A stretch of DNA of 64,000 nucleotides from the NCBI RefSeq assembly GCF_036967205.1, contig NZ_CP146022.1:620001-684000 (forward strand), written 5' to 3'. Positions 1-64,000 of the stretch are shown piece by piece. Under the pieces are notes generated by a model, which had not been told where the DNA came from, searched no databases, and saw only the letters and a program-made list of their open reading frames with translations. Source of the stretch: Streptomyces sp. Q6. GTDB taxonomy: Bacteria; Actinomycetota; Actinomycetes; Streptomycetales; Streptomycetaceae. Both the position numbers and the translations under genes were made by a program. The first letter of the stretch is position 1. Each line of letters opens with the position of its first letter.

Positions 1-984
1 ATCCCCGACGTGCTGCCGGACGAGCGGGACTACACACGGGCCCTGTCCCTGTCACGGCTCGCGTACGACCTGGAGAGCCTGTTCAGCCCGGCGCTCGCCG
101 CCGCGCTGCTGACCGTGCTCACGTACGACCGGCTGTTCACGGGGACACTGGTCGGCTTCCTCGGGTCGGCCGCGCTCGTGGCGTCGGCCGCACTGCCGAG
201 GGCCGCGCCCGCGCCACCGCGCGACGCGGGCGGCCACGCGCGGGCGACGGCGGGCACCCGGCTCTTCCTCGCCGTGCCGCAACTGCGGTCGCTGCTCGCG
301 CTGAACCTGGCCGTGGCGGCGGCGAGCGCGATGGTGACGGTCAACTCCGTCGTGTACGTACGGGACTTCCTCGGCCTGTCCGCCGGAGCGGTGCCGTGGG
401 CACTCGGCGCCTACGGAGCCGGATCGATGGCGGTGGCGTCGGCGCTGCCGCGCGTCCTGGAGCGGATCGGCGACCGGCCGGTGATGCTGCGCGGGGCACT
501 GCTCCTCGGGGTCGTCTTCGGCGCGCTCGGGTTCATCACGGCCGCCGACGAAGGGAGTTGGCGGCTGCCCGCGCTCCTTTCCGTCTGGGCCGCCTTCGGG
601 GCGGCGTGCTCGATGGTGCTCACCCCCGCGGGGCGCCTCGTGCGGCGGTCGGCGCCGGAGCGGGAGCGCACGGCGGCGTTCGCGGCGCAGTTCTCGCTGT
701 CCCACGCGTGCTGGCTGCTCACCTATCCGCTGGCCGGATGGCTCGGTGCGACGGCCGGGCTGCTGTGGGCGGTGGCCTCTCTGGGCGGCGTGGCGCTGGG
801 CGCGGCCGTCGCGGCGGTACGCCTGTGGCCCGCGCCCGCCCCGGACGTCGAGGTCGAGGTCGAGCACGAGCACGCCGGGCTCACCGCCGACCATCCCCAT
901 GTGCGGGACGCGGTGCGCGTGGGCGACGGCTGGCGACACCGCCACGGGCACACACCTGACGCGCTCCACGCGGCACACCCCTGA
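1..984 (+). CDS. MFS transporter, C-terminal part (5' end outside window)
   Basis: The reading frame is already open at base 1, so the start lies upstream of the window. The visible 327 residues are very hydrophobic and contain about eight membrane helices separated by short Arg-rich loops such as RRSAPERERTAA, as expected for the second half of a 12-helix major facilitator permease. The cytoplasmic C-terminal tail is Asp/Glu- and His-rich (EVEVEHEHAG, then HRHGHTPDALHAAHP) and might bind metal, but this is inference. The substrate cannot be told from the sequence. The gene ends 62 bases before a small gene on the same strand. Confidence 0.8.
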   Translation: MPDVLPDERDYTRALSLSRLAYDLESLFSPALAAALLTVLTYDRLFTGTLVGFLGSAALVASAALPRAAPAPPRDAGGHARATAGTRLFLAVPQLRSLLALNLAVAAASAMVTVNSVVYVRDFLGLSAGAVPWALGAYGAGSMAVASALPRVLERIGDRPVMLRGALLLGVVFGALGFITAADEGSWRLPALLSVWAAFGAACSMVLTPAGRLVRRSAPERERTAAFAAQFSLSHACWLLTYPLAGWLGATAGLLWAVASLGGVALGAAVAAVRLWPAPAPDVEVEVEHEHAGLTADHPHVRDAVRVGDGWRHRHGHTPDALHAAHP

Positions 985-1046
985 CCCACCGGCGGCCGGG
1001 TCGGTCACCATGGGGGGCGGTCACGGACGACACGGGGGTGCGGCAC

Positions 1047-1322
1047 ATGAGCGAGAACATGGCTGACGGCACGACCGAGACCGAGCGGACGGTCACGATC
1101 CAGGGCACGGTGTTCGCCCTCGACGAGATCGTCGAGGCGCATCTGTCGCGCGGGCTCACCGGCGGTGTCCTCGACCTGCGCACCGCCGACGGCGAGGAGC
1201 ACACCTTCCACCTGTGGATCCGCGACTCGGCCGCCGACCACGCCGCCTACGTGACCCTCACGTACGACTCGGGGTGCTGTACGGAGACGCGGCCGCGCGG
1301 GTGGGGCGGCTCGGGCGGTTGA
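1047..1322 (+). CDS. Small hypothetical protein, 91 aa
   Basis: I do not recognise this family. The ATG at 1047 is chosen because a GGGGG run at 1034-1038 gives a Shine-Dalgarno at good distance; the in-frame GTG at 1038 overlaps that run. The product is acidic in its first two thirds and looks like a compact beta-strand domain (TVTIQGTVFALDEIVEAHL, then GGVLDLRTADGEEHTFHLW). A short tail follows with a Cys-Cys pair (SGCCTE) and a Gly/Arg-rich end. There is no signal peptide or membrane helix. It could share a transcript with the MFS gene upstream. It ends three bases before the convergent Sel1-repeat gene. Confidence 0.55.
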   Translation: MSENMADGTTETERTVTIQGTVFALDEIVEAHLSRGLTGGVLDLRTADGEEHTFHLWIRDSAADHAAYVTLTYDSGCCTETRPRGWGGSGG

Positions 1323-1325
1323 CGG

Positions 1326-2168
1326 TCAGCCGCCCAGACGGGCGGCGCGGACCCGGGCCTTGTCGTCGCCCCGGTCGGCGGCGCGGCGGAACCAGAGCGC
1401 GGCCTCGCGGGCGCGACCGGTGCGCTCCAGCAGGTCACCGAGGCCGTAGAACGCCGGGTCGACGTCGTTCTCCGCGGCGGTGCGGTACCAGCGCTCCGCC
1501 TCCTGGAGCCGGCCGTCCCGGTCGAGGATCACGGCGAGGTCGTTCATGGCGTGGCCCACGCCGCCGTCCGCGGCACGGTGGAACCAGCGCTCGGCCTCCG
1601 GGAGGCGCCCCGCGTCCTCCATCAGGTGGCCGAGGGGGTGCATCGCCTGTGCGTTGCCCTGCTCGGCGGCCGGGCGCAGCCACCGCTCGGCGTCCTTGGC
1701 CCGGCCCGCCACCCAGGCGATGACACCCGCGCCGAACATGCCCTCCACGTCGCCCTGTTCGGCGGCGCGGGCGAACCAGCGTTCGGCCTCCGCCTCCGAG
1801 GCGCCGCTGCGCAGCATCCAGGACCCCATGGCGACCATCGACGGGACGTACCCGAGCTCCGCGGCCCGTCGGTACCACTCGGCCGCCTCGTCCTCGTCGC
1901 TCATCCGGATGTGGATGACGGCCACGTTGTGCATGGCCATGGCGGAGCCCTGCTCGGCGGCCCGGTAGAACCAGGTCGCGGCCTCCCGCAGGTCGCCCCG
2001 TTCGAGGAGATGGCCGCCGAGCCGTATCTGGTCGTCGGCGTCACCGGATCGCGCGGCGTACCGCAGTCCTGCCTCGCGGGTGTCGAGTCCCGGGTCGCCG
2101 GTCAGTTCCACGACCGTGCGCAGCAGTGCCTCCGAAGGTGTCCGTCCGCGGTGCGCGTCGATTGCCAT
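1326..2168 (-). CDS. Sel1/TPR-repeat protein, 280 aa
   Basis: After about 45 N-terminal residues the protein is made of six or so helical repeats of about 36 residues. Typical pieces are EAATWFYRAAEQGSAMAMHN, EAERWFARAAEQGDVEGM and EAERWFHRAADGGVGHAMND. This is the Sel1-like (SLR/TPR) solenoid, which mediates protein-protein contact. No signal peptide or catalytic motif is seen, so a cytoplasmic adaptor role is likely. It lies 60 bases downstream of the WD40-kinase gene on the same strand and is probably co-transcribed with it, which suggests a scaffold or partner in that kinase's signalling. The ATG at 2168 is preceded by GGGGAG. Confidence 0.8.
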   Translation of the reverse strand: MAIDAHRGRTPSEALLRTVVELTGDPGLDTREAGLRYAARSGDADDQIRLGGHLLERGDLREAATWFYRAAEQGSAMAMHNVAVIHIRMSDEDEAAEWYRRAAELGYVPSMVAMGSWMLRSGASEAEAERWFARAAEQGDVEGMFGAGVIAWVAGRAKDAERWLRPAAEQGNAQAMHPLGHLMEDAGRLPEAERWFHRAADGGVGHAMNDLAVILDRDGRLQEAERWYRTAAENDVDPAFYGLGDLLERTGRAREAALWFRRAADRGDDKARVRAARLGG

Positions 2169-2228
2169 GTGGTCGCTCTCCCCGTGGTCGTCCTCGATGT
2201 GCGGTGCTTCGTGCGGGTGCCGTGCCGG

Positions 2229-5200
2229 TCAGGGGTGGGCGCTCAGGTCCCAGTCGAGTTCCCAGAGTCTGACCTTGCCGTCGGCGCCGCTGGACAGCGC
2301 GTACCAGCCGTCGGCGCTCAACGTGCCCAGTCGCAGGCCGCTCTGATGTTCCGTCAGGTCGTGTTGGCGATGTCCGGTGCGGGCGTCCCAGACGGCGACC
2401 GAGGAGTCCTCGCCCGCCGAGAGGGCGAACCGGCCGTCCGCGGTGAGCCGTACCGATCTGCTCTCGTGGGGCCGGGCCACGCCGTCCCCCGCTGTGTCGA
2501 ACACGCCCAGCGGCGCCCCGGTCGCGGCGTCCCACAGCCGGACCGCGCGGTCGTCGTAGCTGCCGCAGGAGAGCAGGAGCCGCAGGTCCGGGCTGACGTG
2601 GACGGAGCCGGCCGTACGCCGGTGCCCGTGGAACGTGCGCACGCACGCGCCGGTGGCGAGATCCCACAGCCGGATCGTCCGGTCGCCCGGACTCGACGCG
2701 GCGAGGCGGCCCTCCGGGTCGAGCCAGAGGCCGCACGGCGTGTGCGGATGGTGCCCGCCCTCGGCGAGCGTCCTGACGTGCCGGCCGCCGTCCAGGTCCC
2801 ACAGTTGCAGGGACTCGTCGCCGGAGGTGAACAGGGCGAGACGGCCGTCGGCGCTGAACCGGGTACCGAGGGCTCCCCGTGGCACCTCGGCGCGGCCGAC
2901 GCGCTCCCCCGTCTCGGCGGACCAGGCGTCCAGCACGCCGGTCGGACTGGACACCATGACGCGCAGACCGTCCGCCGAGAGCGCGAGGACACCGCGGGAG
3001 GTCCGGTCGCGCGGGGTGTCGATGACCCGCGTACGGGTGCCGGTGGAGACGTCCCACAGGTGGATCCCGGCCCCGTGCTCGGGAGCGATCGCCGCGGTCC
3101 TGCCGTCGGCGGACAGGGCGGCGTGCTCGACGGGGCGGTCGTACTCCGCGACGACGCGCGACGCCCAGCCGCCGCGCAGCCCCGTACGGACGGTCTGCCG
3201 GCCGAGTGCGCGCCAGGCGGCCAGGACCAGCGGGGACCGCTCGTGGCCGGGCAACGACCGTGCGCGGACGAGGAGTTCGCGGGCCCGCGCGGGACGACTC
3301 TCCCGTACGGCACGGTCGGCGTCGGCGACGAGCGCGGCGACCCGGGCGTCCGTACGGCTCAGTTCCGCCGCGCGGCGGGGTCTGCTGAGCAGGGGCGGTG
3401 CGAGGTGGTCGGCGGGCAGTCGCCAGCGGCGCGCGGTGTCGTCCTGGCCGGCGGACACGGCGTGCCGGCCGCTGTCGGTGATCCGCAGATCGAGGACGGC
3501 GCGGTGCCCCACGGGGTCCTCCGGGGCCGTGTGTCCGTGGAACGTGCGCAGGCAGCGTCCGGTGTCGAGGTCCCAGAGCCGCAGCGCGGCGTCCCGGCCC
3601 GCGCACAGCGCCCGGCGGTGGTCTCTGCTGAGCGACAGGACCTGCGTGCCACGGGTGCCGTCGGGGAGCGTGCGCAGCCGTTCGCCGGTGTCGAGGTCCC
3701 ACAGGGCGAGCGGCCAACGGTTGCCGACGAGCACCGCGCGACGCCCGTCGTCGCTCAGGCGCAGGCAGTCGACGGGGAACTGGCCTTCGTACCCGGGCAG
3801 GGTCCGCAGGAGTTCGCGTGTGTGGACGTCCCACAGCCGGACGGATCCGTCCTCGTGCACGCCGGTGAGCGCGCGCCGCCCGTCGGCGGTCAACTCGACG
3901 TGTGCCGCGCGGTGTCGGAAGCCTTCGAAGGTCTGCCGCACCCGTCCGGTGCGGGTGTCCCAGAACAGCACCTGTCCGTCGTTGGTCGCGCCGGCCACCA
4001 GTCGGCCGCCCACCGCGAGGCGGGTGGCGGTGATGGCCGTGGTGCCCTTCAGGTACTGCGGCGTGAAGGTCTGGAGGCAGGTGCCGTCGATGAGGCTCCA
4101 CAGCCGCACGATGTCCTCGGTGCCCGCCGCCACCGCGAACCGTCCGTCGGGGCTCAGGTCGGCGGCGTGCGCGGCGCGGTCCCGGTCGAGGGTCAGCAGG
4201 CACCGTCCGCCGCGCGTGTCCCACAGCCTGACCGCGCCGTCGCAGACGACGAGGGCCCGGCCGCCGTCCGCGGTGAGCCGGATGTCGATGCGGGGCGGCG
4301 GCGCCGGTTCCCGCTCGGTGCTGCGGAACATGGAGACGGTCCGTGCTTCGTAGACGTACCAGGGCACGGTGGTGATCCCGGTGCACTCCGCGGCCGCGGG
4401 CCGCCCGGCGGCGACGGCCGCGAGCGCCGTGCGCGGTTCGGGTTCGCCGGGTCGCTCGCGCGCGAGGCCCTCCAGCAGGGCACGGGCGGCGGAGACGTCG
4501 CCGCGCTCCAGATGGACCTGGGCGAGCGCGAGCCTGGCCTCCCAGGAGTCGCCGGTGTCGCCGCGCACCGTGGTGAGGGCGGTGAGCAGGTCCTCGTCGG
4601 TGATCTCCCCGCGCCGCCAGCGCGCGAGACCGGCGTTGTACGTGGCCGGGGCGTGGCGCGGGTCCGCCGTGAGGGCGGCGGCGAAGGCGTCGGACGCCTC
4701 GGCGTCGCGGCCGAGGTCGAGGAGGGAGAGGGCCCGGTTGTTGTACTCGTCGGCGAGCAGCTCGGACACCGTGGGTGCGGTGCGGTGGTAGGGCCGGCCG
4801 AGCTCTTGTTCGTACACGCGGATCAGTTCGTCGGCGATCGCCGCCATGGACCCGGGTCTGGATCTCGGGGCGTGGCGCAGGCAGCGCGTCAGGAGACCGG
4901 CGACGCCCAGGGGCAGGGGCGGCGGGCCGCCGTCGCCGGCCGGGCGCCGGGCGGGCTGTGCCAGGTACGCGTCGAGGGCTTCCGCGGCGGCCACGCCGAC
5001 GCGCCAGGTCAGGGCGCCGGTGAACATCTCCAGGAGCGACACCGCGTAGCTGTAGACGTCGGTGCGGCGGCCGAGCGGCGCGCGGTCGAACTGCTCGGGC
5101 GAGGCGTACGCCCGGGTGAGTCCGCCGAAGGAGACGAGGACGCTCTCGTCGTCCGGCGCGGCGTCGTCCGTGGACTCGTCGAAGGCGGCGGCGCGGGCGC

Positions 5201-5729
5201 GGGCGAGCCCGAAGTCGGTGACCTTCGCCGTGATGCCGTGCTCCCCCGCCGTCCCGATCAGGACGTTCGCCGGTTTCACGTCCTGGTGGACGAGTCCGTG
5301 GCTGTGCGCGTGGGCGAGGCCCCAGGCGCACTGCACGGCGACGTCGAGGACGCGCGCCAGCGCGTCCCGCGCGTCCCCGCGATAGAGCCTGCGGTCGCGG
5401 ATCCAGTCGCCGAGACTGCCGCCGTGCACGTACTCGGCGAAGACGCGCGGGACGCCGTCGAGCGTGCGGACGTAGTGGCAGGTGCAGACGTGCGGGTGCA
5501 GGCCGAGGGAGACCCATGTCTCGGCCTCGGCGACGAACTGCTCGCGTCCCTTCTCGGTCCAGCGTTCGGGGCGGGGGCTCTTGACGGCGAGGTCGACGTC
5601 CCAGGCCAGGTGCCGTACCTGGTGGACGACGCCCATGCCGCCGCGGCCGAGGACGCGCGTCACCCGGTAGCGGTCGTCGAGGACCTCCCCCGGGGCCCAT
5701 GGGGCGGGTGGTGCCGGGGGCGCGCTCAC
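2229..5729 (-). CDS. Serine/threonine protein kinase with TPR-like linker and WD40 propeller tail, 1166 aa
   Basis: Residues about 20-310 are a Hanks-type kinase: glycine loop GRGGMGVV, catalytic lysine in LAVKSPRP, DFG in TDFGLARA, and an APE-like SPEQF with the DVYSYAV helix. The catalytic loop reads HQDVKPAN, so the usual HRD arginine is Gln. A short helical TPR-like part follows (about 330-440). About 700 residues of WD40 repeats then run to the C-terminus, each with a variant of LTADGR..LWD, probably two propellers. There is no obvious membrane helix, so the protein is probably cytosolic. The GTG start at 5729 overlaps the stop of the upstream gene in the form GTGA, which fixes the start. 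Longer upstream readings run out of frame over that gene. Confidence 0.88.
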   Translation of the reverse strand: MSAPPAPPAPWAPGEVLDDRYRVTRVLGRGGMGVVHQVRHLAWDVDLAVKSPRPERWTEKGREQFVAEAETWVSLGLHPHVCTCHYVRTLDGVPRVFAEYVHGGSLGDWIRDRRLYRGDARDALARVLDVAVQCAWGLAHAHSHGLVHQDVKPANVLIGTAGEHGITAKVTDFGLARARAAAFDESTDDAAPDDESVLVSFGGLTRAYASPEQFDRAPLGRRTDVYSYAVSLLEMFTGALTWRVGVAAAEALDAYLAQPARRPAGDGGPPPLPLGVAGLLTRCLRHAPRSRPGSMAAIADELIRVYEQELGRPYHRTAPTVSELLADEYNNRALSLLDLGRDAEASDAFAAALTADPRHAPATYNAGLARWRRGEITDEDLLTALTTVRGDTGDSWEARLALAQVHLERGDVSAARALLEGLARERPGEPEPRTALAAVAAGRPAAAECTGITTVPWYVYEARTVSMFRSTEREPAPPPRIDIRLTADGGRALVVCDGAVRLWDTRGGRCLLTLDRDRAAHAADLSPDGRFAVAAGTEDIVRLWSLIDGTCLQTFTPQYLKGTTAITATRLAVGGRLVAGATNDGQVLFWDTRTGRVRQTFEGFRHRAAHVELTADGRRALTGVHEDGSVRLWDVHTRELLRTLPGYEGQFPVDCLRLSDDGRRAVLVGNRWPLALWDLDTGERLRTLPDGTRGTQVLSLSRDHRRALCAGRDAALRLWDLDTGRCLRTFHGHTAPEDPVGHRAVLDLRITDSGRHAVSAGQDDTARRWRLPADHLAPPLLSRPRRAAELSRTDARVAALVADADRAVRESRPARARELLVRARSLPGHERSPLVLAAWRALGRQTVRTGLRGGWASRVVAEYDRPVEHAALSADGRTAAIAPEHGAGIHLWDVSTGTRTRVIDTPRDRTSRGVLALSADGLRVMVSSPTGVLDAWSAETGERVGRAEVPRGALGTRFSADGRLALFTSGDESLQLWDLDGGRHVRTLAEGGHHPHTPCGLWLDPEGRLAASSPGDRTIRLWDLATGACVRTFHGHRRTAGSVHVSPDLRLLLSCGSYDDRAVRLWDAATGAPLGVFDTAGDGVARPHESRSVRLTADGRFALSAGEDSSVAVWDARTGHRQHDLTEHQSGLRLGTLSADGWYALSSGADGKVRLWELDWDLSAHP

Positions 5730-6313
5730 GCGTAGTCCGGTTCGGCGGCAAAGTCCGGGTCCACGACGGCGCTCTCGCGCACGGTGCGGGCCCAGGTGCG
5801 GGCCGTCGTCAGGGGGTGCTCGGGGAGCAGGAAGTCCCAGGCCGCGTCGTCGCTGGGGTGGAAGCGCAGCTCCGGGGCGTAGGGGTGCCTGGGGTCGTCG
5901 TCGAGCGACACGCCGCGGCGCAGCAGGACGAGGCTCTCGCGCATGCCGGTGATGTCCCACTCGTCGAACTGGCCCCGCAGGACGACGGTCCTGGCCCGCT
6001 TGGCGAGCAGGAAGGACGCCCGGAACCTGAACCCGTGCTCTCGGCCCGGAATCGGCTCCTTGACGAGCGTGTACAGGGCGCGCACCGCGCCCACCGACAC
6101 CGAGTCCGCCTCGATCAGCTGCCCCTTCGCGGCGTACCGCCTCGCCAACTCCCCGCGCATCACGTCGAGTTCGTCCAGCCACGCGGCACTGGGCGGCAGC
6201 GCGTCGTGGGCGGTGAGGACGACGACGTACGGATGCCGCGGCACGAACCACTGGCCCCGGCCGCAGGGTTCGAAGCCGGCCGTGTCGAACGTGACGAGGG
6301 AGGAAGACGTCAT
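5726..6313 (-). CDS. Conserved hypothetical protein paired with the WD40 kinase, 195 aa
   Basis: I do not recognise this protein. It overlaps the kinase start by four bases (GTGA), so the two are almost certainly translated as a unit, and it may be a partner or regulator of the kinase. It is soluble and mixed alpha/beta. One stretch resembles a nucleic-acid or ligand-binding fold (VVLRGQFDEWDITGMRESLVLL), but no catalytic motif is evident. The start is uncertain. The ATG at 6313 is preferred because the protein begins naturally there with MTSSSLVTFD; a TTG at 6361 would add 16 residues of atypical composition. Neither site has a strong Shine-Dalgarno. Confidence 0.7.
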   Translation of the reverse strand: MTSSSLVTFDTAGFEPCGRGQWFVPRHPYVVVLTAHDALPPSAAWLDELDVMRGELARRYAAKGQLIEADSVSVGAVRALYTLVKEPIPGREHGFRFRASFLLAKRARTVVLRGQFDEWDITGMRESLVLLRRGVSLDDDPRHPYAPELRFHPSDDAAWDFLLPEHPLTTARTWARTVRESAVVDPDFAAEPDYA

Positions 6314-6491
6314 GTGTGCATTGAAACAGTGCCCGCCGGGCGACGCGGACGATCGCGCCAACTCCGCATCTGCCTCAAGGCGGCGCCGGCGGGCCCGAGT
6401 TGAACGGACGACACCGGTGGAAGGCGCATAATTGGCGTGCGTGCCGCCGCGCCCCGGGTGCTGCGGCGTCCACGAACAGCGGGGGTGAGCC

Positions 6492-7178
6492 TTGGCCTTT
6501 CGAGCCGGCCGAAAGTACCGGAACTATCTCTACATCAGCGACAGCAAGGTCGACATGCTGCTGCCGCAGGTGGCCCCCGGCTTCGGCCGCAGGCGGACCG
6601 GCGAGATCGGGGTGAACGCGCAGGTGGTGGCCTTCCGGCACACGCGGGAGAGCGCGCCCTCCGACGACCGGGTGCGGCGCCTGGACGCGGTCGTGCGCGG
6701 CCTGGAGAAGCGCGGCGACCTCGGCACACCGGATCAGCCGCAGTCCTTCTTCCGGGGTCGGCTGTCGATGCGCTGGGGCGTGTTGGCGAGCGGCGAGGAC
6801 ACCTCGCTGGTGTACTTCGGCGGCACGACCGGGCGCACCGTCGTCGGCCTGGGCGGTTCCCGCGCGCACACGCTGGGCGCGGCCCCCGACGCCGAGGGCG
6901 CCCCGGCCCTCGCCCGCTCGCTGCTGCCCTCGCTGCTCGGCGGACTGCAACTGAACCCGCACGTCCGAGCCCTGCTCGACCAGGAGGATCCGGAGCTGTC
7001 GCCCGGCGGGGACGCGGCGGACCTGGCAGCCGTGTACCGCGGCGTGGAGGCGCTGCTGGGTCCCGCGCAGACGGTGGAGTTCCTGGCCAAGCGGCTGCTG
7101 CACGGCCCGCACCCCGATCCGGCCGTGGACGCGTCGGTGCTCCTCGGCTCGCCCCTGTACGTCGCCCAGGTCGACTGA
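6492..7178 (+). CDS. Conserved hypothetical protein, 228 aa (DUF7019-like, from memory)
   Basis: The N-terminal signature KYRNYLYISDSKVDMLLPQ matches a conserved Streptomyces family that I recall as DUF7019; the label is not verified. The protein is soluble and has no recognised catalytic residues. It resembles proteins that report lipid or membrane association, but that is guesswork. It starts at a TTG (6492) directly after a strong GGGGGTGAG ribosome binding site, and no ATG or GTG in frame fits better. It lies seven bases ahead of the FHA-kinase gene on the same strand, so the pair form a probable operon. It is divergent from the WD40-kinase pair. Confidence 0.75.
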   Translation: MAFRAGRKYRNYLYISDSKVDMLLPQVAPGFGRRRTGEIGVNAQVVAFRHTRESAPSDDRVRRLDAVVRGLEKRGDLGTPDQPQSFFRGRLSMRWGVLASGEDTSLVYFGGTTGRTVVGLGGSRAHTLGAAPDAEGAPALARSLLPSLLGGLQLNPHVRALLDQEDPELSPGGDAADLAAVYRGVEALLGPAQTVEFLAKRLLHGPHPDPAVDASVLLGSPLYVAQVD

Positions 7179-7185
7179 GGCCGCC

Positions 7186-8415
7186 GTGGGCACGGAGATC
7201 CGCATCGACGCGGTGCCGAACGACGGCACCGGCGCCCGGAGTTACACGTTCCGCGAGACGGAGACGGTGGTCGTGGGGCGCGCCGCGGACTGCGCGATCC
7301 GGGCGCCGGGGACGGAGCGGCGCGTCTCGCGCCATCACTGCGCGTTCGACCTCGCGCCGCCGACGGTACGGGTACGCGACCTGGGCAGCCGCAACGGCAC
7401 GTACGTCAACGGCGTCCTGCTGCCCGGTCCCGGCGGCGACGGCGGCGACGGTCCGGCGACGGAGCTCGTCGACGGGGACGAGGTGCGGGCCGGCCAGCTG
7501 CGGCTGCGCGTCTCCACGGCACCGTCCGGCCTCGACGGAGGCCGCATCCCCGGCTACACGCTGCTGCGGGAACTGGGCCAGGGCGCGCAGGGCACCGTCC
7601 ATCTGGCGCGGCGCTCCGGCGCGGAAGAGGATCTCGCGCTGAAGATCCTGCGGCCCGAGTGGGCCACCCCCGAGGCGGTGAGCGGCTTCCTCCGCGAGAT
7701 CGAGGCGACCCGGGCGCTGCGCCACCCCCACGTCGTGCGGTTCCGTGACGCCGGGTCGAGCGCCGAACTCCTCTATCTGGTCTGCGAGTTCTGTGACGGG
7801 GGCGATCTGGGCGGCCTGGTGATGTCCCGGTCCGCGCCGCTGCCGCCGGACGTGGCGGTGCCGCTGACGCTCCAGGTCCTCGACGGCCTGGCGTACGCGC
7901 ACGACGCCCCGCTGCCCGCGGTGCGGGACGCCGACGGCACGTTGACGCCCGTACGGGGGCTCGTGCACCGGGACATCAAGCCGGCGAACCTGCTCCTGTC
8001 CGGGACCGGCCGGGACATGGTCGTGAAGATCGCGGACTTCGGGCTCGCCAAGGCCTTCGACCGGGCGGGCCTGTCGGGGCACACGCACACCGACGCGCTG
8101 GGCGGCAGCGCCGCGTTCATGCCGCGCTCCCAGGCGGTCGACTACCGGTACGCCCGGCCCGCCGTCGACGTGTGGGCGGCGGCGGCCTGCCTCTACTGGA
8201 TGCTGACCCGCGCGACGCCCCGTCACTTCCCGCGCGACGTCGACCCGGTCCTCGCGGTGCTGCGCGAGCCGGTCGTCCCGATCGCCAAGCACGACGCGAC
8301 ACTGCCGCCGCGGCTCGCCGCGCTGCTCGACGACATCCTGGGGGACGACGCGCCCGACGACGAGCGAACCCCGACGGCACGGGAGTTCGCCCGCGCTCTG
8401 GAGGAGACGGGCTGA
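7186..8415 (+). CDS. FHA domain-containing serine/threonine protein kinase, 409 aa
   Basis: The N-terminus (about residues 22-105) is a forkhead-associated phosphothreonine-binding domain, with VVGRAADC, the SRHH core and the SRNGTYVNG motif. A Hanks-type kinase follows (about 123-400): glycine loop GQGAQGTVHL, lysine in LALKILRPE, catalytic loop HRDIKPANLLL and DFGLAKAF. The usual APE segment is replaced by MPRSQAV, followed by DVWAAAACLYWML. There is no membrane helix and no C-terminal sensor domain. An FHA domain at the N-terminus is less common than at the C-terminus and suggests recruitment to phosphorylated partners. GTG start at 7186, seven bases after the upstream gene. The two kinases in this neighbourhood could cross-talk, which is inference. 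Confidence 0.88.
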   Translation: MGTEIRIDAVPNDGTGARSYTFRETETVVVGRAADCAIRAPGTERRVSRHHCAFDLAPPTVRVRDLGSRNGTYVNGVLLPGPGGDGGDGPATELVDGDEVRAGQLRLRVSTAPSGLDGGRIPGYTLLRELGQGAQGTVHLARRSGAEEDLALKILRPEWATPEAVSGFLREIEATRALRHPHVVRFRDAGSSAELLYLVCEFCDGGDLGGLVMSRSAPLPPDVAVPLTLQVLDGLAYAHDAPLPAVRDADGTLTPVRGLVHRDIKPANLLLSGTGRDMVVKIADFGLAKAFDRAGLSGHTHTDALGGSAAFMPRSQAVDYRYARPAVDVWAAAACLYWMLTRATPRHFPRDVDPVLAVLREPVVPIAKHDATLPPRLAALLDDILGDDAPDDERTPTAREFARALEETG

Positions 8416-8550
8416 CCGGAATACCGCTCGCTCGGCGGAACTCATCTCCCTGACAGAAAGGGAGCGTTCCGCTTAATGTCGCGCGCATTCGGAGTGTTCA
8501 CGTCACGCCGGGGAACCCGATGGGCCGGAAAAGAGGAAAAGGAGCGCGCA

Positions 8551-8835
8551 ATGAGTCACAGCACCTCTCCGGCCGCCTCTTCGCGGTCGGGTTCCAATGG
8601 TCTCGCCATCGCCGGACTGGCCTGCGGGATCATCGGCCTTCTGTTCCTCCCCATCGTCCTGGGTCCGCTCGCCGTCATCTTCGGCGCGGTGGGCATGCGG
8701 CAGTCCGGGGCCAAGGGGGGCGGCGGGATGGCGAAGGCGGGTGTCATTCTGGGTGTCATCGACATCATCATCTTCATCGTCCTGATAGCCGTCGCGGCTT
8801 CTTCGGGCGGGTTCAGCTGGTATGTCGGCGGCTGA
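8551..8835 (+). CDS. Small DUF4190-type membrane protein, 94 aa
   Basis: A short Ser/Thr-rich N-terminus is followed by two hydrophobic helices: about residues 18-45 (LAIAGLACGIIGLLFLPIVL) and about 62-85 (GVILGVIDIIIFIVLIAVA). They are joined by a Gly-rich loop (RQSGAKGGGGMAKAG). This pattern fits the DUF4190/DUF4870-like two-helix membrane proteins common in actinobacteria. The ATG at 8551 is preceded by AAGGAG at 8539-8544 with good spacing. Upstream in-frame starts lack a binding site. The role is unknown. It converges with the LacI gene 30 bases downstream. Confidence 0.75.
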   Translation: MSHSTSPAASSRSGSNGLAIAGLACGIIGLLFLPIVLGPLAVIFGAVGMRQSGAKGGGGMAKAGVILGVIDIIIFIVLIAVAASSGGFSWYVGG

Positions 8836-8865
8836 TCCGACGTCCCTTCGTATTTCGCGCGGCCG

Positions 8866-9969
8866 TTAATCGAATTTCTCCAGGCGTACCGGCAGGGGAA
8901 TTCCCCCCGGCCTCCCACCGTTCTGTCGCCCACGTTCCGAGCCCTCTCCGGGGCCGGGGCGTGGGCACACGCCCGTCGAGCCGCGGACGACGAGTTCGGG
9001 CTCGAAGAGCAGCTCGCCGCGGTGCGTCGGCGTGCCCTGGATCTGGGCGCTGAGCAGCTCGACCGCGGCGCGCCCCATCGCCTCGATGGGCTGGCGCACC
9101 GTCGACAGCGGCGGATCCGTGCACGTCATGAACGCGGAGTCGTCGAACCCGACGACCGACAGATCCTCGGGTACGGACAGGCCGCGGCGGCGGGCCGCCC
9201 TGATGGCTCCCAGGGCGAGCGGGTCGCTCGCGCAGACGATGCCGGTGACGCCGCGCTCCAGGAGGCGGGTTGCGGAGGCCTGGCCGCCCTCCAGCGAGAA
9301 GATCGACCGTTCGACGAGGGCGTCGTCCACCTCCGTGCCCATGGTCCGCGCCACGATCCGGGCGGCCGCGAGCTTGCGGCGCGAGGGCACGTGGTCGCCG
9401 GGCCCCAGCAGCAGGCCGATCCGCTCGTGCCCCAGCGAGGCCAGATGGCGCCAGGCCTGTTCGACGGCGACCGCGTCGTCGCAGGCGACGCAGGGGAAGT
9501 CGAGGCCGGCGAGCGACGCGTTGACGAACACGGCGGGGATCTTCCGCTCCGCGAGCCTGCGGTAGTGCTCGTGCGGGGCGTCGGCCTCCGCGAAGAGACC
9601 GCCGGCGAAGACCACTCCGGACACCTGCTGCTGGAGCAGCAGGTCCATGTAGTCCGCCTCGGAGACACCTCCCTTGGTCTGTGTGCACAGCAGGGGTGTC
9701 AGCCCCTGCTGTGCGAGCGCGCCGCCGATGACCTCGGCGAACGCCGGGAAGATCGGGTTCTGCAGCTCCGGCAGCACGAGGCCGACGAGGCGTGAGCGTT
9801 CGCCACGCAGTTGGGTCGGGCGTTCGTAGCCGAGCACGTCCAGTGCGGTGAGCACCGACTGCCGGGTGGCCTCCGAGACGCCGGGGCGTTCGTTGAGGAC
9901 CCGGCTGACCGTCGCCTCGCTCACCCCGGCCTTCTTCGCGACGTGAGCGAGTTTCTGCCGTGCGCTCAC
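8866..9969 (-). CDS. LacI-family transcriptional regulator, 367 aa
   Basis: The N-terminal helix-turn-helix is clear (VAKKAGVSEATVSRVLN, about residues 9-25) and is followed by the hinge helix region (SVLTALDVLGYERPTQLRG). A periplasmic-binding-protein-like sugar sensor domain begins at about residue 62 (LVGLVLPELQNPIFPAF). It contains the usual DDSAFMTCTDPPLSTVRQP segment. It is the last gene of the leftward sugar operon and its GTG start overlaps the alpha-glucosidase stop (GTGA). It therefore probably represses this operon and perhaps the divergent glucanases, with an oligosaccharide as inducer. Candidate operators lie at 15026-15150. Confidence 0.9.
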   Translation of the reverse strand: MSARQKLAHVAKKAGVSEATVSRVLNERPGVSEATRQSVLTALDVLGYERPTQLRGERSRLVGLVLPELQNPIFPAFAEVIGGALAQQGLTPLLCTQTKGGVSEADYMDLLLQQQVSGVVFAGGLFAEADAPHEHYRRLAERKIPAVFVNASLAGLDFPCVACDDAVAVEQAWRHLASLGHERIGLLLGPGDHVPSRRKLAAARIVARTMGTEVDDALVERSIFSLEGGQASATRLLERGVTGIVCASDPLALGAIRAARRRGLSVPEDLSVVGFDDSAFMTCTDPPLSTVRQPIEAMGRAAVELLSAQIQGTPTHRGELLFEPELVVRGSTGVCPRPGPGEGSERGRQNGGRPGGIPLPVRLEKFD

Positions 9970-11570
9970 GTCTGGAGCCAGACCGCCGTGTCACTGGGCA
10001 GTCTTCCCTGCCCGTCGAGCGGTCCGCTGCTGAGGATCAGCCTCTCGTACGGCGGGAGCGCGGCGGGCTCGGCAGCGAGGTTGACGACGCAGACGAGGCC
10101 GTGCGGCCGGGCGAACGCGAGCACCGCGTCGTCCGAGGGGAGCCAGGTCATCGGCCCGTCCCCGAAGCCGGCCACGGAGCGGCGCAGCAGCAGGGCCGTG
10201 CGGTAGAGGGCGAGCATGGAGTCGGGGGTCGCGAGCTGCTCGTCGACGGCGTAGCGGCCCCAGTCGTCGGGCTGCGGCAGCCACGGCTCGCCGCGGGAGC
10301 CGAAGCCGAAGTGGGGTGCGTCGGCGGTCCAGGGCAGCGGCACCCGGCAGCCGTCGCGCCCCGGGTCGGTGCCGCCGGAGCGGAAGTGCATCGGGTCCTC
10401 GATGCGGTCGCGCGGGATGTCCGCCTCGGGCAGGCCTAGCTCCTCACCCTGGTAGAGGTAGACCGAGCCCGGCAGGGCCAGTGTGAGCAGGGCGGCGGCG
10501 CGGGCGCGCCGGGTGCCGAGGTCCAGGTCGGTGGGGGTGCCGAAGGCCTTCGCCGCGAAGTCGAAGCCGGTGTCGGCGCGGCCGTAGCGGGTCACGGTGC
10601 GGGTCACGTCGTGGTTGCACAGGACCCAGGTCGCCGGGGCCTGGACGGGGGCGTGCTCGGCGAGGGTGTCGTCGATGGTGCGGCGCAGCCGTCCGGCGTC
10701 CCAGGGGCAGGCGAGGAAGTTGAAGTTGAAGGCGGTGTGCAGTTCGTCGGGGCGCAGGTACCGGGCGAAGCGTTCGGCGTCGGGCAGCCACACCTCGCCG
10801 ACGAACACGCCCCCGTACTCGTCGGCGATGGCCCGCCACGAGCGGTAGATGTCGTGGATCTCGTCCTGGTCGATGTACGGGTGCGGGTCGACGCCCTCCT
10901 CGAAGTCGGGGAGCCCCGGGTGCTTGGCGAGCAGGGCGGCGGAGTCGATGCGCACGCCCGCGACACCGCGCTCGAACCAGAAGCGGAGCACGTCCTCGTG
11001 TTCCTTGCGCACGGCGGGGTGGGCCCAGTTGAGGTCGGGCTGCTCGGGGGTGAACAGGTGCAGGTACCACTCGCCGTCGGGGACGCGGGTCCAGGTGGCC
11101 CCGGCGAACTGGGACGGCCAGTTGTTCGGCGGGAGTTCGCCGTGCTCGCCGCGGCCGGGCCTGAAGTGGAACAGCTCCCGCTCGGGGCTGCCGGGTCCGG
11201 CCGCCAGCGCGGCCCGGAACCAGGCGTGCTGGTCGGACACATGGTTCGGGACGATGTCGACGACGACCCGGATCCCGAACTCGGCGGCCTCGGAGATCAG
11301 TTTCTCGGCCTCTTCGAGGGTGCCGAAGGCGGGGTCGATGGTGCGGTAGTCGGCCACGTCGTAGCCGCCGTCGACCAGCGGGGACACGTACCAGGGGGTG
11401 AACCACACGGCGTCGACGCCGAGTTCGCGCAGATACGACAGGTGGGCGCGGACGCCCGCCAGGTCCCCGGTGCCGTCGCCGTCTCCGTCCGCGAAGCTGC
11501 GTGGATACACCTGGTAGATGACGGCGTCGCGCCACCAGTCGTCGGTGCGGTGGGAGGGAAGGGCTGCCAC
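9966..11570 (-). CDS. GH13 alpha-glucosidase (oligo-alpha-glucosidase type), 534 aa
   Basis: All four GH13 regions are visible: VVDIVPNHVSD, the nucleophile Asp in GVRIDSAAL, the acid/base Glu in VGEVWLPD, and VLCNHDVTR. The length and the C-terminal beta domain fit the intracellular oligo-1,6-/alpha-glucosidase group. There is no signal peptide, so it cleaves imported oligosaccharides in the cytoplasm. Start GTG at 11570 is preceded by AAAGGA. Starts further upstream fall in a hairpin region and have an unlike composition. Because it sits beside two GH87 glucanases and a sugar importer, its natural substrate may be an alpha-1,3-linked glucan fragment rather than maltose; this is inference. 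The stop overlaps the LacI start. Confidence 0.9.
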   Translation of the reverse strand: MAALPSHRTDDWWRDAVIYQVYPRSFADGDGDGTGDLAGVRAHLSYLRELGVDAVWFTPWYVSPLVDGGYDVADYRTIDPAFGTLEEAEKLISEAAEFGIRVVVDIVPNHVSDQHAWFRAALAAGPGSPERELFHFRPGRGEHGELPPNNWPSQFAGATWTRVPDGEWYLHLFTPEQPDLNWAHPAVRKEHEDVLRFWFERGVAGVRIDSAALLAKHPGLPDFEEGVDPHPYIDQDEIHDIYRSWRAIADEYGGVFVGEVWLPDAERFARYLRPDELHTAFNFNFLACPWDAGRLRRTIDDTLAEHAPVQAPATWVLCNHDVTRTVTRYGRADTGFDFAAKAFGTPTDLDLGTRRARAAALLTLALPGSVYLYQGEELGLPEADIPRDRIEDPMHFRSGGTDPGRDGCRVPLPWTADAPHFGFGSRGEPWLPQPDDWGRYAVDEQLATPDSMLALYRTALLLRRSVAGFGDGPMTWLPSDDAVLAFARPHGLVCVVNLAAEPAALPPYERLILSSGPLDGQGRLPSDTAVWLQT

Positions 11571-11595
11571 GTGAGGTCCTTTCGGGCAGGTGGGA

Positions 11596-11644
11596 CTCCG
11601 CCGCCGGCCGGACGGGGGCATGGGCAGATGCGCCGGCGGCGGAG
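11596..11644 (-). terminator. Intercistronic stem-loop between permease and alpha-glucosidase genes
   Basis: A perfect 13-base inverted repeat has arms 11596-11608 and 11632-11644 and a 23-base loop. It lies in the 97-base gap after the second permease gene and before the alpha-glucosidase gene. There is no T-run. It probably acts as a partial terminator or mRNA stabiliser that sets unequal expression within the operon. Confidence 0.5.
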
Positions 11645-11667
11645 CGTTTCGTGGTGGTGGCGCGGCG

Positions 11668-12579
11668 TCAGCCCTTGAGGCTGCCGGCGGTGAGGCCCGC
11701 CATGATGCTGCGCTGGAAGAAGAGGAACACGATGATCATCGGGACGCTGGCGATCACGAGCCCGGCCATGATCTGGTTCTGCGTCACGGCGCCCGCGGTC
11801 TGGGACAGGCCGACGCTGAGGGTCATCTTGTCGCTGTCGGGCAGGACGAGCAGCGGCCAGACGAAGTCCTTGAAGACCAGGACGACCGTGAAGATGGAGA
11901 CCACGCCGAGGATCGGCCGGGAGATCGGCAAGATGATCGACACGAGGACACGCCACGGGGGCACGCCGTCGATCTCGGCCGCTTCGAGGATCTCGTTCGG
12001 GATGGAGTCGAAGAAGCGCTTCAGGAGGAAGATGTTGAAGCCGTTCGCGGCCACCGGGAACCAGATCGCCCAGGGCGAGTTGAGCAGGTGCCAGCCGAAG
12101 ATCGGCACGTCGGTCACGGTGATGTACGCGGGGATCATCACGACGATCGGCGGGATCATCAGCGTGGCGAGCATGCCGGCCAGGATCACGTTGCCGAACA
12201 TCGGCCGGAGCTTGGACAGCGCGTAGGCGGCGGACACGTCCACGGCGAGGGCGAACAGCCAGGCGCCGACCGCGTAGAACAGCGTGTTCTTCAGCAGGGT
12301 CCCGATGTCGAAGAGTTCCCAGGCGTCGGTGAACACCGAGAAGTCGGGTGACTCGGGGAACAGGGTGGGCGGCATCTGGGCGATCTCCTCGCCCGTCTTC
12401 ATCGCCCCGGTGACCATCCAGTAGAGGGGGAAGACGAAGATCAGGGTGAAGCCGATCAGTACGGTCGCGAGCAGCGTCCAGTAGATCTTCCTGCCCCAGC
12501 GGGACTTCAGCTCCAGCGGCGAGACGATGGTGCGGGCGTGGCCGTCGGCCCAGGCGCCCCGGCGTTTCGTGTGCGGCAT
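11668..12579 (-). CDS. Carbohydrate ABC transporter permease (MalG type), 303 aa
   Basis: A positively charged N-terminus is followed by six membrane helices typical of CUT1 sugar permeases. The cytoplasmic EAA loop reads EAAEIDGVPPWRVLVSIILP, where it contacts the shared ATPase. It works with the permease encoded just upstream (gap of four bases) and the binding lipoprotein. No ATPase is encoded here; Streptomyces CUT1 importers commonly borrow a shared MsiK-type ATPase, so its absence is normal. The substrate is inferred to be an oligosaccharide released by the neighbouring GH87 enzymes. Start ATG at 12579. Confidence 0.9.
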   Translation of the reverse strand: MPHTKRRGAWADGHARTIVSPLELKSRWGRKIYWTLLATVLIGFTLIFVFPLYWMVTGAMKTGEEIAQMPPTLFPESPDFSVFTDAWELFDIGTLLKNTLFYAVGAWLFALAVDVSAAYALSKLRPMFGNVILAGMLATLMIPPIVVMIPAYITVTDVPIFGWHLLNSPWAIWFPVAANGFNIFLLKRFFDSIPNEILEAAEIDGVPPWRVLVSIILPISRPILGVVSIFTVVLVFKDFVWPLLVLPDSDKMTLSVGLSQTAGAVTQNQIMAGLVIASVPMIIVFLFFQRSIMAGLTAGSLKG

Positions 12580-12583
12580 GGCC

Positions 12584-13522
12584 CTAGTTCTCCTCTCGGG
12601 TCAGCCGGAGCTGGACCGCGGCGACCGCCAGCAGGACGACCATCAGCATCAGGCCGAGCGCGCTGCCGGCCCCGTAGTTGCCGCCGTAGACGAAGGCGTA
12701 CTGGTACATGAGGTAGACGACGGTGACCGTCGCGTTCTCCGGGCCGCCGCCGGTGAGCATGAACGGCTCGATGAAGACCTGCATCGTGGCGACGATCTGG
12801 AGCATCAACATCAGCAGCAGGATCAGCCGGGTCTGCGGGATGGTGACGTGCCAGATCCGCTTCAGGATCCCGGCGCCGTCGAGTTCGGCGGCCTCGTACA
12901 GGTCGCCGGGGATGTTCTGCAACGCGGCCAGGTAGATCAGCACGCCGGAGCCGAGGTTCATCCACGTCGAGACGATCACGAGGGAGATCAGCGCGGTGCT
13001 GGTGGAGTCGAGCCAGGACAGGGTCGGCAGGCCGACGAGGTCCAGTGCCTGGTTGAACAGGCCGGGTCCGGGATCGTAGAACCAGCGGAACAGCAGCACG
13101 GAGACGATCGGCGGCAGCATCACCGGGAGGTAGACGACGAACCTCAGGTAGGCGCGGGCGTGCCGGAGTTCGTTCAGGACGATCGCGACGGCGAACGGCA
13201 CCACGTAGCCGCAGAGCAGCGCGAGCAGCGTGAAGACGAGGGTGTTGCGCCAGGCCTGGCCGAACGCCGGATCGTCCACGACCGTACGGAAGTTGTCCAG
13301 GCCCACCCACTCGGGGTCGTCGACCAGGTTGGTCTGCTGGAAGCTGAGGACGACCTCCCTGATGATCGGCCACCAGGCGAACATGGCGAAGCAGAACAGC
13401 GCGGCGCACAGGAACCCGTAGGCGATCAGGTTCCGCCGTGCGCCGCGGCGGCGCTTGGTCGGCGGCCGTGGCCCGCGGGGCGGCGCGGCCTGCCGCGTCG
13501 GCTCCTTGGTGAGTGTTTCCAT
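12584..13522 (-). CDS. Carbohydrate ABC transporter permease (MalF type), 312 aa
   Basis: After a basic, Pro/Arg-rich N-terminus (TKRRRGARRN) there are six membrane helices. The EAA loop reads YEAAELDGAGILKRIWHVTI. This is the first of the two CUT1 permeases. The ATG at 13522 is chosen over an upstream ATG because it has GGGAG in front of it and the protein starts METLTKEPTR. The longer reading would add an Arg-rich stretch that overlaps a stem-loop. It lies 100 bases downstream of the binding-protein gene, with a hairpin between them. Confidence 0.9.
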   Translation of the reverse strand: METLTKEPTRQAAPPRGPRPPTKRRRGARRNLIAYGFLCAALFCFAMFAWWPIIREVVLSFQQTNLVDDPEWVGLDNFRTVVDDPAFGQAWRNTLVFTLLALLCGYVVPFAVAIVLNELRHARAYLRFVVYLPVMLPPIVSVLLFRWFYDPGPGLFNQALDLVGLPTLSWLDSTSTALISLVIVSTWMNLGSGVLIYLAALQNIPGDLYEAAELDGAGILKRIWHVTIPQTRLILLLMLMLQIVATMQVFIEPFMLTGGGPENATVTVVYLMYQYAFVYGGNYGAGSALGLMLMVVLLAVAAVQLRLTREEN

Positions 13523-13562
13523 CGTGATCTCCCGTTCCCGGCCACCGACGTCGGTGCCGACG

Positions 13563-13596
13563 CGGGGTGCCGCGTCCGTGCGCGAGCGGCACCCCG
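13563..13596 (-). terminator. Stem-loop downstream of the sugar-binding protein gene
   Basis: An 11-base inverted repeat (arms 13563-13573 and 13586-13596, CGGGGTGCCGC and its complement, loop 12) lies between the binding-protein gene and the first permease gene. Hairpins in this position commonly protect the upstream mRNA, so that binding protein is made in excess over permeases. It could also be a partial terminator. Confidence 0.5.
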
Positions 13597-13622
13597 AGGG
13601 CCGTTGCCGTGACAAGCAGGCG

Positions 13623-14951
13623 TCAGCTCTTGGCCAGAATCGAGTTGGCCTTGGACTCGGCGTCCGAGAGCAGCTTGTCGATGTCGGCGTTCTCCCTGGT
13701 CAGGACCGCGGACATGGCCACGTCCAGGACGGCGTACAGCTCCTGGGCCTTCTCGGGCTCCAGCTTGGGCGTGATGCCGGTGGCGGCGACGTAGGGCTCG
13801 TAGTTCTCGACCGGGAGGGCGGCGTTCGCCTTGCGGCCCTCGATGATGGCCTTGCCGGTCGCGGAGTCACCCATGTAGTCGTTGTTCGGGACGCCGACGG
13901 CCTCGCCGTTGGCCTTGCCCCGGGCGAAGTCGAGGCGGCCCTTGCCGGGGGTGTTGAACTCGAAGTCGATCCATTGCAGCGCCGCCTTGGTCTGGGCGGC
14001 GTTCGCCTTCGGGTTGATCATGTAGGCCTCGCCGCCGGTGAGCGACGCCTTGCCGTCGGGTATCGCCGTGATCCCGTAGTCCTCGGCCTTGCCCTGGAAC
14101 TTCTGGACGACGTCGGTGACGACGTCCGGGGCGCCGAGCATCATGCCCGTCTTCCCCGCGGCCATCTGCTGCATCAGCGACTCCCAGCCGATGAGCACCT
14201 TGCTGCCGGTGCTGTCGTCCTTCCACCGCATGTCGTGCAGGGTCTGCAACACGGCTTTGCCCTCGGGGCTGTTGAACGCGGCCTTGTGGTCGGTGACCAT
14301 CTCGCCGCCGCGGCTGAACAGGGACTGCGCGAAGTGCCAGCCGCCGACGTTGCCGCCGCCGTACTCGCCGTAGCCGACGTAGCCGTCGCCGAGGCCCGCG
14401 ACCTTCTTGGCCGCCGCGCGCACCTCGTCCCACGTGGCGGGCGGGGTGTCCGGGTCGAGTCCGGCCTGCTTGAACAGCTTGCGGTTGTAGACGAGGCCCA
14501 CGCTGTAGCTGACGTTGGGGATGCCGTAGACCTTGCCGTCCTTGGTGACCATGTCGCGGACGTCCTGCTTGATGTCGCCGTAGTTCTTCACCAGCTTCGT
14601 CTGGCCGGTGATGTCCTTGGCCTGCCGCTTGGCGATGACGTCGGCGTAGTTGGTGACCGGCACCACGAAGACGGTCTCCATCTGGCCGCCGGCCAGCTTC
14701 GCGGCGAAGGTCTTCGGGTCGAAGCACGGCTGCTGGTCGGTGCTCTTGACCCGCACGCCCGGGTGCGCCTTCTCGAACGTGGCGACATCGTCGTCCCACG
14801 CCTTGCGCGTCTTCGGCGCGGTCTTGGCCGGCTGGCACGCCACGGTGATCGTGACGTCTCCGCCGGCATCGCCGGACGAGTCACCCCCGCAGGCGGTGGC
14901 GGTGAATGCGAGACCTGTCGCGAGAAGGATCGCGAGGTTACGGGGCTTCAT
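13623..14951 (-). CDS. Sugar ABC transporter substrate-binding lipoprotein, 442 aa
   Basis: The N-terminal signal ends in a lipobox (LAFTATACGGDS), so the mature protein is anchored to the outer face of the membrane through a lipidated Cys. The body is a cluster B/D sugar-binding protein (family 1 extracellular solute-binding), with typical segments such as GIPNVSYSVGLVYNRKLFKQ and GLDPDTPPATWDEV. It delivers an oligosaccharide to the two downstream permeases. The ATG at 14951 follows GAGGAG. An upstream ATG-containing extension (to 15050) is rejected because it would bury the promoter and lacks a signal sequence. It is the first gene of the leftward operon. Confidence 0.92.
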   Translation of the reverse strand: MKPRNLAILLATGLAFTATACGGDSSGDAGGDVTITVACQPAKTAPKTRKAWDDDVATFEKAHPGVRVKSTDQQPCFDPKTFAAKLAGGQMETVFVVPVTNYADVIAKRQAKDITGQTKLVKNYGDIKQDVRDMVTKDGKVYGIPNVSYSVGLVYNRKLFKQAGLDPDTPPATWDEVRAAAKKVAGLGDGYVGYGEYGGGNVGGWHFAQSLFSRGGEMVTDHKAAFNSPEGKAVLQTLHDMRWKDDSTGSKVLIGWESLMQQMAAGKTGMMLGAPDVVTDVVQKFQGKAEDYGITAIPDGKASLTGGEAYMINPKANAAQTKAALQWIDFEFNTPGKGRLDFARGKANGEAVGVPNNDYMGDSATGKAIIEGRKANAALPVENYEPYVAATGITPKLEPEKAQELYAVLDVAMSAVLTRENADIDKLLSDAESKANSILAKS

Positions 14952-15000
14952 TACGGCTCCTCTGGGGGTGACGCCCAAGCACTGCCCTGATCGGTGCGTC

Positions 15001-15029
15001 ACATTAGGACGGCGTGCAGAAGTACGCAA
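15001..15029 (-). promoter_or_regulatory. Promoter of the sugar-uptake operon
   Basis: Read leftward, TTGCGT (15029-15024) and TAATGT (15006-15001) are separated by 17 bases. This is a good sigma-70-type -35/-10 pair about 50 bases before the binding-protein ATG. One of the ATCTTGC half-sites overlaps the -35, as expected for a repressed promoter. Confidence 0.6.
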
Positions 15030-15150
15030 GATTCCGATCCAAGATTGCAAGATTACGACTGCATCACGACGGTTCAGCGGTCCGCGCCAGCCCTACTGAG
15101 ATCTTGCGCAAGTCTGTCAATTAATTGCGATGCATGCCCGACATCTTGTG
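15026..15150. promoter_or_regulatory. Cluster of ATCTTGC half-sites, candidate LacI operators
   Basis: GCAAGAT occurs at 15026-15032 and 15047-15053, with a variant CCAAGAT at 15039-15045. A perfect palindrome CTTGCGCAAG lies at 15103-15112, and a further ATCTTGT at 15142-15148. They fill the divergent gap between the sugar operon and the first glucanase gene. A centre-CG palindrome is the usual shape of LacI-family operators, so these are the probable sites for the regulator encoded at 8866-9969. Confidence 0.5.
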
Positions 15151-15234
15151 CTCATCTGGTGGCAATGCTTGAGTGAGCCCCGCCGAGCGGCTGTCACCAC
15201 CACCCCCTCCCCCACCAGGAAGGTGCACCCGCAG

Positions 15235-17439
15235 ATGAATCGCAGTGTCATGCGCACGTCATTTCCCGCGCTTCCGCGCAGTTCGTACGTCCTCGCCCTC
15301 GCCGTCGCGCTCGTGGGCACCGTCGTCGGCGCCGCGGCGCCCGCGGCCGCCGCACCGTCCGGCGCGAGCCTCCCCTTCACCTCCGTGGAGGCGGAGTCCG
15401 CCACCACCACCGGGCAGAAGATCGGCCCCGACCAGACCCAGGGCACCCTCGCCTCCGAGGCGTCGGGACGGCAGGCCGTCCGCCTGGACGCGGGCCGGAG
15501 CGTCGAGTTCACCCTGACCGCGGCCGCGAACGCCGTGAACGTCGCGGCCAACGTGCCTGACGGACAGAGCGGCACGCTCACCGTCTACGTGAACGGCACC
15601 AGGCTCGACCGATCCCTCGCCGTCACCTCCAAGTACAGCTATGTCGACACCCCGTGGATCGCGGGCGCCAAGACGCATCACTTCTTCGACAACGCCCGCC
15701 TCCTGCTCGGCCGCGACCTCCAGGCCGGCGACAAGGTGAGATTCGAGGCGGCATCCACGCAAGTCACCGTCGACGTGGCCGACTTCGAGCAGGTGGCCGC
15801 CCCGGCCGCGCGGCCCTCGGGGTCCGTCTCCGTCGTCGACAAGGGCGCCGACCCCACCGGCCGACAGGACTCCACGCAGGCCTTCCGCGACGCGATCGCC
15901 ACCGCCCGGAGCAGCGGCGGCACGGTGTGGATCCCGCCGGGCGACTTCACGCTGGGCTCCGAGCTGAGCGGCGTGGAGAACGTGACGATCCAGGGCGCCG
16001 GAAGCTGGCACTCGGTGGTGCGCTCCTCGCGGTTCATCAACCAGTCGAGCTCCGCGGGACGGGTCCACCTCAAGGACTTCGCGGTCATCGGCGAGGTCAC
16101 CGAGCGCGTCGACAACAACCCGGACAACTTCGTCAACGGCTCGCTGGGCCCCGGCTCCTCGGTCTCGGGGATGTGGCTGCAACACCTGAAGGTCGGCCTG
16201 TGGCTGACCGGCAACAACGACAACCTCGTCGTCGAGAACAACCGCATCCTCGACACCACGGCCGACGGCCTCAACCTCAACGGCACGGCCAGGGGCGTCA
16301 CCGTACGGAACAACTTCCTGCGCAACCAGGGCGACGACTCGCTCGCCATGTGGTCCCTCAACACCACCAACAGCGACTCGACGTTCGCGAACAACACGAT
16401 CTCGCAGCCCAACCTCGCCAACGGCATCGCGATCTACGGCGGCCGCGACATCACCGTCAGGGACAACCTGGTGCAGGACACCAACGCCCTGGGCAGCGGC
16501 ATCGCGATCTCCAACCAGAAGTTCCTCGACCCGTTCCTGCCGCTCGCCGGCACCATCACGGTCTCCGGCAACACACTCGTGCGGACCGGCGCGATGAACC
16601 CCAACTGGAACCATCCGATGGGCGCGCTGCGCGTCGACGCGTACGACAGCGCCATCGACGCCACCGTGAACATCACGGACACCACCATCAAGGACAGCCC
16701 CTACAGCGCCTACGAGTTCGTGTCCGGCGGCGGCACCGGCAAGGCCGTCAGGAACGTCACCGTCAGCGGGTCGACCGTCGACCGCGTCGGCACGGTCGTC
16801 GTCCAGGCCGAGACACCCGGCGCCGTGAAGTTCAGCGACGTCAAGGCCACGGGCGTCGGCGCGGCCGGTGTCTACAACTGCCCCTATCCGTCGGGATCCG
16901 GCACCTTCACCCTCACCGACGGCGGCGGCAACGCGGGCTGGGACACCGTCTGGGCCGACTGCGCGAGCTGGCCCCGGCCGGGCGGCGGGAACCCCGACCC
17001 CGGCCCCGATCCGACCGTGAACCTCGCCAAGGGCCGTACGGCGACCGCGACCGGTGCGACCGATGTCTACACGCCCGGCAAGGCGGTCGACGGTGACGCC
17101 GGCAGCTACTGGGAGTCCACCAACAACGCCTTCCCGCAGGCGATCACGGTCGACCTCGGCGCGTCGAAGGCCGTGCGCCGCGTCGTCCTGAAGCTGCCGC
17201 CGTCGGCGGCCTGGGAGGCCCGGACGCAGACGCTCTCCCTCCAGGGCGGCACCGACGACTCGTCGTTCACCACCCTGGCCGCCTCGAAGGACTACCGCTT
17301 CGACCCGGCGAGCGGCAACACCGTGACCGTCACCCTGCCCGACAGCGCGCCCGCGACCCGGTACCTGCGGGTGCGCGTGACCGCCAACTCGGCCTGGCCC
17401 GCTGCCCAGTTCAGCGAGGTCGAGGCGTACCTCGGCTGA
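15235..17439 (+). CDS. Secreted GH87 alpha-1,3-glucanase (mycodextranase family), 734 aa
   Basis: Order of parts: a Sec signal peptide ending near AAPAAAAPSG, an N-terminal CBM6/35-like beta-sandwich (about residues 45-195, starting FTSVEAES), and a right-handed parallel beta-helix (about 200-580). A Gly/Pro/Asp linker then leads to a discoidin-type CBM (about 605-734, NLAKGRTATATGATD). The helix carries Asp344 (TADGLNLNG) and the pair Asp367-Asp368 (GDDSLAMW). Their 23-residue spacing equals that of the three catalytic aspartates reported for bacterial GH87 alpha-1,3-glucanase. It should cut alpha-1,3-glucan outside the cell, for example in fungal walls. ATG 15235 is chosen for the AGGAAGG at 15217-15223; longer readings have no signal sequence. 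Confidence 0.82.
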   Translation: MNRSVMRTSFPALPRSSYVLALAVALVGTVVGAAAPAAAAPSGASLPFTSVEAESATTTGQKIGPDQTQGTLASEASGRQAVRLDAGRSVEFTLTAAANAVNVAANVPDGQSGTLTVYVNGTRLDRSLAVTSKYSYVDTPWIAGAKTHHFFDNARLLLGRDLQAGDKVRFEAASTQVTVDVADFEQVAAPAARPSGSVSVVDKGADPTGRQDSTQAFRDAIATARSSGGTVWIPPGDFTLGSELSGVENVTIQGAGSWHSVVRSSRFINQSSSAGRVHLKDFAVIGEVTERVDNNPDNFVNGSLGPGSSVSGMWLQHLKVGLWLTGNNDNLVVENNRILDTTADGLNLNGTARGVTVRNNFLRNQGDDSLAMWSLNTTNSDSTFANNTISQPNLANGIAIYGGRDITVRDNLVQDTNALGSGIAISNQKFLDPFLPLAGTITVSGNTLVRTGAMNPNWNHPMGALRVDAYDSAIDATVNITDTTIKDSPYSAYEFVSGGGTGKAVRNVTVSGSTVDRVGTVVVQAETPGAVKFSDVKATGVGAAGVYNCPYPSGSGTFTLTDGGGNAGWDTVWADCASWPRPGGGNPDPGPDPTVNLAKGRTATATGATDVYTPGKAVDGDAGSYWESTNNAFPQAITVDLGASKAVRRVVLKLPPSAAWEARTQTLSLQGGTDDSSFTTLAASKDYRFDPASGNTVTVTLPDSAPATRYLRVRVTANSAWPAAQFSEVEAYLG

Positions 17440-17476
17440 GCCGCCTCCCCCACCCGCGCACCATGAAAGGACATCC

Positions 17477-20428
17477 GTGAGACGCAGACCACGCGCCCGA
17501 CGGCTCCTCGCCGTCTGGCTGGGCGCCGCACTCGCCACCGCCGGGTTCCTGCCCGCCGCCGTGGCGGCCCCGGCACCGATCGCCCAGGCGGCCACGAACC
17601 TGGCCCTGAACAAGCCCATCGAGGCGTCGTCGACGATCCAGAACTACGTCGCGACGAACGCCAACGACGGGAGCACGAGCACGTACTGGGAGGCGGGCGG
17701 CAGTCCGTCGACGCTCACCGTGAAGCTCGGCGCCGACGCCGATCTCACCTCGCTCGTCCTCAAGCTCAACCCGGACCCGGCCTGGTCCACCCGCACCCAG
17801 AGCATCGAGGTGCTGGGCCGCAAGGCGTCGGGGAACACCTTCGGCACGGTGAAGGCGCGCGCGGACTACACGTTCGACCCCGGCGCCAACCAGAACACGG
17901 TGACGATCCCGGTCTCCGGGAGCTACGCCGACGTCCAGTTGAAGTTCTCCGCCAACAGCTCCGGATACGGGGGCCAGATCGCCGAGCTCCAGGTCAACGG
18001 CACCGCGGCGCCGGCCCCCGACCTGACGGTGTCCGCGCTGAGCTGGGAGCCCGCACAGCCCAGCGAGAGCGACGCCGTGAAGGTGAAGGCCACGGTGCGC
18101 AACAACGGGACCGCGCCGTCCGCCGCGACGACGCTCGACGTCAGTTTGGGCGGCACCGTCGCGGGCTCCGCAGCGGTGGGTGCGCTCGACGCCGGCGCCT
18201 CGGCCACGGTCACGGTCGACATCGGCAGGCGGGCGCAGGGCAGCTACACCCTCTCGGCCCTGGTGGACCCGGCCGACACGATCAGGGAACTCGCCGAGGA
18301 CAACAACAGCAAGGCCGCCGACACGAAGTTGACGGTCAGTCAGAGTCCGGGCCCCGACCTGGAGGTCACGGGCATCACCTCCAATCCGGCCAGTCCCGCC
18401 GTCGGCGCGAATGTCACGTTCGCGGTGAAGGTCCACAACCGCGGCACCAGCACGGCCGCCGCGGGCACCGTGACCCGGCTGACGGTCGGCGCCACGACCC
18501 TGAACGGCACGGCGCCCGCCGTCGCCGCGGGCGAGACCGCCACCGTCGACCTCTCCGGTGGCTGGACCGCGACCAGCGGCGGCGCCACCCTCACCGCGAC
18601 CGCCGACGCCACGAACGTGGTGAGCGAGACGAACGAGAACAACAACGTCTTCGCACGCTCGATCGTGGTCGGCCGCGGCGCGGCGGTGCCGTACACGGAG
18701 TACGAGGCGGAGGACGGCCGCTACGACGGCACCCTCCTCAAGAGCGACGCCGCGCGCACGTTCGGGCACACGAACTTCGCCACCGAGTCCTCCGGCCGGC
18801 AGGCCGTTCGCCTCAACTCCACCGGCCAGTACGTGGAGTTCACCTCGAAGAACGCGAGCAACTCGATCGTCGTGCGCAACTCCCTCCCGGACGCGCCGGG
18901 CGGCGGCGGTCAGGAGAAGACCCTCAGCCTGTACGCCGACGGCACCTTCGTGCAGAAGCTGACGCTGTCCTCCAAGCACAGCTGGCTGTACGGGACCACG
19001 GACCAGCCCGAGGGCCTGACCAACACCCCGGGCGGCGACGCCCGCCGCCTCTTCGACGAGACGCACGCGCTGCTCACGCGGACCTACCCGCAGGGCACGA
19101 CGTTCCGGTTGCAGCGCGACGCCGGTGACGACGCCGCGTACTACGTCGTCGACCTGATCGACCTGGAGCAGGTGGCGCCCGCGGCGAGCAAGCCGGCCGA
19201 GTGCACGTCGATCACGGCGTACGGCGCCGTCCCCAACGACGGGATCGACGACGCGGCCGCGATCCAGAAGGCCGTCACCGCCGACCAGAAGGGCGAGATC
19301 GCCTGCGTGTGGATCCCGGCCGGGCAGTGGCGCCAGGAGAAGAAGATCCTCACCGACGACCCGCTCGACCGCGGCCAGTACAACCAGGTCGGCATCCGCG
19401 ACGTGACGATCCGCGGCGCCGGCATGTGGCACTCCCAGCTGTACTCGCTGATCGCGCCGCAGAACGCGGGCGGCATCAACCATCCGCACGAGGGCAACTT
19501 CGGCTTCGACATCGACGACAACACCAAGATCTCCGACATCGCGATCTTCGGCTCGGGCACCATCCGCGGCGGCGACGGCAACGCGGAGGGCGGGGTCGGG
19601 CTCAACGGCCGCTTCGGCAAGAACACCAAGATCAGCAACGTGTGGATCGAGCACGCCAACGTCGGCACCTGGGTCGGCCGCGACTACAGCAACATCCCCG
19701 AGCTCTGGGGCCCCGGCGACGGCCTGGAGTTCACCGGCATGCGCATCCGCAACACCTACGCGGACGGCATCAACTTCACCAACGGCACCCGCAACTCGAC
19801 CGTCTTCAACTCCTCGTTCCGCAACACCGGTGACGACGCGCTCGCCGTCTGGGCCAACAAGTACGTCAAGGACACCTCGGTCGACGTCGGCCACGACAAC
19901 GCCTTCCGCAACAACACCGTGCAGCTGCCGTGGCGCGCCAACGGCATCGCGGTGTACGGCGGCTACGGCAACAAGATCGAGAACAATCTGGTCTACGACA
20001 CCATGAACTACCCGGGCATCATGCTGGCCACCGACCACGACCCGATCCCGTTCTCCGGGCAGACCCTGATCGCGAACAACGGTCTGTACCGCACCGGCGG
20101 CGCGTTCTGGAACGAGGACCAGGAGTTCGGCGCGATCACGCTGTTCGCGCAGGGCCCGGACATCCCCGGGGTCACCATCCGTGACACCGACATCCACGAC
20201 TCGACGTACGACGGCATCCAGTTCAAGACGGGCGGCGGAGCGATCCCGGACGCGAAGATCACCAACGTGACGATCTCCCGGTCCGTCAACGGCTCCGGCA
20301 TCCTCGCCATGGGCGGGGCGCGCGGCAGCGCGACGCTCTCGAACGTCACGATCAGTGACTCGCGGGACGGAGACGTCCTGGTCGAACCCGGGTCGCAGTT
20401 CGTGATCAACGGCGCCGCCAACCGATAG
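17477..20428 (+). CDS. Secreted GH87 alpha-1,3-glucanase, multidomain paralogue, 983 aa
   Basis: A basic signal peptide (MRRRPRARRLLAVWLGAALA) precedes a discoidin-type CBM (about residues 38-175). Two CARDB-type Ig-like domains follow, starting DLTVSALSWEP and DLEVTGITSNP. A CBM6-like sandwich (about 410-565, YTEYEAEDGRYDG) and a C-terminal GH87 beta-helix (about 570-980) complete it. The catalytic trio is Asp763 (YADGINF) and Asp786-Asp787 (GDDALAVW), again 23 residues apart. The binding domain is N-terminal here but C-terminal in the upstream paralogue. GTG start at 17477 follows AAAGGA, 37 bases after the first glucanase gene, so the two are one transcript ending at the hairpin 20445-20477. 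Confidence 0.82.
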   Translation: MRRRPRARRLLAVWLGAALATAGFLPAAVAAPAPIAQAATNLALNKPIEASSTIQNYVATNANDGSTSTYWEAGGSPSTLTVKLGADADLTSLVLKLNPDPAWSTRTQSIEVLGRKASGNTFGTVKARADYTFDPGANQNTVTIPVSGSYADVQLKFSANSSGYGGQIAELQVNGTAAPAPDLTVSALSWEPAQPSESDAVKVKATVRNNGTAPSAATTLDVSLGGTVAGSAAVGALDAGASATVTVDIGRRAQGSYTLSALVDPADTIRELAEDNNSKAADTKLTVSQSPGPDLEVTGITSNPASPAVGANVTFAVKVHNRGTSTAAAGTVTRLTVGATTLNGTAPAVAAGETATVDLSGGWTATSGGATLTATADATNVVSETNENNNVFARSIVVGRGAAVPYTEYEAEDGRYDGTLLKSDAARTFGHTNFATESSGRQAVRLNSTGQYVEFTSKNASNSIVVRNSLPDAPGGGGQEKTLSLYADGTFVQKLTLSSKHSWLYGTTDQPEGLTNTPGGDARRLFDETHALLTRTYPQGTTFRLQRDAGDDAAYYVVDLIDLEQVAPAASKPAECTSITAYGAVPNDGIDDAAAIQKAVTADQKGEIACVWIPAGQWRQEKKILTDDPLDRGQYNQVGIRDVTIRGAGMWHSQLYSLIAPQNAGGINHPHEGNFGFDIDDNTKISDIAIFGSGTIRGGDGNAEGGVGLNGRFGKNTKISNVWIEHANVGTWVGRDYSNIPELWGPGDGLEFTGMRIRNTYADGINFTNGTRNSTVFNSSFRNTGDDALAVWANKYVKDTSVDVGHDNAFRNNTVQLPWRANGIAVYGGYGNKIENNLVYDTMNYPGIMLATDHDPIPFSGQTLIANNGLYRTGGAFWNEDQEFGAITLFAQGPDIPGVTIRDTDIHDSTYDGIQFKTGGGAIPDAKITNVTISRSVNGSGILAMGGARGSATLSNVTISDSRDGDVLVEPGSQFVINGAANR

Positions 20429-20444
20429 GAGACGCGCTCACGAG

Positions 20445-20477
20445 GCCGCCCGGACCCCCGGTGGGGGTCCGGGCGGC
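20445..20477 (+). terminator. Hairpin terminator after the glucanase operon
   Basis: A perfect GC-rich stem (GCCGCCCGGACCCCC, three-base loop, complement) begins 17 bases after the second glucanase stop. No long T-run follows, which is usual in Streptomyces. Confidence 0.8.
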
Positions 20478-20565
20478 AGGCCTGAGCGGCCGCTCGGTGT
20501 TAATCTCAGTACTTTGCGTTCCTGCCGGGCCTTCCTCGGTACGTCTCCTACGCGGAAGGCTCCTC

Positions 20566-21975
20566 ATGGACTCCTCGAACCCGGCGGTGCCGACCGTCAC
20601 CACCTTCGCCGAACTCGATCTGCCGGCCGCTCTTCTGCACACCCTGGACGAGCAGGACGTACGGGAGCCCTTCCCGATCCAGGCGGCCACGGTCCCCAGC
20701 GCCCTCGCGGGGCGCGACGTCCTGGGGCGCGGGCGCACCGGCTCGGGCAAGACCCTCGCGTTCGGCCTGCCGCTGCTCGCCCGCACGGCCGGCCGCCGCG
20801 CGGAGGCGAAGCAGCCCCTCGCGCTGGTCCTGGTGCCGACGCGCGAGCTGGCCCAGCAGGTCACCGAGGCGCTCACCCCGTACGCCCATGCGCTGGGCCT
20901 GCGGACGGCCACGGTCGTCGGCGGGATCTCGATCGCCCGCCAGATCGCGGCGCTGCGGGAGGGCGCCGAGGTCGTCGTGGCCACACCGGGACGGCTGCAC
21001 GACCTGATCGAGCGCAAGGCCTGCCGCCTGGACCGGGTGCGGATCACCGTGCTCGACGAGGCCGACCAGATGTGCGACATGGGGTTCCTGCCGCAGGTCA
21101 CCGAGGCGCTCGACCAGGTGCGCGCCGGCGGCCAGCGGATGCTGTTCTCGGCGACCCTCGACCGTGACGTCGACGAGCTCGTGCAGCGCTACCTCCACGA
21201 CCCCGTCGTGCACGAGGTCGACCCGTCCGCGGGCGCCGTCACGACGATGGACCACCACGTCCTGGTCGTGCACGGGCCCGACCGGTACGCCGTCGCGACG
21301 GAGATCGCCGCCCGCGACGGCCGGGTCCTGATGTTCCTCGACACGAAGCACAGCGTGGACCTGCTCACCCGGCACCTGCGGGCCAACGGCGTGCACGCCG
21401 CGGCGCTGCACAGCGGCAAGTCGCAGCCGCAGCGGAGCCGGACCCTGGCGCAGTTCAAGAGCGGCGGGGTGACCGCGCTGGTGGCGACGAACGTCGCGGC
21501 GCGCGGTCTGCACGTCGACGACCTGGACCTCGTGGTGAACGTCGACCCGCCCACCGACCCCAAGGACTATCTGCACCGCGCGGGCCGTACCGCGCGTGCC
21601 GGCGAGTCCGGCCGGGTCGTCACCCTGGTCCTGTCGGGGCAGCGCCGGGAGACGAGCCAGGTGCTCACCGACGCCGGGATCGCGCCGAAGGTCACCAAGG
21701 TGCGCTCGGGCGAGGCGGAGCTGAGCCGGATCACCGGGGCGAGGCAGCCGTCCGGCAAGCCGCTCGACAGCGACCCGAGCGCGGCGAAGCCGAAGAACAC
21801 CAACGCTCCGTTCCGCGGCCTCGGCACCAGCAAGGCCACCCCGGCCGCGGGAGGCAGCGGCGGCGGCAAGAGCAGTGGTGGCGGCAAGAGCGGCGGGACG
21901 TCCCGCAAGGCCGGTGAGGCACGCAAGCTCGCCGAGGCCCGCAAGGCCGCGCAGATGCGCCGCCGCGGCCGCTGA
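20566..21975 (+). CDS. DEAD-box ATP-dependent RNA helicase, 469 aa
   Basis: All the core motifs are present in order: Q-motif region (EPFPIQAATV), Walker A GRTGSGKT, PTRELAQQV, TPGRLHDLI, DEADQM, FSATLD, and in the second RecA-like domain ALVATNVAARGLHV and HRAGRTARAG. The C-terminal 80 residues are Gly/Ser/Lys/Arg-rich and probably disordered, and may bind RNA. It unwinds RNA duplexes in ribosome assembly or at low temperature, as known for the family. ATG 20566 is chosen by the GGAAGG upstream and by the position of the Q-motif. It has its own terminator and is not part of the flanking sugar loci. Confidence 0.92.
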   Translation: MDSSNPAVPTVTTFAELDLPAALLHTLDEQDVREPFPIQAATVPSALAGRDVLGRGRTGSGKTLAFGLPLLARTAGRRAEAKQPLALVLVPTRELAQQVTEALTPYAHALGLRTATVVGGISIARQIAALREGAEVVVATPGRLHDLIERKACRLDRVRITVLDEADQMCDMGFLPQVTEALDQVRAGGQRMLFSATLDRDVDELVQRYLHDPVVHEVDPSAGAVTTMDHHVLVVHGPDRYAVATEIAARDGRVLMFLDTKHSVDLLTRHLRANGVHAAALHSGKSQPQRSRTLAQFKSGGVTALVATNVAARGLHVDDLDLVVNVDPPTDPKDYLHRAGRTARAGESGRVVTLVLSGQRRETSQVLTDAGIAPKVTKVRSGEAELSRITGARQPSGKPLDSDPSAAKPKNTNAPFRGLGTSKATPAAGGSGGGKSSGGGKSGGTSRKAGEARKLAEARKAAQMRRRGR

Positions 21976-21993
21976 CCGAAGCCCAGGTGATCC

Positions 21994-22020
21994 CAACCCC
22001 CGTGGCCTCCACGGGGGTTG
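21994..22020 (+). terminator. Hairpin terminator after the helicase gene
   Basis: A perfect 12-base stem (CAACCCCCGTGG, loop CCT, then its complement) starts 18 bases after the helicase stop. Confidence 0.8.
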
Positions 22021-22032
22021 AGTGCGTTCCCG

Positions 22033-22057
22033 ACTTTGAACTCATCGATGACAAAGT
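22033..22057. promoter_or_regulatory. Nested palindrome upstream of the PA14/DUF1080 gene, candidate operator
   Basis: ACTTTG (22033-22038) and CAAAGT (22052-22057) flank an internal perfect palindrome TCATCGATGA (22042-22051). The site is AT-rich against its surroundings and sits about 105 bases ahead of the start codon. It resembles sugar-responsive repressor sites (ROK or LacI type), but no cognate regulator is adjacent, so the assignment is inference. Confidence 0.4.
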
Positions 22058-22162
22058 ATGGACGGGATCGGCAGAAGTCTTCTAGCGTGACGGCGCAACC
22101 GTAGGCGTACCAGCCAGACCGGGGTGCAATCCGGCGGCCTCCGGTCCCGTCCAGGAGGACCG

Positions 22163-25100
22163 ATGCATCCACGGCTGTTCCCGCATGCCCGAAGACGGCT
22201 CGCCACCCTGCTCGTCGGAGGGTTCCTCGCCGGGGGAATCATGACCGCTCCCCCGTCCGCCGCCGCGCCCGACGACATCCCGCCGCAGGAGCCGGGCGTC
22301 ACCCTGCGCGTCTTCGACACCCAGGTCCCGCTCAGCAAGCTCTGCACGCTCAAACCGCGACAGACCCCGAACCACGACGCGTTGATGCCGACCGTGGACT
22401 GGTCCACGACCGGCGACTTCGGCGGATTCGCCGACAACTTCGCGGCCGAGGCGTCCGGTTACCTGGTGATCCCGAGCGACGGAAGCTACACCTTCCGGCT
22501 CACCAGCGACGACGGCTCACGGCTGACCATCGACGACCGCGAGGTCATCGACCACGACGGCCTGCACGGCGCCGAGCCCAAGGACGGTTCCGTCCAGCTC
22601 ACCGCCGGTTCCCACCCGTTCCGCGTCGACTACTTCGAGCGGACCGGCGGACAGCAGCTCACGCTGGCGTGGAAGCCGCCGGGCGCGAGCGACTTCGGCG
22701 TCGTGCCGCGCGAGGCGCTGAGCACCGACGCGGGCGTGGTCCGGGTGACCGCGCCGGGCCGCAAGGAGTGCGAGTCGGGCGCGGACAGCCCCGGCGACGG
22801 CCTGCCGCTCGACGGCGTACGCCCCGACCTCGACCTCACCGACCTGCGGCCCGACGGCTTCGAGCCCCAGGTCACCGGGATGGACTGGCTGCCCGACGGG
22901 CGCCTCGCGCTCAGCACGTGGGGCGGGTCGCAGAACAAGGACGGCGAGGTGTACGTCCTCGACCACGTCACCGGTGACACCAGCCGCGACAAGGTGACCG
23001 TGAAGAGGGTCGCGAGCGGGCTGCGCGAACCGATGGGCATCAAGTACGTCGACGGTTCGCTGTACGTGTCGCAGAAACACGAGCTGACCCGACTCGTCGA
23101 CACCGACAAGGACCTGGTCACCGACGAGTACCGCACGGTCGCCACCTGGCCGTACGGCGGCAACTTCCACGAGTTCGCGTTCGGGCTGCTCTACAAGGAC
23201 GGCTACTTCTACGTGAACCTGTCCGTCGCCATCGACTACGGCGGCGCGACCACCACCCCGCAGCCCGCGCCGGGGCGCGGCACCACGTACAAGGTCAGCA
23301 GGAAGACGGGGAAGATCCACGCGGTGGCCGGAGGGCTGCGCACGCCGAACGGGATCGGCTGGGGCCCGGACGGTGACATCTTCACCACCGACAACCAGGG
23401 CGGCTGGCTGCCCGCGTCGAAGCTCGTCCAGATCAAGCAGGACCGCTTCTTCAACCACTACACCGAGCCGTCGGGCCCGTTCGACGACCGGCCGGTGACC
23501 CGGCCGGTGCTGTGGCTGCCGCAGAACGAGATCGCCAACTCCCCGAGCACACCGCTGTACTTGAAGGAGGGCCGCTTCGCCGGACAGATGCTCTTCGGCG
23601 ACGTCACGTACGGCGGACTGCAACGCGGTTACCTGGAGAAGGTGAAAGGCCAGTACCAGGGCGCCGTGTTCCGCTACACACAGGGCCTGGAAGCCGGCGT
23701 CAACCGGATCACGATGGGGCCCGACGGCGCGATCTACGCGGGCGGGCTCGGTGCCGACGGGAACTGGGGCCAGGAAGGGAAGCTGAAGTTCGGCCTCCAG
23801 AAGCTGACACCGAACGGCGGCAACACCTTCGACGTCAAGGAGATGCGCGCGGTCCCCGGCGGCTTCGACCTGGAGTACACGCAGCCGCTGTCGCAGGCCA
23901 CCGCCGAGAAGCTGGCCGAGCGCTACGAGGCCGAGCAGTGGCGGTACACGCCGACGTCGGACTACGGCGGGCCGAAGATCGGCGAGGAGAAGCTGGCCGT
24001 CCGCTCGGCGACGCTCGCCGACGACGGCCGCACCGTGCGGCTGCGGCTCGACGGCCTCAAGCCCGACCGCGTCGTGCACGTGCGCTCCCCGCGCCCCTTC
24101 GCGTCCGCGTCCGGCGAGACACTGTGGAGCACGGAGGCCTGGTACACGCTCAACGCGCTGCCGGGCAAGCAGCCGCCGCCCGCCACCCTCTACGAGGCGG
24201 AGGAGGCCCGCCTGACCGGGACGGCCGGCATCAACACCGACCACCCCGGCTACTCGGGCAGCGGTTTCGTCGACCGGTACAACACCGAGGGCAAGGCCGC
24301 GACGACCTTCGACGTCACGGTCCCCGAGGCCGGTGACTACGACGTGAACCTGCGCTACTCGAACGGCCCCAACCCGTTCCAGGGCACCAAGTCCCTTTCC
24401 CTGTACGCCAATGGGGAGAAGCTGCGACAGACGAAGCTCGCCTCGACGGGCACGTGGGACGCCTGGTCGACGCGGTCCGAACGGGTCACGCTCAAGGCGG
24501 GCCGCAACACGCTCTCCTATCGCTTCGACGCCGGTGACACCGGGCACGTCAACCTCGACCTGATCACCGTGCGCCCGCACGGCGCTCCGGTCACCCTCTT
24601 CGACGGCACCGCCGCCTCCCAGGCGCAGTGGCAGCACACCGACGGGCGGCGCCTCGCATGGCCGCTCACCGCCGAGCAGTCGATGGAGGTGTGCTGCGGC
24701 GACATCCGCACGAAGGAGGCGTACGGGGACTTCACGCTGCACGTGGAGTTCCGGGTCCCGCTGCTGCCCGACGACGTGACCGGGCAGAACCGCGGCAACA
24801 GCGGCATCTACCTCCAGGACCGCTACGAGGTACAGATCCTCGACTCGTACGGGGACACGACCCTCGACACGAACGAGGCCGGGGCGATCTATCTGAAGAA
24901 GGCACCGGACGTCAACGCGGCGACGAAGCCGGAGAGTTGGCAGACGTACGACATCACGTTCCGCGCGGCGCGCTTCGACGACAGCGGCGCCAAGACGGCC
25001 GACGCGCGGGTGACGATCGTGTGGAACGGCACGAAGGTGCACGACGATGTCGCGATCGACGGTCCGACCGGCGCGGGCATACCGGAGGGGCCCGCGGCCG

Positions 25101-25171
25101 GGGCGATCCGGTTGCAGGACCACGGGAACAAGGTCCGGTTCCGCAACATCCGCGTGGAGCCGCTGAGTTGA
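22163..25171 (+). CDS. Secreted PA14 / beta-propeller / CBM / DUF1080 protein, 1002 aa
   Basis: A Sec signal (about residues 1-37) leads to a PA14 domain (about 45-185, GYLVIPSDGSYTFRLTSDDG). A six-bladed sorbosone/glucose-dehydrogenase-like propeller follows (about 230-560, with GLREPMGIKYVDGSLYVSQ and GPDGDIFTTDNQGGW). Next come a CBM6/35 domain (about 675-810, TLYEAEEARLTGTAG) and a C-terminal DUF1080 concanavalin-like domain (about 812-1002, GNSGIYLQDRYEVQILDSYG). DUF1080 proteins include 3-keto-glycoside hydrolases, and the propeller may be an oxidoreductase. The protein could oxidise and then cleave a glycoside in one chain, but this is inference. ATG 22163 follows AGGAGG. Confidence 0.8.
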   Translation: MHPRLFPHARRRLATLLVGGFLAGGIMTAPPSAAAPDDIPPQEPGVTLRVFDTQVPLSKLCTLKPRQTPNHDALMPTVDWSTTGDFGGFADNFAAEASGYLVIPSDGSYTFRLTSDDGSRLTIDDREVIDHDGLHGAEPKDGSVQLTAGSHPFRVDYFERTGGQQLTLAWKPPGASDFGVVPREALSTDAGVVRVTAPGRKECESGADSPGDGLPLDGVRPDLDLTDLRPDGFEPQVTGMDWLPDGRLALSTWGGSQNKDGEVYVLDHVTGDTSRDKVTVKRVASGLREPMGIKYVDGSLYVSQKHELTRLVDTDKDLVTDEYRTVATWPYGGNFHEFAFGLLYKDGYFYVNLSVAIDYGGATTTPQPAPGRGTTYKVSRKTGKIHAVAGGLRTPNGIGWGPDGDIFTTDNQGGWLPASKLVQIKQDRFFNHYTEPSGPFDDRPVTRPVLWLPQNEIANSPSTPLYLKEGRFAGQMLFGDVTYGGLQRGYLEKVKGQYQGAVFRYTQGLEAGVNRITMGPDGAIYAGGLGADGNWGQEGKLKFGLQKLTPNGGNTFDVKEMRAVPGGFDLEYTQPLSQATAEKLAERYEAEQWRYTPTSDYGGPKIGEEKLAVRSATLADDGRTVRLRLDGLKPDRVVHVRSPRPFASASGETLWSTEAWYTLNALPGKQPPPATLYEAEEARLTGTAGINTDHPGYSGSGFVDRYNTEGKAATTFDVTVPEAGDYDVNLRYSNGPNPFQGTKSLSLYANGEKLRQTKLASTGTWDAWSTRSERVTLKAGRNTLSYRFDAGDTGHVNLDLITVRPHGAPVTLFDGTAASQAQWQHTDGRRLAWPLTAEQSMEVCCGDIRTKEAYGDFTLHVEFRVPLLPDDVTGQNRGNSGIYLQDRYEVQILDSYGDTTLDTNEAGAIYLKKAPDVNAATKPESWQTYDITFRAARFDDSGAKTADARVTIVWNGTKVHDDVAIDGPTGAGIPEGPAAGAIRLQDHGNKVRFRNIRVEPLS

Positions 25172-25190
25172 GGGTCCGGCCGTGACCTGC

Positions 25191-25222
25191 GGGCCGCGCC
25201 CACGACGTCGTGGGCGCGGCCC
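25191..25222 (+). terminator. Perfect 32-base palindromic terminator
   Basis: GGGCCGCGCCCACGAC is followed at once by its exact complement, starting 20 bases after the stop of the multidomain gene. It can form a 14-16 base stem and probably ends that transcript. Confidence 0.75.
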
Positions 25223-25254
25223 TGCGCGGCATCGGCGGGGCTGTTTCGAAGGAG

Positions 25255-25430
25255 TGCGCGGCACCCCAGGGCCACCACTCCTGGGAGATGCGGCTGCCCG
25301 AGCGCACGGGCCGGCACATGGTGTTCGTGCAGTGGATCCGCTCGGACAGCCCGGAGAACTTCTTCTCCCGCTCGGACGTCGTCTTCGACCGCGGCGACGG
25401 GGAGGTCACCCGGGCGGCGGCGCCCCGCTG
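25255..25430 (+). pseudogene. C-terminal remnant of an AA10 lytic polysaccharide monooxygenase
   Basis: One frame encodes HHSWEMRLPERTGRHMVFV, then QWIRSDSPENFFSRSDVVF. This matches the end of chitin/cellulose-binding AA10 LPMOs, which typically have an LPxRTGRH strand, then W-x-RSDSxE-x-FxSCSDV. The conserved Cys before SDV is Arg here. The front two thirds, with the copper-binding His brace, are absent, and no start or ribosome binding site exists. The frame runs on into Arg/Pro-rich sequence. It is a dead fragment, left in a region of carbohydrate-degradation genes. Confidence 0.65.
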
Positions 25431-25483
25431 CTCCGGCACCGGCGCGGGCGGGCCGGTGCCGACGGCTGAGCCTGTCGTCGCGG

Positions 25484-25660
25484 TCAGCCCACCACGTCCG
25501 CGTCGGCGCGGACCGCGACGGCCCATTCGGCGACCAGTACCTCGTACTCGCGGCGCTGGTCGTCGTTGAGCCATCCGCCGGAGCGCAGCATGAGCAGGCG
25601 GATCTGCGCATTGAGCTCATCGGCGGATCGTCTGGCACGCAGCGAATATGTGGCGGACAT
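25484..25660 (-). CDS. Small hypothetical protein, 58 aa
   Basis: This frame runs from ATG (25660) to TGA (25484). The product is a compact helical protein: MSATYSLRARRSADELNAQI, then RLLMLRSGGWLNDDQRREYE, then a helix ending AVRADADVVG. Codon choice has the Streptomyces third-position bias, which supports coding, though the first codons are unusually AT-rich. No strong Shine-Dalgarno is seen. The family is not recognised. It might be a small DNA-associated or regulatory protein. It is 80 bases upstream of the frameshifted kinase's 3' end, on the same strand. Confidence 0.5.
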   Translation of the reverse strand: MSATYSLRARRSADELNAQIRLLMLRSGGWLNDDQRREYEVLVAEWAVAVRADADVVG

Positions 25661-25740
25661 ATGGAGAACCGTAGCGCCCCACGTGAAAACGTGGCCAGAG
25701 CATTACGCGCCAAGCGCGCACCGGCGTGCGACGGTCCGGG

Positions 25741-27536
25741 TCAGTCGCTCTCCGTGGCCTCTTCGGCGTTGCGCCAGACCGTCACGTCGACGGTGACGTA
25801 CCTGCTCGGGTCGCCTGCGCCGGACTTGCCGCGGTAGGTGACCACGGCGATATGGCCCGCGTCGCTGCGGACGCAGATCTGCGATCCGGCGGTGAGCTGG
25901 TCGAGGTTGATCTCCTCGGTGTAGCGGGTCTCCGTGCGGCAGGTCTTCAGCGAGCCTTCCTGCGCGTTGTTGAGGAGGACCAGCTTGCCGTTGTCGGTGC
26001 CGATCTTCCGGTCGTCGGTCGCCGAGCCGTTGTCGTAGTAGTACAGGTCACCGCCCATGTACTGGGCTCCGGTGTCGCCGCCGTCGAGGGGCTTGGGCGG
26101 GCTGTCGCCGAGCTTGAGGTAGTAGTCCTCGGTCAGGTCGATGCCCTGGTAGCTCGCGGGCTTGGGGTCGGGCAGTTTGCCGTTGCTGCCCTTGGCCGTC
26201 CCGCCCGTCCCGCCCGAGCTGCTGGAGCCGCCCGATCCGGACCGGCTGTCGCCCGAGTCCCCCTCGGGGGCCAGGGCGCCGATGACCGCGAGCACGGCGA
26301 ACACCCCGACGACGGCGCCGGCGACGATCAACCCCGTCCGCTTCTTCGGCGGGGGCGGCGTGAGCCACGGCCGGGGGGCGGGCATGCCGGGCGCGTGCGG
26401 GGGCGCGTAGCCGCGGTTCCACTGTGGGGCGGGCACGGGCGTCGGGTACGGGGCGCGGCCCTGGGCCGAGGGTAGGGCGCGGTGTGCGCGTACGGGGACG
26501 GCGGGGGCGTGTGCGGCCCGAAAGCGGTGGGGGCGTGCGGGGGCGCACCGACGGGCGGTGCGGGCGTGGCCGCGGCGGTCGGTGGCGGCGGGGTCGGCGC
26601 GGTCGCGGCGGGCGGCGGGGTCGGCGCGGGCGCGGGCAGACGCAGTCGCTCGGTGATGGAGCCGGCGAAGGTCTGCGGCAGCCAGTCCTCGCCCTGCCGC
26701 AGCGGGGTCGGGGACAGCTCGTGGCACTTCTCGATGATCTCGGTCAGGCTGGGCCGGTCGGCGGGGTCACGACTGAGGCAGTGGGACACCAGCGGCCGCA
26801 GCACGTCGGGGAGTTGGCTGAGGTCGGGGTCCTCGTGGACGATCCGGTAGAGCACCGCGTGCGAGGACCCCTCGCCGAAGGCGGGCGCGCCGATGGCGGC
26901 GAAGGCGGTGATCTGGCCCAGGGCGAACACGTCCGTGGCGGGGGTGATGGTGCCGGCCGCCGCCTGCTCCGGGGCCATGAAGTGCGGTGTGCCGACGGAG
27001 ACGCCGGTGCCGGTCAGCGAGGTCGCGTCGGCCGCGCGGGCGATGCCGAAGTCGATGACCCGCGGCCCGTCACCGGCCAGCAGGACGTTGGCGGGCTTCA
27101 GATCACGGTGCACGATGCCCGCGCCGTGGATCACGTGCAGGGCCTCGGCGACACCGACCGTGAGCAGGAGCGCGCTGCGCAGCGGGAGCGCCCCGTGCTG
27201 GGCGACGGCGTGCGCGAGCGAGGGTCCCGGCACGTACGCGGTGGCCAGCCAGGGCTGGCGCCCCTTCGTGTCGCCGTCGATGACGGGAGCGGTGTAGAGC
27301 CCCTGCACCCGCTGCGCGGAGCTGACCTCCTGCTCGAACCGGCGCCGGAATTCGGGGTCCTGGCTGAACTCGGGACGGATCACCTTCAGCGCGATGGGCC
27401 TGCCGCCCGGCGTGTACGAGAGGTACACCTTGCCCATTCCACCGGCGCCCAGAACGGCGGCCAGCCGGTAGCCGCCCACCACCGGCGGATCATCGGCCCC
27501 GAGCGGCTGGAACAGCTCCGCCGAAGGTGTCACCAT
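25741..27536 (-). pseudogene. Serine/threonine protein kinase with one membrane anchor, broken by a frameshift
   Basis: The first frame (from ATG 27536) has a full Hanks kinase: GAGGMGKVYL, ALKVIRPEF, HRDLKPANVLL, DFGIARA and MAPEQAA. A Pro/Ala-rich linker follows. At the G-run 26470-26472 the frame fails. The other frame picks up the linker (SAQGRAPYPTPVPAPQW), one membrane helix (GLIVAGAVVGVFAVLAVIGA) and a secreted sensor-like domain ending EEATESD at 25741. One added base restores a protein of about 598 residues with the usual PknB-like layout. If the deletion is real, the kinase domain is released from the membrane with an aberrant tail. A sequencing error is equally possible. Confidence 0.8.
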
Positions 27537-27812
27537 GTCGCATCGTCCCCTGCTCAAGGGCGACATGCGCCGCCCGGTCCCCGAAGTCCCCGGAAACATA
27601 TCGAATCAGCGGAGCGATTCCGTGGGCACGGTCGCAACAGTCGCGCTACAACGTGCCGTTGGGCAGCGCGCGAACGCGGGCCTCGGCCGCCGCTCGATTC
27701 CCGGTACCGCTCCCCGCCGTCCGGCACGCCCTTTGTACGGCGTCGGCTCGGCGCGTGCTCCACGCCTGTCCCGAGGACGCTTCCCGCGCGATCGAGGACG
27801 TTTCACGCGCGA
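27537..27812. other. Non-coding stretch before the Lrp gene
   Basis: No convincing gene is present on either strand between the kinase start and the Lrp regulator. The sequence is less GC-biased than its neighbours. It probably holds the promoters of the divergent kinase and Lrp genes. Confidence 0.5.
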
Positions 27813-27845
27813 TTCACGCATCGAACCTCTTGATTCGAGCGTGAA
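27813..27845 (+). promoter_or_regulatory. Inverted repeat ahead of the Lrp/AsnC gene, candidate operator
   Basis: TTCACGCATCGAA (27813-27825) and TTCGAGCGTGAA (27834-27845) are complementary except for one extra base, with an AT-rich 8-base centre. It lies 70 bases before the Lrp-family start and could be the site of autoregulation. Confidence 0.45.
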
Positions 27846-27914
27846 GAACCGGCATCGTGCTCGCATCAGCATCACCGATCACTGTTCCGGCGGCGAAGGG
27901 CGAAGAGGGACTTC

Positions 27915-28355
27915 ATGGACGAGATCGACCGGGCCATCCTGCGGGAGTTGCAGGTGGACGGCCGGATCCCCTACGCCGAGCTGGGGCCGAAGGTGGGCCT
28001 GTCCCCGTCGGCCGCGCGGCTGCGGTTGCAGCGCCTGATCGACGCCAAGGCGGTGCAGGTGGTGGGGGTGACCGACCCGATGACCATGGGCCATCAGTCC
28101 ATGGCGCTGCTCGGCCTGCGCGTCGACGGCGATCCCCGGGCGGTGGCCGACGCGCTCTCCGGGCACGACGAGGTCGTCTACGCGGTCCTGACCGCCGGGA
28201 CCTTCGACCTGTTCGTCGAGGTCGTCTGCGCGCGCCCGCACGACCTGCTCGACTTCGTCAACGACGTCGTCCGGGCCGTCGAGGGCGTCACGTCCGTGGA
28301 GAAGTTCCCGTACTTCGGGATCCACACCCACCGCTTCCTGTGGCACGTCGACTGA
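27915..28355 (+). CDS. Lrp/AsnC-family transcriptional regulator, 146 aa
   Basis: The N-terminal helix-turn-helix is typical: MDEIDRAILRELQVDGRIPY, then AELGPKVGLSPSAARLRLQR. A RAM (ACT-like) effector domain (about residues 70-140) follows, with VVYAVLTAGTFDLFVEVVC. These regulators respond to amino acids and form octamers. The gene is 72 bases upstream of the aminotransferase and amine oxidase genes on the same strand, so it probably controls catabolism of an amino acid or polyamine by them. ATG 27915 is preceded by AGAGGGA. Confidence 0.9.
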   Translation: MDEIDRAILRELQVDGRIPYAELGPKVGLSPSAARLRLQRLIDAKAVQVVGVTDPMTMGHQSMALLGLRVDGDPRAVADALSGHDEVVYAVLTAGTFDLFVEVVCARPHDLLDFVNDVVRAVEGVTSVEKFPYFGIHTHRFLWHVD

Positions 28356-28427
28356 GGCGCCCGACCGCCCCGATCCCACTCCCCCGCCCGCCACCCCGCT
28401 CCGCGCCCCCCTGTCGAGGACTCCGCC

Positions 28428-31400
28428 ATGCCGCACCCCGAACCCCGTACGACGGTCGACTTCTTCGCCGAGGACGCGCTTCCCGTGCCGCGCACCACGC
28501 CGGCCGAGGCCGAGGCCATGGCCCGCAAGGACCTCGGCGTCGACGGCGCGCGGGCGGAACCGCTGGGAAGCCAGCAGGACGCCAACTTCCTGCTGCGGGA
28601 CGGGAACGCGACGGTTCTCGCGGTCCTGAAGATCGCCAACCCGGCGTTCGGTCTCCTGGAGATCGAGGCGCAGGACACCGCCGCCGACCTGATCGCCGAC
28701 GCACACCCCGACCTGCGGATCGCCACGGTCCTACGGCACCCCGACGGCACCCCGCGCCGCACCACGGTCGACACGGACAGTGGGCCCGCGGTCGCCCGTC
28801 TGCTACGGCACCTGCCCGGCGGCACGCTGTCCGGGCCGCGCCACCTGTCACCCCGCACGGTCGCGGCGATGGGCACGATCGCCGCCCAAGTGAGCACCGC
28901 CCTGCGGGAGTTCGGCCATCCGGGCCTCGACCGCGTCCTCCAGTGGGACCCGCGGTACGCCGACCGCGTCGTCGCGACGCTCGCCGGGCACCTCGACGAG
29001 CCCGAGCGACGGGCCGCCGTCGAGGGCGCCACCGCCGAGGCCTGGAGCCGCGTCCAGGAGGTCGCCGACGCGCTGCCGCGCCAGGCCGTGCACCTGGACC
29101 TCACGGACGACAACCTGATCCGCCGTCCCGACAGCCACGTGCCGATACCCGACGGAATCATCGACTTCGGTGATCTGACGACGAGTTGGGCGATCGGCGA
29201 GCTCGCCGTGACGCTCTCCTCCGTCCTCCATCACGACGGCGTCGAACCGCATCACGTGCTCCCCGCCGTCCGCGCCTTCCACGCCGTGCGGCCGCTGTCC
29301 GCCGCGGAGGCCGACGCGCTCTGGCCGCTCGTGGTGCTGCGCGCCGCGGGACTCGTCGTCAGCGGCCGGCAGCAGGCCGCGGTCGACGCGGACAACGCCT
29401 ACGCGACCGCCGCGCTCGACCGCGAGTGGCGGATCTTCGAGCAGGCCGTGCGCGTGCCGCTGCCGGTGATGACCCGGCTCGTCAGGAACGCGGTCGGGCT
29501 CGCCGACACCCCTGTCGCCGCCGCTGCCCCGACGCTCCCGCTGCTGCGCGACATCGCGGCCGACCGCGTCGCCGTACTCGATCTGTCCACGGACTCCGAC
29601 GCCATGGACGCGGGAGCCTGGCTCGCCGCCGACGCCGAGGAGACGATGTCGTCCGCCGCGCTCGCGAGCGGCGCTCACGCGACCGCCACCCGGTACGCGC
29701 GGGCACGGCTGGATCTGGCCCCGGCCCTGTCGACGCGCTCCGGCGCGACGGTCCCCACCGGCATCGACGTGCGACTCGGCCGGGCGACGGTGCTCCAGGC
29801 CCCCGGTGCGGGACAGGTCCTGACGGCGGAGCCCGGACGCGTGGAGCTCACCGAAGCGATCACCGAGGAGGTCGCCCAGCAGCCGGCGCGCGGGCCCTTC
29901 GTGCTGACGGTGTCCTTCCCCGTCACCGTCCCGCCGGCCGCCGGGATCGCCGCGGGCCGGGCGGTCCGGGCGGGCGACGACCTCGTCCGCCTGCCCGCCG
30001 GGAGCCGGGTCCACGTCGCGCTCCGCACGCCCGACAGCCCGGCCCTGCCGCCGCTGGTGCGTCCCGAGTACGCCGAGGGCTGGCTGCCGCTCACCGCCGA
30101 CCCGGCCCCGCTCCTGGGCCTGGCTCCCACGGACCCCGCGCGACGCACCGCCGACCTGCTGGAGCGACGTGATGCCGTGTTCGCGACGGTGCAGGAGCAC
30201 TACTACGCCGAGCCGCCCCGGATCGAGCGGGGCTGGCGCCACCACCTGCTGTCCACCGACGGCCGCTCCTACCTCGACATCGTCAACAACGTCACCCCGC
30301 TCGGCCACGCCCACCCTCGTGTCGAGCAGGCGGTGACCCGGCAGTTGCGGCGGCTGAACACCAACTCGCGGTTCCACTACGCCGCGGTGGTGGAGTTCAC
30401 CGAACGCCTCGCCGCGCTGCTGCCCGAGCCCCTGGACACGGTCTTCCTCGTCAACTCCGGCTCCGAGGCCGTGGATCTGGGCCTGCGCCTCGCCGTCGGC
30501 GCGTCCGGCAGGCCCGACGTGGTCGCCGTGCGCGAGGCGTACCACGGCTGGACGTACGCCTCGGACGCCGTCTCCACCTCCCTCCAGGACAACCCCAACG
30601 CCCTGGCCACGCGCCCGGGTTGGGTGCACACCGTGGACTCGCCCAACCCGTATCGGGGCCGCCACCGCGGGGTTGACGCGGCGCGCTACGCGGCGGAGGC
30701 CGTCGCCGTGATCGACGGTCTCGCGGCCGCCGGGCAGCCGGCCGGGGCGTTCGTCAGCGAGACCTTCTACGGCAACGCCGGCGGGGTCGCCCTGCCCGAC
30801 GGCTATCTGGACCAGGTGTACGCGGCGGTGCGGCGGCACGGCGGTCTGGCCGTCGCCGACGAGGTGCAGGCCGGTTACGGCCGGCTCGGGCACTGGTTCT
30901 GGGGCTTCGAGCAGCAGCGGGTCGTGCCCGACATCGTCTGCGTCGCCAAGGCCATGGGCAACGGACACCCGCTCGGCGCCGTCATCACCACGCGGGAGAT
31001 CGCCGACCGGTACCGCGAGCAGGGCTACTTCTTCTCCTCCACCGGCGGCAGCCCGGTCTCCAGCGTGGTCGGCCTCACCGTCCTGGACGCGCTGCGCGAC
31101 GAGGATCTCCAGGGCAACGCGGTCCGCGTCGGTGGTCACCTCAAGGAGCGGCTCCGGGCCCTGGCGGACCGGCACCGCGTCGTCGGGGCGGTGCACGGTT
31201 CGGGCCTCTACCTCGGCCTCGAACTCGTCCGCGACCGGGCGACCCTGGAGCCCGCCACGGAGGAGACCGCCGAGCTGTGCGACCTGATGCTCGACCTCGG
31301 CGTCGTCGTCCAGCCCACCGGCGACCACCTCAACATCCTGAAGATCAAGCCGCCGCTGTGCATCGACACCGTGGCCGCGGACTTCTTCGCCGACACCCTC

Positions 31401-31436
31401 GACCTGGCCCTCACCCAGCTCGGCCACGCCGGCTGA
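28428..31436 (+). CDS. Three-domain class III aminotransferase with N-terminal phosphotransferase-like domain, 1002 aa
   Basis: Residues about 20-340 form an APH/choline-kinase-like domain, with HLDLTDDNLI as the catalytic loop and IDFGDLTTSW as the metal site. Residues about 370-560 include a PTSINtr/M23-like lipoyl-type segment. Residues about 570-1000 are a PLP aminotransferase of class III: NSGSEAVDLGLRLA, the pocket YHGWTY, ADEVQAGYGR, and the PLP lysine in CVAKAMGNG. This layout is known for AGXT2L/phospholyase-like proteins that act on amino-alcohols or omega-amines. It is co-oriented with an Lrp regulator and an amine oxidase, which suggests catabolism of a polyamine or omega-amino acid. 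Confidence 0.85.
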   Translation: MPHPEPRTTVDFFAEDALPVPRTTPAEAEAMARKDLGVDGARAEPLGSQQDANFLLRDGNATVLAVLKIANPAFGLLEIEAQDTAADLIADAHPDLRIATVLRHPDGTPRRTTVDTDSGPAVARLLRHLPGGTLSGPRHLSPRTVAAMGTIAAQVSTALREFGHPGLDRVLQWDPRYADRVVATLAGHLDEPERRAAVEGATAEAWSRVQEVADALPRQAVHLDLTDDNLIRRPDSHVPIPDGIIDFGDLTTSWAIGELAVTLSSVLHHDGVEPHHVLPAVRAFHAVRPLSAAEADALWPLVVLRAAGLVVSGRQQAAVDADNAYATAALDREWRIFEQAVRVPLPVMTRLVRNAVGLADTPVAAAAPTLPLLRDIAADRVAVLDLSTDSDAMDAGAWLAADAEETMSSAALASGAHATATRYARARLDLAPALSTRSGATVPTGIDVRLGRATVLQAPGAGQVLTAEPGRVELTEAITEEVAQQPARGPFVLTVSFPVTVPPAAGIAAGRAVRAGDDLVRLPAGSRVHVALRTPDSPALPPLVRPEYAEGWLPLTADPAPLLGLAPTDPARRTADLLERRDAVFATVQEHYYAEPPRIERGWRHHLLSTDGRSYLDIVNNVTPLGHAHPRVEQAVTRQLRRLNTNSRFHYAAVVEFTERLAALLPEPLDTVFLVNSGSEAVDLGLRLAVGASGRPDVVAVREAYHGWTYASDAVSTSLQDNPNALATRPGWVHTVDSPNPYRGRHRGVDAARYAAEAVAVIDGLAAAGQPAGAFVSETFYGNAGGVALPDGYLDQVYAAVRRHGGLAVADEVQAGYGRLGHWFWGFEQQRVVPDIVCVAKAMGNGHPLGAVITTREIADRYREQGYFFSSTGGSPVSSVVGLTVLDALRDEDLQGNAVRVGGHLKERLRALADRHRVVGAVHGSGLYLGLELVRDRATLEPATEETAELCDLMLDLGVVVQPTGDHLNILKIKPPLCIDTVAADFFADTLDLALTQLGHAG

Positions 31437-31500
31437 CCGCACCCGTACGACGCCCGTCCCCCTCCCCCGTGAAGATTTCCGTGACAGAGCTCGGAGAAGA

Positions 31501-32841
31501 GTGAAGTTGATGGACACCATCGTCGTCGGCGCGGGCATCGCCGGCCTCACCGCGGCCCGACTCCTGCACGCGGCCGGACGCCGCGTGATCGTGCTCGAAG
31601 CACGCGAGCGCGTCGGCGGCCGGATGTGGACGGACCGCACGGCGGGGTTCTCCGTCGACCGCGGCGCCTCGTGGATCCACGGTCTCACCGGCAACCCGCT
31701 CACGGACCTCGTCCCGGCGTTCGGCATGGAGACCCGCGAGTTCACCGTGGGGAGCTTCCAGGCAGGTGGGCGGCCGATCGCCGACCACGACGCGTCCCGG
31801 CGCCTCCTGGACGACGACGCCACCCGCCGCTGGATCGCCGACGTCGACGCGGCGGACGCGCTCTTCCAGCGGACCATCGCGGACTCCGGGCCCGACGAGA
31901 GCTACGCCGCCGCGGCCGAGCGCACCCTCGCCGCGACCGGCTGGGATCCCGAACGCGCCGACCGGGTCCGCTCGTTCTACCGTCACCGCACGGAGGAGCA
32001 GTGCGGCGCGGAGGTCGAGGACGTCGCCGCGCACGCGCTCGACGAGGACGCCATCGAGGGCGACGAGGTCATCTTCCCCGGCGGCTTCGACGCCCTGCCC
32101 CGCGCGTTCGCCGAGGGCCTCGACGTGCGTACGGGAACGACGGTGACGGCGGTCACCAGGTCGGCGGACGGGGTGCGGGTCGACACGGAGGTCGGGTCCT
32201 TCGACGCCGCCCAGGTGATCGTCACGGTGCCGCTGGGCGTGCTCAAGGCGGGGGCGATCACGTTCACGCCCGCGCTGCCGGACGCCGTCGCGGGGCCGAT
32301 CGACCGGCTCGGCATGGGCGTCTTCAACAAGGTGTTCCTCCAGTTCCCGAAGCGGTTCTGGCAGGACGGCGTCTACGCGATCCGGCAGCACGGCCGGGCC
32401 GGCTTCCCCTGGCACTCCTGGTACGACGTCTCCGTGGTGAGCGGCGAGCCGATGCTGCTGACCTTCGCCGGCGGCGCCTGGGGGCGGGAGATCGAGCGGC
32501 GGACCGACGACGAGGTGGTCGCCTCGGTCCTCGACTCCCTGCGCGCGCTGTACGGTGCCGGTGTCCCCGACCCGGTGGCGCACTGGATCACCCGCTGGGG
32601 CAGCGATCCGCTCGCCCTCGGCTCGTACTCGTACGTCGCCGTCGGTTCCTCGCACGACGACCACGACGCGCTGGCGGGGCCCGTCGACGGCGTGCTCCAT
32701 TTCGCGGGCGAGGCGACCTACGGGCACGAGCCGGCCACCGTGCACGGCGCGCTCCTGTCGGGGCATCGCGCGGCCGAGCGGATTCTCGGTGCACCGGTCT
32801 CGCTCGACCGGCTCACCCGGGACGTGCGCGCCACGAGGTGA
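31501..32841 (+). CDS. FAD-dependent flavin monoamine oxidase, 446 aa
   Basis: The Rossmann motif VVGAGIAGLTAARLL and ARERVGGRMWT at the N-terminus bind FAD. The C-terminus has the second FAD contact (GVLHFAGEATYGHEPATVHG). It resembles polyamine and monoamine oxidases of about 450 residues. It oxidises an amine to the aldehyde with release of H2O2 and ammonia. It follows the aminotransferase gene by 64 bases and is probably co-expressed with it; the oxidase and aminotransferase could act in turn on a diamine. GTG 31501 is taken because of GGAGAAGA just before it; ATG 31510 is possible. A role in the polyketide cluster downstream cannot be excluded. Confidence 0.88.
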   Translation: MKLMDTIVVGAGIAGLTAARLLHAAGRRVIVLEARERVGGRMWTDRTAGFSVDRGASWIHGLTGNPLTDLVPAFGMETREFTVGSFQAGGRPIADHDASRRLLDDDATRRWIADVDAADALFQRTIADSGPDESYAAAAERTLAATGWDPERADRVRSFYRHRTEEQCGAEVEDVAAHALDEDAIEGDEVIFPGGFDALPRAFAEGLDVRTGTTVTAVTRSADGVRVDTEVGSFDAAQVIVTVPLGVLKAGAITFTPALPDAVAGPIDRLGMGVFNKVFLQFPKRFWQDGVYAIRQHGRAGFPWHSWYDVSVVSGEPMLLTFAGGAWGREIERRTDDEVVASVLDSLRALYGAGVPDPVAHWITRWGSDPLALGSYSYVAVGSSHDDHDALAGPVDGVLHFAGEATYGHEPATVHGALLSGHRAAERILGAPVSLDRLTRDVRATR

Positions 32842-32851
32842 CGTCACCCGC

Positions 32852-32883
32852 CCGAGCCGGATTCCAGCGGGGTGCGGTGGAAT
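32852..32883 (+). promoter_or_regulatory. SARP box (weak) upstream of the ABM-domain gene
   Basis: CCGAGCC (32852-32858) and TCCAGCG (32863-32869) are 11 bases apart, then eight bases, then TGGAAT (32878-32883) as a -10. The layout equals that of the stronger boxes in the cluster. Transcription would start close to the ATG at 32890, giving a nearly leaderless mRNA. Confidence 0.45.
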
Positions 32884-32889
32884 GAGCGC

Positions 32890-33174
32890 ATGGTGACGAT
32901 GATCAATCAACTGACCCTGACCGGCGACGAGAAGGCCCTCTTCGCGGTGCTCGACGAGATCTGCGCGCACATGAAGAGGCAGCCGGGCTTCGACTCGCTG
33001 CGGCTGCACCGGTCGCTGCGGACGCCCGAGCGGCTGGTGATGGTGGCCCGGTGGGAGGACGCCGCGGCGCACGCGGCGGCGTCCTCCGGCCCGCGGGTCC
33101 GGGAGTTGTTCGAGCGGCTGCGGGCCGAGGCGCGCACGGATCCCGACGTGTACGAGACGCTGCTCGAAGGGTGA
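32890..33174 (+). CDS. Antibiotic biosynthesis monooxygenase (ABM) domain protein, 94 aa
   Basis: It is short, with a single ferredoxin-like alpha/beta domain of the ABM type: MKRQPGFDSLRLHRSLRTPE, VMVARWEDAAAHAAA, and a helix before DPDVYETLL. ABM enzymes such as ActVA-ORF6 and TcmH oxidise a phenol to a quinone in aromatic polyketide tailoring using O2 without a cofactor, and they dimerise. Placed at the left edge of the type II PKS cluster, it is a good candidate for quinone formation. ATG 32890 has GGTGGA upstream; a GTG at 32872 is less likely. The residues that bind substrate vary in this family, so the exact reaction is inferred. Confidence 0.7.
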   Translation: MVTMINQLTLTGDEKALFAVLDEICAHMKRQPGFDSLRLHRSLRTPERLVMVARWEDAAAHAAASSGPRVRELFERLRAEARTDPDVYETLLEG

Positions 33175-33208
33175 GCGCGGGGGCCGGGGCGCGGGGCTGT
33201 AGTACGGG

Positions 33209-33240
33209 TCGAGCCCGGCTCCAGACAGCGGGGTCATCCT
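33209..33240 (+). promoter_or_regulatory. SARP box and -10 upstream of the flavin monooxygenase gene
   Basis: TCGAGCC (33209-33215) and TCCAGAC (33220-33226) are 11 bases apart. Eight bases later CATCCT (33235-33240) can serve as -10. The spacing is that known for SARP targets such as those of ActII-ORF4 and DnrI. Confidence 0.65.
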
Positions 33241-33262
33241 CCCGGCGGAGGTGGCAGACACC

Positions 33263-34416
33263 ATGTCGGAGCACAGGAGTTCGACGCTCGGTGAACGAGC
33301 GTCACACGTCGCCGAGGTCGCGGCCCGCGGCTCCCGGGCGGCCGAGACCGCGCGGAGGCTCTCGCCGGAGGTGGTGGGCGCCCTGGTGGATGCGGGGTTC
33401 GCCCGGCACTTCGTACCGAAGGCGTACGGAGGCGCGCAGGGCGGGTTCGCCGAGCTGACCGGGGCCGTCGCACGGGTCGGGGAGGGTGCGCGGCGGCGGC
33501 GTGGACCGCGTCGCTCGCCGCGTACGCCGCGCGGTACGCGGCCTTCCTTCCCGAGGCCGGACAGGAGGAGGTGTGGGCGGAGGGACCCGACACGCTCGTC
33601 GCCGGAGCGCTCATCCCGTCGGGCGGGGCGGAGGTCACCGCGGGCGGGTGGCGGCTGACCGGCGCGTGGTCGTACATCAGCGGGGTGCACGTCGCCGACT
33701 GGGTCCTCGCGTGCGCCGCGGTGGCCGGCGCGGACGCGGACGGTCCGGCGCAGGTGCGCTTCTTCGCGGTGCCGCGACGGGACTTCGCGGTCGAGGAGAC
33801 CTGGTTCCCGGTCGGGATGCGGGGCACGGGCAGCGACACGATGGTGCTGACCGACGTCTTCGTGCCCGAGCACCGTTCGTTCGCGCGTGCGGCGGTCCTC
33901 GCGGGCGACGCCCCGGCCTCCGACGCGCGCTGCCACACGGTGCCGATGCACGCGGTGGGCGCGCTGCCGTTCGCGGCGCCGCTGCTCGGGGCCGTCCGGG
34001 GCGCGCTCAGGACGTGGACGGCGCGGACGGCGCTGCGCACCGATGTACGGGGGCGCGCCGTCAGGGAGGTGCGGTCGGTGCAGACCACGCTGGCGCGGGC
34101 GGCGGGCGAGGCGGACGCGGCGGAGCTGCTCCTGCTGCGGACCGCGCGGGTCGCCGACGGTACGGAGACCGTGCCCGAGGGCGCCGCCGCGGTGCGCGGG
34201 GCGCGGGACACGGCGCTCGCCGCCGAACTCCTCGTAGCGGGCGTGGACCGCGTGTTCCGCGCGGGGGGCACTTCCGGGCAGGCCGAGACCGACCCGGTCC
34301 AGCGGTTCTGGCGTGATGTCAACACCGCCGCCACGCATGTGGCGCTCGACTTCGAGTCCAGCGGTGCCGCGTACGGGGCCTGGGCGCTGTCCGGCCGGGA
34401 GGGCGAGGCGCGATGA
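33263..34416 (+). pseudogene. Acyl-CoA-dehydrogenase-like flavin monooxygenase (ActVA-ORF5 type), frameshifted
   Basis: The first frame gives MSEHRSSTLGERASHVAEVA up to TGAVARVGEG. Then, at the G-run 33484-33486, the frame is lost. Adding one base continues as CAAAAWTASLAAYAARYAAF into the second frame, which holds GAWSYISGVHVADWVLAC, FVPEHRSFAR and FRAGGTSGQAETDP to the end. The restored protein is about 384 residues, a class D flavin monooxygenase fold like ActVA-ORF5 and HpaB-type hydroxylases. It would use reduced flavin supplied by the reductase at 45157 to hydroxylate the polyketide. Its stop overlaps the next start (ATGA). If the shift is real, this tailoring step is lost. Confidence 0.78.
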
Positions 34417-35267
34417 ACACGGTTCTGGTGACCGGGGCGACGGGGGCGGTCGGCCGCCACCTGGTGCGGGAACTCCTCGACGCGGGGACCCGGGTGCGGG
34501 CGCTGACCCGCGACGCGGAGCGGGCGGGGTCGGTGCTGCCGGACGGGGCGGAGCCGGTCGTGGGTGATCTGGCGGACGCCGACGCGCTGGGCCGTGCGCT
34601 GAAGGGGGTCGACCGGGCCTACGTGATGCTCGACGCGGACGCGGGGGCGGCGTTCGCCCACGCGGCGAGCCGTGCGGCCGAGCTGCGGCACGTGGTGCTG
34701 CTGTCGGCGTCGGCGGCCGCCGACCCGGGCTACGACAACCCGATGTTCCGCAAGCATGTGGAGGGTGAGCGGCAGCTGCGGGCCAGTGGTGTGCCGACGA
34801 CGTTCCTGCGGCCGGGGGCGTTCAGCACGCTCGCCCTGCACTGGGTGCCCGCCGTGCGCGGCGACGGTGTGGTCAGGGTCGTGTTCCCGCAGCTGTCGGT
34901 GGCGCTGATCGACCCGCGGGACATCGCCGACGTCGCCGCGGTCGCGTTGCGCGGTGCGGTCGACCGGTGGGCGGGGCGCGTCCTGCCGCTGTCGGGACCG
35001 CGGTTGCTCAACATGCACGACAGGGCGCGGATCATCGCAGAGACGGTCGGGCGGCCGCTGCGCGTGGAGCAGGTGCCCGAAGAGGCGTGGGTCCGGGCCG
35101 CGTCGGCGCATCTGCCCGAACCGTACGCGCGGGCCCTGGTGGGGGTGGAGCGGTACTTCACCGAGCGGCCGCCGGGGGTGGCCGGCACGGTGGCGGAGGT
35201 CACCGGGCGTCCCGCGCGGTCGTTCAGGACCTGGGTCACGGACCATCGGGACGCGTTCCTGGGCTGA
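34413..35267 (+). CDS. NmrA-type NAD(P)H-binding reductase, 284 aa
   Basis: The Rossmann motif GATGAVGRHLV at the N-terminus and the short, Tyr-Lys-less active site place it in the atypical SDR (NmrA-like) group. Other landmarks are VVGDLADADALGRAL, LLSASAAADPGYDN and FLRPGAFSTLAL. It overlaps the monooxygenase stop by ATGA, so the two are translationally coupled. In aromatic polyketide clusters such proteins reduce quinones, ketones or double bonds in tailoring. It may stand in for the enoyl reductase expected in a benzoisochromanequinone route, but the substrate is inferred. It ends ahead of a strong bidirectional terminator. Confidence 0.82.
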   Translation: MNTVLVTGATGAVGRHLVRELLDAGTRVRALTRDAERAGSVLPDGAEPVVGDLADADALGRALKGVDRAYVMLDADAGAAFAHAASRAAELRHVVLLSASAAADPGYDNPMFRKHVEGERQLRASGVPTTFLRPGAFSTLALHWVPAVRGDGVVRVVFPQLSVALIDPRDIADVAAVALRGAVDRWAGRVLPLSGPRLLNMHDRARIIAETVGRPLRVEQVPEEAWVRAASAHLPEPYARALVGVERYFTERPPGVAGTVAEVTGRPARSFRTWVTDHRDAFLG

Positions 35268-35273
35268 CGTGAG

Positions 35274-35322
35274 GACACACCACTGGGCCGCCGGCGCGAA
35301 GCCGGCGGCCCAGTGGTGTGTC
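35274..35322. terminator. 22-bp perfect-stem bidirectional terminator
   Basis: Arms 35274-35295 and 35301-35322 are perfectly complementary over 22 bases with a GCGAA loop. The hairpin lies exactly between two convergent genes, the reductase (ends 35267) and the cyclase (ends 35334). Confidence 0.85.
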
Positions 35323-35333
35323 GACCAGCGCGG

Positions 35334-36284
35334 TCAGGCGTAACAGGCCGGCAGACGGCCGCCGTTGTACGCCACCAGCTCACCGAAGACGGACACGACG
35401 TCCAGAGGTTCCCCGTCCGCTCCTCCGGCCTGCTCGGCGTACGCCCGATGGAGGTTCCCGACGAGTCGTTCGGCGTCCAGCCAGTGCGCGTACGGGCCGG
35501 GACCCGCTTCGCGGGCGGTCTCCAGGGGCGTCAGCCCGGCCTTCGCGCCGTCCGCGGCGAGCCGCTGGATCCGGCGCAGATACGCGGCCGTCTCGTCCAG
35601 GACCTCCGGTCCGCAGACCGGGCCGTGCCCGCCGACCACCAGGAGCGGGTCGAGCGCGCGCAGCCGTTCGACGGCCCGCAGGGAGCCTCTGACCGAGCCC
35701 ATCAGGACGAACGGGGTGCACCCCGACATGAGGACGTCACCGGCGAACAGCACCCGCTCCCGCGGCAGCCAGACGACCGTGTCGTTGGTGGTGTGCGCGG
35801 GGCCGACGTGGATCAACTCGGCCTGCCGGTCGTCGAGATGCAGGACGAGGCGGTCCTCGTACGTGAGATGGGGCAGGGTGACGGAGATCCCGCCCCACTC
35901 GACGTCGGGCCACAGGCCGGTGAGGCCGAGACCGGCCGCGGCCATCTCCGTACGGGCCCGCTCGTGGGCGACGATCACGGCGTCCGAGCCGCCGACGACC
36001 GCGTTGCCGAAGGTGTGGTCGCCGTGGAAGTGCGTGTTGACGAGGACCCGTGGCGGACTGGCCGTGAGGTCGCCGATCGCCTGGCGCAGGGCGCGGGCCC
36101 TGGCTTCGGTGGCGGCCGTGTCGATGACGGTGACGCGGTCGGACCCGACCAGGACGCCGGCGTTGTTGACGCACCAGCCGCCCTCCGGCTGGACGTACGC
36201 GAAGACGCCGTCGGCGATCTCCCGCATCCGCTGTGGGGCGGCGGGGCGGGTGCCGTGGCCGTGCGGGGTGAGCGTCTCGGTCAT
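35334..36284 (-). CDS. Metallo-beta-lactamase-fold cyclase (ActIV-like), 316 aa
   Basis: The metal-binding motif THFHGDH is present, with further ligands in LIHVGPAHTTND, FAGDVLMSG and VVGGHGPVCGP. The fold is that of MBL hydrolases. The order ketoreductase, aromatase, MBL protein matches the actIII/actVII/actIV functions of actinorhodin, where ActIV closes the second ring and releases the chain from the ACP. It is the third gene in the leftward operon and its ATG overlaps the aromatase stop (ATGA). The same family also includes plain lactonases, so ActIV-like function rests on context. Confidence 0.82.
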   Translation of the reverse strand: MTETLTPHGHGTRPAAPQRMREIADGVFAYVQPEGGWCVNNAGVLVGSDRVTVIDTAATEARARALRQAIGDLTASPPRVLVNTHFHGDHTFGNAVVGGSDAVIVAHERARTEMAAAGLGLTGLWPDVEWGGISVTLPHLTYEDRLVLHLDDRQAELIHVGPAHTTNDTVVWLPRERVLFAGDVLMSGCTPFVLMGSVRGSLRAVERLRALDPLLVVGGHGPVCGPEVLDETAAYLRRIQRLAADGAKAGLTPLETAREAGPGPYAHWLDAERLVGNLHRAYAEQAGGADGEPLDVVSVFGELVAYNGGRLPACYA

Positions 36285-37273
36285 CGGCGACCGCTCCCGC
36301 TCTCCACGTGGGCGCGGGCCGCGGCGAGCGTGCGGCGGCTGTTGCCGCCCAGCGCCTCGCGCACCTTCGCGCGGGCGTCGGCGAGATCGGTCCCGGCGCC
36401 GAAGAACGCCGTGACGCCGTCGGGGTCGAGCGCGACACTGTGGCGTGCGATGACCCGTGTGCGGCCGTCCGCGCCCGCGGTGACGGTCCACTCGCCGCTG
36501 TGGCCGAGCAGCGGGCGCGGCACGGTCGTCTGCTTGTAGACGATCCGCGCGGTGGTCTCGCCGGGGAAGCAGAGCCGTACCGAGCGGGTGGTGTGCACCG
36601 TGCCGTCGGCGGCCGCGGTGTCCATCTCCAGCGTCTGCACCTCGGCCCCGGCCGTGGCCTCGCCCGCGGGCGTGGTGCCGAGTTCCAGGCGGGCGACGTG
36701 GGGGAGCCTGTCCGGCCAGAGGTCGGCCCGGTGCAGGAAGGCGTACACCTCGTCGGCCGGTCCGTCGATCTCCACCTCGTCGGTGAAGGAGAACACCAAC
36801 TCCCCCACCGCGTCGGTGCGTTCGGCCCAGTCGACGACCGAGGCGACCTCGGTGACGCTGTTGCCGTCGAGGGCTTCGGCCACCCAGCGCGCCGATGCGG
36901 GGTCGTCGTCGGTGAGGGTCCAGTCGTGGGCGAGGACGAGCGTACTCGTCCCCTCGGCCGGCTCGGTCGCGAACGCCCAGTGGCCGCCCATCGAGGCGAG
37001 GGGCGGGGCGCTGTTCTCCTGCCGGAACCCGATGCGCAGCCCGTCGGGGTCGAACGTGCGCCGCGAGGTCCAGCTGCGCACCTCGTGGCCGACCAGCGCC
37101 CACAGGCGGATGCGTTCGCCGTCGGGCGAGCTCTCCAGTACCTGGGCGTGCAGGCAGGGGGTGAAGTAGAGCGGCCAGTCGAGGACGTCGGCGACGATGC
37201 CGTACGCGCGGGCCGCGGGCGCCTTGAGGACGGCCGTGTGCCGGGCGGTGTGCGGGGTCACGGGAGCTCCCAT
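36281..37273 (-). CDS. Bifunctional aromatase/cyclase, two SRPBCC domains, 330 aa
   Basis: Two START/SRPBCC (polyketide cyclase) domains lie in tandem, about residues 10-150 (TAVLKAPAARAYGIVADVLD and GGHWAFATEP) and about 165-320 (FSFTDEVEIDGPADEVYAFL and GEWTVTAG). Di-domain aromatases of this size (ActVII, Gris ARO/CYC) act on C9-reduced poly-beta-ketones and aromatise the first ring by two dehydrations. This fits the ketoreductase that it follows. The ATG at 37273 overlaps the ketoreductase stop by one base, and its own stop overlaps the next start. All three are under the SARP box at 38130-38172. Confidence 0.9.
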   Translation of the reverse strand: MGAPVTPHTARHTAVLKAPAARAYGIVADVLDWPLYFTPCLHAQVLESSPDGERIRLWALVGHEVRSWTSRRTFDPDGLRIGFRQENSAPPLASMGGHWAFATEPAEGTSTLVLAHDWTLTDDDPASARWVAEALDGNSVTEVASVVDWAERTDAVGELVFSFTDEVEIDGPADEVYAFLHRADLWPDRLPHVARLELGTTPAGEATAGAEVQTLEMDTAAADGTVHTTRSVRLCFPGETTARIVYKQTTVPRPLLGHSGEWTVTAGADGRTRVIARHSVALDPDGVTAFFGAGTDLADARAKVREALGGNSRRTLAAARAHVESGSGRR

Positions 37274-38097
37274 CAGTAGTTCCCCAGTCCGCCGCACACG
37301 TTCCACGCCTGCGCGGTGACGGCGGCGGCCGCGTCGGACGCCAGGTAGCCGACCAGCGCGGCCACTTCGTCGGGGCGGCTGTAGCGGCCCAGCGGGATCT
37401 TCGCCTCGAAGCGGCTCAGCACCTCCTCCTCCGGTACGTCCCACAGGTCGGCGTAGTGCCGGCGGACCTGGCCCGCCATCGGCGTCTCGACGTAGCCGGG
37501 GCAGACGGCGTTGACGGTGATGCCGGTCCGGGCGAGCTCCAGGCCCAGCGCCTTGGTGAAGCCGATGACCCCGTGCTTGGAGGCCGAGTACGGCGCCCCG
37601 AAGACCACCCCCTGCTTCCCACCGGTGGAGGCGATGCTGATGATCCGGCCGCGGTCGCGCTCGCGCATGCCGCCGGTGGTCAGTGCCTCCTTCGTCACGA
37701 GGAAGACGCTGTTGAGGTTGGTGTCGATCACGTCGTACCAGAGCTCGTCGGGCAGGTCGGCGGTGACGCCGCCGCCGCTGCGGCCCGCGTTGTTGACGAG
37801 GACCTCGACCGGGCCGAAGCGGTCGACGGCGGCGCGCACGAACTCCCGTACCGCCGGGGCCGAGGTGACGTCGCAGACCGCGCCGTCCGCCTCGTGGCCG
37901 AGCTCGGTCAGTTCCTTGACGGTCGCGGTCAGCGCCTCCTCGTCGCGGGCGCAGAGGAAGACCGGATGCCCGCTGCCCGCCAGGGCCGCGGCCACGGCGT
38001 GGCCGATGCCCCGGGTCGCCCCGGTGACGAGGGCGGTGCCGCGGCGGGCGGCTCCGGCCTCGTGGTCCTCGGCTGTCTGCGTTGTCGTTGCGGTCAC
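37273..38097 (-). CDS. Polyketide C9 ketoreductase (ActIII type), 274 aa
   Basis: This is a short-chain dehydrogenase very close to ActIII: cofactor motif TGATRGIG (residues 25-32), catalytic Ser157, Tyr170 and Lys174 in YSASK, and the family-specific ending NVCGGLGNY. It reduces the C9 keto group of the nascent chain with NADPH. The pocket motif is RSGGG where ActIII has RPGGG (Pro94 region), a site known to influence stereochemistry. It is the first gene of the leftward ketoreductase-aromatase-cyclase operon, and its promoter region is shared with the divergent SnoaL gene. Confidence 0.92.
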   Translation of the reverse strand: MTATTTQTAEDHEAGAARRGTALVTGATRGIGHAVAAALAGSGHPVFLCARDEEALTATVKELTELGHEADGAVCDVTSAPAVREFVRAAVDRFGPVEVLVNNAGRSGGGVTADLPDELWYDVIDTNLNSVFLVTKEALTTGGMRERDRGRIISIASTGGKQGVVFGAPYSASKHGVIGFTKALGLELARTGITVNAVCPGYVETPMAGQVRRHYADLWDVPEEEVLSRFEAKIPLGRYSRPDEVAALVGYLASDAAAAVTAQAWNVCGGLGNY

Positions 38098-38129
38098 GGC
38101 CGCGCTCCCCTCGATGGTCCGATGGCGTC

Positions 38130-38172
38130 AATCTGTCCGACCGCCCTTGAGGCGGGCTCGAGGAGGCGTCGA
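38130..38172 (-). promoter_or_regulatory. Triple SARP box and -10 for the ketoreductase operon
   Basis: Read leftward there are three heptamers with 11-base period: TCGACGC (38172-38166), TCGAGCC (38161-38155) and TCAAGGG (38150-38144). After exactly eight bases comes CAGATT (38135-38130) as -10. This is the textbook SARP geometry. Confidence 0.78.
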
Positions 38173-38189
38173 GCCCGCTCGGCGACGCT
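38158..38189 (+). promoter_or_regulatory. SARP box for the divergent SnoaL-like gene
   Basis: TCGAGGA (38158-38164) and TCGAGCC (38169-38175) are 11 bases apart, followed eight bases later by GACGCT (38184-38189). It overlaps the leftward box, so one bound SARP set could serve both directions. Confidence 0.55.
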
Positions 38190-38237
38190 GATCCGGTTCG
38201 GCCGACCGGCCGGGACACCGTGCGACGAGGAGTGTCC

Positions 38238-38690
38238 GTGACCACCAGCGCACCGGCGGCGACCGCCGCCCTCACCGGCCTCTACGCGGAGGTCCAGCAG
38301 TTCTACGCCCGGCAGGCGCATCGCCTCGACGCCGTCCGGGCCGAGGAGTTCGCCGCGACCTTCGCCCAGGACGGGGAGTTCGAGCACTCCCCCGACTCGC
38401 CCCCGGCGCGGGGCCGCGAGGCGATCGCCGAGGAGGTGCGCGGCTTCAACGAGCGCCGCTTCGCCGACGATCCCGTGCAGCGACGGCACTGGTTCAACAT
38501 GCTGGACGTACGCCCGCAGGACGACGGCAGCATCCAGACGGAGTTCTACGCCCTGGTGGTGATCACCCGGCCCGGACAGGCCACGCCGGTGATCGCGCCC
38601 AGCTGCGTGGTGCGTGACGTGCTCGTCCGCGAGGACGGTCACCTGCGCACGCTGCGACGGAAGGTGACGCAGGATCACCTGTCGTTCTGA
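38238..38690 (+). CDS. SnoaL/NTF2-like tailoring protein, 150 aa
   Basis: A single NTF2-like cone domain with a long N-terminal helix (LYAEVQQFYARQAHRLDAVR) and the cavity strands FAATFAQDGEFEHSP and HWFNMLDVRPQDDG. The family includes polyketide cyclases, hydroxylases (SnoaL, SnoaL2) and the small subunits of ring dioxygenases. A His/Asp pair inside the cone is possible, but the reaction cannot be named. GTG 38238 is preceded by GAGGAG (38227-38232). Its own SARP box and position beside the ketoreductase place it in the polyketide pathway. Confidence 0.75.
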   Translation: MTTSAPAATAALTGLYAEVQQFYARQAHRLDAVRAEEFAATFAQDGEFEHSPDSPPARGREAIAEEVRGFNERRFADDPVQRRHWFNMLDVRPQDDGSIQTEFYALVVITRPGQATPVIAPSCVVRDVLVREDGHLRTLRRKVTQDHLSF

Positions 38691-38700
38691 CGGAACGCGT

Positions 38701-38740
38701 GACGAAGGGGCCGACCGTGATCACGGTCGGCCCCTTCGTC
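38701..38740. terminator. 40-base perfect palindrome, bidirectional terminator
   Basis: GACGAAGGGGCCGACCGTGA is followed directly by its exact complement. It lies between two convergent genes, the SnoaL-like gene (ends 38690) and the ACP gene (ends 38760). A stem of 18-19 pairs is expected. Confidence 0.85.
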
Positions 38741-38759
38741 GTGTCGTGCAGCCGTCGCG

Positions 38760-39017
38760 TCAGGCGGCTCGGGCGAGCACCTCGTTCACGCCGTCGAGGA
38801 ACTGCCGCGGGGTCCGCAGATCCGACAACTCGGTGTCGTCGATCTCCACTCCGAATCGCTGGGTGACATGGGCCGCCGTCTCCAGCATGGCGAGCGAGTC
38901 GTATCCGAGGTCGGTGAACGGGGTGTCGAGGTCGGTTCCGTCGAAGGCGGTGTCCTCGTCCTCGCCGGCGCACACGGCGAGGATCTGCCGGAGGTCGTTC
39001 AGGGTGATCGTGCTCAT
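38760..39017 (-). CDS. Acyl carrier protein of the minimal PKS, 85 aa
   Basis: The phosphopantetheine site is Ser41 in DLGYDSL. Length, acidity and four-helix pattern are those of type II PKS ACPs. It is the third gene of the minimal PKS set (KS-alpha, KS-beta, ACP), 34 bases after KS-beta. It carries the growing poly-beta-ketone and must be activated by a PPTase such as the one at 56417-57079. ATG 39017 is the only start that gives a normal ACP; longer readings add an Arg/Pro-rich, non-native stretch. Confidence 0.92.
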   Translation of the reverse strand: MSTITLNDLRQILAVCAGEDEDTAFDGTDLDTPFTDLGYDSLAMLETAAHVTQRFGVEIDDTELSDLRTPRQFLDGVNEVLARAA

Positions 39018-39051
39018 GTGGGGGGTCCTCACTCCTTCGGGCCTTGGGGTG

Positions 39052-40314
39052 TCACTGGGCTTCCGGCGCGCGGACGACCACGGCGGCGTTGAATCCGCCC
39101 TGTCCGCGCGCCAGTACGAGGGCGGTGCGCACCGCGAGGGTGCGCGGCGCGTCCCGTACGAGATCGATCCGGTGGTCGGGGCCGGGCCGTGCGACGTTGA
39201 TCGTCGGGGGCACGACGCCGTCGCGTACGGACAGCAGGGCGGCCGCGACATCCAGCGCGGGACCTCCCGCGGCCAGCCGTCCGGTCATCGTCCGGGGCGC
39301 GGTCACCGGCACCCCGTACGGACCGAAGAGCGCGGTGAGGGCCGCGGTCTCCGCCCGGTCCAGGGCCGGATCACCGGCGGCGTCGGCGAACACCACGTCG
39401 ACGTCGGACGGTTCCGCGCCCGCGTCGGCGAGGGCGGTGCGGGCGGCCCGTTCGAGACCGGGTGGCCGCCCGGAGCCGGGGGCGGGGTCGAACGTGGCGG
39501 CGTATCCGGCGATCTCCCCGTAGACCTGCCGGGCTCCGCGCCGGTCCGCGGCCGCGGCGTCCTCCAGGATCAGGATCGCGCCGCCCTCCCCCGGGACATG
39601 GCCGCTCGCCCGGGTGTCGAAGGGAACGTAGGCGCGGGCGGGGTCGGGTTCCCGCGAGAGGCGGCCGCTCGCCGTGTGCGCGGCCAGGCCCCACGGGTCG
39701 AGGGCCGACTCGACACCGCCGGTGACCGTGAAGGTGCTGCCCTTGCGCAGCGTGCGGCGGGCGTGGCCGATCGCGTCGAGGCCGCCGGCCTGTTCGGAGA
39801 CGAGCACACCGCCGGCTCCGCGCATGCCGTGGCGGATGGAGATCTGGCCGGTGTTGACCGCGTAGAACCAGGCGAAGGACTCGTACACGCTGACGTGCTG
39901 CGGTCCTTGTGTCCAGAGCTTGCGGATCTCGCGGTGGGTGAACTCGAAGCCGCCCGTGGCGTTGGAGGTGATCACGCTCTTGTCGTACTCGGGGATCGTG
40001 TCGGGTTCCGCCGCCGCGTCCGCGAGGGCCCAGTCGGTGGCGGCCAGGGCCAGCCTGGTGACCCGGTCGGTCTGCGGGAGCAGCCGTCCCGGCACGTGCG
40101 CGGCGTCCTCGAAGCCCTCGATGCGGCCCACCAGTCGGGTCGGATAGCCGGTGGCGTCGAAGGAGTCGACGGGCCGGATGCCGCTGACTCCGCTGAGCGT
40201 GGCGGCCCACCACTCCTCGACACCGAGCCCGTTGGGGGCGACGACACCGATTCCGGTCACGACCGCCGTACGGGTACGGGTAGTTGTACTGGTCCGGGCC
40301 GGTGCGAGGGTCAT
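39052..40314 (-). CDS. Ketosynthase beta / chain length factor, 420 aa
   Basis: It has the ketosynthase fold ([17 protein letters not shown] at the N-terminus), but the active-site Cys is replaced by Gln175 ([12 protein letters not shown]), the hallmark of the chain length factor. It pairs with KS-alpha and sets the number of malonyl units. Its ATG overlaps the KS-alpha stop (ATGA), so the two are translated as a heterodimer in equal amounts. Chain length cannot be read from the sequence alone. It is driven from the SARP box 41647-41678. Confidence 0.93.
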
Positions 40315-41585
40315 GCCGCACTCTCCTGACGGGGTTCACGGGCGAGGACCATCGCGCTCTGGAAGCCGCCGAAGCCGCTGCCGACGCTGAGCACGGTGTC
40401 GACGGCGACCTCGCGCGCCTCGTTCGGCACGTAGTCGAGGTCGCACTCGGGGTCGGGTTCGTGCAGATTGGCGGTGGGCGGCACGGCGCCGTACTCCAGC
40501 GCGAGGGCGCAGGCCGCGATCTCGATCGAGCCGATCGCGCCCAGCGAGTGGCCGATCATGGACTTGATGGAGCTGATGGGCACGTGCCGGGCGTGGTCGC
40601 CGAGGGCGGTCTTGAAGGCGGCCGTCTCGTGCCGGTCGTTCTGCTTGGTGCCGGATCCGTGCGCGTTGACGTAGCCGACGGAGGCGGGGTCGGTGCGGCC
40701 CTCCTCCAGTGCGTGGCGGATGGCCTCGGCCATCTCCCGGCCGTCCGGCTTGAGCCCGGTCATGTGGTACGCGTTGCAGCGCGTGGCGTAGCCGGAGATC
40801 AGCCCGTACACGTGCGCTCCGCGGGCCCTCGCGTGGCCGAGTTCCTCCAGGACGAACATGGCCGCGCCCTCCGCGAGGACGAAGCCGTTGCGGGTGCGGT
40901 CGAAGGGGCGCGAGGCGTGCTCGGGCGCGTCGTTGCGCGGTGAGGTCGCCTTGATCGCGTCGAAGCAGGCCACGGCGATCGGTGAGATGGGGGTGTCGGC
41001 GGCGCCGGCCAGCATGACGTCGGCGCTGCCCTCCGCGATCAGGTCGCGGGCGTAGCCGAGGGAGTCGAGGCCGGAGGTGCAGCCGGTGGAGACGACGGCG
41101 GCCGGGCCCTCGGCGCCGACGACCCGGGCCACTTCGGCCGCGAGGGAACTGGGTACGAACGCGTCGAACAGGTGCGGGGAGATGTATCCGGCGTCGAGTT
41201 CCCAGGTGCGGCCGCTGTCGCTGAGCGCGAGGTACTCGCGTTCGAGCGTGGTGGTGCCGCCGACGGCGCTGCCGACGCTGACGCCGGTCCGCTCCGGCCG
41301 GAGTTCGGCGAACTCCAGACCGCTGTCGGCGAGGCACTCGCGGGCGCTGACCACGGCGAACTGCGCGGCCCTGTCCAGCCGGCGGATCTCGCGGGGCGTG
41401 AGTCCGTGGCGCTCGGGCGCGAAGTCGACCTCGGCGGCGATCTGCGAGCGGAACGGGGAGGGGTCGAAGAAGGAGAGGGTGCGGGTGGCGGTGCGGCCCG
41501 AGACCAGCAGGTCCCAGAAGGCCTTCTTGCCCACTCCGCCCGGTGCCACCACGCCGATCCCGGTGATGGCGACTTGTCGGTTCAC
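40311..41585 (-). CDS. Ketosynthase alpha of the minimal aromatic PKS, 424 aa
   Basis: Catalytic Cys169 lies in [11 protein letters not shown], as in ActI-ORF1. The two His are in [16 protein letters not shown] and [11 protein letters not shown]. It performs decarboxylative condensation of malonyl-ACP units with KS-beta as partner. The GTG start at 41585 overlaps the stop of the restored upstream SARP gene (GTGA). A SARP box lies inside the 3' end of that gene, so the minimal PKS can be transcribed on its own. The strong motif match makes the call secure. Confidence 0.95.
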
Positions 41586-42495
41586 TGCGGTTTTCCCCCT
41601 TGGGCGAGCGGTACGACGGACTGGGTGACGCCTGCTTGCGACGGGAAGTCTGCGGCGCCGGGCTCGAAGTCGGCTCGAGGAACGGTGGCGTTCGCGGCCG
41701 CGCCGCCGGGTACGGCGGGCGGGCGCACGGGAATCGCGTCGCCCGCCCGTACGGCCCGGTACAGCCGCCGTACGACCGGGCCCGGCGCCACCCCAACTCG
41801 GCGGCCATGGCGGTGCGCAACCGGGCGAAGGCCGCCAGCGCGTCGAAGCGGCGCCCGCAGTGGTGCAGGGCGGTCATCAGCAGCGCGCACAATTCCTCGT
41901 CGCAGGGGCGGGCCACGGCGAGGGCGGCGAGTTCACCGACCGCGTCGCGGTGACCGCCGAGCGCCATCTCTCCTGCGGCGCACCGGAGTTGGAGGGCCAG
42001 TCGGCGCCGGTCGAACTGGTCCGCGGCGGCGCGCAGCAGTCTGCCCTGCTCGACGTCGCCGAAGAGCGGACCCTCGCAGAGCGCCAGCGCGGCACGGCCC
42101 GCCCGGGTCGCCACCGCGTGGTCCCCGGCCTGGTCGGCGGTCTGGGCGACGCGTTCCAGGCGGGTGAAGCCGTCCAGGTCGCAGGAGCCCTCGCCGGCCT
42201 CGAAGCGGTAACCGCCGTACTCGGTGACCAGCACGCGTCGGGCGATCTCCGCCGGTGGCCTGGCGCAGGCACGGGCGAGCGCCTTGCGCAGCTGGAGCAC
42301 GTAGGTCTGGAGCGTCGCCGCGGCGCTGCGCGGCGGATGGCCGTCCCACAGCTCCGCCAGCAGGGCCGCGGGGGTGACCGGGTGTCCGGCGCCGAGCACC
42401 AGGAGGGCGAGGACCTGCCGGGGTTTGCGGGCCGCGGGCACCCCGTCGCCGTGCGCGCCGAGGACGTGGAAGCGTCCGAGCACGTGGACGTCCAT
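41582..42495 (-). pseudogene. SARP-family regulator (BTAD), frameshifted near the C-terminus
   Basis: The first frame has the OmpR-like DNA-binding domain (about residues 1-95: FHVLGAHGDG, RKPRQVLALLVL, LLAELWDGHPPRSA, TLQTYVLQLRKAL) and most of the bacterial transcriptional activator domain, to RTAMAAELG. There, at the C-run 41790-41793, the frame shifts. With one added base it continues [18 protein letters not shown] and ends GGKPQ at 41582, a full protein of about 304 residues. As read, it would lose the last 69 residues and run into the ketosynthase gene in the wrong frame. The DNA-binding domain and most of the activation domain remain, so partial function is possible. Start at ATG 42495 or GTG 42498. 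Confidence 0.82.
41647..41678 (-). promoter_or_regulatory. SARP box and -10 for the minimal PKS, inside the SARP gene
   Basis: Read leftward, two identical TCGAGCC heptamers (41678-41672 and 41667-41661) are 11 bases apart. After exactly eight bases comes CAGACT (41652-41647). The site lies in the 3' coding end of the SARP gene, about 60 bases before KS-alpha. Confidence 0.75.
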
Positions 42496-42564
42496 CACGG
42501 GCGGGTCCGTTCGGTGCCCGGCCGGGTCGGGGGACGTGCCCCCGCCTGCCTCGGCCCGCTGGAT

Positions 42565-42607
42565 TCCAGAGGGACTCGACCCGCGGTCGAGGCCGTCTCG
42601 CGAGGGT
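42565..42607. promoter_or_regulatory. Four-heptamer SARP box between the SARP and acyltransferase genes
   Basis: On the plus strand TCCAGAG (42565), TCGACCC (42576), TCGAGGC (42587) and TCGCGAG (42598) keep an 11-base period. GAGGGT (42602-42607) lies eight bases after the third and may be the -10 for the acyltransferase gene. On the minus strand TCGACCG, TCGAGTC and TGGAATC also run at 11 bases, so the SARP gene may regulate itself. Confidence 0.6.
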
Positions 42608-42647
42608 CGCGGGGTTCCAGCCGAGCACGAGAGCCCGGGAGGCCTCC

Positions 42648-43724
42648 ATGGACGAACGAAGGACCGTACTGCTGCTGCCCGGCCAGGGCGCGCAGCGCGA
42701 ACGGATGGCCGCCGGCCTGTACGGGCGGGAGCGGGTGTTCACGGACGCGATGGACGACTTCTTCCGCTTCTTCGACGCGCTCGACGGCCGGGGCGGTGGT
42801 CGTTCCGGTGAACGGCGCGGCCGTCGGCTCAGCGATCGGCCCGGGGATCGGCTCGGCGGTCAAGGGGAAGCGCTGCGTGCCACCTGGTTGCGTGCGGCCC
42901 CCGGCTCCGCGATCGGCGAGGCGCGTGCCGCGCAGCCTCTGCTGTTCGCCGTGGGGCACGCGCTCGGGCGTGCCGTGGACCGCTGGGGCTCCGGCGTGGA
43001 CGTGCTGGTGGGGCACAGCGCGGGCGAGCTCGCGGCGGCCTGCCTCGCCGGGGTGTTCACCCTGGAGGAGGGCGCGGGCCTGCTGGCCGCGCGGTCGCGG
43101 GTGACCGCCCCGGCGGGAGGGATGCTCGCGGTCGCCGCCCCGGCCGCCGCGCTGGCCGCCCACGCGCGCGACGGCGTGGTGGTGGGCGCGGTCAACGGGC
43201 CCCGGCAGACGGTCCTTTCGGGTCCCTCCGGCCCTCTCGCCGAGGCCGCGCGGCGGCTGCGGGCGGCCGGGGTGACCGTGCGGCCGCTCCGCTCGGACCA
43301 CGGGTTCCACAGCCCCTCGATGGAGCCGGTCGCGAACGCGTTCACCGCCGCGTTCGGCGCGCTGGAGCTGCGGGCGCCGACGCGGGAGCTGATCTCGTGC
43401 CGGACCGCCCGCCGTCTCACGCGGGACGAGGCGCGCCGCCCCGCCTTCTGGGGTGACCAGTTGAGCCTCCCGGTGCGGTTCTGGCCCGCGCTGCGGGCGC
43501 TGCTCGACGCGCACACCGAGGGTCCCGGGCTCGTCCTGCTCGACGCGAGCTGCGACCACAGCCTCTCGGCGGCCGCCCGGCGTCATCCCGCCGTGCGTTC
43601 CGGTGCGGTCGTGGTGGCGCCGCTGCTGCCGTCGCACGGTACGGGGACGGCCGCCGACGTGGCCGCCCTGGACGCGGCGCGGGCGGTTCACGCCCGCGCC
43701 TCGGTGAGCCGGGCGGCCACGTAG
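42648..43724 (+). CDS. Free-standing acyltransferase (starter-unit/malonyl transacylase type), 358 aa
   Basis: N-terminal LLLPGQGAQ, nucleophile Ser124 in VGHSAGELAAA, the His-containing DHGFHSPSMEP, and RPAFWGDQL towards the end give a complete malonyl/acyl-CoA:ACP transacylase. Most type II clusters lack their own; those that use a non-acetate starter (R1128, frenolicin, fredericamycin) carry one with a KSIII and extra ACP, as here. It may edit or load the priming ACP. Residues about 48-75 are an unusual Gly/Arg-rich insert. It converges with, and overlaps by 37 bases, the second ACP gene. Confidence 0.85.
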   Translation: MDERRTVLLLPGQGAQRERMAAGLYGRERVFTDAMDDFFRFFDALDGRGGGRSGERRGRRLSDRPGDRLGGQGEALRATWLRAAPGSAIGEARAAQPLLFAVGHALGRAVDRWGSGVDVLVGHSAGELAAACLAGVFTLEEGAGLLAARSRVTAPAGGMLAVAAPAAALAAHARDGVVVGAVNGPRQTVLSGPSGPLAEAARRLRAAGVTVRPLRSDHGFHSPSMEPVANAFTAAFGALELRAPTRELISCRTARRLTRDEARRPAFWGDQLSLPVRFWPALRALLDAHTEGPGLVLLDASCDHSLSAAARRHPAVRSGAVVVAPLLPSHGTGTAADVAALDAARAVHARASVSRAAT

Positions 43725-43948
43725 GCGATCAGCGCCGAGGGGGTCTTGAGCTCGTCGAGCTGCTCGTCGGAAATAGTGACCGGGTAGTCGTCCTGGATGC
43801 GGGTGACGAGTTCGAACACGGTCAGCGAGTCGTAGCCGAGGTCGGTGAACGTGGTGTCCAGGGTCGTCTCGTCGAGGGCGGCGGCGGCCTCGCTGTCGAG
43901 GGTGTCGTCCACGAGCTTGCGGAACTCGTCGAGGGTGAAGGCGCTCAC
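43688..43948 (-). CDS. Second acyl carrier protein (priming ACP), 86 aa
   Basis: Ser41 in DLGYDSLTVFEL is the phosphopantetheine site. It differs from the first ACP in most of its surface (MSAFTLDEFRKLVDDTLDSE), so it is a separate carrier rather than a copy. In alkyl-primed systems such as R1128 a dedicated ACP works with KSIII to build the starter. Its 3' end overlaps the convergent acyltransferase gene by 37 bases, and it is divergent from the KSIII gene across a SARP box that can be read on both strands. Confidence 0.9.
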   Translation of the reverse strand: MSAFTLDEFRKLVDDTLDSEAAAALDETTLDTTFTDLGYDSLTVFELVTRIQDDYPVTISDEQLDELKTPSALIAYVAARLTEARA

Positions 43949-44018
43949 GTCGGGTCCTTTGGGAGTCGGGCCTCAGGGAGGGGGCGGCGGGTGACCCGAC
44001 CACCGTCACCGGGGCGGC

Positions 44019-44061
44019 TTGAGCCCGGATCGAGCCGGGATCGAGACTCCGCCCCCAGGCT
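44019..44061 (+). promoter_or_regulatory. Triple SARP box and -10 for the KSIII operon
   Basis: TTGAGCC (44019-44025), TCGAGCC (44030-44036) and TCGAGAC (44041-44047) repeat every 11 bases. Exactly eight bases later CAGGCT (44056-44061) fits as -10. The reverse strand reads TCGATCC, TCGATCC and TCAAGCC with the same period towards the ACP gene. Confidence 0.78.
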
Positions 44062-44155
44062 GGTGGACGTATCCGACCCTGCCCTCGACCCCCACCGAAC
44101 ATCGACCGAACCATCGACCGAACCCCAAGTCCGCTGCCTCCGTCGGGAGTTGACG

Positions 44156-45160
44156 TTGTCCCAGCAGATCAGGGCCGCCGCGGGCGGCCACAGCAGAATT
44201 CTCGGCATCGGCGGCTACCGGCCGCGCACGGTGGTGTCGAACGACGAGATGTGCGCGCGGGTCGACTCGTCCCCGCAGTGGATCGAGAGCCGCAGCGGCA
44301 TCCGCGAACGGCGTTTCGCGCAGCCGGACGAGACGCTGGCGGTGATGGCCGTGGCCGCCGCGGGCAAGGCGCTGGCGCACGCCGGAGCCGTACCCGACCA
44401 GGTCGATCTGGTGCTGGTCGCGAGCATGTCGAACCTGGTGCAGACGCCGCCGCTGTCGGTCCGGGTGGCCGAGGCGCTCGGTGCGCGGAACGCGGCCGGG
44501 GTGGATGTGTCGGCCGCGTGCGCGGGGTTCTGCCACGCGCTGGCCATCGCCTCGGACGCGGTGTCGGCGGGCAGCGCCCGGCATGTGCTGGTGATCGGCA
44601 CGGAACGGATGACGGACATCGTCGATCCCCTGGACCGGAGCGTCTCCGTGCTGTTCGCCGACGGCGCCGGCGCGGCGGTCGTCGGCCCGTCCCCGACCCC
44701 CGGGATCGGACCCGTGGTCCGTGGCGCGGCGGGCCGGTACGAGCAGGCGCTGAGCATGAGCGCGAGCTGGGACGCGTTCGCCGCCGACCCGGATCCGCGG
44801 CGGCGTCCGTGGATGCGGATGGACGGGCGGCGCGTGTTCCGCTGGGCCATGGAGGAGGTGGCGCCGCAGGCCCGCCTCGCGCTGACGGCGGCGGGCGTCG
44901 AACCGGCCGGGCTCGACGTGTTCGTACCGCACCAGGCGAACCTGCGGATGATCGAGCTGATGGCCGAGCGGCTCGGCCTTGGGGCCGGTACGGCGATCGC
45001 CCGGGACGTGGTCCGCTCGGGCAACACCTCGGCGGCGTCGGTGCCGTTGGCGTTGGAGGCGCTGCTGACGGCAGGCACCGCGAGTACCGGCGACACGGCC
45101 CTGCTGATGGGCTTCGGCGCGGGCCTCAACTTCGCCGGACAGGTGGTGGCGCTGCCGTGA
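44156..45160 (+). CDS. Ketoacyl-ACP synthase III (starter-unit KSIII), 334 aa
   Basis: The catalytic triad is seen as Cys in SAACAGFCHAL, His in VPHQANLRMI and Asn in SGNTSAASVPLAL, as in FabH, ZhuH and FrnI. KSIII enzymes in aromatic clusters condense a short acyl-CoA with malonyl-ACP to make a non-acetate primer. A TTG start at 44156 is chosen because GGGAG lies six bases upstream and the protein then begins just ahead of the usual SRILGIGGYRP. Longer readings would start inside the promoter. The stop overlaps the flavin reductase start (GTGA). Confidence 0.9.
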   Translation: MSQQIRAAAGGHSRILGIGGYRPRTVVSNDEMCARVDSSPQWIESRSGIRERRFAQPDETLAVMAVAAAGKALAHAGAVPDQVDLVLVASMSNLVQTPPLSVRVAEALGARNAAGVDVSAACAGFCHALAIASDAVSAGSARHVLVIGTERMTDIVDPLDRSVSVLFADGAGAAVVGPSPTPGIGPVVRGAAGRYEQALSMSASWDAFAADPDPRRRPWMRMDGRRVFRWAMEEVAPQARLALTAAGVEPAGLDVFVPHQANLRMIELMAERLGLGAGTAIARDVVRSGNTSAASVPLALEALLTAGTASTGDTALLMGFGAGLNFAGQVVALP

Positions 45161-45681
45161 GCGAACGTACGGAGACGGTGCGCGCGCAGCGGGTACGCAC
45201 GGAGACCGGGGCGCCGGCCGCCGAGGACTTCCGGGCCGCGATGGCCCGCTTCCCGGCCGGTGTCGTGGTGGTCACGACCCGGGGCGCGCGCGGTGAACCC
45301 CGCGGGTTCACGGCGAGTTCGTTCTGTTCGGTGTCCCTGGACCCGCCGCTGGTCCTGGTCTGTCTGGCGAACACGGCCGACTCGTACGCGGCGTTCGCCG
45401 ACTGCGGCCACTTCGCGGTGAGCATGCTCGGACCCGAACACCGGCCGCTGGCGCAGCGGTTCGCGACGAAGGGCGCCGACAAGTTCGCCCCCGACGGTCT
45501 GGCGCGTACGCCGGCGGGGCTGCCGGTGGTGGCGGGCGCGCTCGCGGAGCTGGACTGCGCCGTGGACGCACGGCACCCGGCCGGGGATCACACGATCCTG
45601 GTCGGCCGGGTGTCCGGGCTGCGGCTGGGCGACGGCCCGCCCCTGGTCTATTACGAGCGGGGCTTCCGGTCCCTGGCCTGA
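45157..45681 (+). CDS. NAD(P)H:flavin reductase of a two-component monooxygenase (ActVB-like), 174 aa
   Basis: The split-barrel flavin reductase domain is clear: FRAAMARFPAGVVVVTT, GFTASSFCSVSLDPPLVLVC, FAVSMLGPEHRPLAQRFA, and a final DHTILVGRVSGLRLGD with YYERGFRSL. It supplies free reduced FMN/FAD to a partner oxygenase. The likely partner is the frameshifted acyl-CoA-dehydrogenase-like enzyme at 33263-34416, a pair comparable to ActVB and ActVA-ORF5. It is coupled to KSIII by a GTGA overlap, so it is under the SARP box at 44019. It converges with the second SARP gene after 16 bases. Confidence 0.88.
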   Translation: MSERTETVRAQRVRTETGAPAAEDFRAAMARFPAGVVVVTTRGARGEPRGFTASSFCSVSLDPPLVLVCLANTADSYAAFADCGHFAVSMLGPEHRPLAQRFATKGADKFAPDGLARTPAGLPVVAGALAELDCAVDARHPAGDHTILVGRVSGLRLGDGPPLVYYERGFRSLA

Positions 45682-45697
45682 GAACCGGTCGGGCCGC

Positions 45698-46519
45698 TCA
45701 GGCCAGGGCTCCGACCGGCGCGGGCCTCGGCGTCGGCATGCTGTCGTCGAGGTCCGCCTCCCCGCTGAGCACGGCGAGTTGCAGCCGCTGGAGGCGCGCG
45801 CCGGGCTCCAGGCCGAGGCCGTCCACCATGCGTTCCCGCAGCCGCTGGAAGGCGGCCAGGGCGTCCTGTCGGCGACCGCAGCGGTAGAGCGCGATCATCA
45901 ACTGGGCGTGCAGGTCCTCGTGGTACGGGTACTGCGAGACCAGGGCCGACAGTTCGCTGACCGCCTCCCGGTGCCGGCCGAGCCGCAGGTCGCCCTCGAC
46001 GCAGCGCTCGATCATGCCGAGCCGGCACTCCTCCATCCGTACCGCCTCGGAACGCAGCAGCGGGCCGTGCTCGATGTCGGCCAGCAGCGGGCCGCGCCAG
46101 AGCTTCAGCGCCGAGCGGAAGTGACCGACCGCGCCACGGATATCGCCTTCGAGCTCCGCCGCGCGTCCGGCGGCGGCGATCCTGCGGAATTCCCGCAGAT
46201 CTACCCGGCTGTTCTCCTCGACGTTGAATACATAACCGCACGGCCACGTCATCAGGAGACGCCGAGAGACATCTGTGACTGAGCACTCCCCCATGGACGC
46301 GAGGGATTTACGAAGCTGCAACACGTACGTCTGGAGCGTGGTGAGGGCACTGCGCGGGGGTTCGTCACCCCATAATTCCGTGAGAAGGGAATTGACCGTC
46401 ACCGGCTTGCCCTCGTTGAGCAGCAGAAGTGCCAGGACTTTGCGTGGTTTACGCGCCGACGGGATATCACTTCGGCCATTCCAGCTGACCGACAGCGGAC
46501 CCATGAGTCGCATTTCCAT
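45698..46519 (-). CDS. SARP-family pathway activator, intact, 273 aa
   Basis: The OmpR-type winged helix (about residues 1-97: LMGPLSVSWNG, RKPRKVLALLLLNEG, LLTELWGDEPPRSAL, TLQTYVLQLRKSL) is followed by the BTAD helical domain (about 105-250, with LHAQLMIALYRCGRRQDALA). The size equals that of ActII-ORF4 and DnrI. It probably binds the 11-base-spaced TCGAG heptamers across the cluster. Because the other SARP is frameshifted, this may be the main activator. ATG 46519 has GGAGG at ideal distance. The upstream gap is AT-rich and holds a palindrome at 46624-46637, so the gene is likely controlled from outside the cluster. Confidence 0.92.
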   Translation of the reverse strand: MEMRLMGPLSVSWNGRSDIPSARKPRKVLALLLLNEGKPVTVNSLLTELWGDEPPRSALTTLQTYVLQLRKSLASMGECSVTDVSRRLLMTWPCGYVFNVEENSRVDLREFRRIAAAGRAAELEGDIRGAVGHFRSALKLWRGPLLADIEHGPLLRSEAVRMEECRLGMIERCVEGDLRLGRHREAVSELSALVSQYPYHEDLHAQLMIALYRCGRRQDALAAFQRLRERMVDGLGLEPGARLQRLQLAVLSGEADLDDSMPTPRPAPVGALA

Positions 46520-46623
46520 AGCTTTCCTCCGTAAACGGCGTCATCAAGCGTTCAAGCCACAGGAAACCTCTCGCTTTCAACCAGTCGCAGAGTAGGCGGC
46601 GCTTCATTGAGGAAATGTTAAAT

Positions 46624-46637
46624 GTGACTCAAGTCAC
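46624..46637. promoter_or_regulatory. Palindrome upstream of the intact SARP gene, candidate operator
   Basis: GTGACT and AGTCAC flank a CA centre, a perfect 6+6 repeat in AT-rich sequence about 105 bases before the SARP start. No regulator can be assigned to it from sequence alone. Confidence 0.4.
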
Positions 46638-46671
46638 GAGAAGCGGACCTTGTCTGTTTCTGAACCACCAA

Positions 46672-46703
46672 ATGCGGCCCGCCGGTGTTTCGGCGGGCCG
46701 CAT
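46672..46703 (-). terminator. Hairpin terminator after the exporter gene
   Basis: ATGCGGCCCGCCG and its complement form a perfect 13-base stem with a GTGTTT loop. It starts 18 bases past the exporter stop (on the minus strand) and separates that gene from the SARP gene. Confidence 0.82.
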
Positions 46704-46721
46704 CGAGGGAACGCAGACGAA

Positions 46722-48173
46722 TCAGTCTCGGGGTTTTCCGGGAGCCGCGAAGGCGGCGACGACACCGACCGCCGCGATCCCCGCCCCGACGGCGAAGGCC
46801 AGCGCGTATCCCGACGCGTAGGCATGGCGCACGAGGTCGGCCGTCGGCCGCACCCCGTCCAGCAGCCCGTTGACCCGGGTGGTGGCCACCGCGGCGAGTA
46901 CGGCGAGCCCGAGCGCGCCGCCCAACTGCCGTGTGGCGTTGAGGAGTCCGGAGGCCAGACCGGCCTGGTGCGGCGGCACCCCGGCGACGCCGGCGATGGC
47001 GGAGGCCGACATCGAGATGCCCTGTCCGGCGCCGAGCACGATCGTGGGGCCGAGGAGCGCGGCCGCGAAGGTGGCGTGCTCGTCGATCGCGGCGAGCCAG
47101 AGCAGCCCGCCGGCGGTCAGCGTCATTCCGGCCACGAGCGTGGTCCGTGCGCCGACCCTGCGGACCAGCGGAGCGGAGAACTGCGCCGCGACCATGATCG
47201 AGACGGCCAGCGGCAGATACGCGAAGCCGGTGCGCAGGGGGCTGTAGTCACGCACCTGATGCAGGAAGAGCGTGAGGAAGTAGAACATGCTGAACAGGGC
47301 GGCGCCGCTGGTCGCCGCGACCACGTTGGCGGCGGTGACGGACCGGGAGCGGAAGATGTCGAGCGGCATCAGCGGCTCCGCCGCGACCCGTGCCTCGATG
47401 ACCACGAAGGCGCCGAGGAGGAGCAGTCCGGCGACGAGCGGGACCAGGGTGCGGGCGGAGTCCCAGCCGTGCGGTCCGCTCTGCACGATGCCGAAGACGA
47501 GGACGACGAGACCCGCGGTGACCGCGAGCGCGCCGGGCACGTCGAGCCGCTTGCCCGAACCCTCGTGGCGCAGCTCGGTGATGACCCAGGCGACCCCGGC
47601 GAACAGGACCACGCCGAGGGGGATGTTGACGAACAGGATCCAGCGCCAGGAGAGCCAGTCGGTGAGGACGCCGCCGGCCAGCGCTCCGAAGGCGCCGCCC
47701 GCTCCGGACACCGCGCCCCAGGCCCCGAACGCCTTGTGGCGCTGGTGCGGGTCGGTGAACGTGGTGCCGAGGACGGCGAGGGTGGTCGGCGCGATCACGG
47801 CGGCGGCCAGGCCCTGGACGGCACGGGCGGTGACCAGCGTACCGGCGTTCTGGCTGATGCCGCCGACCAGGCTGGCGAGGGTGAAGAGCACGATGCCGGT
47901 CAGGAACACGCGGCGGCGGCCGAAGAGGTCGGCGATCCGGCCGCCGAGCAGCAGGAACCCGGCGAAGGTGATGGTGTAGGCGTTCACGACCCACTGGAGG
48001 CTGCTCGCGCTGAAGTGCAGGCTGCTCTGGATGGCCGGCAGGGCGACGTTGACGACGGCGACGCTGAGCGTGACCAGGAACTGGGCCAGGCAGCAGACGG
48101 CCAGGACGAGCCCGAGCCGGGGCGGTGCCGAGGAGCGGGGGGTCCCGACGGTTTCGGTGACGTGAGCGGTCAT
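46722..48173 (-). CDS. DHA2-family MFS drug/polyketide exporter, 483 aa
   Basis: About 14 hydrophobic helices are present, with the antiporter motif AITIT-like region VNAYTITFAGFLLLGGRIAD and the loop DLFGRRRVFL. Also typical are VVNVALPAIQSSL in helix 1 and GAWGAVSGAGGAFGALAGG (motif C). Drug:H+ antiporters of this group (ActII-ORF2-like) export the end product and give self-resistance. Its ATG overlaps the DsbA-like gene stop (ATGA). It is read leftward from the HxlR-facing promoter and ends at a hairpin, so it is a separate unit from the SARP gene. Confidence 0.9.
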   Translation of the reverse strand: MTAHVTETVGTPRSSAPPRLGLVLAVCCLAQFLVTLSVAVVNVALPAIQSSLHFSASSLQWVVNAYTITFAGFLLLGGRIADLFGRRRVFLTGIVLFTLASLVGGISQNAGTLVTARAVQGLAAAVIAPTTLAVLGTTFTDPHQRHKAFGAWGAVSGAGGAFGALAGGVLTDWLSWRWILFVNIPLGVVLFAGVAWVITELRHEGSGKRLDVPGALAVTAGLVVLVFGIVQSGPHGWDSARTLVPLVAGLLLLGAFVVIEARVAAEPLMPLDIFRSRSVTAANVVAATSGAALFSMFYFLTLFLHQVRDYSPLRTGFAYLPLAVSIMVAAQFSAPLVRRVGARTTLVAGMTLTAGGLLWLAAIDEHATFAAALLGPTIVLGAGQGISMSASAIAGVAGVPPHQAGLASGLLNATRQLGGALGLAVLAAVATTRVNGLLDGVRPTADLVRHAYASGYALAFAVGAGIAAVGVVAAFAAPGKPRD

Positions 48174-48814
48174 CGGGCGACAGTGCTCCTTCGCAGGAGG
48201 TCGGTGAGGGTCTCGACGGGCTGGGCGCCCGACGTCACGTACGTCTCGGCGAAGACGAAGGACGGAACGGCGGACACGCCCAGCTGAAGGGCGCGGTCCT
48301 CGTCCGCGCGCACGGCGGCCGCGTAGTCGTCGCCGTCGAGCGTCTTGCCCACGTCCTCGGCGTCGAGGCCCGCCTCCGCGCCGAGCCGTACGAGCGTGTC
48401 GCGGTCGGCGAGCGAGGCGCCCTCGGCGGTGTAGGCGCGCATCAACCGCTCCTGGAACGGCTCGGCGAGGCCGCGGTCGGCGGCGAGGTGCACGACGCGG
48501 TGCGCGTCGAAGGTGTTCACCGGACGCGCCCGGTCCAGGTGGTACTCGAGGCCCTCGGCGGCGGCGGTCGCGGTGACGCCGGCCAGCAGCTGGGCCGCTT
48601 GTTCCGGGGGGATGCCCTGGCGGCGCAGCATGCGCTGGGCGATGGTCTCGTCGATGTCCTTCGGAGTGGTCGGATCGAGTTCGAAGCTCCGCCACCGCAC
48701 GCGCACCGAGTCGCGGTGTTCGAAGCCCGCGAGGGCTGCTTCGAACTTCCGCTTCCCGATGAAGCACCAGGGGCAGATGACGTCGGACCAGATCTCCACT
48801 GTGATCTCGTTCAC
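48170..48814 (-). CDS. DsbA-family oxidoreductase, FrnE type, 214 aa
   Basis: The thioredoxin-fold active site is CPWC in SDVICPWCFIGKRKF, with the helical insert typical of the FrnE subgroup and the cis-Pro strand LGVSAVPSFVFAE. FrnE itself comes from the frenolicin cluster; related proteins are also widespread. There is no signal sequence, so it works in the cytoplasm. It shares a transcript with the exporter and is divergent from the HxlR regulator, which is probably redox- or aldehyde-responsive. GTG 48814 gives the normal family length; upstream readings cross the promoter. Confidence 0.88.
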   Translation of the reverse strand: MNEITVEIWSDVICPWCFIGKRKFEAALAGFEHRDSVRVRWRSFELDPTTPKDIDETIAQRMLRRQGIPPEQAAQLLAGVTATAAAEGLEYHLDRARPVNTFDAHRVVHLAADRGLAEPFQERLMRAYTAEGASLADRDTLVRLGAEAGLDAEDVGKTLDGDDYAAAVRADEDRALQLGVSAVPSFVFAETYVTSGAQPVETLTDLLRRSTVAR

Positions 48815-48855
48815 CGGGCTAACTCTAGGTTTTCGGCTTTCTCTGAGTAAGGGCA

Positions 48856-48867
48856 TACCTCGGGGTA
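48856..48867. promoter_or_regulatory. TACC-N4-GGTA repeat, candidate HxlR operator
   Basis: A short inverted repeat (TACC, four bases, GGTA) lies in the 63-base gap between the divergent DsbA-like and HxlR genes, 11 bases before the HxlR ATG. HxlR-family proteins often bind short sites of this kind next to their own gene. Confidence 0.35.
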
Positions 48868-48877
48868 AGCTCAGGTC

Positions 48878-49273
48878 ATGGACGTAGGAGTGCAGGCAGC
48901 GCGCAAGGGGCTCGACCCGGCAAGTGACGTATTCAACAGCGACTGCCCGGGTCGCACGGTCCTCGACCACGTCACCAGCCGCTGGGGGGTGCTCATCCTC
49001 GCCTCGCTGCGCGAGGGGCCGCTGCGCTTCTACGAGCTGCGGGACCGCATCGGCGGCATCAGCGAGAAGATGCTCTCCCAGAACCTACGGGTGCTCGGCC
49101 GGGACGGCCTGGTGGCCCGCGAGGTGGAGCCCACCCTGCCGCCCAAGGTGTCCTATCGCCTGACGCCGCTGGGCAGCGGTCTCGCCGGACCGTTGCAGGG
49201 CCTCCTCGACTGGGTCGCCGGCCACACGCACGACATCGTGGCGGCGCAGCGGGATCACGACGCCCAGGGCTGA
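48878..49273 (+). CDS. HxlR-family winged-helix regulator, 131 aa
   Basis: The HxlR core is unmistakable: a lone N-terminal Cys (NSDCPGRTVLDHV), then SRWGVLILASLREGPLRFYE, KMLSQNLRVLGRDGLV, and the wing REVEPTLPPKVSYRLT. Many members sense quinones or electrophiles through the N-terminal Cys. It is divergent from the DsbA-exporter pair and probably represses it until the quinone product appears, a sensible self-resistance circuit. That link is inference. The 3' end overlaps the convergent ABC ATPase gene by 19 bases. Confidence 0.9.
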   Translation: MDVGVQAARKGLDPASDVFNSDCPGRTVLDHVTSRWGVLILASLREGPLRFYELRDRIGGISEKMLSQNLRVLGRDGLVAREVEPTLPPKVSYRLTPLGSGLAGPLQGLLDWVAGHTHDIVAAQRDHDAQG

Positions 49274-50823
49274 CCTTCGCCCAGCACGGGCGCCGCGTCG
49301 ACGAGTTCTCGCGTGTACGGGTGCGCGGGGGCGACCAGCACCTGCCGCGCCGGGCCCTGTTCGACGAGGCGGCCCGCCCGCATCACCGCCACGCGGTCGC
49401 ACCACTCCCGCACCACGCCCAGATCGTGCGAGATGAGCAGCACGGCGAGCCCGAGTTCCGTGCGCAGCCTGGCGAGCAGCTCCAGGATGCGGGCCTGCAC
49501 GGAGACGTCGAGGGCGGAGACCGGTTCGTCGCAGACGAGCAGGCTCGGCCCGGGGGCGAGGGCGCGGGCGATGGCCACCCGCTGCCGCTGTCCGCCGGAG
49601 AGTTCGGCGGGACGGCGATCGAGGAGCGTGTGGCTCAGCGCCACCTGGTCGAAGAGTTCCGCCACCCGGATCCGCCGTGCGCGTCGGTCCCCGATCCCCT
49701 GGGCGCGCAGCGGTTCCTCCACGCTTCTGCGCACGCTCCAGCGCGGGTCCAGTGCGGCGTAGGGACTCTGCTGCACCAGTTGCGGGCGGTCGCCCGGCCG
49801 TTCCACCGACAGGCGGACGGATCCCGAATGGGGCCGGTCGAGGCCGGTCACCAGCCGGGCGGTGGTGGACTTCCCGCTGCCCGACTCCCCCACGAGACCG
49901 AAGACCTCGCCGTGCCCGACGGTGAACGACACCCCGTCGACCGCTCGGTGCCGCCGCCCGTACTCCTTGGTCACGGCGTCGACGACCAGCAGCGGCGCGG
50001 CCGGGTCGCCGGACGGGCGGTGGTGCGCCGGTCCCGGGGCGCGGCGTGCGGCCGCGACGAGGCGCGCGGTGTAGGCGTGCCGGGGCCGTTCCAGGACCTC
50101 ACGGGCGGGGCCGCACTCGACGATCCGGCCGCCCGACATCACCGCGATCCGGTCGGCGCGCCCGGCGGCGACGGCCAGGTCGTGGGTGATGAACAGGACC
50201 CCGATGCCCCGTTCGGCCACCAGTTCGCCGAGGCGGTCCAGGATGCGGCGCTGCACGGTGACGTCGAGGGCGCTCGTGGGCTCGTCGGCGATGAGCAGCT
50301 TGGGCCGGCAGGCGAGGGCGGCCGCGACGAGGGCGCGCTGCCGCTGTCCGCCGGAGAGTTCGTGCGGGTAGGCGCGGGCGCAGCGCTCCGGGTCGTCCAG
50401 GCCCGCCTCGGCCATCAGTTCCACGGCCCGCCGCCGGGCGAGGTCCCGCCCGGCGCGTGCGTGGACGCGCAGCGCCTCCGCGACCTGGGCGCCGACCCGC
50501 TGGACCGGGTCGAGGGAAGCCGTCGGGTCCTGCGGCACGAACCCCACCACGGCGCCGCGCAGTTCGCGCAGCTCCCGCTCCGACAGGGCCGCCGTGTCCC
50601 GGCCCGCGACGAGCGCTCGCCCGGAGCCGATCCGGCCGCCGGGCGGGAGCAGTCCGATCAGGGCGTGCGCGAGCGTGCTCTTGCCCGAGCCCGATTCACC
50701 GACGACGGCGACGACCTCCCCCGCGCCGACCGTCAGATCCACGCCTCGCAGGGCGGGTTCGGCACCGTAGGAGACGGTCAGCCCCCGTACGTCGAGCACC
50801 GGTTCACCGGTCACCGTGGTCAT
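49255..50823 (-). CDS. Dual-domain dipeptide/oligopeptide ABC ATPase (DppDF fusion), 522 aa
   Basis: Two nucleotide-binding domains are joined in one chain. The first has Walker A GESGSGKSTLA, signature LSGGQRQRAL and Walker B LLIADEPTSALD. The second has GESGSGKSTTA, LSGGQRQRVA and LLVCDEPVSALD. Each is followed by the extended C-terminal helix of peptide-type ATPases (GRIVECGPAREVL and GRLVEQGPARQVL). It energises the two permeases encoded just upstream, whose last gene it overlaps by 20 bases. Uptake of a peptide, nickel chelate or a pathway precursor is possible. Confidence 0.92.
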   Translation of the reverse strand: MTTVTGEPVLDVRGLTVSYGAEPALRGVDLTVGAGEVVAVVGESGSGKSTLAHALIGLLPPGGRIGSGRALVAGRDTAALSERELRELRGAVVGFVPQDPTASLDPVQRVGAQVAEALRVHARAGRDLARRRAVELMAEAGLDDPERCARAYPHELSGGQRQRALVAAALACRPKLLIADEPTSALDVTVQRRILDRLGELVAERGIGVLFITHDLAVAAGRADRIAVMSGGRIVECGPAREVLERPRHAYTARLVAAARRAPGPAHHRPSGDPAAPLLVVDAVTKEYGRRHRAVDGVSFTVGHGEVFGLVGESGSGKSTTARLVTGLDRPHSGSVRLSVERPGDRPQLVQQSPYAALDPRWSVRRSVEEPLRAQGIGDRRARRIRVAELFDQVALSHTLLDRRPAELSGGQRQRVAIARALAPGPSLLVCDEPVSALDVSVQARILELLARLRTELGLAVLLISHDLGVVREWCDRVAVMRAGRLVEQGPARQVLVAPAHPYTRELVDAAPVLGEGQPWAS

Positions 50824-51685
50824 CCCTCTCCTCCCGTTCCAGCGCCCGGCCCGCCCGGTTCGCCGCGAGGATCACGCCGGCGAGGACCAGGCCCGGCAGT
50901 GTCGTCAGCCACCAGGCCGTGGCGAGATAGTCACGGCCCGCCGCGATCAGCGCGCCCCACTCCGGCTCGGGCGGCGGTGCGCCGAAGCCCAGGAAGTCGA
51001 GCGCGGCCACGTTCAGCACGGCCGTACCGAACTCCAGTGCCGCGAGGACCAGGACGGGGGCGGCCGCGTTGGGCAGGATGTGCCGCAGCAGGACGGCGGC
51101 CGGACGCACCCCGGCCAGGCGCGCCGCCGCCACGTAGTCGGCGGACCGTACGCGCAGCACCTCGGCCCGCGCCACCCGGGCGATGCCCGCCACGCCGCTC
51201 ACCCCGACCGCCACCGCCACCTGGACGGTGCCGAAGCCGAGGGCCGAGACGACGGCCAGGGAGAGCAGCAGGCCCGGCAGGGCGAGCAGGACGTCGACCA
51301 GCCGCATCACCACGCCGTCGAGCCATCCGCCCACCGTCCCCGCGACCGCGCCCAGCACCGTCCCGGCCAGCAGGCCGACCGCGACGGCCAGCAGCGCGGC
51401 CCGCAGCGAGGCGCTGGTCCCGTACACCACGCGCGCGAAGACGTCCCGGCCGAGATGGTCGGTCCCGAACCAGTGCCCGCCGCTCGGCGGCAGCAGGCGG
51501 CGCAGTGGATCGGCCGCGAACGGGTCGTGTCCGGCGAACCAGGCCGGGCGCACCGCCCACAGCAGCACGAGGAGCAGGACGAGCAGCGACAGGACGAGGC
51601 CGGGTCTGCGCAGCACCACCGGCACCCGTCGGCTCCGGGGTGCGGCCGCGGGCGCCGCCACCTCTTGGTCGACGACAGCTGTCAT
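50804..51685 (-). CDS. Peptide-type ABC permease (DppC type), 293 aa
   Basis: A cytoplasmic N-terminus, a first helix (VLSLLVLLLVLLWAVRPAWF), then the DppC hallmark HWFGTDHLGRDVFARVVYG and five more helices. The EAA-type loop includes DYVAAARLAGVRPAAVLLRH. It forms a heterodimer with the DppB-type permease whose stop it overlaps (ATGA) and uses the dual ATPase downstream. ATG 51685 is fixed by that overlap. Confidence 0.9.
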   Translation of the reverse strand: MTAVVDQEVAAPAAAPRSRRVPVVLRRPGLVLSLLVLLLVLLWAVRPAWFAGHDPFAADPLRRLLPPSGGHWFGTDHLGRDVFARVVYGTSASLRAALLAVAVGLLAGTVLGAVAGTVGGWLDGVVMRLVDVLLALPGLLLSLAVVSALGFGTVQVAVAVGVSGVAGIARVARAEVLRVRSADYVAAARLAGVRPAAVLLRHILPNAAAPVLVLAALEFGTAVLNVAALDFLGFGAPPPEPEWGALIAAGRDYLATAWWLTTLPGLVLAGVILAANRAGRALEREERDDHGDR

Positions 51686-52659
51686 CCCTGCTTCACCCCC
51701 GTTCCGGCCGCGGCCGCCCGCGGATCGAGCAGCGGCACCACCAGGTCCACCAGGAGGCTCGCCGTCGCGGTGAACGCGGCGGTCAGGACGACGACGCCCT
51801 GCACCAGGGGCAGGTCCTGGTCGGTGACCGCCTCCACCGCGACCCGCCCCAGTCCGTCGCGGGCGAACACCGTCTCGACCAGCACGGCACCCGACAGCAG
51901 TTGTCCGCTGATCACGCCGAGCAGCGCGAGCACCGGGACCGACGCGTTGCGCAGGGCGTGCGCCAGGTGCAGCCGGGCCCTGCCCACGCCGCGGGCGCGC
52001 GCCGCGTCGGCGTACGGCTGGGCCAGGGCGTGCCGCATGCCACGGCCGAGGACCTGGGCGAGGACGCAGCCGACGGGCAGCGCCAGGGTCACGGCCGGAA
52101 GCAGCGCCCCTTCGAGCCCCTGGCCCCCGGTCGCGGGGAGCAGTCCCCAGCGGAAGGAGATCCACTGCATGAGCAGCAGGCCGATCCAGAAGCTCGGCAG
52201 GCCCGCCCCGAGCGCGGGCAGCGAACCGGCGAGTCTGCGCAGCGGCGCCGAACGCGGCCAACTCCCGCCCACGGCGAGGCAGATGGCGACGGTGGCGGCG
52301 AGCGGCAGGGCCAGGGCGGCGACGGCGAGCGTCGGCGGGAGCGCCTCCCAGAGGGTCCGGCCGACCGACGCGCCGCTGCGGACCGAGAGCCCCAGGTCGC
52401 CGTGGAGGGCACGGCCGAGCGACGAGACGTACTGTTCGGCGGCCGACCGGTCGAACCCGAGCCGGTGCCGCAGCGCGGCGACCTGCGCGGGGTCGACCGC
52501 CGCGGCGTCCGCGCCGGACTCCCCCGCGAGCATCGTCTCCACGGGGTCGCTCGGCAGCAGGTACAGCACGGCGAACGAGAGCGTGTACGCGGCCCACACG
52601 ACGAGGACGACCCGGGCGAGACGGCGCGCCAGGTAGCGGACGAACACGGCACGGGCCAT
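51682..52659 (-). CDS. Peptide-type ABC permease (DppB type), 325 aa
   Basis: The N-terminal RYLARRLARVVLVVWAAYTL and LYLLPSDPVETMLAG are typical of DppB/OppB permeases, followed by the remaining five helices and the EAA loop AQPYADAARARGVGRARLHL. It lies three bases after the binding-protein gene and overlaps the DppC gene, so the four genes form one tight operon. Confidence 0.9.
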   Translation of the reverse strand: MARAVFVRYLARRLARVVLVVWAAYTLSFAVLYLLPSDPVETMLAGESGADAAAVDPAQVAALRHRLGFDRSAAEQYVSSLGRALHGDLGLSVRSGASVGRTLWEALPPTLAVAALALPLAATVAICLAVGGSWPRSAPLRRLAGSLPALGAGLPSFWIGLLLMQWISFRWGLLPATGGQGLEGALLPAVTLALPVGCVLAQVLGRGMRHALAQPYADAARARGVGRARLHLAHALRNASVPVLALLGVISGQLLSGAVLVETVFARDGLGRVAVEAVTDQDLPLVQGVVVLTAAFTATASLLVDLVVPLLDPRAAAAGTGVKQG

Positions 52660-52662
52660 GGC

Positions 52663-54237
52663 TCAGGCCAGCCAGGTGTCGTACAGCGAGAGCCGGTTCG
52701 AGGCGTCGAGCCGCAGCCCTCGCACGCGGTGGGTGTACGCCACGGTCGTGCGGGTCTCGCTGACCGGCAGCACGAAGCCGTCCCGTACGAGAGCGCTCTG
52801 GACGGCGGTGAAGTCGGCGGTGCGGGTCTTCTCGTCGGGGGACGCCGACGCCGCGTGCAGCCGGTCCCTGAGGTCTGGTGCGGCGACGGGGCTCTGGTCG
52901 GCGAAGACGGTAGTGAGGACGTCGGGGTCGGCCCGGCCGGCGTTCTGGAGGGTGAGGTCGTAGTCCTTGGACTTCAGGGTCTGCGGGAACTGGTTGATGG
53001 TCAGCTGGCGCAGTCTCAGTTCCACGCCGATCTCCTTGTACTGCTGCTGGACCAGCTCCAGGCTCTGCTGCCGTACGAAGATCGCGTCCACGACCAGGCG
53101 CTTGCCGTTCCTGGTGCGGACGCCGTCGCCGCCCTTGTGCCACCCCGCGTCGTCGAGGAGCCGCTCGGCGCCGGCCGCGTCGTGGGCGAGGTCCGCGGTG
53201 AGGTCGCGGTAGCCGGGGGTGGTGGAGGAGAGCACGCCGGTGGCGGCCGCGTCCGCGGAGCCGAGGAAGGCGGTGGCGACGGCGGTGCGGTCGATGCCCT
53301 TCTGGAGTGCGCGCCGCACGCGGACGTCACGCAGCTCCGGGCGCTCGGCATTCACGTAGAGACTCAGGACGACACCGGGGTCGGTCCGTGTCAGGAGCCG
53401 GAAGTCGCCCTGGGTGAACCGCTCGGCGTCCTGCGGGGCGACGGGTGTGACGGCGTCGAGCCGTCCGGCGGAGAGGCTGCCGGAGCGGGTCGTGCTCTCC
53501 GGCACGATCCGGTACTCGACCCGCTTGAGGTAGGCGCCGCCCTCGTGCCGCCAGCGCGTCGAGCCCCAGTGGTAGCCGCTCCTGCGGGCGAGGGTGACCG
53601 AGGTGTTGGGGCGGTAGGCGCCGACGGTGAAGGGCCCGGATCCGGCGATCTCGCCCCGGCAGCGTTCCTGGGGCGTGCGGGTCAGGGTCTTGGGCGAGAG
53701 CAGTCCGAGCGAGGTGGTCGAGGTCGCCCTGAGGAACTGGGCGTTGGGCCGGTCGAAGACCACGGTCGCCGTGTGCGCGTCCTCGACGACGGTCCTGCGG
53801 TACCCGGACAGGTAGACGGCTCCGCGCGAGGACGCGGCGCCGAGGTCGTGGAGGGCGTCGAGGTTCTTCTTGACCGCGGTCGCGTCGACGGCTCCGCCGT
53901 CGCTGAAGGTGGCGCCGTCGCGCAGCCGGAAGGTGAAGCGCGTGGCCTTGGCGTCGGTGGTCCAGGACGTCGCGAGCCACGGCACGAGCCGGCCCGTCCT
54001 CGGATCCTGGTCGGTGAGTGAATCCACCACCTGACGGCCGATGTTGAGGCTCTGGCCGAGCGCGGACTGCTGCGGATCGAGGCAGACGGGGTCGAAGTCC
54101 AGGGCGAGTCGCAAGGTGCCGCCGGACCGGGGCGGCCCGGAGTATCCGGCGTCGCTCGTGGCTCCCGAACAGGCGCTCGCGCCCGCGGCGAGGACCAGGG
54201 CGAGAGCCACGGCGGTGGAACGGGGGTGCGGGTGCAT
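52663..54237 (-). CDS. Peptide-type ABC substrate-binding lipoprotein, family 5, 524 aa
   Basis: The signal ends with the lipobox ALVLAAGASACSG, so the protein is membrane-anchored outside. The body carries the family 5 pattern: VVDSLTDQDPRTGRLVPWLA, RLRDGATFSDGGAVDATAVK, and a large second lobe (YNGQ-less variant with GWHKGGDGVRTRNGKRL). It may bind a peptide, nickel complex or glycoside. ATG 54237 is chosen for the signal sequence and the GGAG upstream. It begins 46 bases after the DUF1684 gene and could be read through from the SARP-controlled promoter at 56092-56134, which would tie it to the antibiotic pathway. Confidence 0.9.
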   Translation of the reverse strand: MHPHPRSTAVALALVLAAGASACSGATSDAGYSGPPRSGGTLRLALDFDPVCLDPQQSALGQSLNIGRQVVDSLTDQDPRTGRLVPWLATSWTTDAKATRFTFRLRDGATFSDGGAVDATAVKKNLDALHDLGAASSRGAVYLSGYRRTVVEDAHTATVVFDRPNAQFLRATSTTSLGLLSPKTLTRTPQERCRGEIAGSGPFTVGAYRPNTSVTLARRSGYHWGSTRWRHEGGAYLKRVEYRIVPESTTRSGSLSAGRLDAVTPVAPQDAERFTQGDFRLLTRTDPGVVLSLYVNAERPELRDVRVRRALQKGIDRTAVATAFLGSADAAATGVLSSTTPGYRDLTADLAHDAAGAERLLDDAGWHKGGDGVRTRNGKRLVVDAIFVRQQSLELVQQQYKEIGVELRLRQLTINQFPQTLKSKDYDLTLQNAGRADPDVLTTVFADQSPVAAPDLRDRLHAASASPDEKTRTADFTAVQSALVRDGFVLPVSETRTTVAYTHRVRGLRLDASNRLSLYDTWLA

Positions 54238-54283
54238 CGCGGGTGGTACTCCTTCGGCTCCTACGGCGGAACGCCGGCGGCCC

Positions 54284-55135
54284 TCAGCCGTACGGGGCGA
54301 GCTCCCCCGCCTCGACGGCGATCGGCAGGGTGTTGCCCGTGGGCGGCAGGGCGCAGGTGGCGAACGGGGTGAACGCACAGGGCGGGTTGATGGCGCGGTT
54401 GAAGTCGAGGACGACGCTCCGTCCGTCGAGCAGATCACCTTCGGGCCGACAGGCGTAGAGCACGCGGGCGGCGCCGTACGAGGTCGCCCCGCTGGTCAGG
54501 TCCCGGAAGGGAATGTTGAGGACGCCGTCCCTGCCGCCGTAGGGCTCCAGGGTCAGATCGCGTCCCGCGAGGGTGAAGCGCAGCCGCCCCGAGAGGGTGA
54601 ACTCCCGTCGGACCGTGTCGAGCGCGGTGTCCAGGACGATGCGACGCGGGTGCTTGTACGGCTCGTAGACCGCGCGGGTCACCCACTCGGGGCGCGGCGG
54701 GTGGACGGGCACGTCGGTGAACCGGAGCAGCGTGGGTGCCTGGGGCGAGCGGACCCTGATCGCCCAGCGGATCCGCCGGGGGCGGTCCGCGTCCTCGAAG
54801 CCGAGCACGTCGACGCGCAGGTCGCGGAAGGTGACCTGGACCGCGCCGCCGTGGGGCGGGACGACGCCGCCCTGCCGTACGGTCCGGTCGCCGTCGACGA
54901 CGACCCCGTCGACGCGCAGCCCTTCGTCGGCGGCGGCCCGCACCCGTACGCCGGAGTCGTCGGCCTGCCAGCTGCCGGGGACGTCGTCGAACCGCTGCGC
55001 CTTGGCGTCGAGCCAGTGCAGGGCGACCGGGGAGAGGATCCCGTACGGCTCCCGCAGTTGCGCGAGCCGGGCGGTCCGCCACTCCTGCCAGGAGGCCAGG
55101 AAGCCGGCTGCCTCGGCCGTCGGCCCGGCCGTCAC
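54284..55135 (-). CDS. DUF1684 domain protein, 283 aa
   Basis: The family's core is clear: SWQEWRTARLAQLREPYGIL near the N-terminus, then VRSPQAPTLLRFTDVPVHPP, REFTLSGRLRFTLAGRDLTL and the conserved final block VVLDFNRAINPPCAFTPFAT. DUF1684 proteins are about 200-290 residues, soluble, and of unknown activity. The GTG start overlaps the dehydrogenase stop (GTGA), so it is translationally coupled to a probable tailoring enzyme and likely has a pathway role. Confidence 0.82.
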   Translation of the reverse strand: MTAGPTAEAAGFLASWQEWRTARLAQLREPYGILSPVALHWLDAKAQRFDDVPGSWQADDSGVRVRAAADEGLRVDGVVVDGDRTVRQGGVVPPHGGAVQVTFRDLRVDVLGFEDADRPRRIRWAIRVRSPQAPTLLRFTDVPVHPPRPEWVTRAVYEPYKHPRRIVLDTALDTVRREFTLSGRLRFTLAGRDLTLEPYGGRDGVLNIPFRDLTSGATSYGAARVLYACRPEGDLLDGRSVVLDFNRAINPPCAFTPFATCALPPTGNTLPIAVEAGELAPYG

Positions 55136-56067
55136 GACAGCTCCGTGAGCGCGGCGATGACGGCGTTCTGGCCCTGGTCGCGCCGGGTGGCGAGTGCGTC
55201 GTAGGACTCCTGGCCGAAGGATGCCTCGGCCTGCTCCAGGAGCAGCGCGACGGTGTCCGCGTCGACGGGCGGCCGGCCCAGGCCGTCCCAGCTGCGTTCG
55301 AGGCCGTCTCCCAGGTGGGCGAACCAGTGCCGCAGCCCGCCCGCGCCGCCGCCCAGGTGGAACGCCTGGAAGGGGCCGACCACGGCCCAGCGCGACCCGA
55401 TCGACGCGGTGACCACGGCGTCCAGTTCGTCGACGGTGACCACGCCCTCGCGCACCAGGTGGATGCTCTCGCGCAGCAGCGCTGACTGGAGCCGGTTGGC
55501 CACGAACCCGGGGACGGCTCGGCGCAGCACCACCGGGGTCTTGCCGAGCTCCCGGTAGAAGCCGACGGCCCGGTCGACCAGGCCGGGTTCCGCCCGCTCG
55601 GAGGCGACGACCTCGACCAGGGGCACGATGTGCGGCGGGTTGAACGGGTGCCCGACGACGACCCGGCCGGGCGTGGGGAGTTCGGCTCCGAGGTCGTCGG
55701 GCAGCAGGGTGGAGGTGGAGGAGAGCAGCAGCGCGTCCCGCGGGGCGGCGGCGGCGATCCGGGCGAACAGCTTCTGCTTGAGGGCGAGGTCCTCCAGGGC
55801 GTTCTCCTGCACGACGTCGGCGCCCTCGACGGCCGCGTCGACGCTCGCCGTGAACTCCAGGCGGGCGAACAACTCCTCGGGATCCAGCGGCCCTTCGGGC
55901 AGGGTGGCCGCGTACCGCACCAGTTCCGCCCGCACATGCGCCTCGGCGTCCGACCGGGTGCTGCTCACCCGTACGTCCAGTCCGCGCGCGGCGAACAGGG
56001 CGATCCACCCGAGTGCGATGGTGCCGGTGCCGATCACCGCCGCGGTCCGCTGTCGTTCCACGCTCAC
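55132..56067 (-). CDS. 3-hydroxyacyl-CoA dehydrogenase family reductase (ActVI-ORF1-like), 311 aa
   Basis: The NAD-binding start is VIGTGTIALGWIALFAARG, with ENALEDLALKQ and VVGHPFNPPHIVPLVEVV as in this family, and a C-terminal helical domain (GFVANRLQSALLRE, GSRWAVVGPFQAFH). ActVI-ORF1 of the actinorhodin pathway belongs here and sets the C3 stereocentre before pyran closure. Finding it in a cluster with ActIII, ActIV and ActVA-like genes supports a benzoisochromanequinone-type product. The GTG at 56067 has AGGAG six bases upstream. It is first in its operon, under the SARP box at 56092-56134. Confidence 0.85.
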   Translation of the reverse strand: MSVERQRTAAVIGTGTIALGWIALFAARGLDVRVSSTRSDAEAHVRAELVRYAATLPEGPLDPEELFARLEFTASVDAAVEGADVVQENALEDLALKQKLFARIAAAAPRDALLLSSTSTLLPDDLGAELPTPGRVVVGHPFNPPHIVPLVEVVASERAEPGLVDRAVGFYRELGKTPVVLRRAVPGFVANRLQSALLRESIHLVREGVVTVDELDAVVTASIGSRWAVVGPFQAFHLGGGAGGLRHWFAHLGDGLERSWDGLGRPPVDADTVALLLEQAEASFGQESYDALATRRDQGQNAVIAALTELS

Positions 56068-56091
56068 CGGTGCTCCTCTCGTCCGGGGACC

Positions 56092-56134
56092 AGGCTCGGC
56101 GCCGTGACTCGAGGGCTGCTCGAGAGGGGATGGA
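56092..56134 (-). promoter_or_regulatory. Triple SARP box and -10 for the dehydrogenase operon
   Basis: Read leftward, TCCATCC (56134-56128), TCGAGCA (56123-56117) and TCGAGTC (56112-56106) repeat every 11 bases, then eight bases, then GAGCCT (56097-56092). The start codon follows 24 bases after the -10. Confidence 0.72.
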
Positions 56135-56165
56135 GACGGGCTCGGGGCGGCGTGCGGCGGCTCGT

Positions 56166-56183
56166 TCGAGACGGATTCGAGGC
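56166..56183 (+). promoter_or_regulatory. Rightward double TCGAG heptamer
   Basis: TCGAGAC (56166-56172) and TCGAGGC (56177-56183) are 11 bases apart, pointing to the small gene at 56271. No convincing -10 lies exactly eight bases on; TAGGCA at 56190-56195 is nearer. Confidence 0.45.
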
Positions 56184-56270
56184 GGCCTGTAGGCACGCTG
56201 CGGACCGTGGGGACCGGCGGTGTGCGACCACCGAGCCGTCCCGCCCCCTACGCGACGAAAGGGCTCCCCC

Positions 56271-56465
56271 ATGCCTGCCAGGGAACGGCAACAGCACTCC
56301 GGACACGGCGAGTTGGGCCTACGGGCCGCACACGCCCTGATCGCCGGCGCGGACCTCGGGACGATCCGGCACCTGCTCGGCCTGGACCCGGGTGAGCCCG
56401 CGGCCCCGGCCCCCGATCACCGCCGGGGCACGACGACGGCCGTGACGAGCAGTCCGGCGCCCTGA
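56271..56465 (+). CDS. Small hypothetical protein, 64 aa
   Basis: ATG 56271 follows GAAAGGG at reasonable distance. The product begins MPARERQQHSGHGELGLRAA, has one amphipathic helix (ALIAGADLGTIRHLLGLDPG) and a disordered Ala/Pro/Thr-rich tail. The last 49 bases overlap the convergent PPTase gene, where the reading may simply shadow it. A TCGAG heptamer pair upstream hints that it belongs to the polyketide regulon. I do not recognise the family; it may not be real. Confidence 0.4.
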   Translation: MPARERQQHSGHGELGLRAAHALIAGADLGTIRHLLGLDPGEPAAPAPDHRRGTTTAVTSSPAP

Positions 56466-57079
56466 GCCCACCGCCCCCGGAACACGCTGATCTCCCGGTC
56501 CGCGACGACCGGGCCCGGCACCCGCACCCGGGCTTGGAACGTGTGGTCCTCCGGGTCGAACACCACCGATGCCGAGGAGAACCCGAGCGGGCGGTGCGCC
56601 AGCGGGAACCACGCCTTGTAGAGCGCCTCCTTGGCGCTGAACAGGAGCCGGTCCCAGCTCACGTCGGAGCCCGGCCCGCGCCCCAGCCGGCTCACGTGTG
56701 CGCGCTCCTCGGGCAGCGCCACCGCGTCGAGGACTCCGGCGGGCAGCGGTGCGTCGGGTTCGGCGTCGATCCCGATCCCGGCCGCGTCGCCGTCCCGGCA
56801 GACCGCCGCGGCGCGATATCCGGCACAGTGCGTCATGCTGCCGACGACACCGTCCGGCCAGCCGGGCGCACCGTGCGCACCGGGCACCAACGGCTGTTCG
56901 GCGAAGCCGAGTTGGCGCAGGGCGGTCCGGGCGCAGTGCCGCACCGTCGCGAACTCCCTCCGCCGGGCGGGCACCGCCCGTGCGACGGCGGCCTCCTCCT
57001 CCGCATGCAGCCGGACGCCCTGAACGTCACCGAACGACTCCGCGGCACAGGCCCACGGGGGCAGCAACTCCCGGATCAT
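56417..57079 (-). CDS. Sfp-type 4'-phosphopantetheinyl transferase, 220 aa
   Basis: The family motifs appear in order: VRHCARTALRQLG, GSMTHCAGY, the metal site GIGIDAEPDAPLP, and FSAKEALYKAWFPL. It moves the phosphopantetheine arm of CoA to Ser41 of each ACP and so activates the polyketide carriers. ATG 57079 has AGAGGTG in front of it. The product is close to the EntD/Sfp length (about 220 residues). It marks the right edge of the polyketide cluster. Confidence 0.92.
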   Translation of the reverse strand: MIRELLPPWACAAESFGDVQGVRLHAEEEAAVARAVPARRREFATVRHCARTALRQLGFAEQPLVPGAHGAPGWPDGVVGSMTHCAGYRAAAVCRDGDAAGIGIDAEPDAPLPAGVLDAVALPEERAHVSRLGRGPGSDVSWDRLLFSAKEALYKAWFPLAHRPLGFSSASVVFDPEDHTFQARVRVPGPVVADREISVFRGRWAQGAGLLVTAVVVPRR

Positions 57080-57563
57080 GCGCACCTCTTCTGGTCGGGT
57101 CGTGGCCGAGCTCGCGCCACGGCGTGGTGACCGTCGACAGCATGACGTCACCCGCCGGCCGACCGATCCGGCGGGGTCCACTTCGCCGATGCGCCGATTC
57201 GCCCGCGGCGACTCCCTGGCCGCCGGACAGCGCATCAACAGCACGGCGTCATAGTCCAGTTGACTTCGCGCGAGCTGCCCGACCGGGACGGCGTGCGTCA
57301 CGGATCCGGTCGATGATCTGCCGGGCGTCGGCGTGCGCGGAGAAGAACGGGTTGGTTGACGGTCGCGCGCACCTTCCCGTACGCGCCGAACATCGTCACG
57401 CTCATCGCTCCCTCGGCAAGGTCGCGGGTGCGATGAGCGTGCCGAGCGTCCGACGCCGGCCACGGTCCTACCCGCTCCCACTCTCGCGGGCGAACACCAC
57501 CGCGTCATCCGTCGACGCCGATCCGTCCGGCCCGACGAGCACCACGCCGCGGCGGCGGGCACC
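57080..57563 (-). other. Degenerate stretch with fragments of a lost gene
   Basis: No intact gene is seen. On the minus strand an ATG near 57404 starts MSVTMFGAYGKVRATVNQP. A neighbouring frame then continues FFSAHADARQIIDRI, and another gives THAVPVGQLARSQLDYDAVL. They read like pieces of one protein broken by frameshifts, but I cannot name it. Codon bias is weaker than in neighbouring genes. Confidence 0.4.
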
Positions 57564-58637
57564 TCAGGGGCGGACGCCCAGCGCGGGCAGGACGGTCTCC
57601 GCGACCCGGTACGCCTCCTCCAGGAGCGGGTTGCCCGACAGGATGAAGGTGTCGACGCCGAGATCCTCGTACTCCTTGAGGCGCTCGACCACCTGGGCGG
57701 TGGAGCCGACCACGGCGGTGCCGGGGCCGGGGCGGAAGAGGCTCATGCCCGGCCACAGGTTCGGGTGGACCTCCAGTTCACGGGCCTTGGCCGGGACCCG
57801 GCCGCCGTGCTGGCGGAACTGCCGCTGCCAGCCGACGCCGTCCTCTCCCGTACGGTCGCCGAGCTGCCGGGCGTACGTCGCGTCGCTGGTGACGTCGAGC
57901 AGCCGGTCGGCGGCCGCCCACGCCTCGTCCTCGGTGTCGCGGACGATCAGGTGCAGACGCAGGCCGATGCGCAGGGTGCGGCCGTGTGCCGCCGCGCGTT
58001 CCCGGACGCGTTCCAGCTTCTCCTTCAGCAGGTGGGGCGGCTCGCCCCAGGTGAGGTAGACGTCGACGTGCTCGGCGGCCATCTCGATGCCCGGTGCGGA
58101 GGAGCCGCCGAACCACAGGGGGACGTGCGGGCGTTGCACGGGTCGGAGGTCACCGAAGGAGGCGCCGGCGTTCTTCAGGTCGTAGAAGCGTCCCTTGTGG
58201 TCGAAGACCTCGCCGGCGGTGAGCCGCTTCACGATCGACCAGTACTCGGCGCTCAGGTCGTAGCGCGCGTCGTGCTCCACGTCCAGGCCGTACTCGCGCA
58301 GGGTCTTCGTCGAGCCGTTGACGACGTTGAAGCGCAGGCGCGGGCCGAAGAGGGTGTCGAAGGTGAGCGCCATCTTGGCGAGCAGGGTCGGGGAGATCAG
58401 CCCGGGGTGGACGGCCAGCAGCGGCTGGAAGCGGGGACTCGTGGCGGCGGCGAGGGCGCTGCCCAGCGGCCAGACGTCGTGCAGGTCGGTGGCGAGCAGC
58501 GCGCCGCTGAACCCGAGCCGTTCGACGGTGCCGGCGAGCTGTTGCAGGTAGGCGAGGTCGACCGGGCGGCGTCCCTCGGGCTCCCAGGGGTAGGCGCCCT
58601 CGCGCGGAATGATGTACCAGAGGACTTCGGAGGCCAT
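57564..58637 (-). CDS. LLM-class FMNH2-dependent monooxygenase (SsuD-like), 357 aa
   Basis: The bacterial luciferase-like barrel is evident: LWYIIPREGAYPWE, the substrate loop LLATDLHDVWPLGSALAA, PLLAVHPGLISPTLLAKMA, RLRFNVVNGSTKTLREYGL, and VPLWFGGSSAPGIEMAAEHV. Members such as SsuD cleave C-S bonds of sulfonates to give sulfite. It needs reduced FMN from a reductase not present in this window. It is the last gene in the operon, 13 bases after a binding protein. ATG 58637 follows AGGAGA. The context fits organosulfur use. Confidence 0.88.
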   Translation of the reverse strand: MASEVLWYIIPREGAYPWEPEGRRPVDLAYLQQLAGTVERLGFSGALLATDLHDVWPLGSALAAATSPRFQPLLAVHPGLISPTLLAKMALTFDTLFGPRLRFNVVNGSTKTLREYGLDVEHDARYDLSAEYWSIVKRLTAGEVFDHKGRFYDLKNAGASFGDLRPVQRPHVPLWFGGSSAPGIEMAAEHVDVYLTWGEPPHLLKEKLERVRERAAAHGRTLRIGLRLHLIVRDTEDEAWAAADRLLDVTSDATYARQLGDRTGEDGVGWQRQFRQHGGRVPAKARELEVHPNLWPGMSLFRPGPGTAVVGSTAQVVERLKEYEDLGVDTFILSGNPLLEEAYRVAETVLPALGVRP

Positions 58638-58650
58638 GTGCGCTGTCTCC

Positions 58651-59514
58651 TCAGACCTGTCGGGCGACGGCGTCGGCGACCGTGACCGGCCGCTCGATGA
58701 AGCCGGTGCGGACGAAGACGTCGGCGGCCTGCTGCTGTTCGGCGAGGAACGCGTCGCTGACGTCCTCGATGCTCCAGGGCAGCGTGCGCAGGGCGGTCTC
58801 CCAGTCGTCGACGGTGCCGCCCTGGTGGTCGGCGGCGATCGCGGCGGCCTCGCGCGGGTGGGCCTGTACCCAGGCGTCGGCCCGGCCGAGCGCCTTGACC
58901 AGGGCCTCGACGACCTCGGGCCGCTTCTCGGCCACCTCCCGCCGGGTGAAGAACACCGAGCGGTCGGTGATGACGTCTTCGGTGCGCACGAGGATCCGGA
59001 CGCCCGGGGTGCGCAGGGCGGCCGCGAGCTGCGGGCCCTGGGCGACCCAGGCGGCGATGGCTCCCTCGCGCAGCAGCTTCTCGCTGTCCTCACCGCCGCG
59101 TACGGGGGTGATGTCGTCGGCGTACGAGAGGCCGGCGTCGTCGAGGGCCTTGGCGACGAGGTGGGTCTGCCAGGAGCCGATGGCCAGGTGCACGGTGCCG
59201 CCCTTGAGGTCGGCGACCGTCCGCGCGGGGCTGTCCTCGGTGACGAGCAGGGCGCCGTGGCCGGGACGCGGGGCGGAGACGGCGGCGTAGACGATGTCGT
59301 GACCGGCCGACTGGGCGGTGACCGGCGGCGTGGAGCCGGTGCCGCCGAAGTCGATCACGCCCTCGGTCAGGAGCGGGCCGGTGCGCACGCCGTCCGTGTA
59401 GGGGTGGAAGGCGACGGTCTCCCCCACCTTGGCGAGCTCCTCGGCGGCGTGGTCGAGGCGGGAGAGGTAGTAGAGGGTGGGGTTGCTGTTGTGGACGCCG
59501 ATGGTGATGGTCAT
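58651..59514 (-). CDS. SsuA/NMT1-like substrate-binding protein without signal peptide, 287 aa
   Basis: The ABC-type binding fold is seen (TEGVIDFGGTGSTPPVTAQS, GALLVTEDSPARTVADLKGG, VHLAIGSWQTHLVAKALDDA), as in SsuA. It starts directly with MTITIGVHNSNPTLYYLSRL and has no signal peptide or lipobox. It may stay in the cytoplasm, perhaps as a sulfonate-handling or enzyme-like protein (the DszB family has this fold). The ATG overlaps the ATPase gene's stop (ATGA). Confidence 0.8.
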   Translation of the reverse strand: MTITIGVHNSNPTLYYLSRLDHAAEELAKVGETVAFHPYTDGVRTGPLLTEGVIDFGGTGSTPPVTAQSAGHDIVYAAVSAPRPGHGALLVTEDSPARTVADLKGGTVHLAIGSWQTHLVAKALDDAGLSYADDITPVRGGEDSEKLLREGAIAAWVAQGPQLAAALRTPGVRILVRTEDVITDRSVFFTRREVAEKRPEVVEALVKALGRADAWVQAHPREAAAIAADHQGGTVDDWETALRTLPWSIEDVSDAFLAEQQQAADVFVRTGFIERPVTVADAVARQV

Positions 59515-60287
59515 GCGGAACGCTCCGGTGGTGTGGTGGTGGCGGGCGGCACGCCCAGGTCGGTCAGCAGGCGGCGGCGCAGGGCGGTGAAGGCCGGGTC
59601 GCCGGGGTCGCGCGGGCGCGGGACGTCGACGGTCTCGTCCGTGATGAGCCGGCCCTCGCGCAGGACGCAGACGCGGTCGGCGAGCCGTACGGCCTCGTCC
59701 ACGTCGTGGGTGACGAGCAGCACGGCGGGCCGGTGGACCCGGCACAGTTCGCTGACCAGGTCCTGCATGCGCAGCCGGGTCAGGGCGTCCAGGGCGGCGA
59801 ACGGCTCGTCCAGGAGCAGGAGTTCGGGCTCGCGGACCAGGGCGCGGGCGAGCGCCACGCGCTGGGCCTCGCCACCGGAGAGGGTGGCGGGCCAGGCGCG
59901 GGCGTGGCTCTCCAGGCCGACCTCGGCCAAGGCGCGGCGCCCACGGTCCGGGTCGGTCCTCGGCAGGGCGACGACGACGTTGGCGAGCACGCGCTTGGAC
60001 GGGATCAGCCGTGGTTCCTGGAAGACGATGGTGCGCGTCTCGGGGACGAGCACCTCGCCCGCGTCGGCTCCTTCGAGGGCGCCCAGGATCCTGAGCAGGG
60101 TGGTCTTGCCGCTGCCGCTCGCACCGAGCAGGGCGACGAACTCGCCGCTGGCGATGGTGAGATCGAGGCCGTCGAGGACGGTCTGATCGGCGAACGCCTT
60201 GACGAGGGAGCGGACGTGGACGGCGGTGCCGGCGGCCGTGCCGGTGCCGGGATCGGTTGCGGTGGTCCGAGGGGTCGTGGTGGTCAT
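59511..60287 (-). CDS. Sulfonate-type ABC transporter ATPase (SsuB-like), 258 aa
   Basis: Walker A GASGSGKTTLLR, signature LSGGEAQRVALARALV, Walker B LLLLDEPFAALD and the switch His in LLVTHDVDEAVRLADRV. The size and sequence match SsuB/TauB ATPases. It powers the permease whose stop overlaps its start (ATGA). N-terminal residues 1-25 are Thr-rich and probably disordered. Confidence 0.93.
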   Translation of the reverse strand: MTTTTPRTTATDPGTGTAAGTAVHVRSLVKAFADQTVLDGLDLTIASGEFVALLGASGSGKTTLLRILGALEGADAGEVLVPETRTIVFQEPRLIPSKRVLANVVVALPRTDPDRGRRALAEVGLESHARAWPATLSGGEAQRVALARALVREPELLLLDEPFAALDALTRLRMQDLVSELCRVHRPAVLLVTHDVDEAVRLADRVCVLREGRLITDETVDVPRPRDPGDPAFTALRRRLLTDLGVPPATTTPPERSA

Positions 60288-61117
60288 CGCCGGGCCTGCC
60301 TCCACGGCATCAGGACCCGCTCCAGCAGGCGGACGAACGCGTCGGCGAGCAGGCCGAGCAGCCCGTACACGAGGATGCAGACCGCGAGGATGTCCGTACG
60401 GGCGTAGCTCTGCGCCTGGGCCATGAGGTAGCCGATGCCGGCGGTGGCGTTGATCTCCTCGGCGGCGATCAGCGCGATCACGCTGAGCGTCATCGACAGT
60501 CGCAGTCCGGCGAGCAGTGAGGGCAGCGCGCCGGGCAGGACGACCTCGCGGACGATCGCGAACCGGCTCATGCCGAAGCTGCGCATGGCCTCCACCAGCC
60601 GGGCGTCGGTGTTGCGGACGCCGCTGGAGGTGGAGACGTACATCGGGAAGGTGGTGGCGACGGCGATCAGCAGGATCTTGGCGATCTCGTTGATGCCGAA
60701 CCACACCATGAACAGCGGGACGAGGGACAGGAAGGGGATGGTCCGCAGGGTCTGCATGGTGGAGTCGAGCAGTTCGTCGCCGAGGCGGGTGAAGCCGGTG
60801 ACGACGCCGGCCGTGAGGCCGATCGCGAGGCCGAGCAGCAGGCCGAGGCCGGAGCGGGTCAGGGAGGTGGCGAGCGCGTCGGGCAACTGGCCGTTGCCCC
60901 ACAGTTCGCCGACCGCGCGGACCACGTCGGCGGGTGAGGCGAGCACGTCGGGGGTGAGGGCGCCGGTCGCGGACGCGACCCACCACAGGACGAGCAGGGC
61001 GAGCGGACCGACGGCCCGTACGGCCGTCCTGAACCGGCGCGGGCGTGGGCGCCGGGCGACGGGCCTGGGCGCCACCAACGCCCGTTTCCCGGTGGGGAGG
61101 TCGTGGACGGCGGTCAT
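60284..61117 (-). CDS. Sulfonate-type ABC transporter permease (SsuC-like), 277 aa
   Basis: A basic N-terminus, about six helices, the EAA loop DARLVEAMRSFGMSRFAIVR and the conserved IALIAAEEINATAGIGYLM identify an SsuC/TauC permease. ATG 61117 overlaps the binding-protein stop (ATGA). It forms the channel of the importer with the ATPase downstream. Confidence 0.92.
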   Translation of the reverse strand: MTAVHDLPTGKRALVAPRPVARRPRPRRFRTAVRAVGPLALLVLWWVASATGALTPDVLASPADVVRAVGELWGNGQLPDALATSLTRSGLGLLLGLAIGLTAGVVTGFTRLGDELLDSTMQTLRTIPFLSLVPLFMVWFGINEIAKILLIAVATTFPMYVSTSSGVRNTDARLVEAMRSFGMSRFAIVREVVLPGALPSLLAGLRLSMTLSVIALIAAEEINATAGIGYLMAQAQSYARTDILAVCILVYGLLGLLADAFVRLLERVLMPWRQARR

Positions 61118-62115
61118 GACAGCTCGGTGACGTCGATGAGGTGGGCGGCGACATCGACCTCGGTGCGGGTGACCTTGTGGTCGGCGTAGAAGCGGGCGAC
61201 CGCCTTGAACCGTGTGATGTCGGCGTCGGTGATCGGCTGGACCGTGCCGCCCTGCGCGGTGAATTCGATCTGTACGCGCTTGGCCTCGCCGCTCAGCGCC
61301 TGGGGACCGGCGTCGGTGTTGACGTTGAGGTAGGCGGCCGGGTCCCGCTTCTCCTTGACGCTGGCCTCGTGGAGGTAGGTGTAGAGCGCCTTGACGACCT
61401 CGGGGTGCTTCTCCGCGAAGCCGGTGCGTACGGCGTTCAGGCTGTAGTTGTCGGAGCCGATGGAGGCACCGTCGGTGAGGAAGTGCGCCTTGCCGGTGCC
61501 GAGTTCCGCCACGGAGTACGTCGCCCACACCGCCCAGGCGGCGACCTTGCCGCTGTTGAAGACGGCCGCGGTCTGGTCGGGCCGCAGATAGACCCGCTCG
61601 ACCTTGTCCTCGGGGACGCCCGCCTTCTCCAGGGCCTTCAGCAGCAGGTACTCGCCGGTGCCGCCCTGGTTGACGGCGACCTTCTTGCCGATGAGGTCCT
61701 TGACGGACCTGATCGAGGAGCCGTTCTTGACGAGGATTCCCTCGCCGGCGGCGTCCGGCGCGGTGGCGGTGAAGAACTTGAAGCCGGGGTTCTGGGCGAG
61801 CGAGGTGACACCGGAGGTGATGGAGCCGGTGGCGATGTCGAGCTGGTCGGCGTTGAGGGCCTGGGCGGCCGGCGCGAAGGGGCCCGCGCTGCCGGTCCAG
61901 GCGACCTTGGCGTGCACCCGGGCCAGGGCCTTGGCGAGCGAGCCGTCCTTCTTTCCGACCGCGAGCACACCGGAGTTGCCGGGGTCGGGGATGCGGACGG
62001 TGACCGTGGCGGTGGAGGCCGCGTCGGTGTCGGCCTCGGAGGTGCCGCAGGCGGTCAGGGCGACGAGTGCGGTGACGGCCGCGAGGGTGGCGGGGAGGAG
62101 TCTTGAGGCGCGCAT
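61114..62115 (-). CDS. Sulfonate-type ABC transporter binding lipoprotein, 333 aa
   Basis: The signal ends with the lipobox LVALTACGTSEAD, so the mature protein is lipid-anchored. The body has the SsuA pattern: RIPDPGNSGVLAVGKKDGSL, IRSVKDLIGKKVAVNQGGTG, FNSGKVAAWAVWATYSVAEL, and FAEKHPEVVKALYTYLHEA. This is the true extracellular receptor of the importer, in contrast to the two signal-less relatives. It lies seven bases after the DszB-like gene. Confidence 0.92.
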   Translation of the reverse strand: MRASRLLPATLAAVTALVALTACGTSEADTDAASTATVTVRIPDPGNSGVLAVGKKDGSLAKALARVHAKVAWTGSAGPFAPAAQALNADQLDIATGSITSGVTSLAQNPGFKFFTATAPDAAGEGILVKNGSSIRSVKDLIGKKVAVNQGGTGEYLLLKALEKAGVPEDKVERVYLRPDQTAAVFNSGKVAAWAVWATYSVAELGTGKAHFLTDGASIGSDNYSLNAVRTGFAEKHPEVVKALYTYLHEASVKEKRDPAAYLNVNTDAGPQALSGEAKRVQIEFTAQGGTVQPITDADITRFKAVARFYADHKVTRTEVDVAAHLIDVTELS

Positions 62116-62122
62116 GCTAGTC

Positions 62123-63154
62123 CTACGGTTGGAGTGAGCGGGGTCGGGACGGGGTTTCGGCGAGCCGGCGGCGGGCTCGGCGCAGGGGCTCCGGATCGGC
62201 CCAGGTGTGGACGTCGACGGGTCCGGCCAGGAAGCCCTGTCCGCGCAGTGCCGTCTCCTGGAGGGCGAGCAGGGAGAGGCGTTCGGCGGAGAGGTCGGGG
62301 TGCAGGGTGCGGTGGGTGCCGGGGCGGTAGGCACCGTGCACGCCCTCGGTCCCTGCGCCCGTCTCGGCGCCCAGGATGCGGGCGACCTCGTCCGGCTCCC
62401 CGGCGGCCCAGTCGGCGGCGCGCAGCAGGACCGCGAGGAACCGGTCGACCAGGTCGGGGTGTTCGTCGAGCAGCCGCTGGTGGACGGTGATGGGGCGCGG
62501 GGTGCCGTTGTTCACGCGGTGCCGACGGTCGGGCAGGGTGTCGAGTTCTACGGCGACCTCGGCACCGGCCCGGCGCGCGGCCTCGACGGCGACGGCGCCC
62601 TTGACGTACACGGCGTCGACGTCACCACGGGCCAGCGCGGCCAGTTCGGCCTGCCACTGCCCGGTGTGGCCGTCGGCGGGCACGTCGACCGGCCGGGTGT
62701 CGTCGAGACCGAGTCCGGCGGAGGCGAGCACTCCCTCGAACCCGCGCACCGCCATGGCCCGCCAGAAGTCGATGGGGACGGAGTGGCGGGGCAGCGCCGG
62801 CCGCAGCCCGCGCAGGGCGGCGGCGCCCCGGATCCCGGATCCGGGCCGGACCAGGATCACCTGGCGTTCCTCGATCCAGGTCAGCCCGATCAGCCGGGTC
62901 TCGGCGCCACGTGAACGAGCCCACAGGGCGGGCACGTTGCCGCCCTCCCGGAACAGCGCGGGCAGTTCGTGGGTGTAGTGCGTGCCGCGGATCTCCGCGC
63001 CGACATCGGCCTCGGCGTCCTGGAGGGACCTCACCGCGATGCCCTCGGGCGCGAACTCCTCCGCAAGCCAGCGGCGGTCGGCGGCGATACCGGTGGCGGT
63101 GGGCACGGGACAACGGGTGAACCAGAGGGTCTCGGGCAGGGGTGGGTGCGGCAT
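62123..63154 (-). CDS. DszB-like sulfinate desulfinase family protein, 343 aa
   Basis: The protein has the periplasmic-binding fold but no signal. The DszB active site can be traced: Cys15 in TRCPVPTA (Cys27 in DszB), His59 in GTHYTHELPA (His60), and Arg69 in FREGGNVPAL (Arg70). His and Arg are ten apart as in DszB, and the GG-x-x-P after Arg is kept. DszB releases sulfite from an aryl sulfinate. The operon could thus free sulfur from an organosulfur compound. It may instead be a plain binding protein. ATG 63154 follows AGGAAGG; it is the first structural gene. Confidence 0.75.
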   Translation of the reverse strand: MPHPPLPETLWFTRCPVPTATGIAADRRWLAEEFAPEGIAVRSLQDAEADVGAEIRGTHYTHELPALFREGGNVPALWARSRGAETRLIGLTWIEERQVILVRPGSGIRGAAALRGLRPALPRHSVPIDFWRAMAVRGFEGVLASAGLGLDDTRPVDVPADGHTGQWQAELAALARGDVDAVYVKGAVAVEAARRAGAEVAVELDTLPDRRHRVNNGTPRPITVHQRLLDEHPDLVDRFLAVLLRAADWAAGEPDEVARILGAETGAGTEGVHGAYRPGTHRTLHPDLSAERLSLLALQETALRGQGFLAGPVDVHTWADPEPLRRARRRLAETPSRPRSLQP

Positions 63155-63458
63155 GGGTTCCTTCCTGGAGGACTCCTCGTGCCACCGCCGCGTGTCTGCC
63201 GCGGTGGGACGAAGGCGGGGGCGCCGGCCCGCACCGGCGTGCACCTCGACGGGTCGAGGTGGCGGTACGGGGGTGCCGTCCGGGTCACGTGTGTGGGTGC
63301 CGACGACCGACGTGGCGGCCGTCACGAGCGGCCGGACGGGACGGGCGCGTCATAGCTGCGCGCCGACGGACCGACGACACGGGGCGGCTCGGGGCCGCCG
63401 GACACGGTGGCGGGGATGCGAGGGACGGCCGCGCGTGGCGGCGGCCTCGCGGCTCAGG
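63155..63458 (-). promoter_or_regulatory. Leader region between the leader peptide and the DszB-like gene
   Basis: No gene is seen. It is GC-rich with several short self-complementary segments, as expected of an attenuator region, but I could not define competing hairpins with confidence. Confidence 0.35.
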
Positions 63459-63539
63459 TCAGCGACAGACGGCGCTGGCGACGCGGCCGAGGTCGACGTG
63501 GCGGCGCACGGTCAGTCGGGGCATGGCCATGGCGTGCAT
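63459..63539 (-). CDS. Cysteine-type leader peptide of the sulfur operon, 26 aa
   Basis: A 26-residue reading frame, MHAMAMPRLTVRRHVDLG then RVASAVCR, begins at ATG 63539 after GGAAGGGG. It fits the actinobacterial leader peptides that precede sulfur assimilation operons, which share RxHxDLxRxxSxxC with a terminal Cys. Translation stalling at the Cys codon when cysteine is short could raise expression of the operon 300 bases downstream. It was found by eye; its small size keeps it out of most gene predictions. Confidence 0.72.
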   Translation of the reverse strand: MHAMAMPRLTVRRHVDLGRVASAVCR

Positions 63540-63627
63540 CGCTTCGCCCCTTCCGACGGTTCGCGCCGGACCCGTTCCGGCGGCGTGACCGCAGCCTGAC
63601 ACGCGCCACGACCAGCCGACAAGGGGC

Positions 63628-63644
63628 TTCCCACAACGTGGGAA
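63628..63644. promoter_or_regulatory. TTCCCAC-N3-GTGGGAA palindrome, candidate IclR operator
   Basis: A perfect 7-base inverted repeat lies between the leader peptide and the divergent IclR-type gene, with a half-site GTGGGAACG repeated near 63700. IclR-family regulators usually bind such palindromes beside their own gene, so it may control the sulfur operon as well. Confidence 0.55.
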
Positions 63645-63782
63645 CGAACGTGAACAGACTGTTTCAGCAGGCCGCGAGGGGCGCTGCGCCTTGCCGCGAT
63701 GTGGGAACGTCGAAGCGATCCGAAGCGGTCCAGTCATCCGAAGCGGGCTCAGGAGCACAGGGAGCGAGAGGGGTACGGCACC

Positions 63783-64000
63783 GTGGCGCAGACTCCCGTC
63801 GCCGGGGCACAGGCGGTGCGGCGGGCACTGAACGTGCTGCACTGCTTCCACGACAACGCCCCCGACCTCAGCGCCTCGGAGATCTCCCGCAGGCTCGGTC
63901 TGTCCACGTCGACGGCGCACCGGCTGGCCCGCACCCTGCTCGACGCCGAGTTCCTCGAACAGGACCCGCGTACGGCCCGCTACCGGCTCGGTCCCGCCGT
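63783..64000 (+). CDS. IclR-family transcriptional regulator, N-terminal part (3' end outside window)
   Basis: The frame opens at GTG 63783 after GAGAGGGG and stays open to the window end. The visible 72 residues form the IclR winged helix: [40 protein letters not shown] and [20 protein letters not shown]. The sensor domain lies beyond base 64000. It is divergent from the sulfur operon and probably controls it through the palindrome at 63628-63644. Confidence 0.85.

Follow-up and report, generated by a model that had tools for sequence, protein, structure and literature searches.

The window analyzed here, a 64,000-nucleotide stretch of the Streptomyces sp. Q6 genome, contains an aromatic (type II) polyketide cluster that includes two SARP genes (Table 1). 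KS-alpha, CLF, and ACP genes were found together with KR and cyclase genes by Pfam and by comparison with CLF relatives, the combination by which a cluster of this type is recognized; the segment 54287-55135 had no NCBIfam match. SARP2, a candidate activator, is a 273-residue protein with Trans_reg_C at 22-78 and BTAD at 106-251 in Pfam, i.e., an OmpR-type DNA-binding domain followed by BTAD in the small form, and its PDB chain matches are EmbR (7e-37) and AfsR (7e-36 to 2e-35; 8hvr, 8k60, 8jke). Pfam also recovered both domains, DNA-binding and BTAD, in SARP1. Its frame is broken in the Q6 assembly, where a single base difference near 41792 is left uncompensated, and is intact in the orthologue at the related locus L035; a further apparent break lies within 33450-33520 of the window. 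The 3′ end of SARP1 overlaps the start of KS-alpha by its last bases.

Table 1. Genes and putative SARP sites of the Q6 cluster (window positions)
Feature	Position	Strand	Evidence or remark
Box pair and -10 CATCCT before acyl-CoA dehydrogenase	33209..33240	+	1 mismatch
Acyl-CoA dehydrogenase gene	start about 33263		downstream of box pair 33209..33240
KR, two-domain cyclase, MBL-fold hydrolase	35334..38097	-	Pfam, gene calling
Symmetric three-box array, -10 at both ends	38130..38189	both	conserved in L035
SnoaL-like gene	38220..38690	+	start 38220 or 38238
Minimal PKS: KS-alpha, CLF, ACP	38760..41585	-	Pfam, gene calling
SARP1, second small SARP	41583..42498	-	Pfam; orthologue L035:7816-8712
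Box pair and -10 CAGACT before KS-alpha	41647..41678	-	exact full grammar
Box pair and -10 GAGGGT before acyltransferase gene	42576..42607	+	1 mismatch
Acyltransferase	42648..43724	+	Pfam
Second ACP	43688..43948	-	Pfam
Symmetric three-box array, -10 at both ends	44002..44061	both	conserved in L035
KS III and flavin reductase-like gene	44156..45681	+	
SARP2, small SARP (winged helix and BTAD), candidate activator	45698..46519	-	Pfam; PDB relatives EmbR, AfsR
3-Hydroxyacyl-CoA dehydrogenase (3HCDH), one further gene, opp-type ABC transporter genes	49255..56067	-	Pfam, gene calling
Box pair and -10 GAGCCT before 3HCDH	56092..56123	-	exact full grammar
Exact TCGAG pair, hexamer GGCACG, no -10 at rule spacing	56166..56181	+	

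A sequence-only reading of this DNA had proposed that TCGAG-type heptamers recur at an 11-base period before most genes of the cluster. Exact TCGAG-N6-TCGAG pairs match six times in the window, corresponding to five places because 56108- and 56109+ are one place on both strands, against a mean of 0.33 in 100 dinucleotide-preserving shuffles, none of which reached six. The 8.95-Mb genome holds 24 such pairs, six of them in the window (reversed-pattern control, 7). The clustering of 5 out of 23 places corresponds to P = 3.9e-9, a post hoc value, since the region had been chosen by that reading; overlapping pairs within one array are non-independent in it.

The full grammar, defined as a TCGAG-type heptamer pair at an 11-bp period with xAxxxT 8 nt past the second heptamer, is specific to the cluster only in its exact form. 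Genome-wide there are four exact matches, at 38158+, 41647-41678 -, 44030+, and 56092-56123 -, and each lies in the cluster; the 18 exact pairs outside the window all lack xAxxxT at the rule spacing. With one mismatch allowed, the genome gave 26 matches (reversed control, 4), 8 within the window and 18 outside it; the one-mismatch pattern is therefore not specific to the cluster. Within the window those eight compare with a shuffle mean of 0.30, 0/100 shuffles reaching eight; they include 56109+, the mismatch of which lies in the -10 itself. Between 32 and 57 kb, 7 of the 16 pairs with at most one mismatch had xAxxxT at offset 8, while the other offsets from 0 to 24 gave four at offset 19 (one box further) and otherwise 0 or 1; between 1 and 32 kb the figure at offset 8 was 0/4.

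The five -10 hexamers originally listed (CATCCT, CAGATT, CAGACT, CAGGCT, GAGCCT) are all present, and three more had been missed: GACGCT follows 38158+, GAGGGT follows 42576+, and 44002-44007 reads GACGGT on the minus strand. The statement that almost every transcription unit is covered held for most units, the count being 8 of 13 when units are delimited solely by strand and adjacency; the genes at 28428-33174, SARP1, SARP2, the MFS gene, and HxlR have no site. Likewise, a site does lie inside a SARP coding region, but its host is the second, frame-broken SARP1, in whose 3′ coding part the KS-alpha site sits. Two of the proposed positions fail the rule: 32852, with two box mismatches and a hexamer, TGGAAT, lacking A at the second base, and 56166, where the boxes are exact and the hexamer is not xAxxxT; neither is among the eight one-mismatch matches. 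A small plus-strand ORF behind 56166 was rejected as a gene by our second gene caller. The site at 56092..56123 precedes the first gene of a collinear run extending through the opp-type ABC transporter.

The orthologous cluster in Streptomyces sp. VRA16 shows the same site pattern. All three exact full-grammar matches in the VRA16 genome fall in this cluster, as do 8 of the 15 matches with at most one mismatch (reversed control, 8). The site before acyl-CoA dehydrogenase is conserved in L035 and was recovered in the VRA16 search; that before the acyltransferase gene has unchanged boxes and -10 in both; and that before KS-alpha has identical boxes and -10 in L035, with one spacer base differing. 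The likely VRA16 counterpart of 56092..56123 is G392:C37:126105-126136 on the minus strand (1 mismatch; assigned by order and spacing, not aligned), and 56166 has a possible counterpart at G392:C37:126180+, with one box mismatch and with xAxxxT.

The pattern extends to related loci. Among 79 CLF loci (the best 80 among the matches listed, less L035), 49 of 68 exact pairs had xAxxxT at offset 8, compared to at most nine at each other offset from 0 to 24. The next gene points away from the -10 in 48 of these 49 exact one-sided sites, 39 of which lie between divergent genes. In a set of 78 loci that includes L035, 41 had a full-grammar match with at most one mismatch no more than 350 nt ahead of KS-alpha (26 exact; mirrored control, 0/78). 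Placement of a SARP box within a SARP gene was not supported as a general device in the 77 loci besides L035; L062, L077, and L088 have a box match plus a same-strand SARP match ending at most 500 nt upstream of KS-alpha.

The symmetry of two arrays was absent from the sequence-only account. Both lie between divergent genes and have exact -10 spacing at each end. At 38130..38189, CAGATT points leftward to the KR operon and GACGCT rightward to the SnoaL-like gene; at 44002..44061, CAGGCT points rightward to KS III and GACGGT leftward to the second ACP gene. The minus-strand reading of the latter carries two box mismatches, its forward heptamers (TTGAGCC, TCGAGCC, TCGAGAC) being better than the reverse ones (TCGATCC, TCGATCC, TCAAGCC), and the same imbalance is seen at 38130.

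In 392 Streptomyces genomes, the self-complementary pattern with at most one mismatch gave 57 sites in 44 genomes, 18 of them exact, and its reversed control none. With one spacing set wrong, 24 genomes yielded 26 oriented matches (1 exact), and a control with both spacings a base longer, still self-complementary, gave 5 sites (0 exact). By sequence, the symmetric sites group into 26 families, of which 7 contain exact members, compared to 20 families, 1 exact, for the one-wrong-spacing control; both -10s are intact in 18 families versus 8, an excess smaller than in the raw counts. By the second gene caller, introduced after the result of the first had been seen, 0/55 symmetric sites fall in called genes and 37/55 between divergent genes; the first caller placed 14/53 between divergent genes and many inside genes. 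The first takes the longest ORF, the second weighs start codons by codon phase with a ribosome-binding bonus. In the sequence around the symmetric site, KS-alpha or CLF was matched (E ≤ 1e-40) in 21/53 cases and SARP1 or SARP2 in 20/53. In a core bias test over the 26 family representatives, no pattern was found of the middle core alone reading both ways.

Collectively, the sequence pattern makes it very probable that this cluster is a canonical SARP regulon whose boxes are bound by a cluster-encoded small SARP (SARP1, SARP2, or both); the SARP control originally proposed is in that sense supported. A SARP dimer bound to a pair of heptamers spaced by one helical turn would replace the -35 element and serve as the docking point for sigma region 4, letting RNA polymerase work from a weak -10 located eight bases further downstream. 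The promoters thereby switched on together would number eight, namely those of acyl-CoA dehydrogenase, the KR operon, SnoaL, the minimal PKS, the acyltransferase, the second ACP, KS III, and the 3HCDH/transporter run.

We are less confident that the symmetric arrays are used in both directions. We infer, tentatively and with somewhat less than even expectation, a 60-bp module, ANNNT-N12-TCGA-N7-TCGA-N7-TCGA-N12-ANNNT, in which a single three-core array would drive a divergent promoter pair. Cores 2 and 3 would serve the rightward promoter and cores 2 and 1 the leftward one, the middle core being common to both. Since a dimer on 1+2 and another on 2+3 could not occupy the middle core at once, the two promoters would alternate or compete. 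If so, this would set the ratio of the two gene products, and the module would be a compact divergent promoter part.

It is scarcely credible that the boxes arose by chance or from the composition of GC-rich DNA, even though TCGAG is frequent in the window (149 and 132 single copies on the two strands) and one-mismatch full-rule matches occur elsewhere in the genome: exact pairs number six at period 11 and at most three, over both strands, at any other period from 5 to 44, no shuffle reached the observed count, and the reversed and mirrored controls fell far below the real patterns (4 versus 26 in the genome, 0/78 versus 41/78 before KS-alpha, 0 versus 57 for symmetric sites). A more serious contender, though still doubtful, is that these are real SARP sites whose symmetric arrays fire one way, the second -10 being decorative or belonging to an unrelated promoter. 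The better forward heptamers of both arrays would fit this, as would the presence of only two symmetric arrays in the 79 CLF loci (best 80 listed, less L035), a number that we estimate not to exceed chance given the roughly 105 one-sided rows in those loci; the CLF-locus sites, moreover, lie mostly between divergent genes anyway, and layout alone therefore does not show sharing. Against it stand the 57 symmetric sites versus 5 with both spacings one base longer, and the fact that the one-mismatch window scan found no further site in the gaps 38097 to 38220 and 43948 to 44156.

Two other explanations concern the activator. A two-step cascade, in which SARP2 activates SARP1 and SARP1 the biosynthetic promoters, would account for two SARPs in one cluster and for the boxes at 42576-42602 between SARP1 and the acyltransferase gene. 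It is unlikely, however: read leftward as a SARP1 promoter, the 42576 boxes are followed by ATCCAG, without xAxxxT at offset 8, as is also the case in L035 by alignment reading, and the SARP1 frame is broken in the Q6 assembly. More improbable still is binding by an activator encoded elsewhere, whether a large SARP like AfsR or a protein of some other family that shares the box. AfsR boxes are described as sharing the 11-bp period (PMC10936776), but the AfsR repeat reported in PMC10972967, CGTT(T/C)ATCGNN, is unlike TCGAGCC, and the confinement of exact full-rule matches to this cluster is as expected for a pathway-specific activator.

The geometry is, as had been claimed, that of the published SARP rule, with repeats 11 bp apart and the 3′ repeat 8 bp from the -10 (PMC10936776, PMC4393881). 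As in the regulons of ActII-ORF4, DnrI, and OtcR, which are small SARPs of aromatic polyketide clusters, the sites precede biosynthetic genes. A search of divergent intergenic regions had turned up OtcR sites (PMC4393881), and the arrays lie in such regions here. The Q6 cluster is set apart from OtcR-type regulons, as these are described, by its two SARP genes and the site inside one of them; the texts on such regulons speak of direct repeats, not of one self-complementary array serving both sides. The proposed mechanism resembles that of AfsR on the afsS promoter, where the cryo-EM account in PMC10936776 places a SARP dimer over a pair of 11-bp repeats that overlap the -35, sigma region 4 lying above the dimer, with sigma adaptation. 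The AfsR box has a different sequence, and SARP1 and SARP2 are small.

What is new here is the two three-box arrays readable from both strands, the rest being a known type of SARP regulon. Such a shared two-way array is undescribed in the portions of the open-licence literature searched. Three heptamers in one site are reported in PMC10972967 for dnrD, actII-ORF1, actVI-ORF1, vlmJ, vlmA-vlmH, and fdmD; in Q6 the third heptamer is interpreted as an outer box that belongs to the opposing promoter. If this is correct, the module could explain the third heptamer at some SARP sites as a two-way switch. Since exact grammar matches only this cluster in a 9-Mb genome, it can also help to draw cluster borders and operons, and would make the 3HCDH/transporter run (49-56 kb) part of the regulon.

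The window (G000:C1:620001-684000, within a two-contig genome of 8.95 Mb) encodes a type II polyketide core of KS-alpha, CLF, two ACPs, KR, and a two-domain cyclase. The cluster also contains MBL-fold hydrolase, SnoaL-like, acyltransferase, KS III, flavin reductase-like, acyl-CoA dehydrogenase, and NmrA-like genes, plus two small SARPs (SARP1 and SARP2), both with the domains of the AfsR-type SARP family. Gene starts are approximate, from a codon-phase caller built for this analysis. The nearest named cluster found was that of Streptomyces sp. VRA16 Mangrove soil (L035), with a 93% identical CLF. The MBL-fold gene at 35334-36284 adjoins the KR and cyclase genes; its beta-lactamase model matches, among the best 25 of 42 matches listed, fall below the cut-offs, and hence it is more likely a pathway hydrolase than a beta-lactamase.

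The sequence-only reading had proposed that TCGAG heptamers at an 11-bp period map SARP control of this cluster. The heptamers are real: six exact pairs occur in the window, at five places, versus a shuffle mean of 0.33, and no other period between 5 and 44 yields more than three (both strands together). Genome-wide there are 24 such pairs, including the window's six, and seven in the reversed control. The published -10 spacing was then added to the box pair, giving a full rule with xAxxxT 8 nt after the second heptamer. Across the genome this rule matched exactly four times, always inside the cluster. Allowing one mismatch raised the total to 26, of which the window holds 8 and the rest of the genome 18; the reversed control gave 4. 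The exact rule is thus specific to the cluster and the one-mismatch rule is not. A -10 at the rule spacing was absent from all 18 exact box pairs lying elsewhere in this genome.

Predicted SARP-type promoters in the window
Unit	Position	Strand	Basis
Acyl-CoA dehydrogenase	33209	+	rule, 0 or 1 mismatch
KR operon	38130-38161	-	rule, 0 or 1 mismatch
SnoaL	38158	+	rule, 0 or 1 mismatch
KS-alpha	41647-41678	-	rule, 0 or 1 mismatch
Acyltransferase	42576	+	rule, 0 or 1 mismatch
Second ACP	44002	-	two box mismatches; seen via symmetric pattern
KS III	44030	+	rule, 0 or 1 mismatch
3HCDH run	56092-56123	-	rule, 0 or 1 mismatch

Sites were assigned to 8 of 13 transcription units, as inferred from strand and adjacency, rather than to almost every unit as previously claimed; no rule-fitting site was found for 28428-33174, SARP1, SARP2, MFS, and HxlR. 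Among the eight window matches, 56109 (+) departs from the rule in the -10 itself and was not counted as a promoter. The last base of the -10 lies 24 nt (3HCDH) to 94 nt (KS III) from the start codon across seven genes, and about 22 nt from that of the acyl-CoA dehydrogenase gene. The 3HCDH run (49255-56067, minus strand) is collinear, comprising 3HCDH, an unassigned gene, and opp-type ABC transporter genes, with the SARP-type site ahead. A small plus-strand ORF (56220-56465) lies behind the boxes at 56166; the later codon-phase caller did not call it as a gene.

In the VRA16 genome, all three exact full-rule matches fall in the orthologous cluster. Allowing one mismatch gives 15, of which 8 lie in that cluster and 7 outside it, against 8 for the reversed control. 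These eight include counterparts of 33209, 38130, and 42576; that of the distant 56092 site was assigned by order and spacing. Alignments of five stretches with L035 showed boxes and -10s kept at 33209, 38130-38189, 41647, 42576, and 44002-44061. Among 79 other CLF loci (L036-L114, from the best 80 CLF matches listed, L035 apart), xAxxxT was found at offset 8 after 49 of the 68 exact pairs; no other offset exceeded 9 pairs. At control periods of 8, 9, 10, 12, and 13 it was never found at offset 8, and at period 14 once in two pairs. The exact one-sided sites (49, spread over 37 of the 79 loci listed) are followed in 48 cases by a gene oriented away from the -10. In the 350 nt before KS-alpha, allowing one mismatch, the rule was present in 41 of the 78 loci, 26 of them exactly, and the mirrored control in none; these were 78 of the best 80 loci listed, L035 included, L051 and L055 being left out because neither gave a 300-bit KS-alpha match. 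In L036-L114, TCGAG pairs spaced at period 13 had xAxxxT at offset 19 in 10 of 13 cases, perhaps related loci counted many times.

In the AfsR cryo-EM structure, a pair of adjacent SARP protomers occupies two 11-bp repeats and provides the docking surface for sigma region 4 in place of a -35 (PMC10936776). By analogy, each box pair would make a weak -10 usable once SARP is made. At 38130-38189 and 44002-44061, three TCGA cores lie one turn apart with a -10 at exact spacing on each side. Since TCGA is its own reverse complement, these arrays, both kept in L035, can be read from either strand. The right promoter would use cores 2 and 3 and the left promoter cores 2 and 1; core 2 being common to both, two dimers would compete for it. 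The SARP rule and this regulon type are already in print (PMC10936776, PMC10972967, PMC4393881), and the oxy and ctc divergent intergenic regions are expected to carry bidirectional promoters, with repeats listed for promoters there (PMC4393881). No description of a shared self-complementary array was found in the open-licence literature text searched. We therefore regard the regulon as a known type and propose the shared array as a new reading.

Across 392 genomes of Streptomyces, the genus of the window, the self-complementary pattern with one mismatch allowed gave 57 sites in 44 genomes (18 exact), and none when read backwards. Lengthening the left spacing by one base gave 26 oriented matches, spread over 24 genomes and with a single exact one, in part the same arrays with the mismatch shifted to an end; lengthening both, which preserves self-complementarity, gave 5 sites, each in a different genome, with no exact match and two alike by eye. 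Surroundings were fetched for 53 sites (second copies in genomes G129 and G208 left out), which with the window's two make 55, in 26 sequence families. Against a symmetric module, just two such arrays occur in the 79 CLF loci listed, and, counted by family, the pattern exceeds the one-wrong-spacing control modestly (26 versus 20). The difference is 18 versus 8 for families with both -10s intact and 7 versus 1 for those with exact members. By a second gene caller, all 55 sites lie outside genes: 37 have divergent neighbors, 10 have both neighbors on the plus strand, 7 have both on the minus strand, and one has no called right neighbor; a first, cruder caller gave divergent placement in 14 of 53. 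Because divergent gaps hold 39 of the 49 sites in CLF loci anyway, the argument for a symmetric module rests on the spacing controls, not on gene layout. Symmetric matches between same-direction genes include L183:13640, L191:11855, L202:7177, and L187:7551 (fetched stretches). A KS-alpha or CLF match was near 21 of 53 sites and a SARP match near 20 of 53 in the fetched stretch. One array family in two genomes (L180:7981 and L207:8055), between divergent genes, had no KS, CLF, or SARP match there, and neither had several other sites; these perhaps belong to other cluster kinds or to another activator.

SARP1 (41583-42498, minus strand) overlaps the KS-alpha start, and the KS-alpha boxes fall within its 3' coding part. 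The site previously placed inside a SARP coding region does lie in such DNA, and the gene is SARP1; the SARP named in that reading was SARP2 (45698-46519). Relative to L035, SARP1 and the acyl-CoA dehydrogenase gene (33263-34416) each show a single uncompensated one-base difference beside a G/C run (near 41792 and 33487, respectively), either a real mutation or an assembly error. In one published S. rimosus genome, otcR is reported to carry a one-base insertion (PMC4393881). SARP2 contains one TTA codon, at residue 49, that is absent from its L035 orthologue. TTA codons are linked with bldA dependence, in which the two strains may possibly differ.
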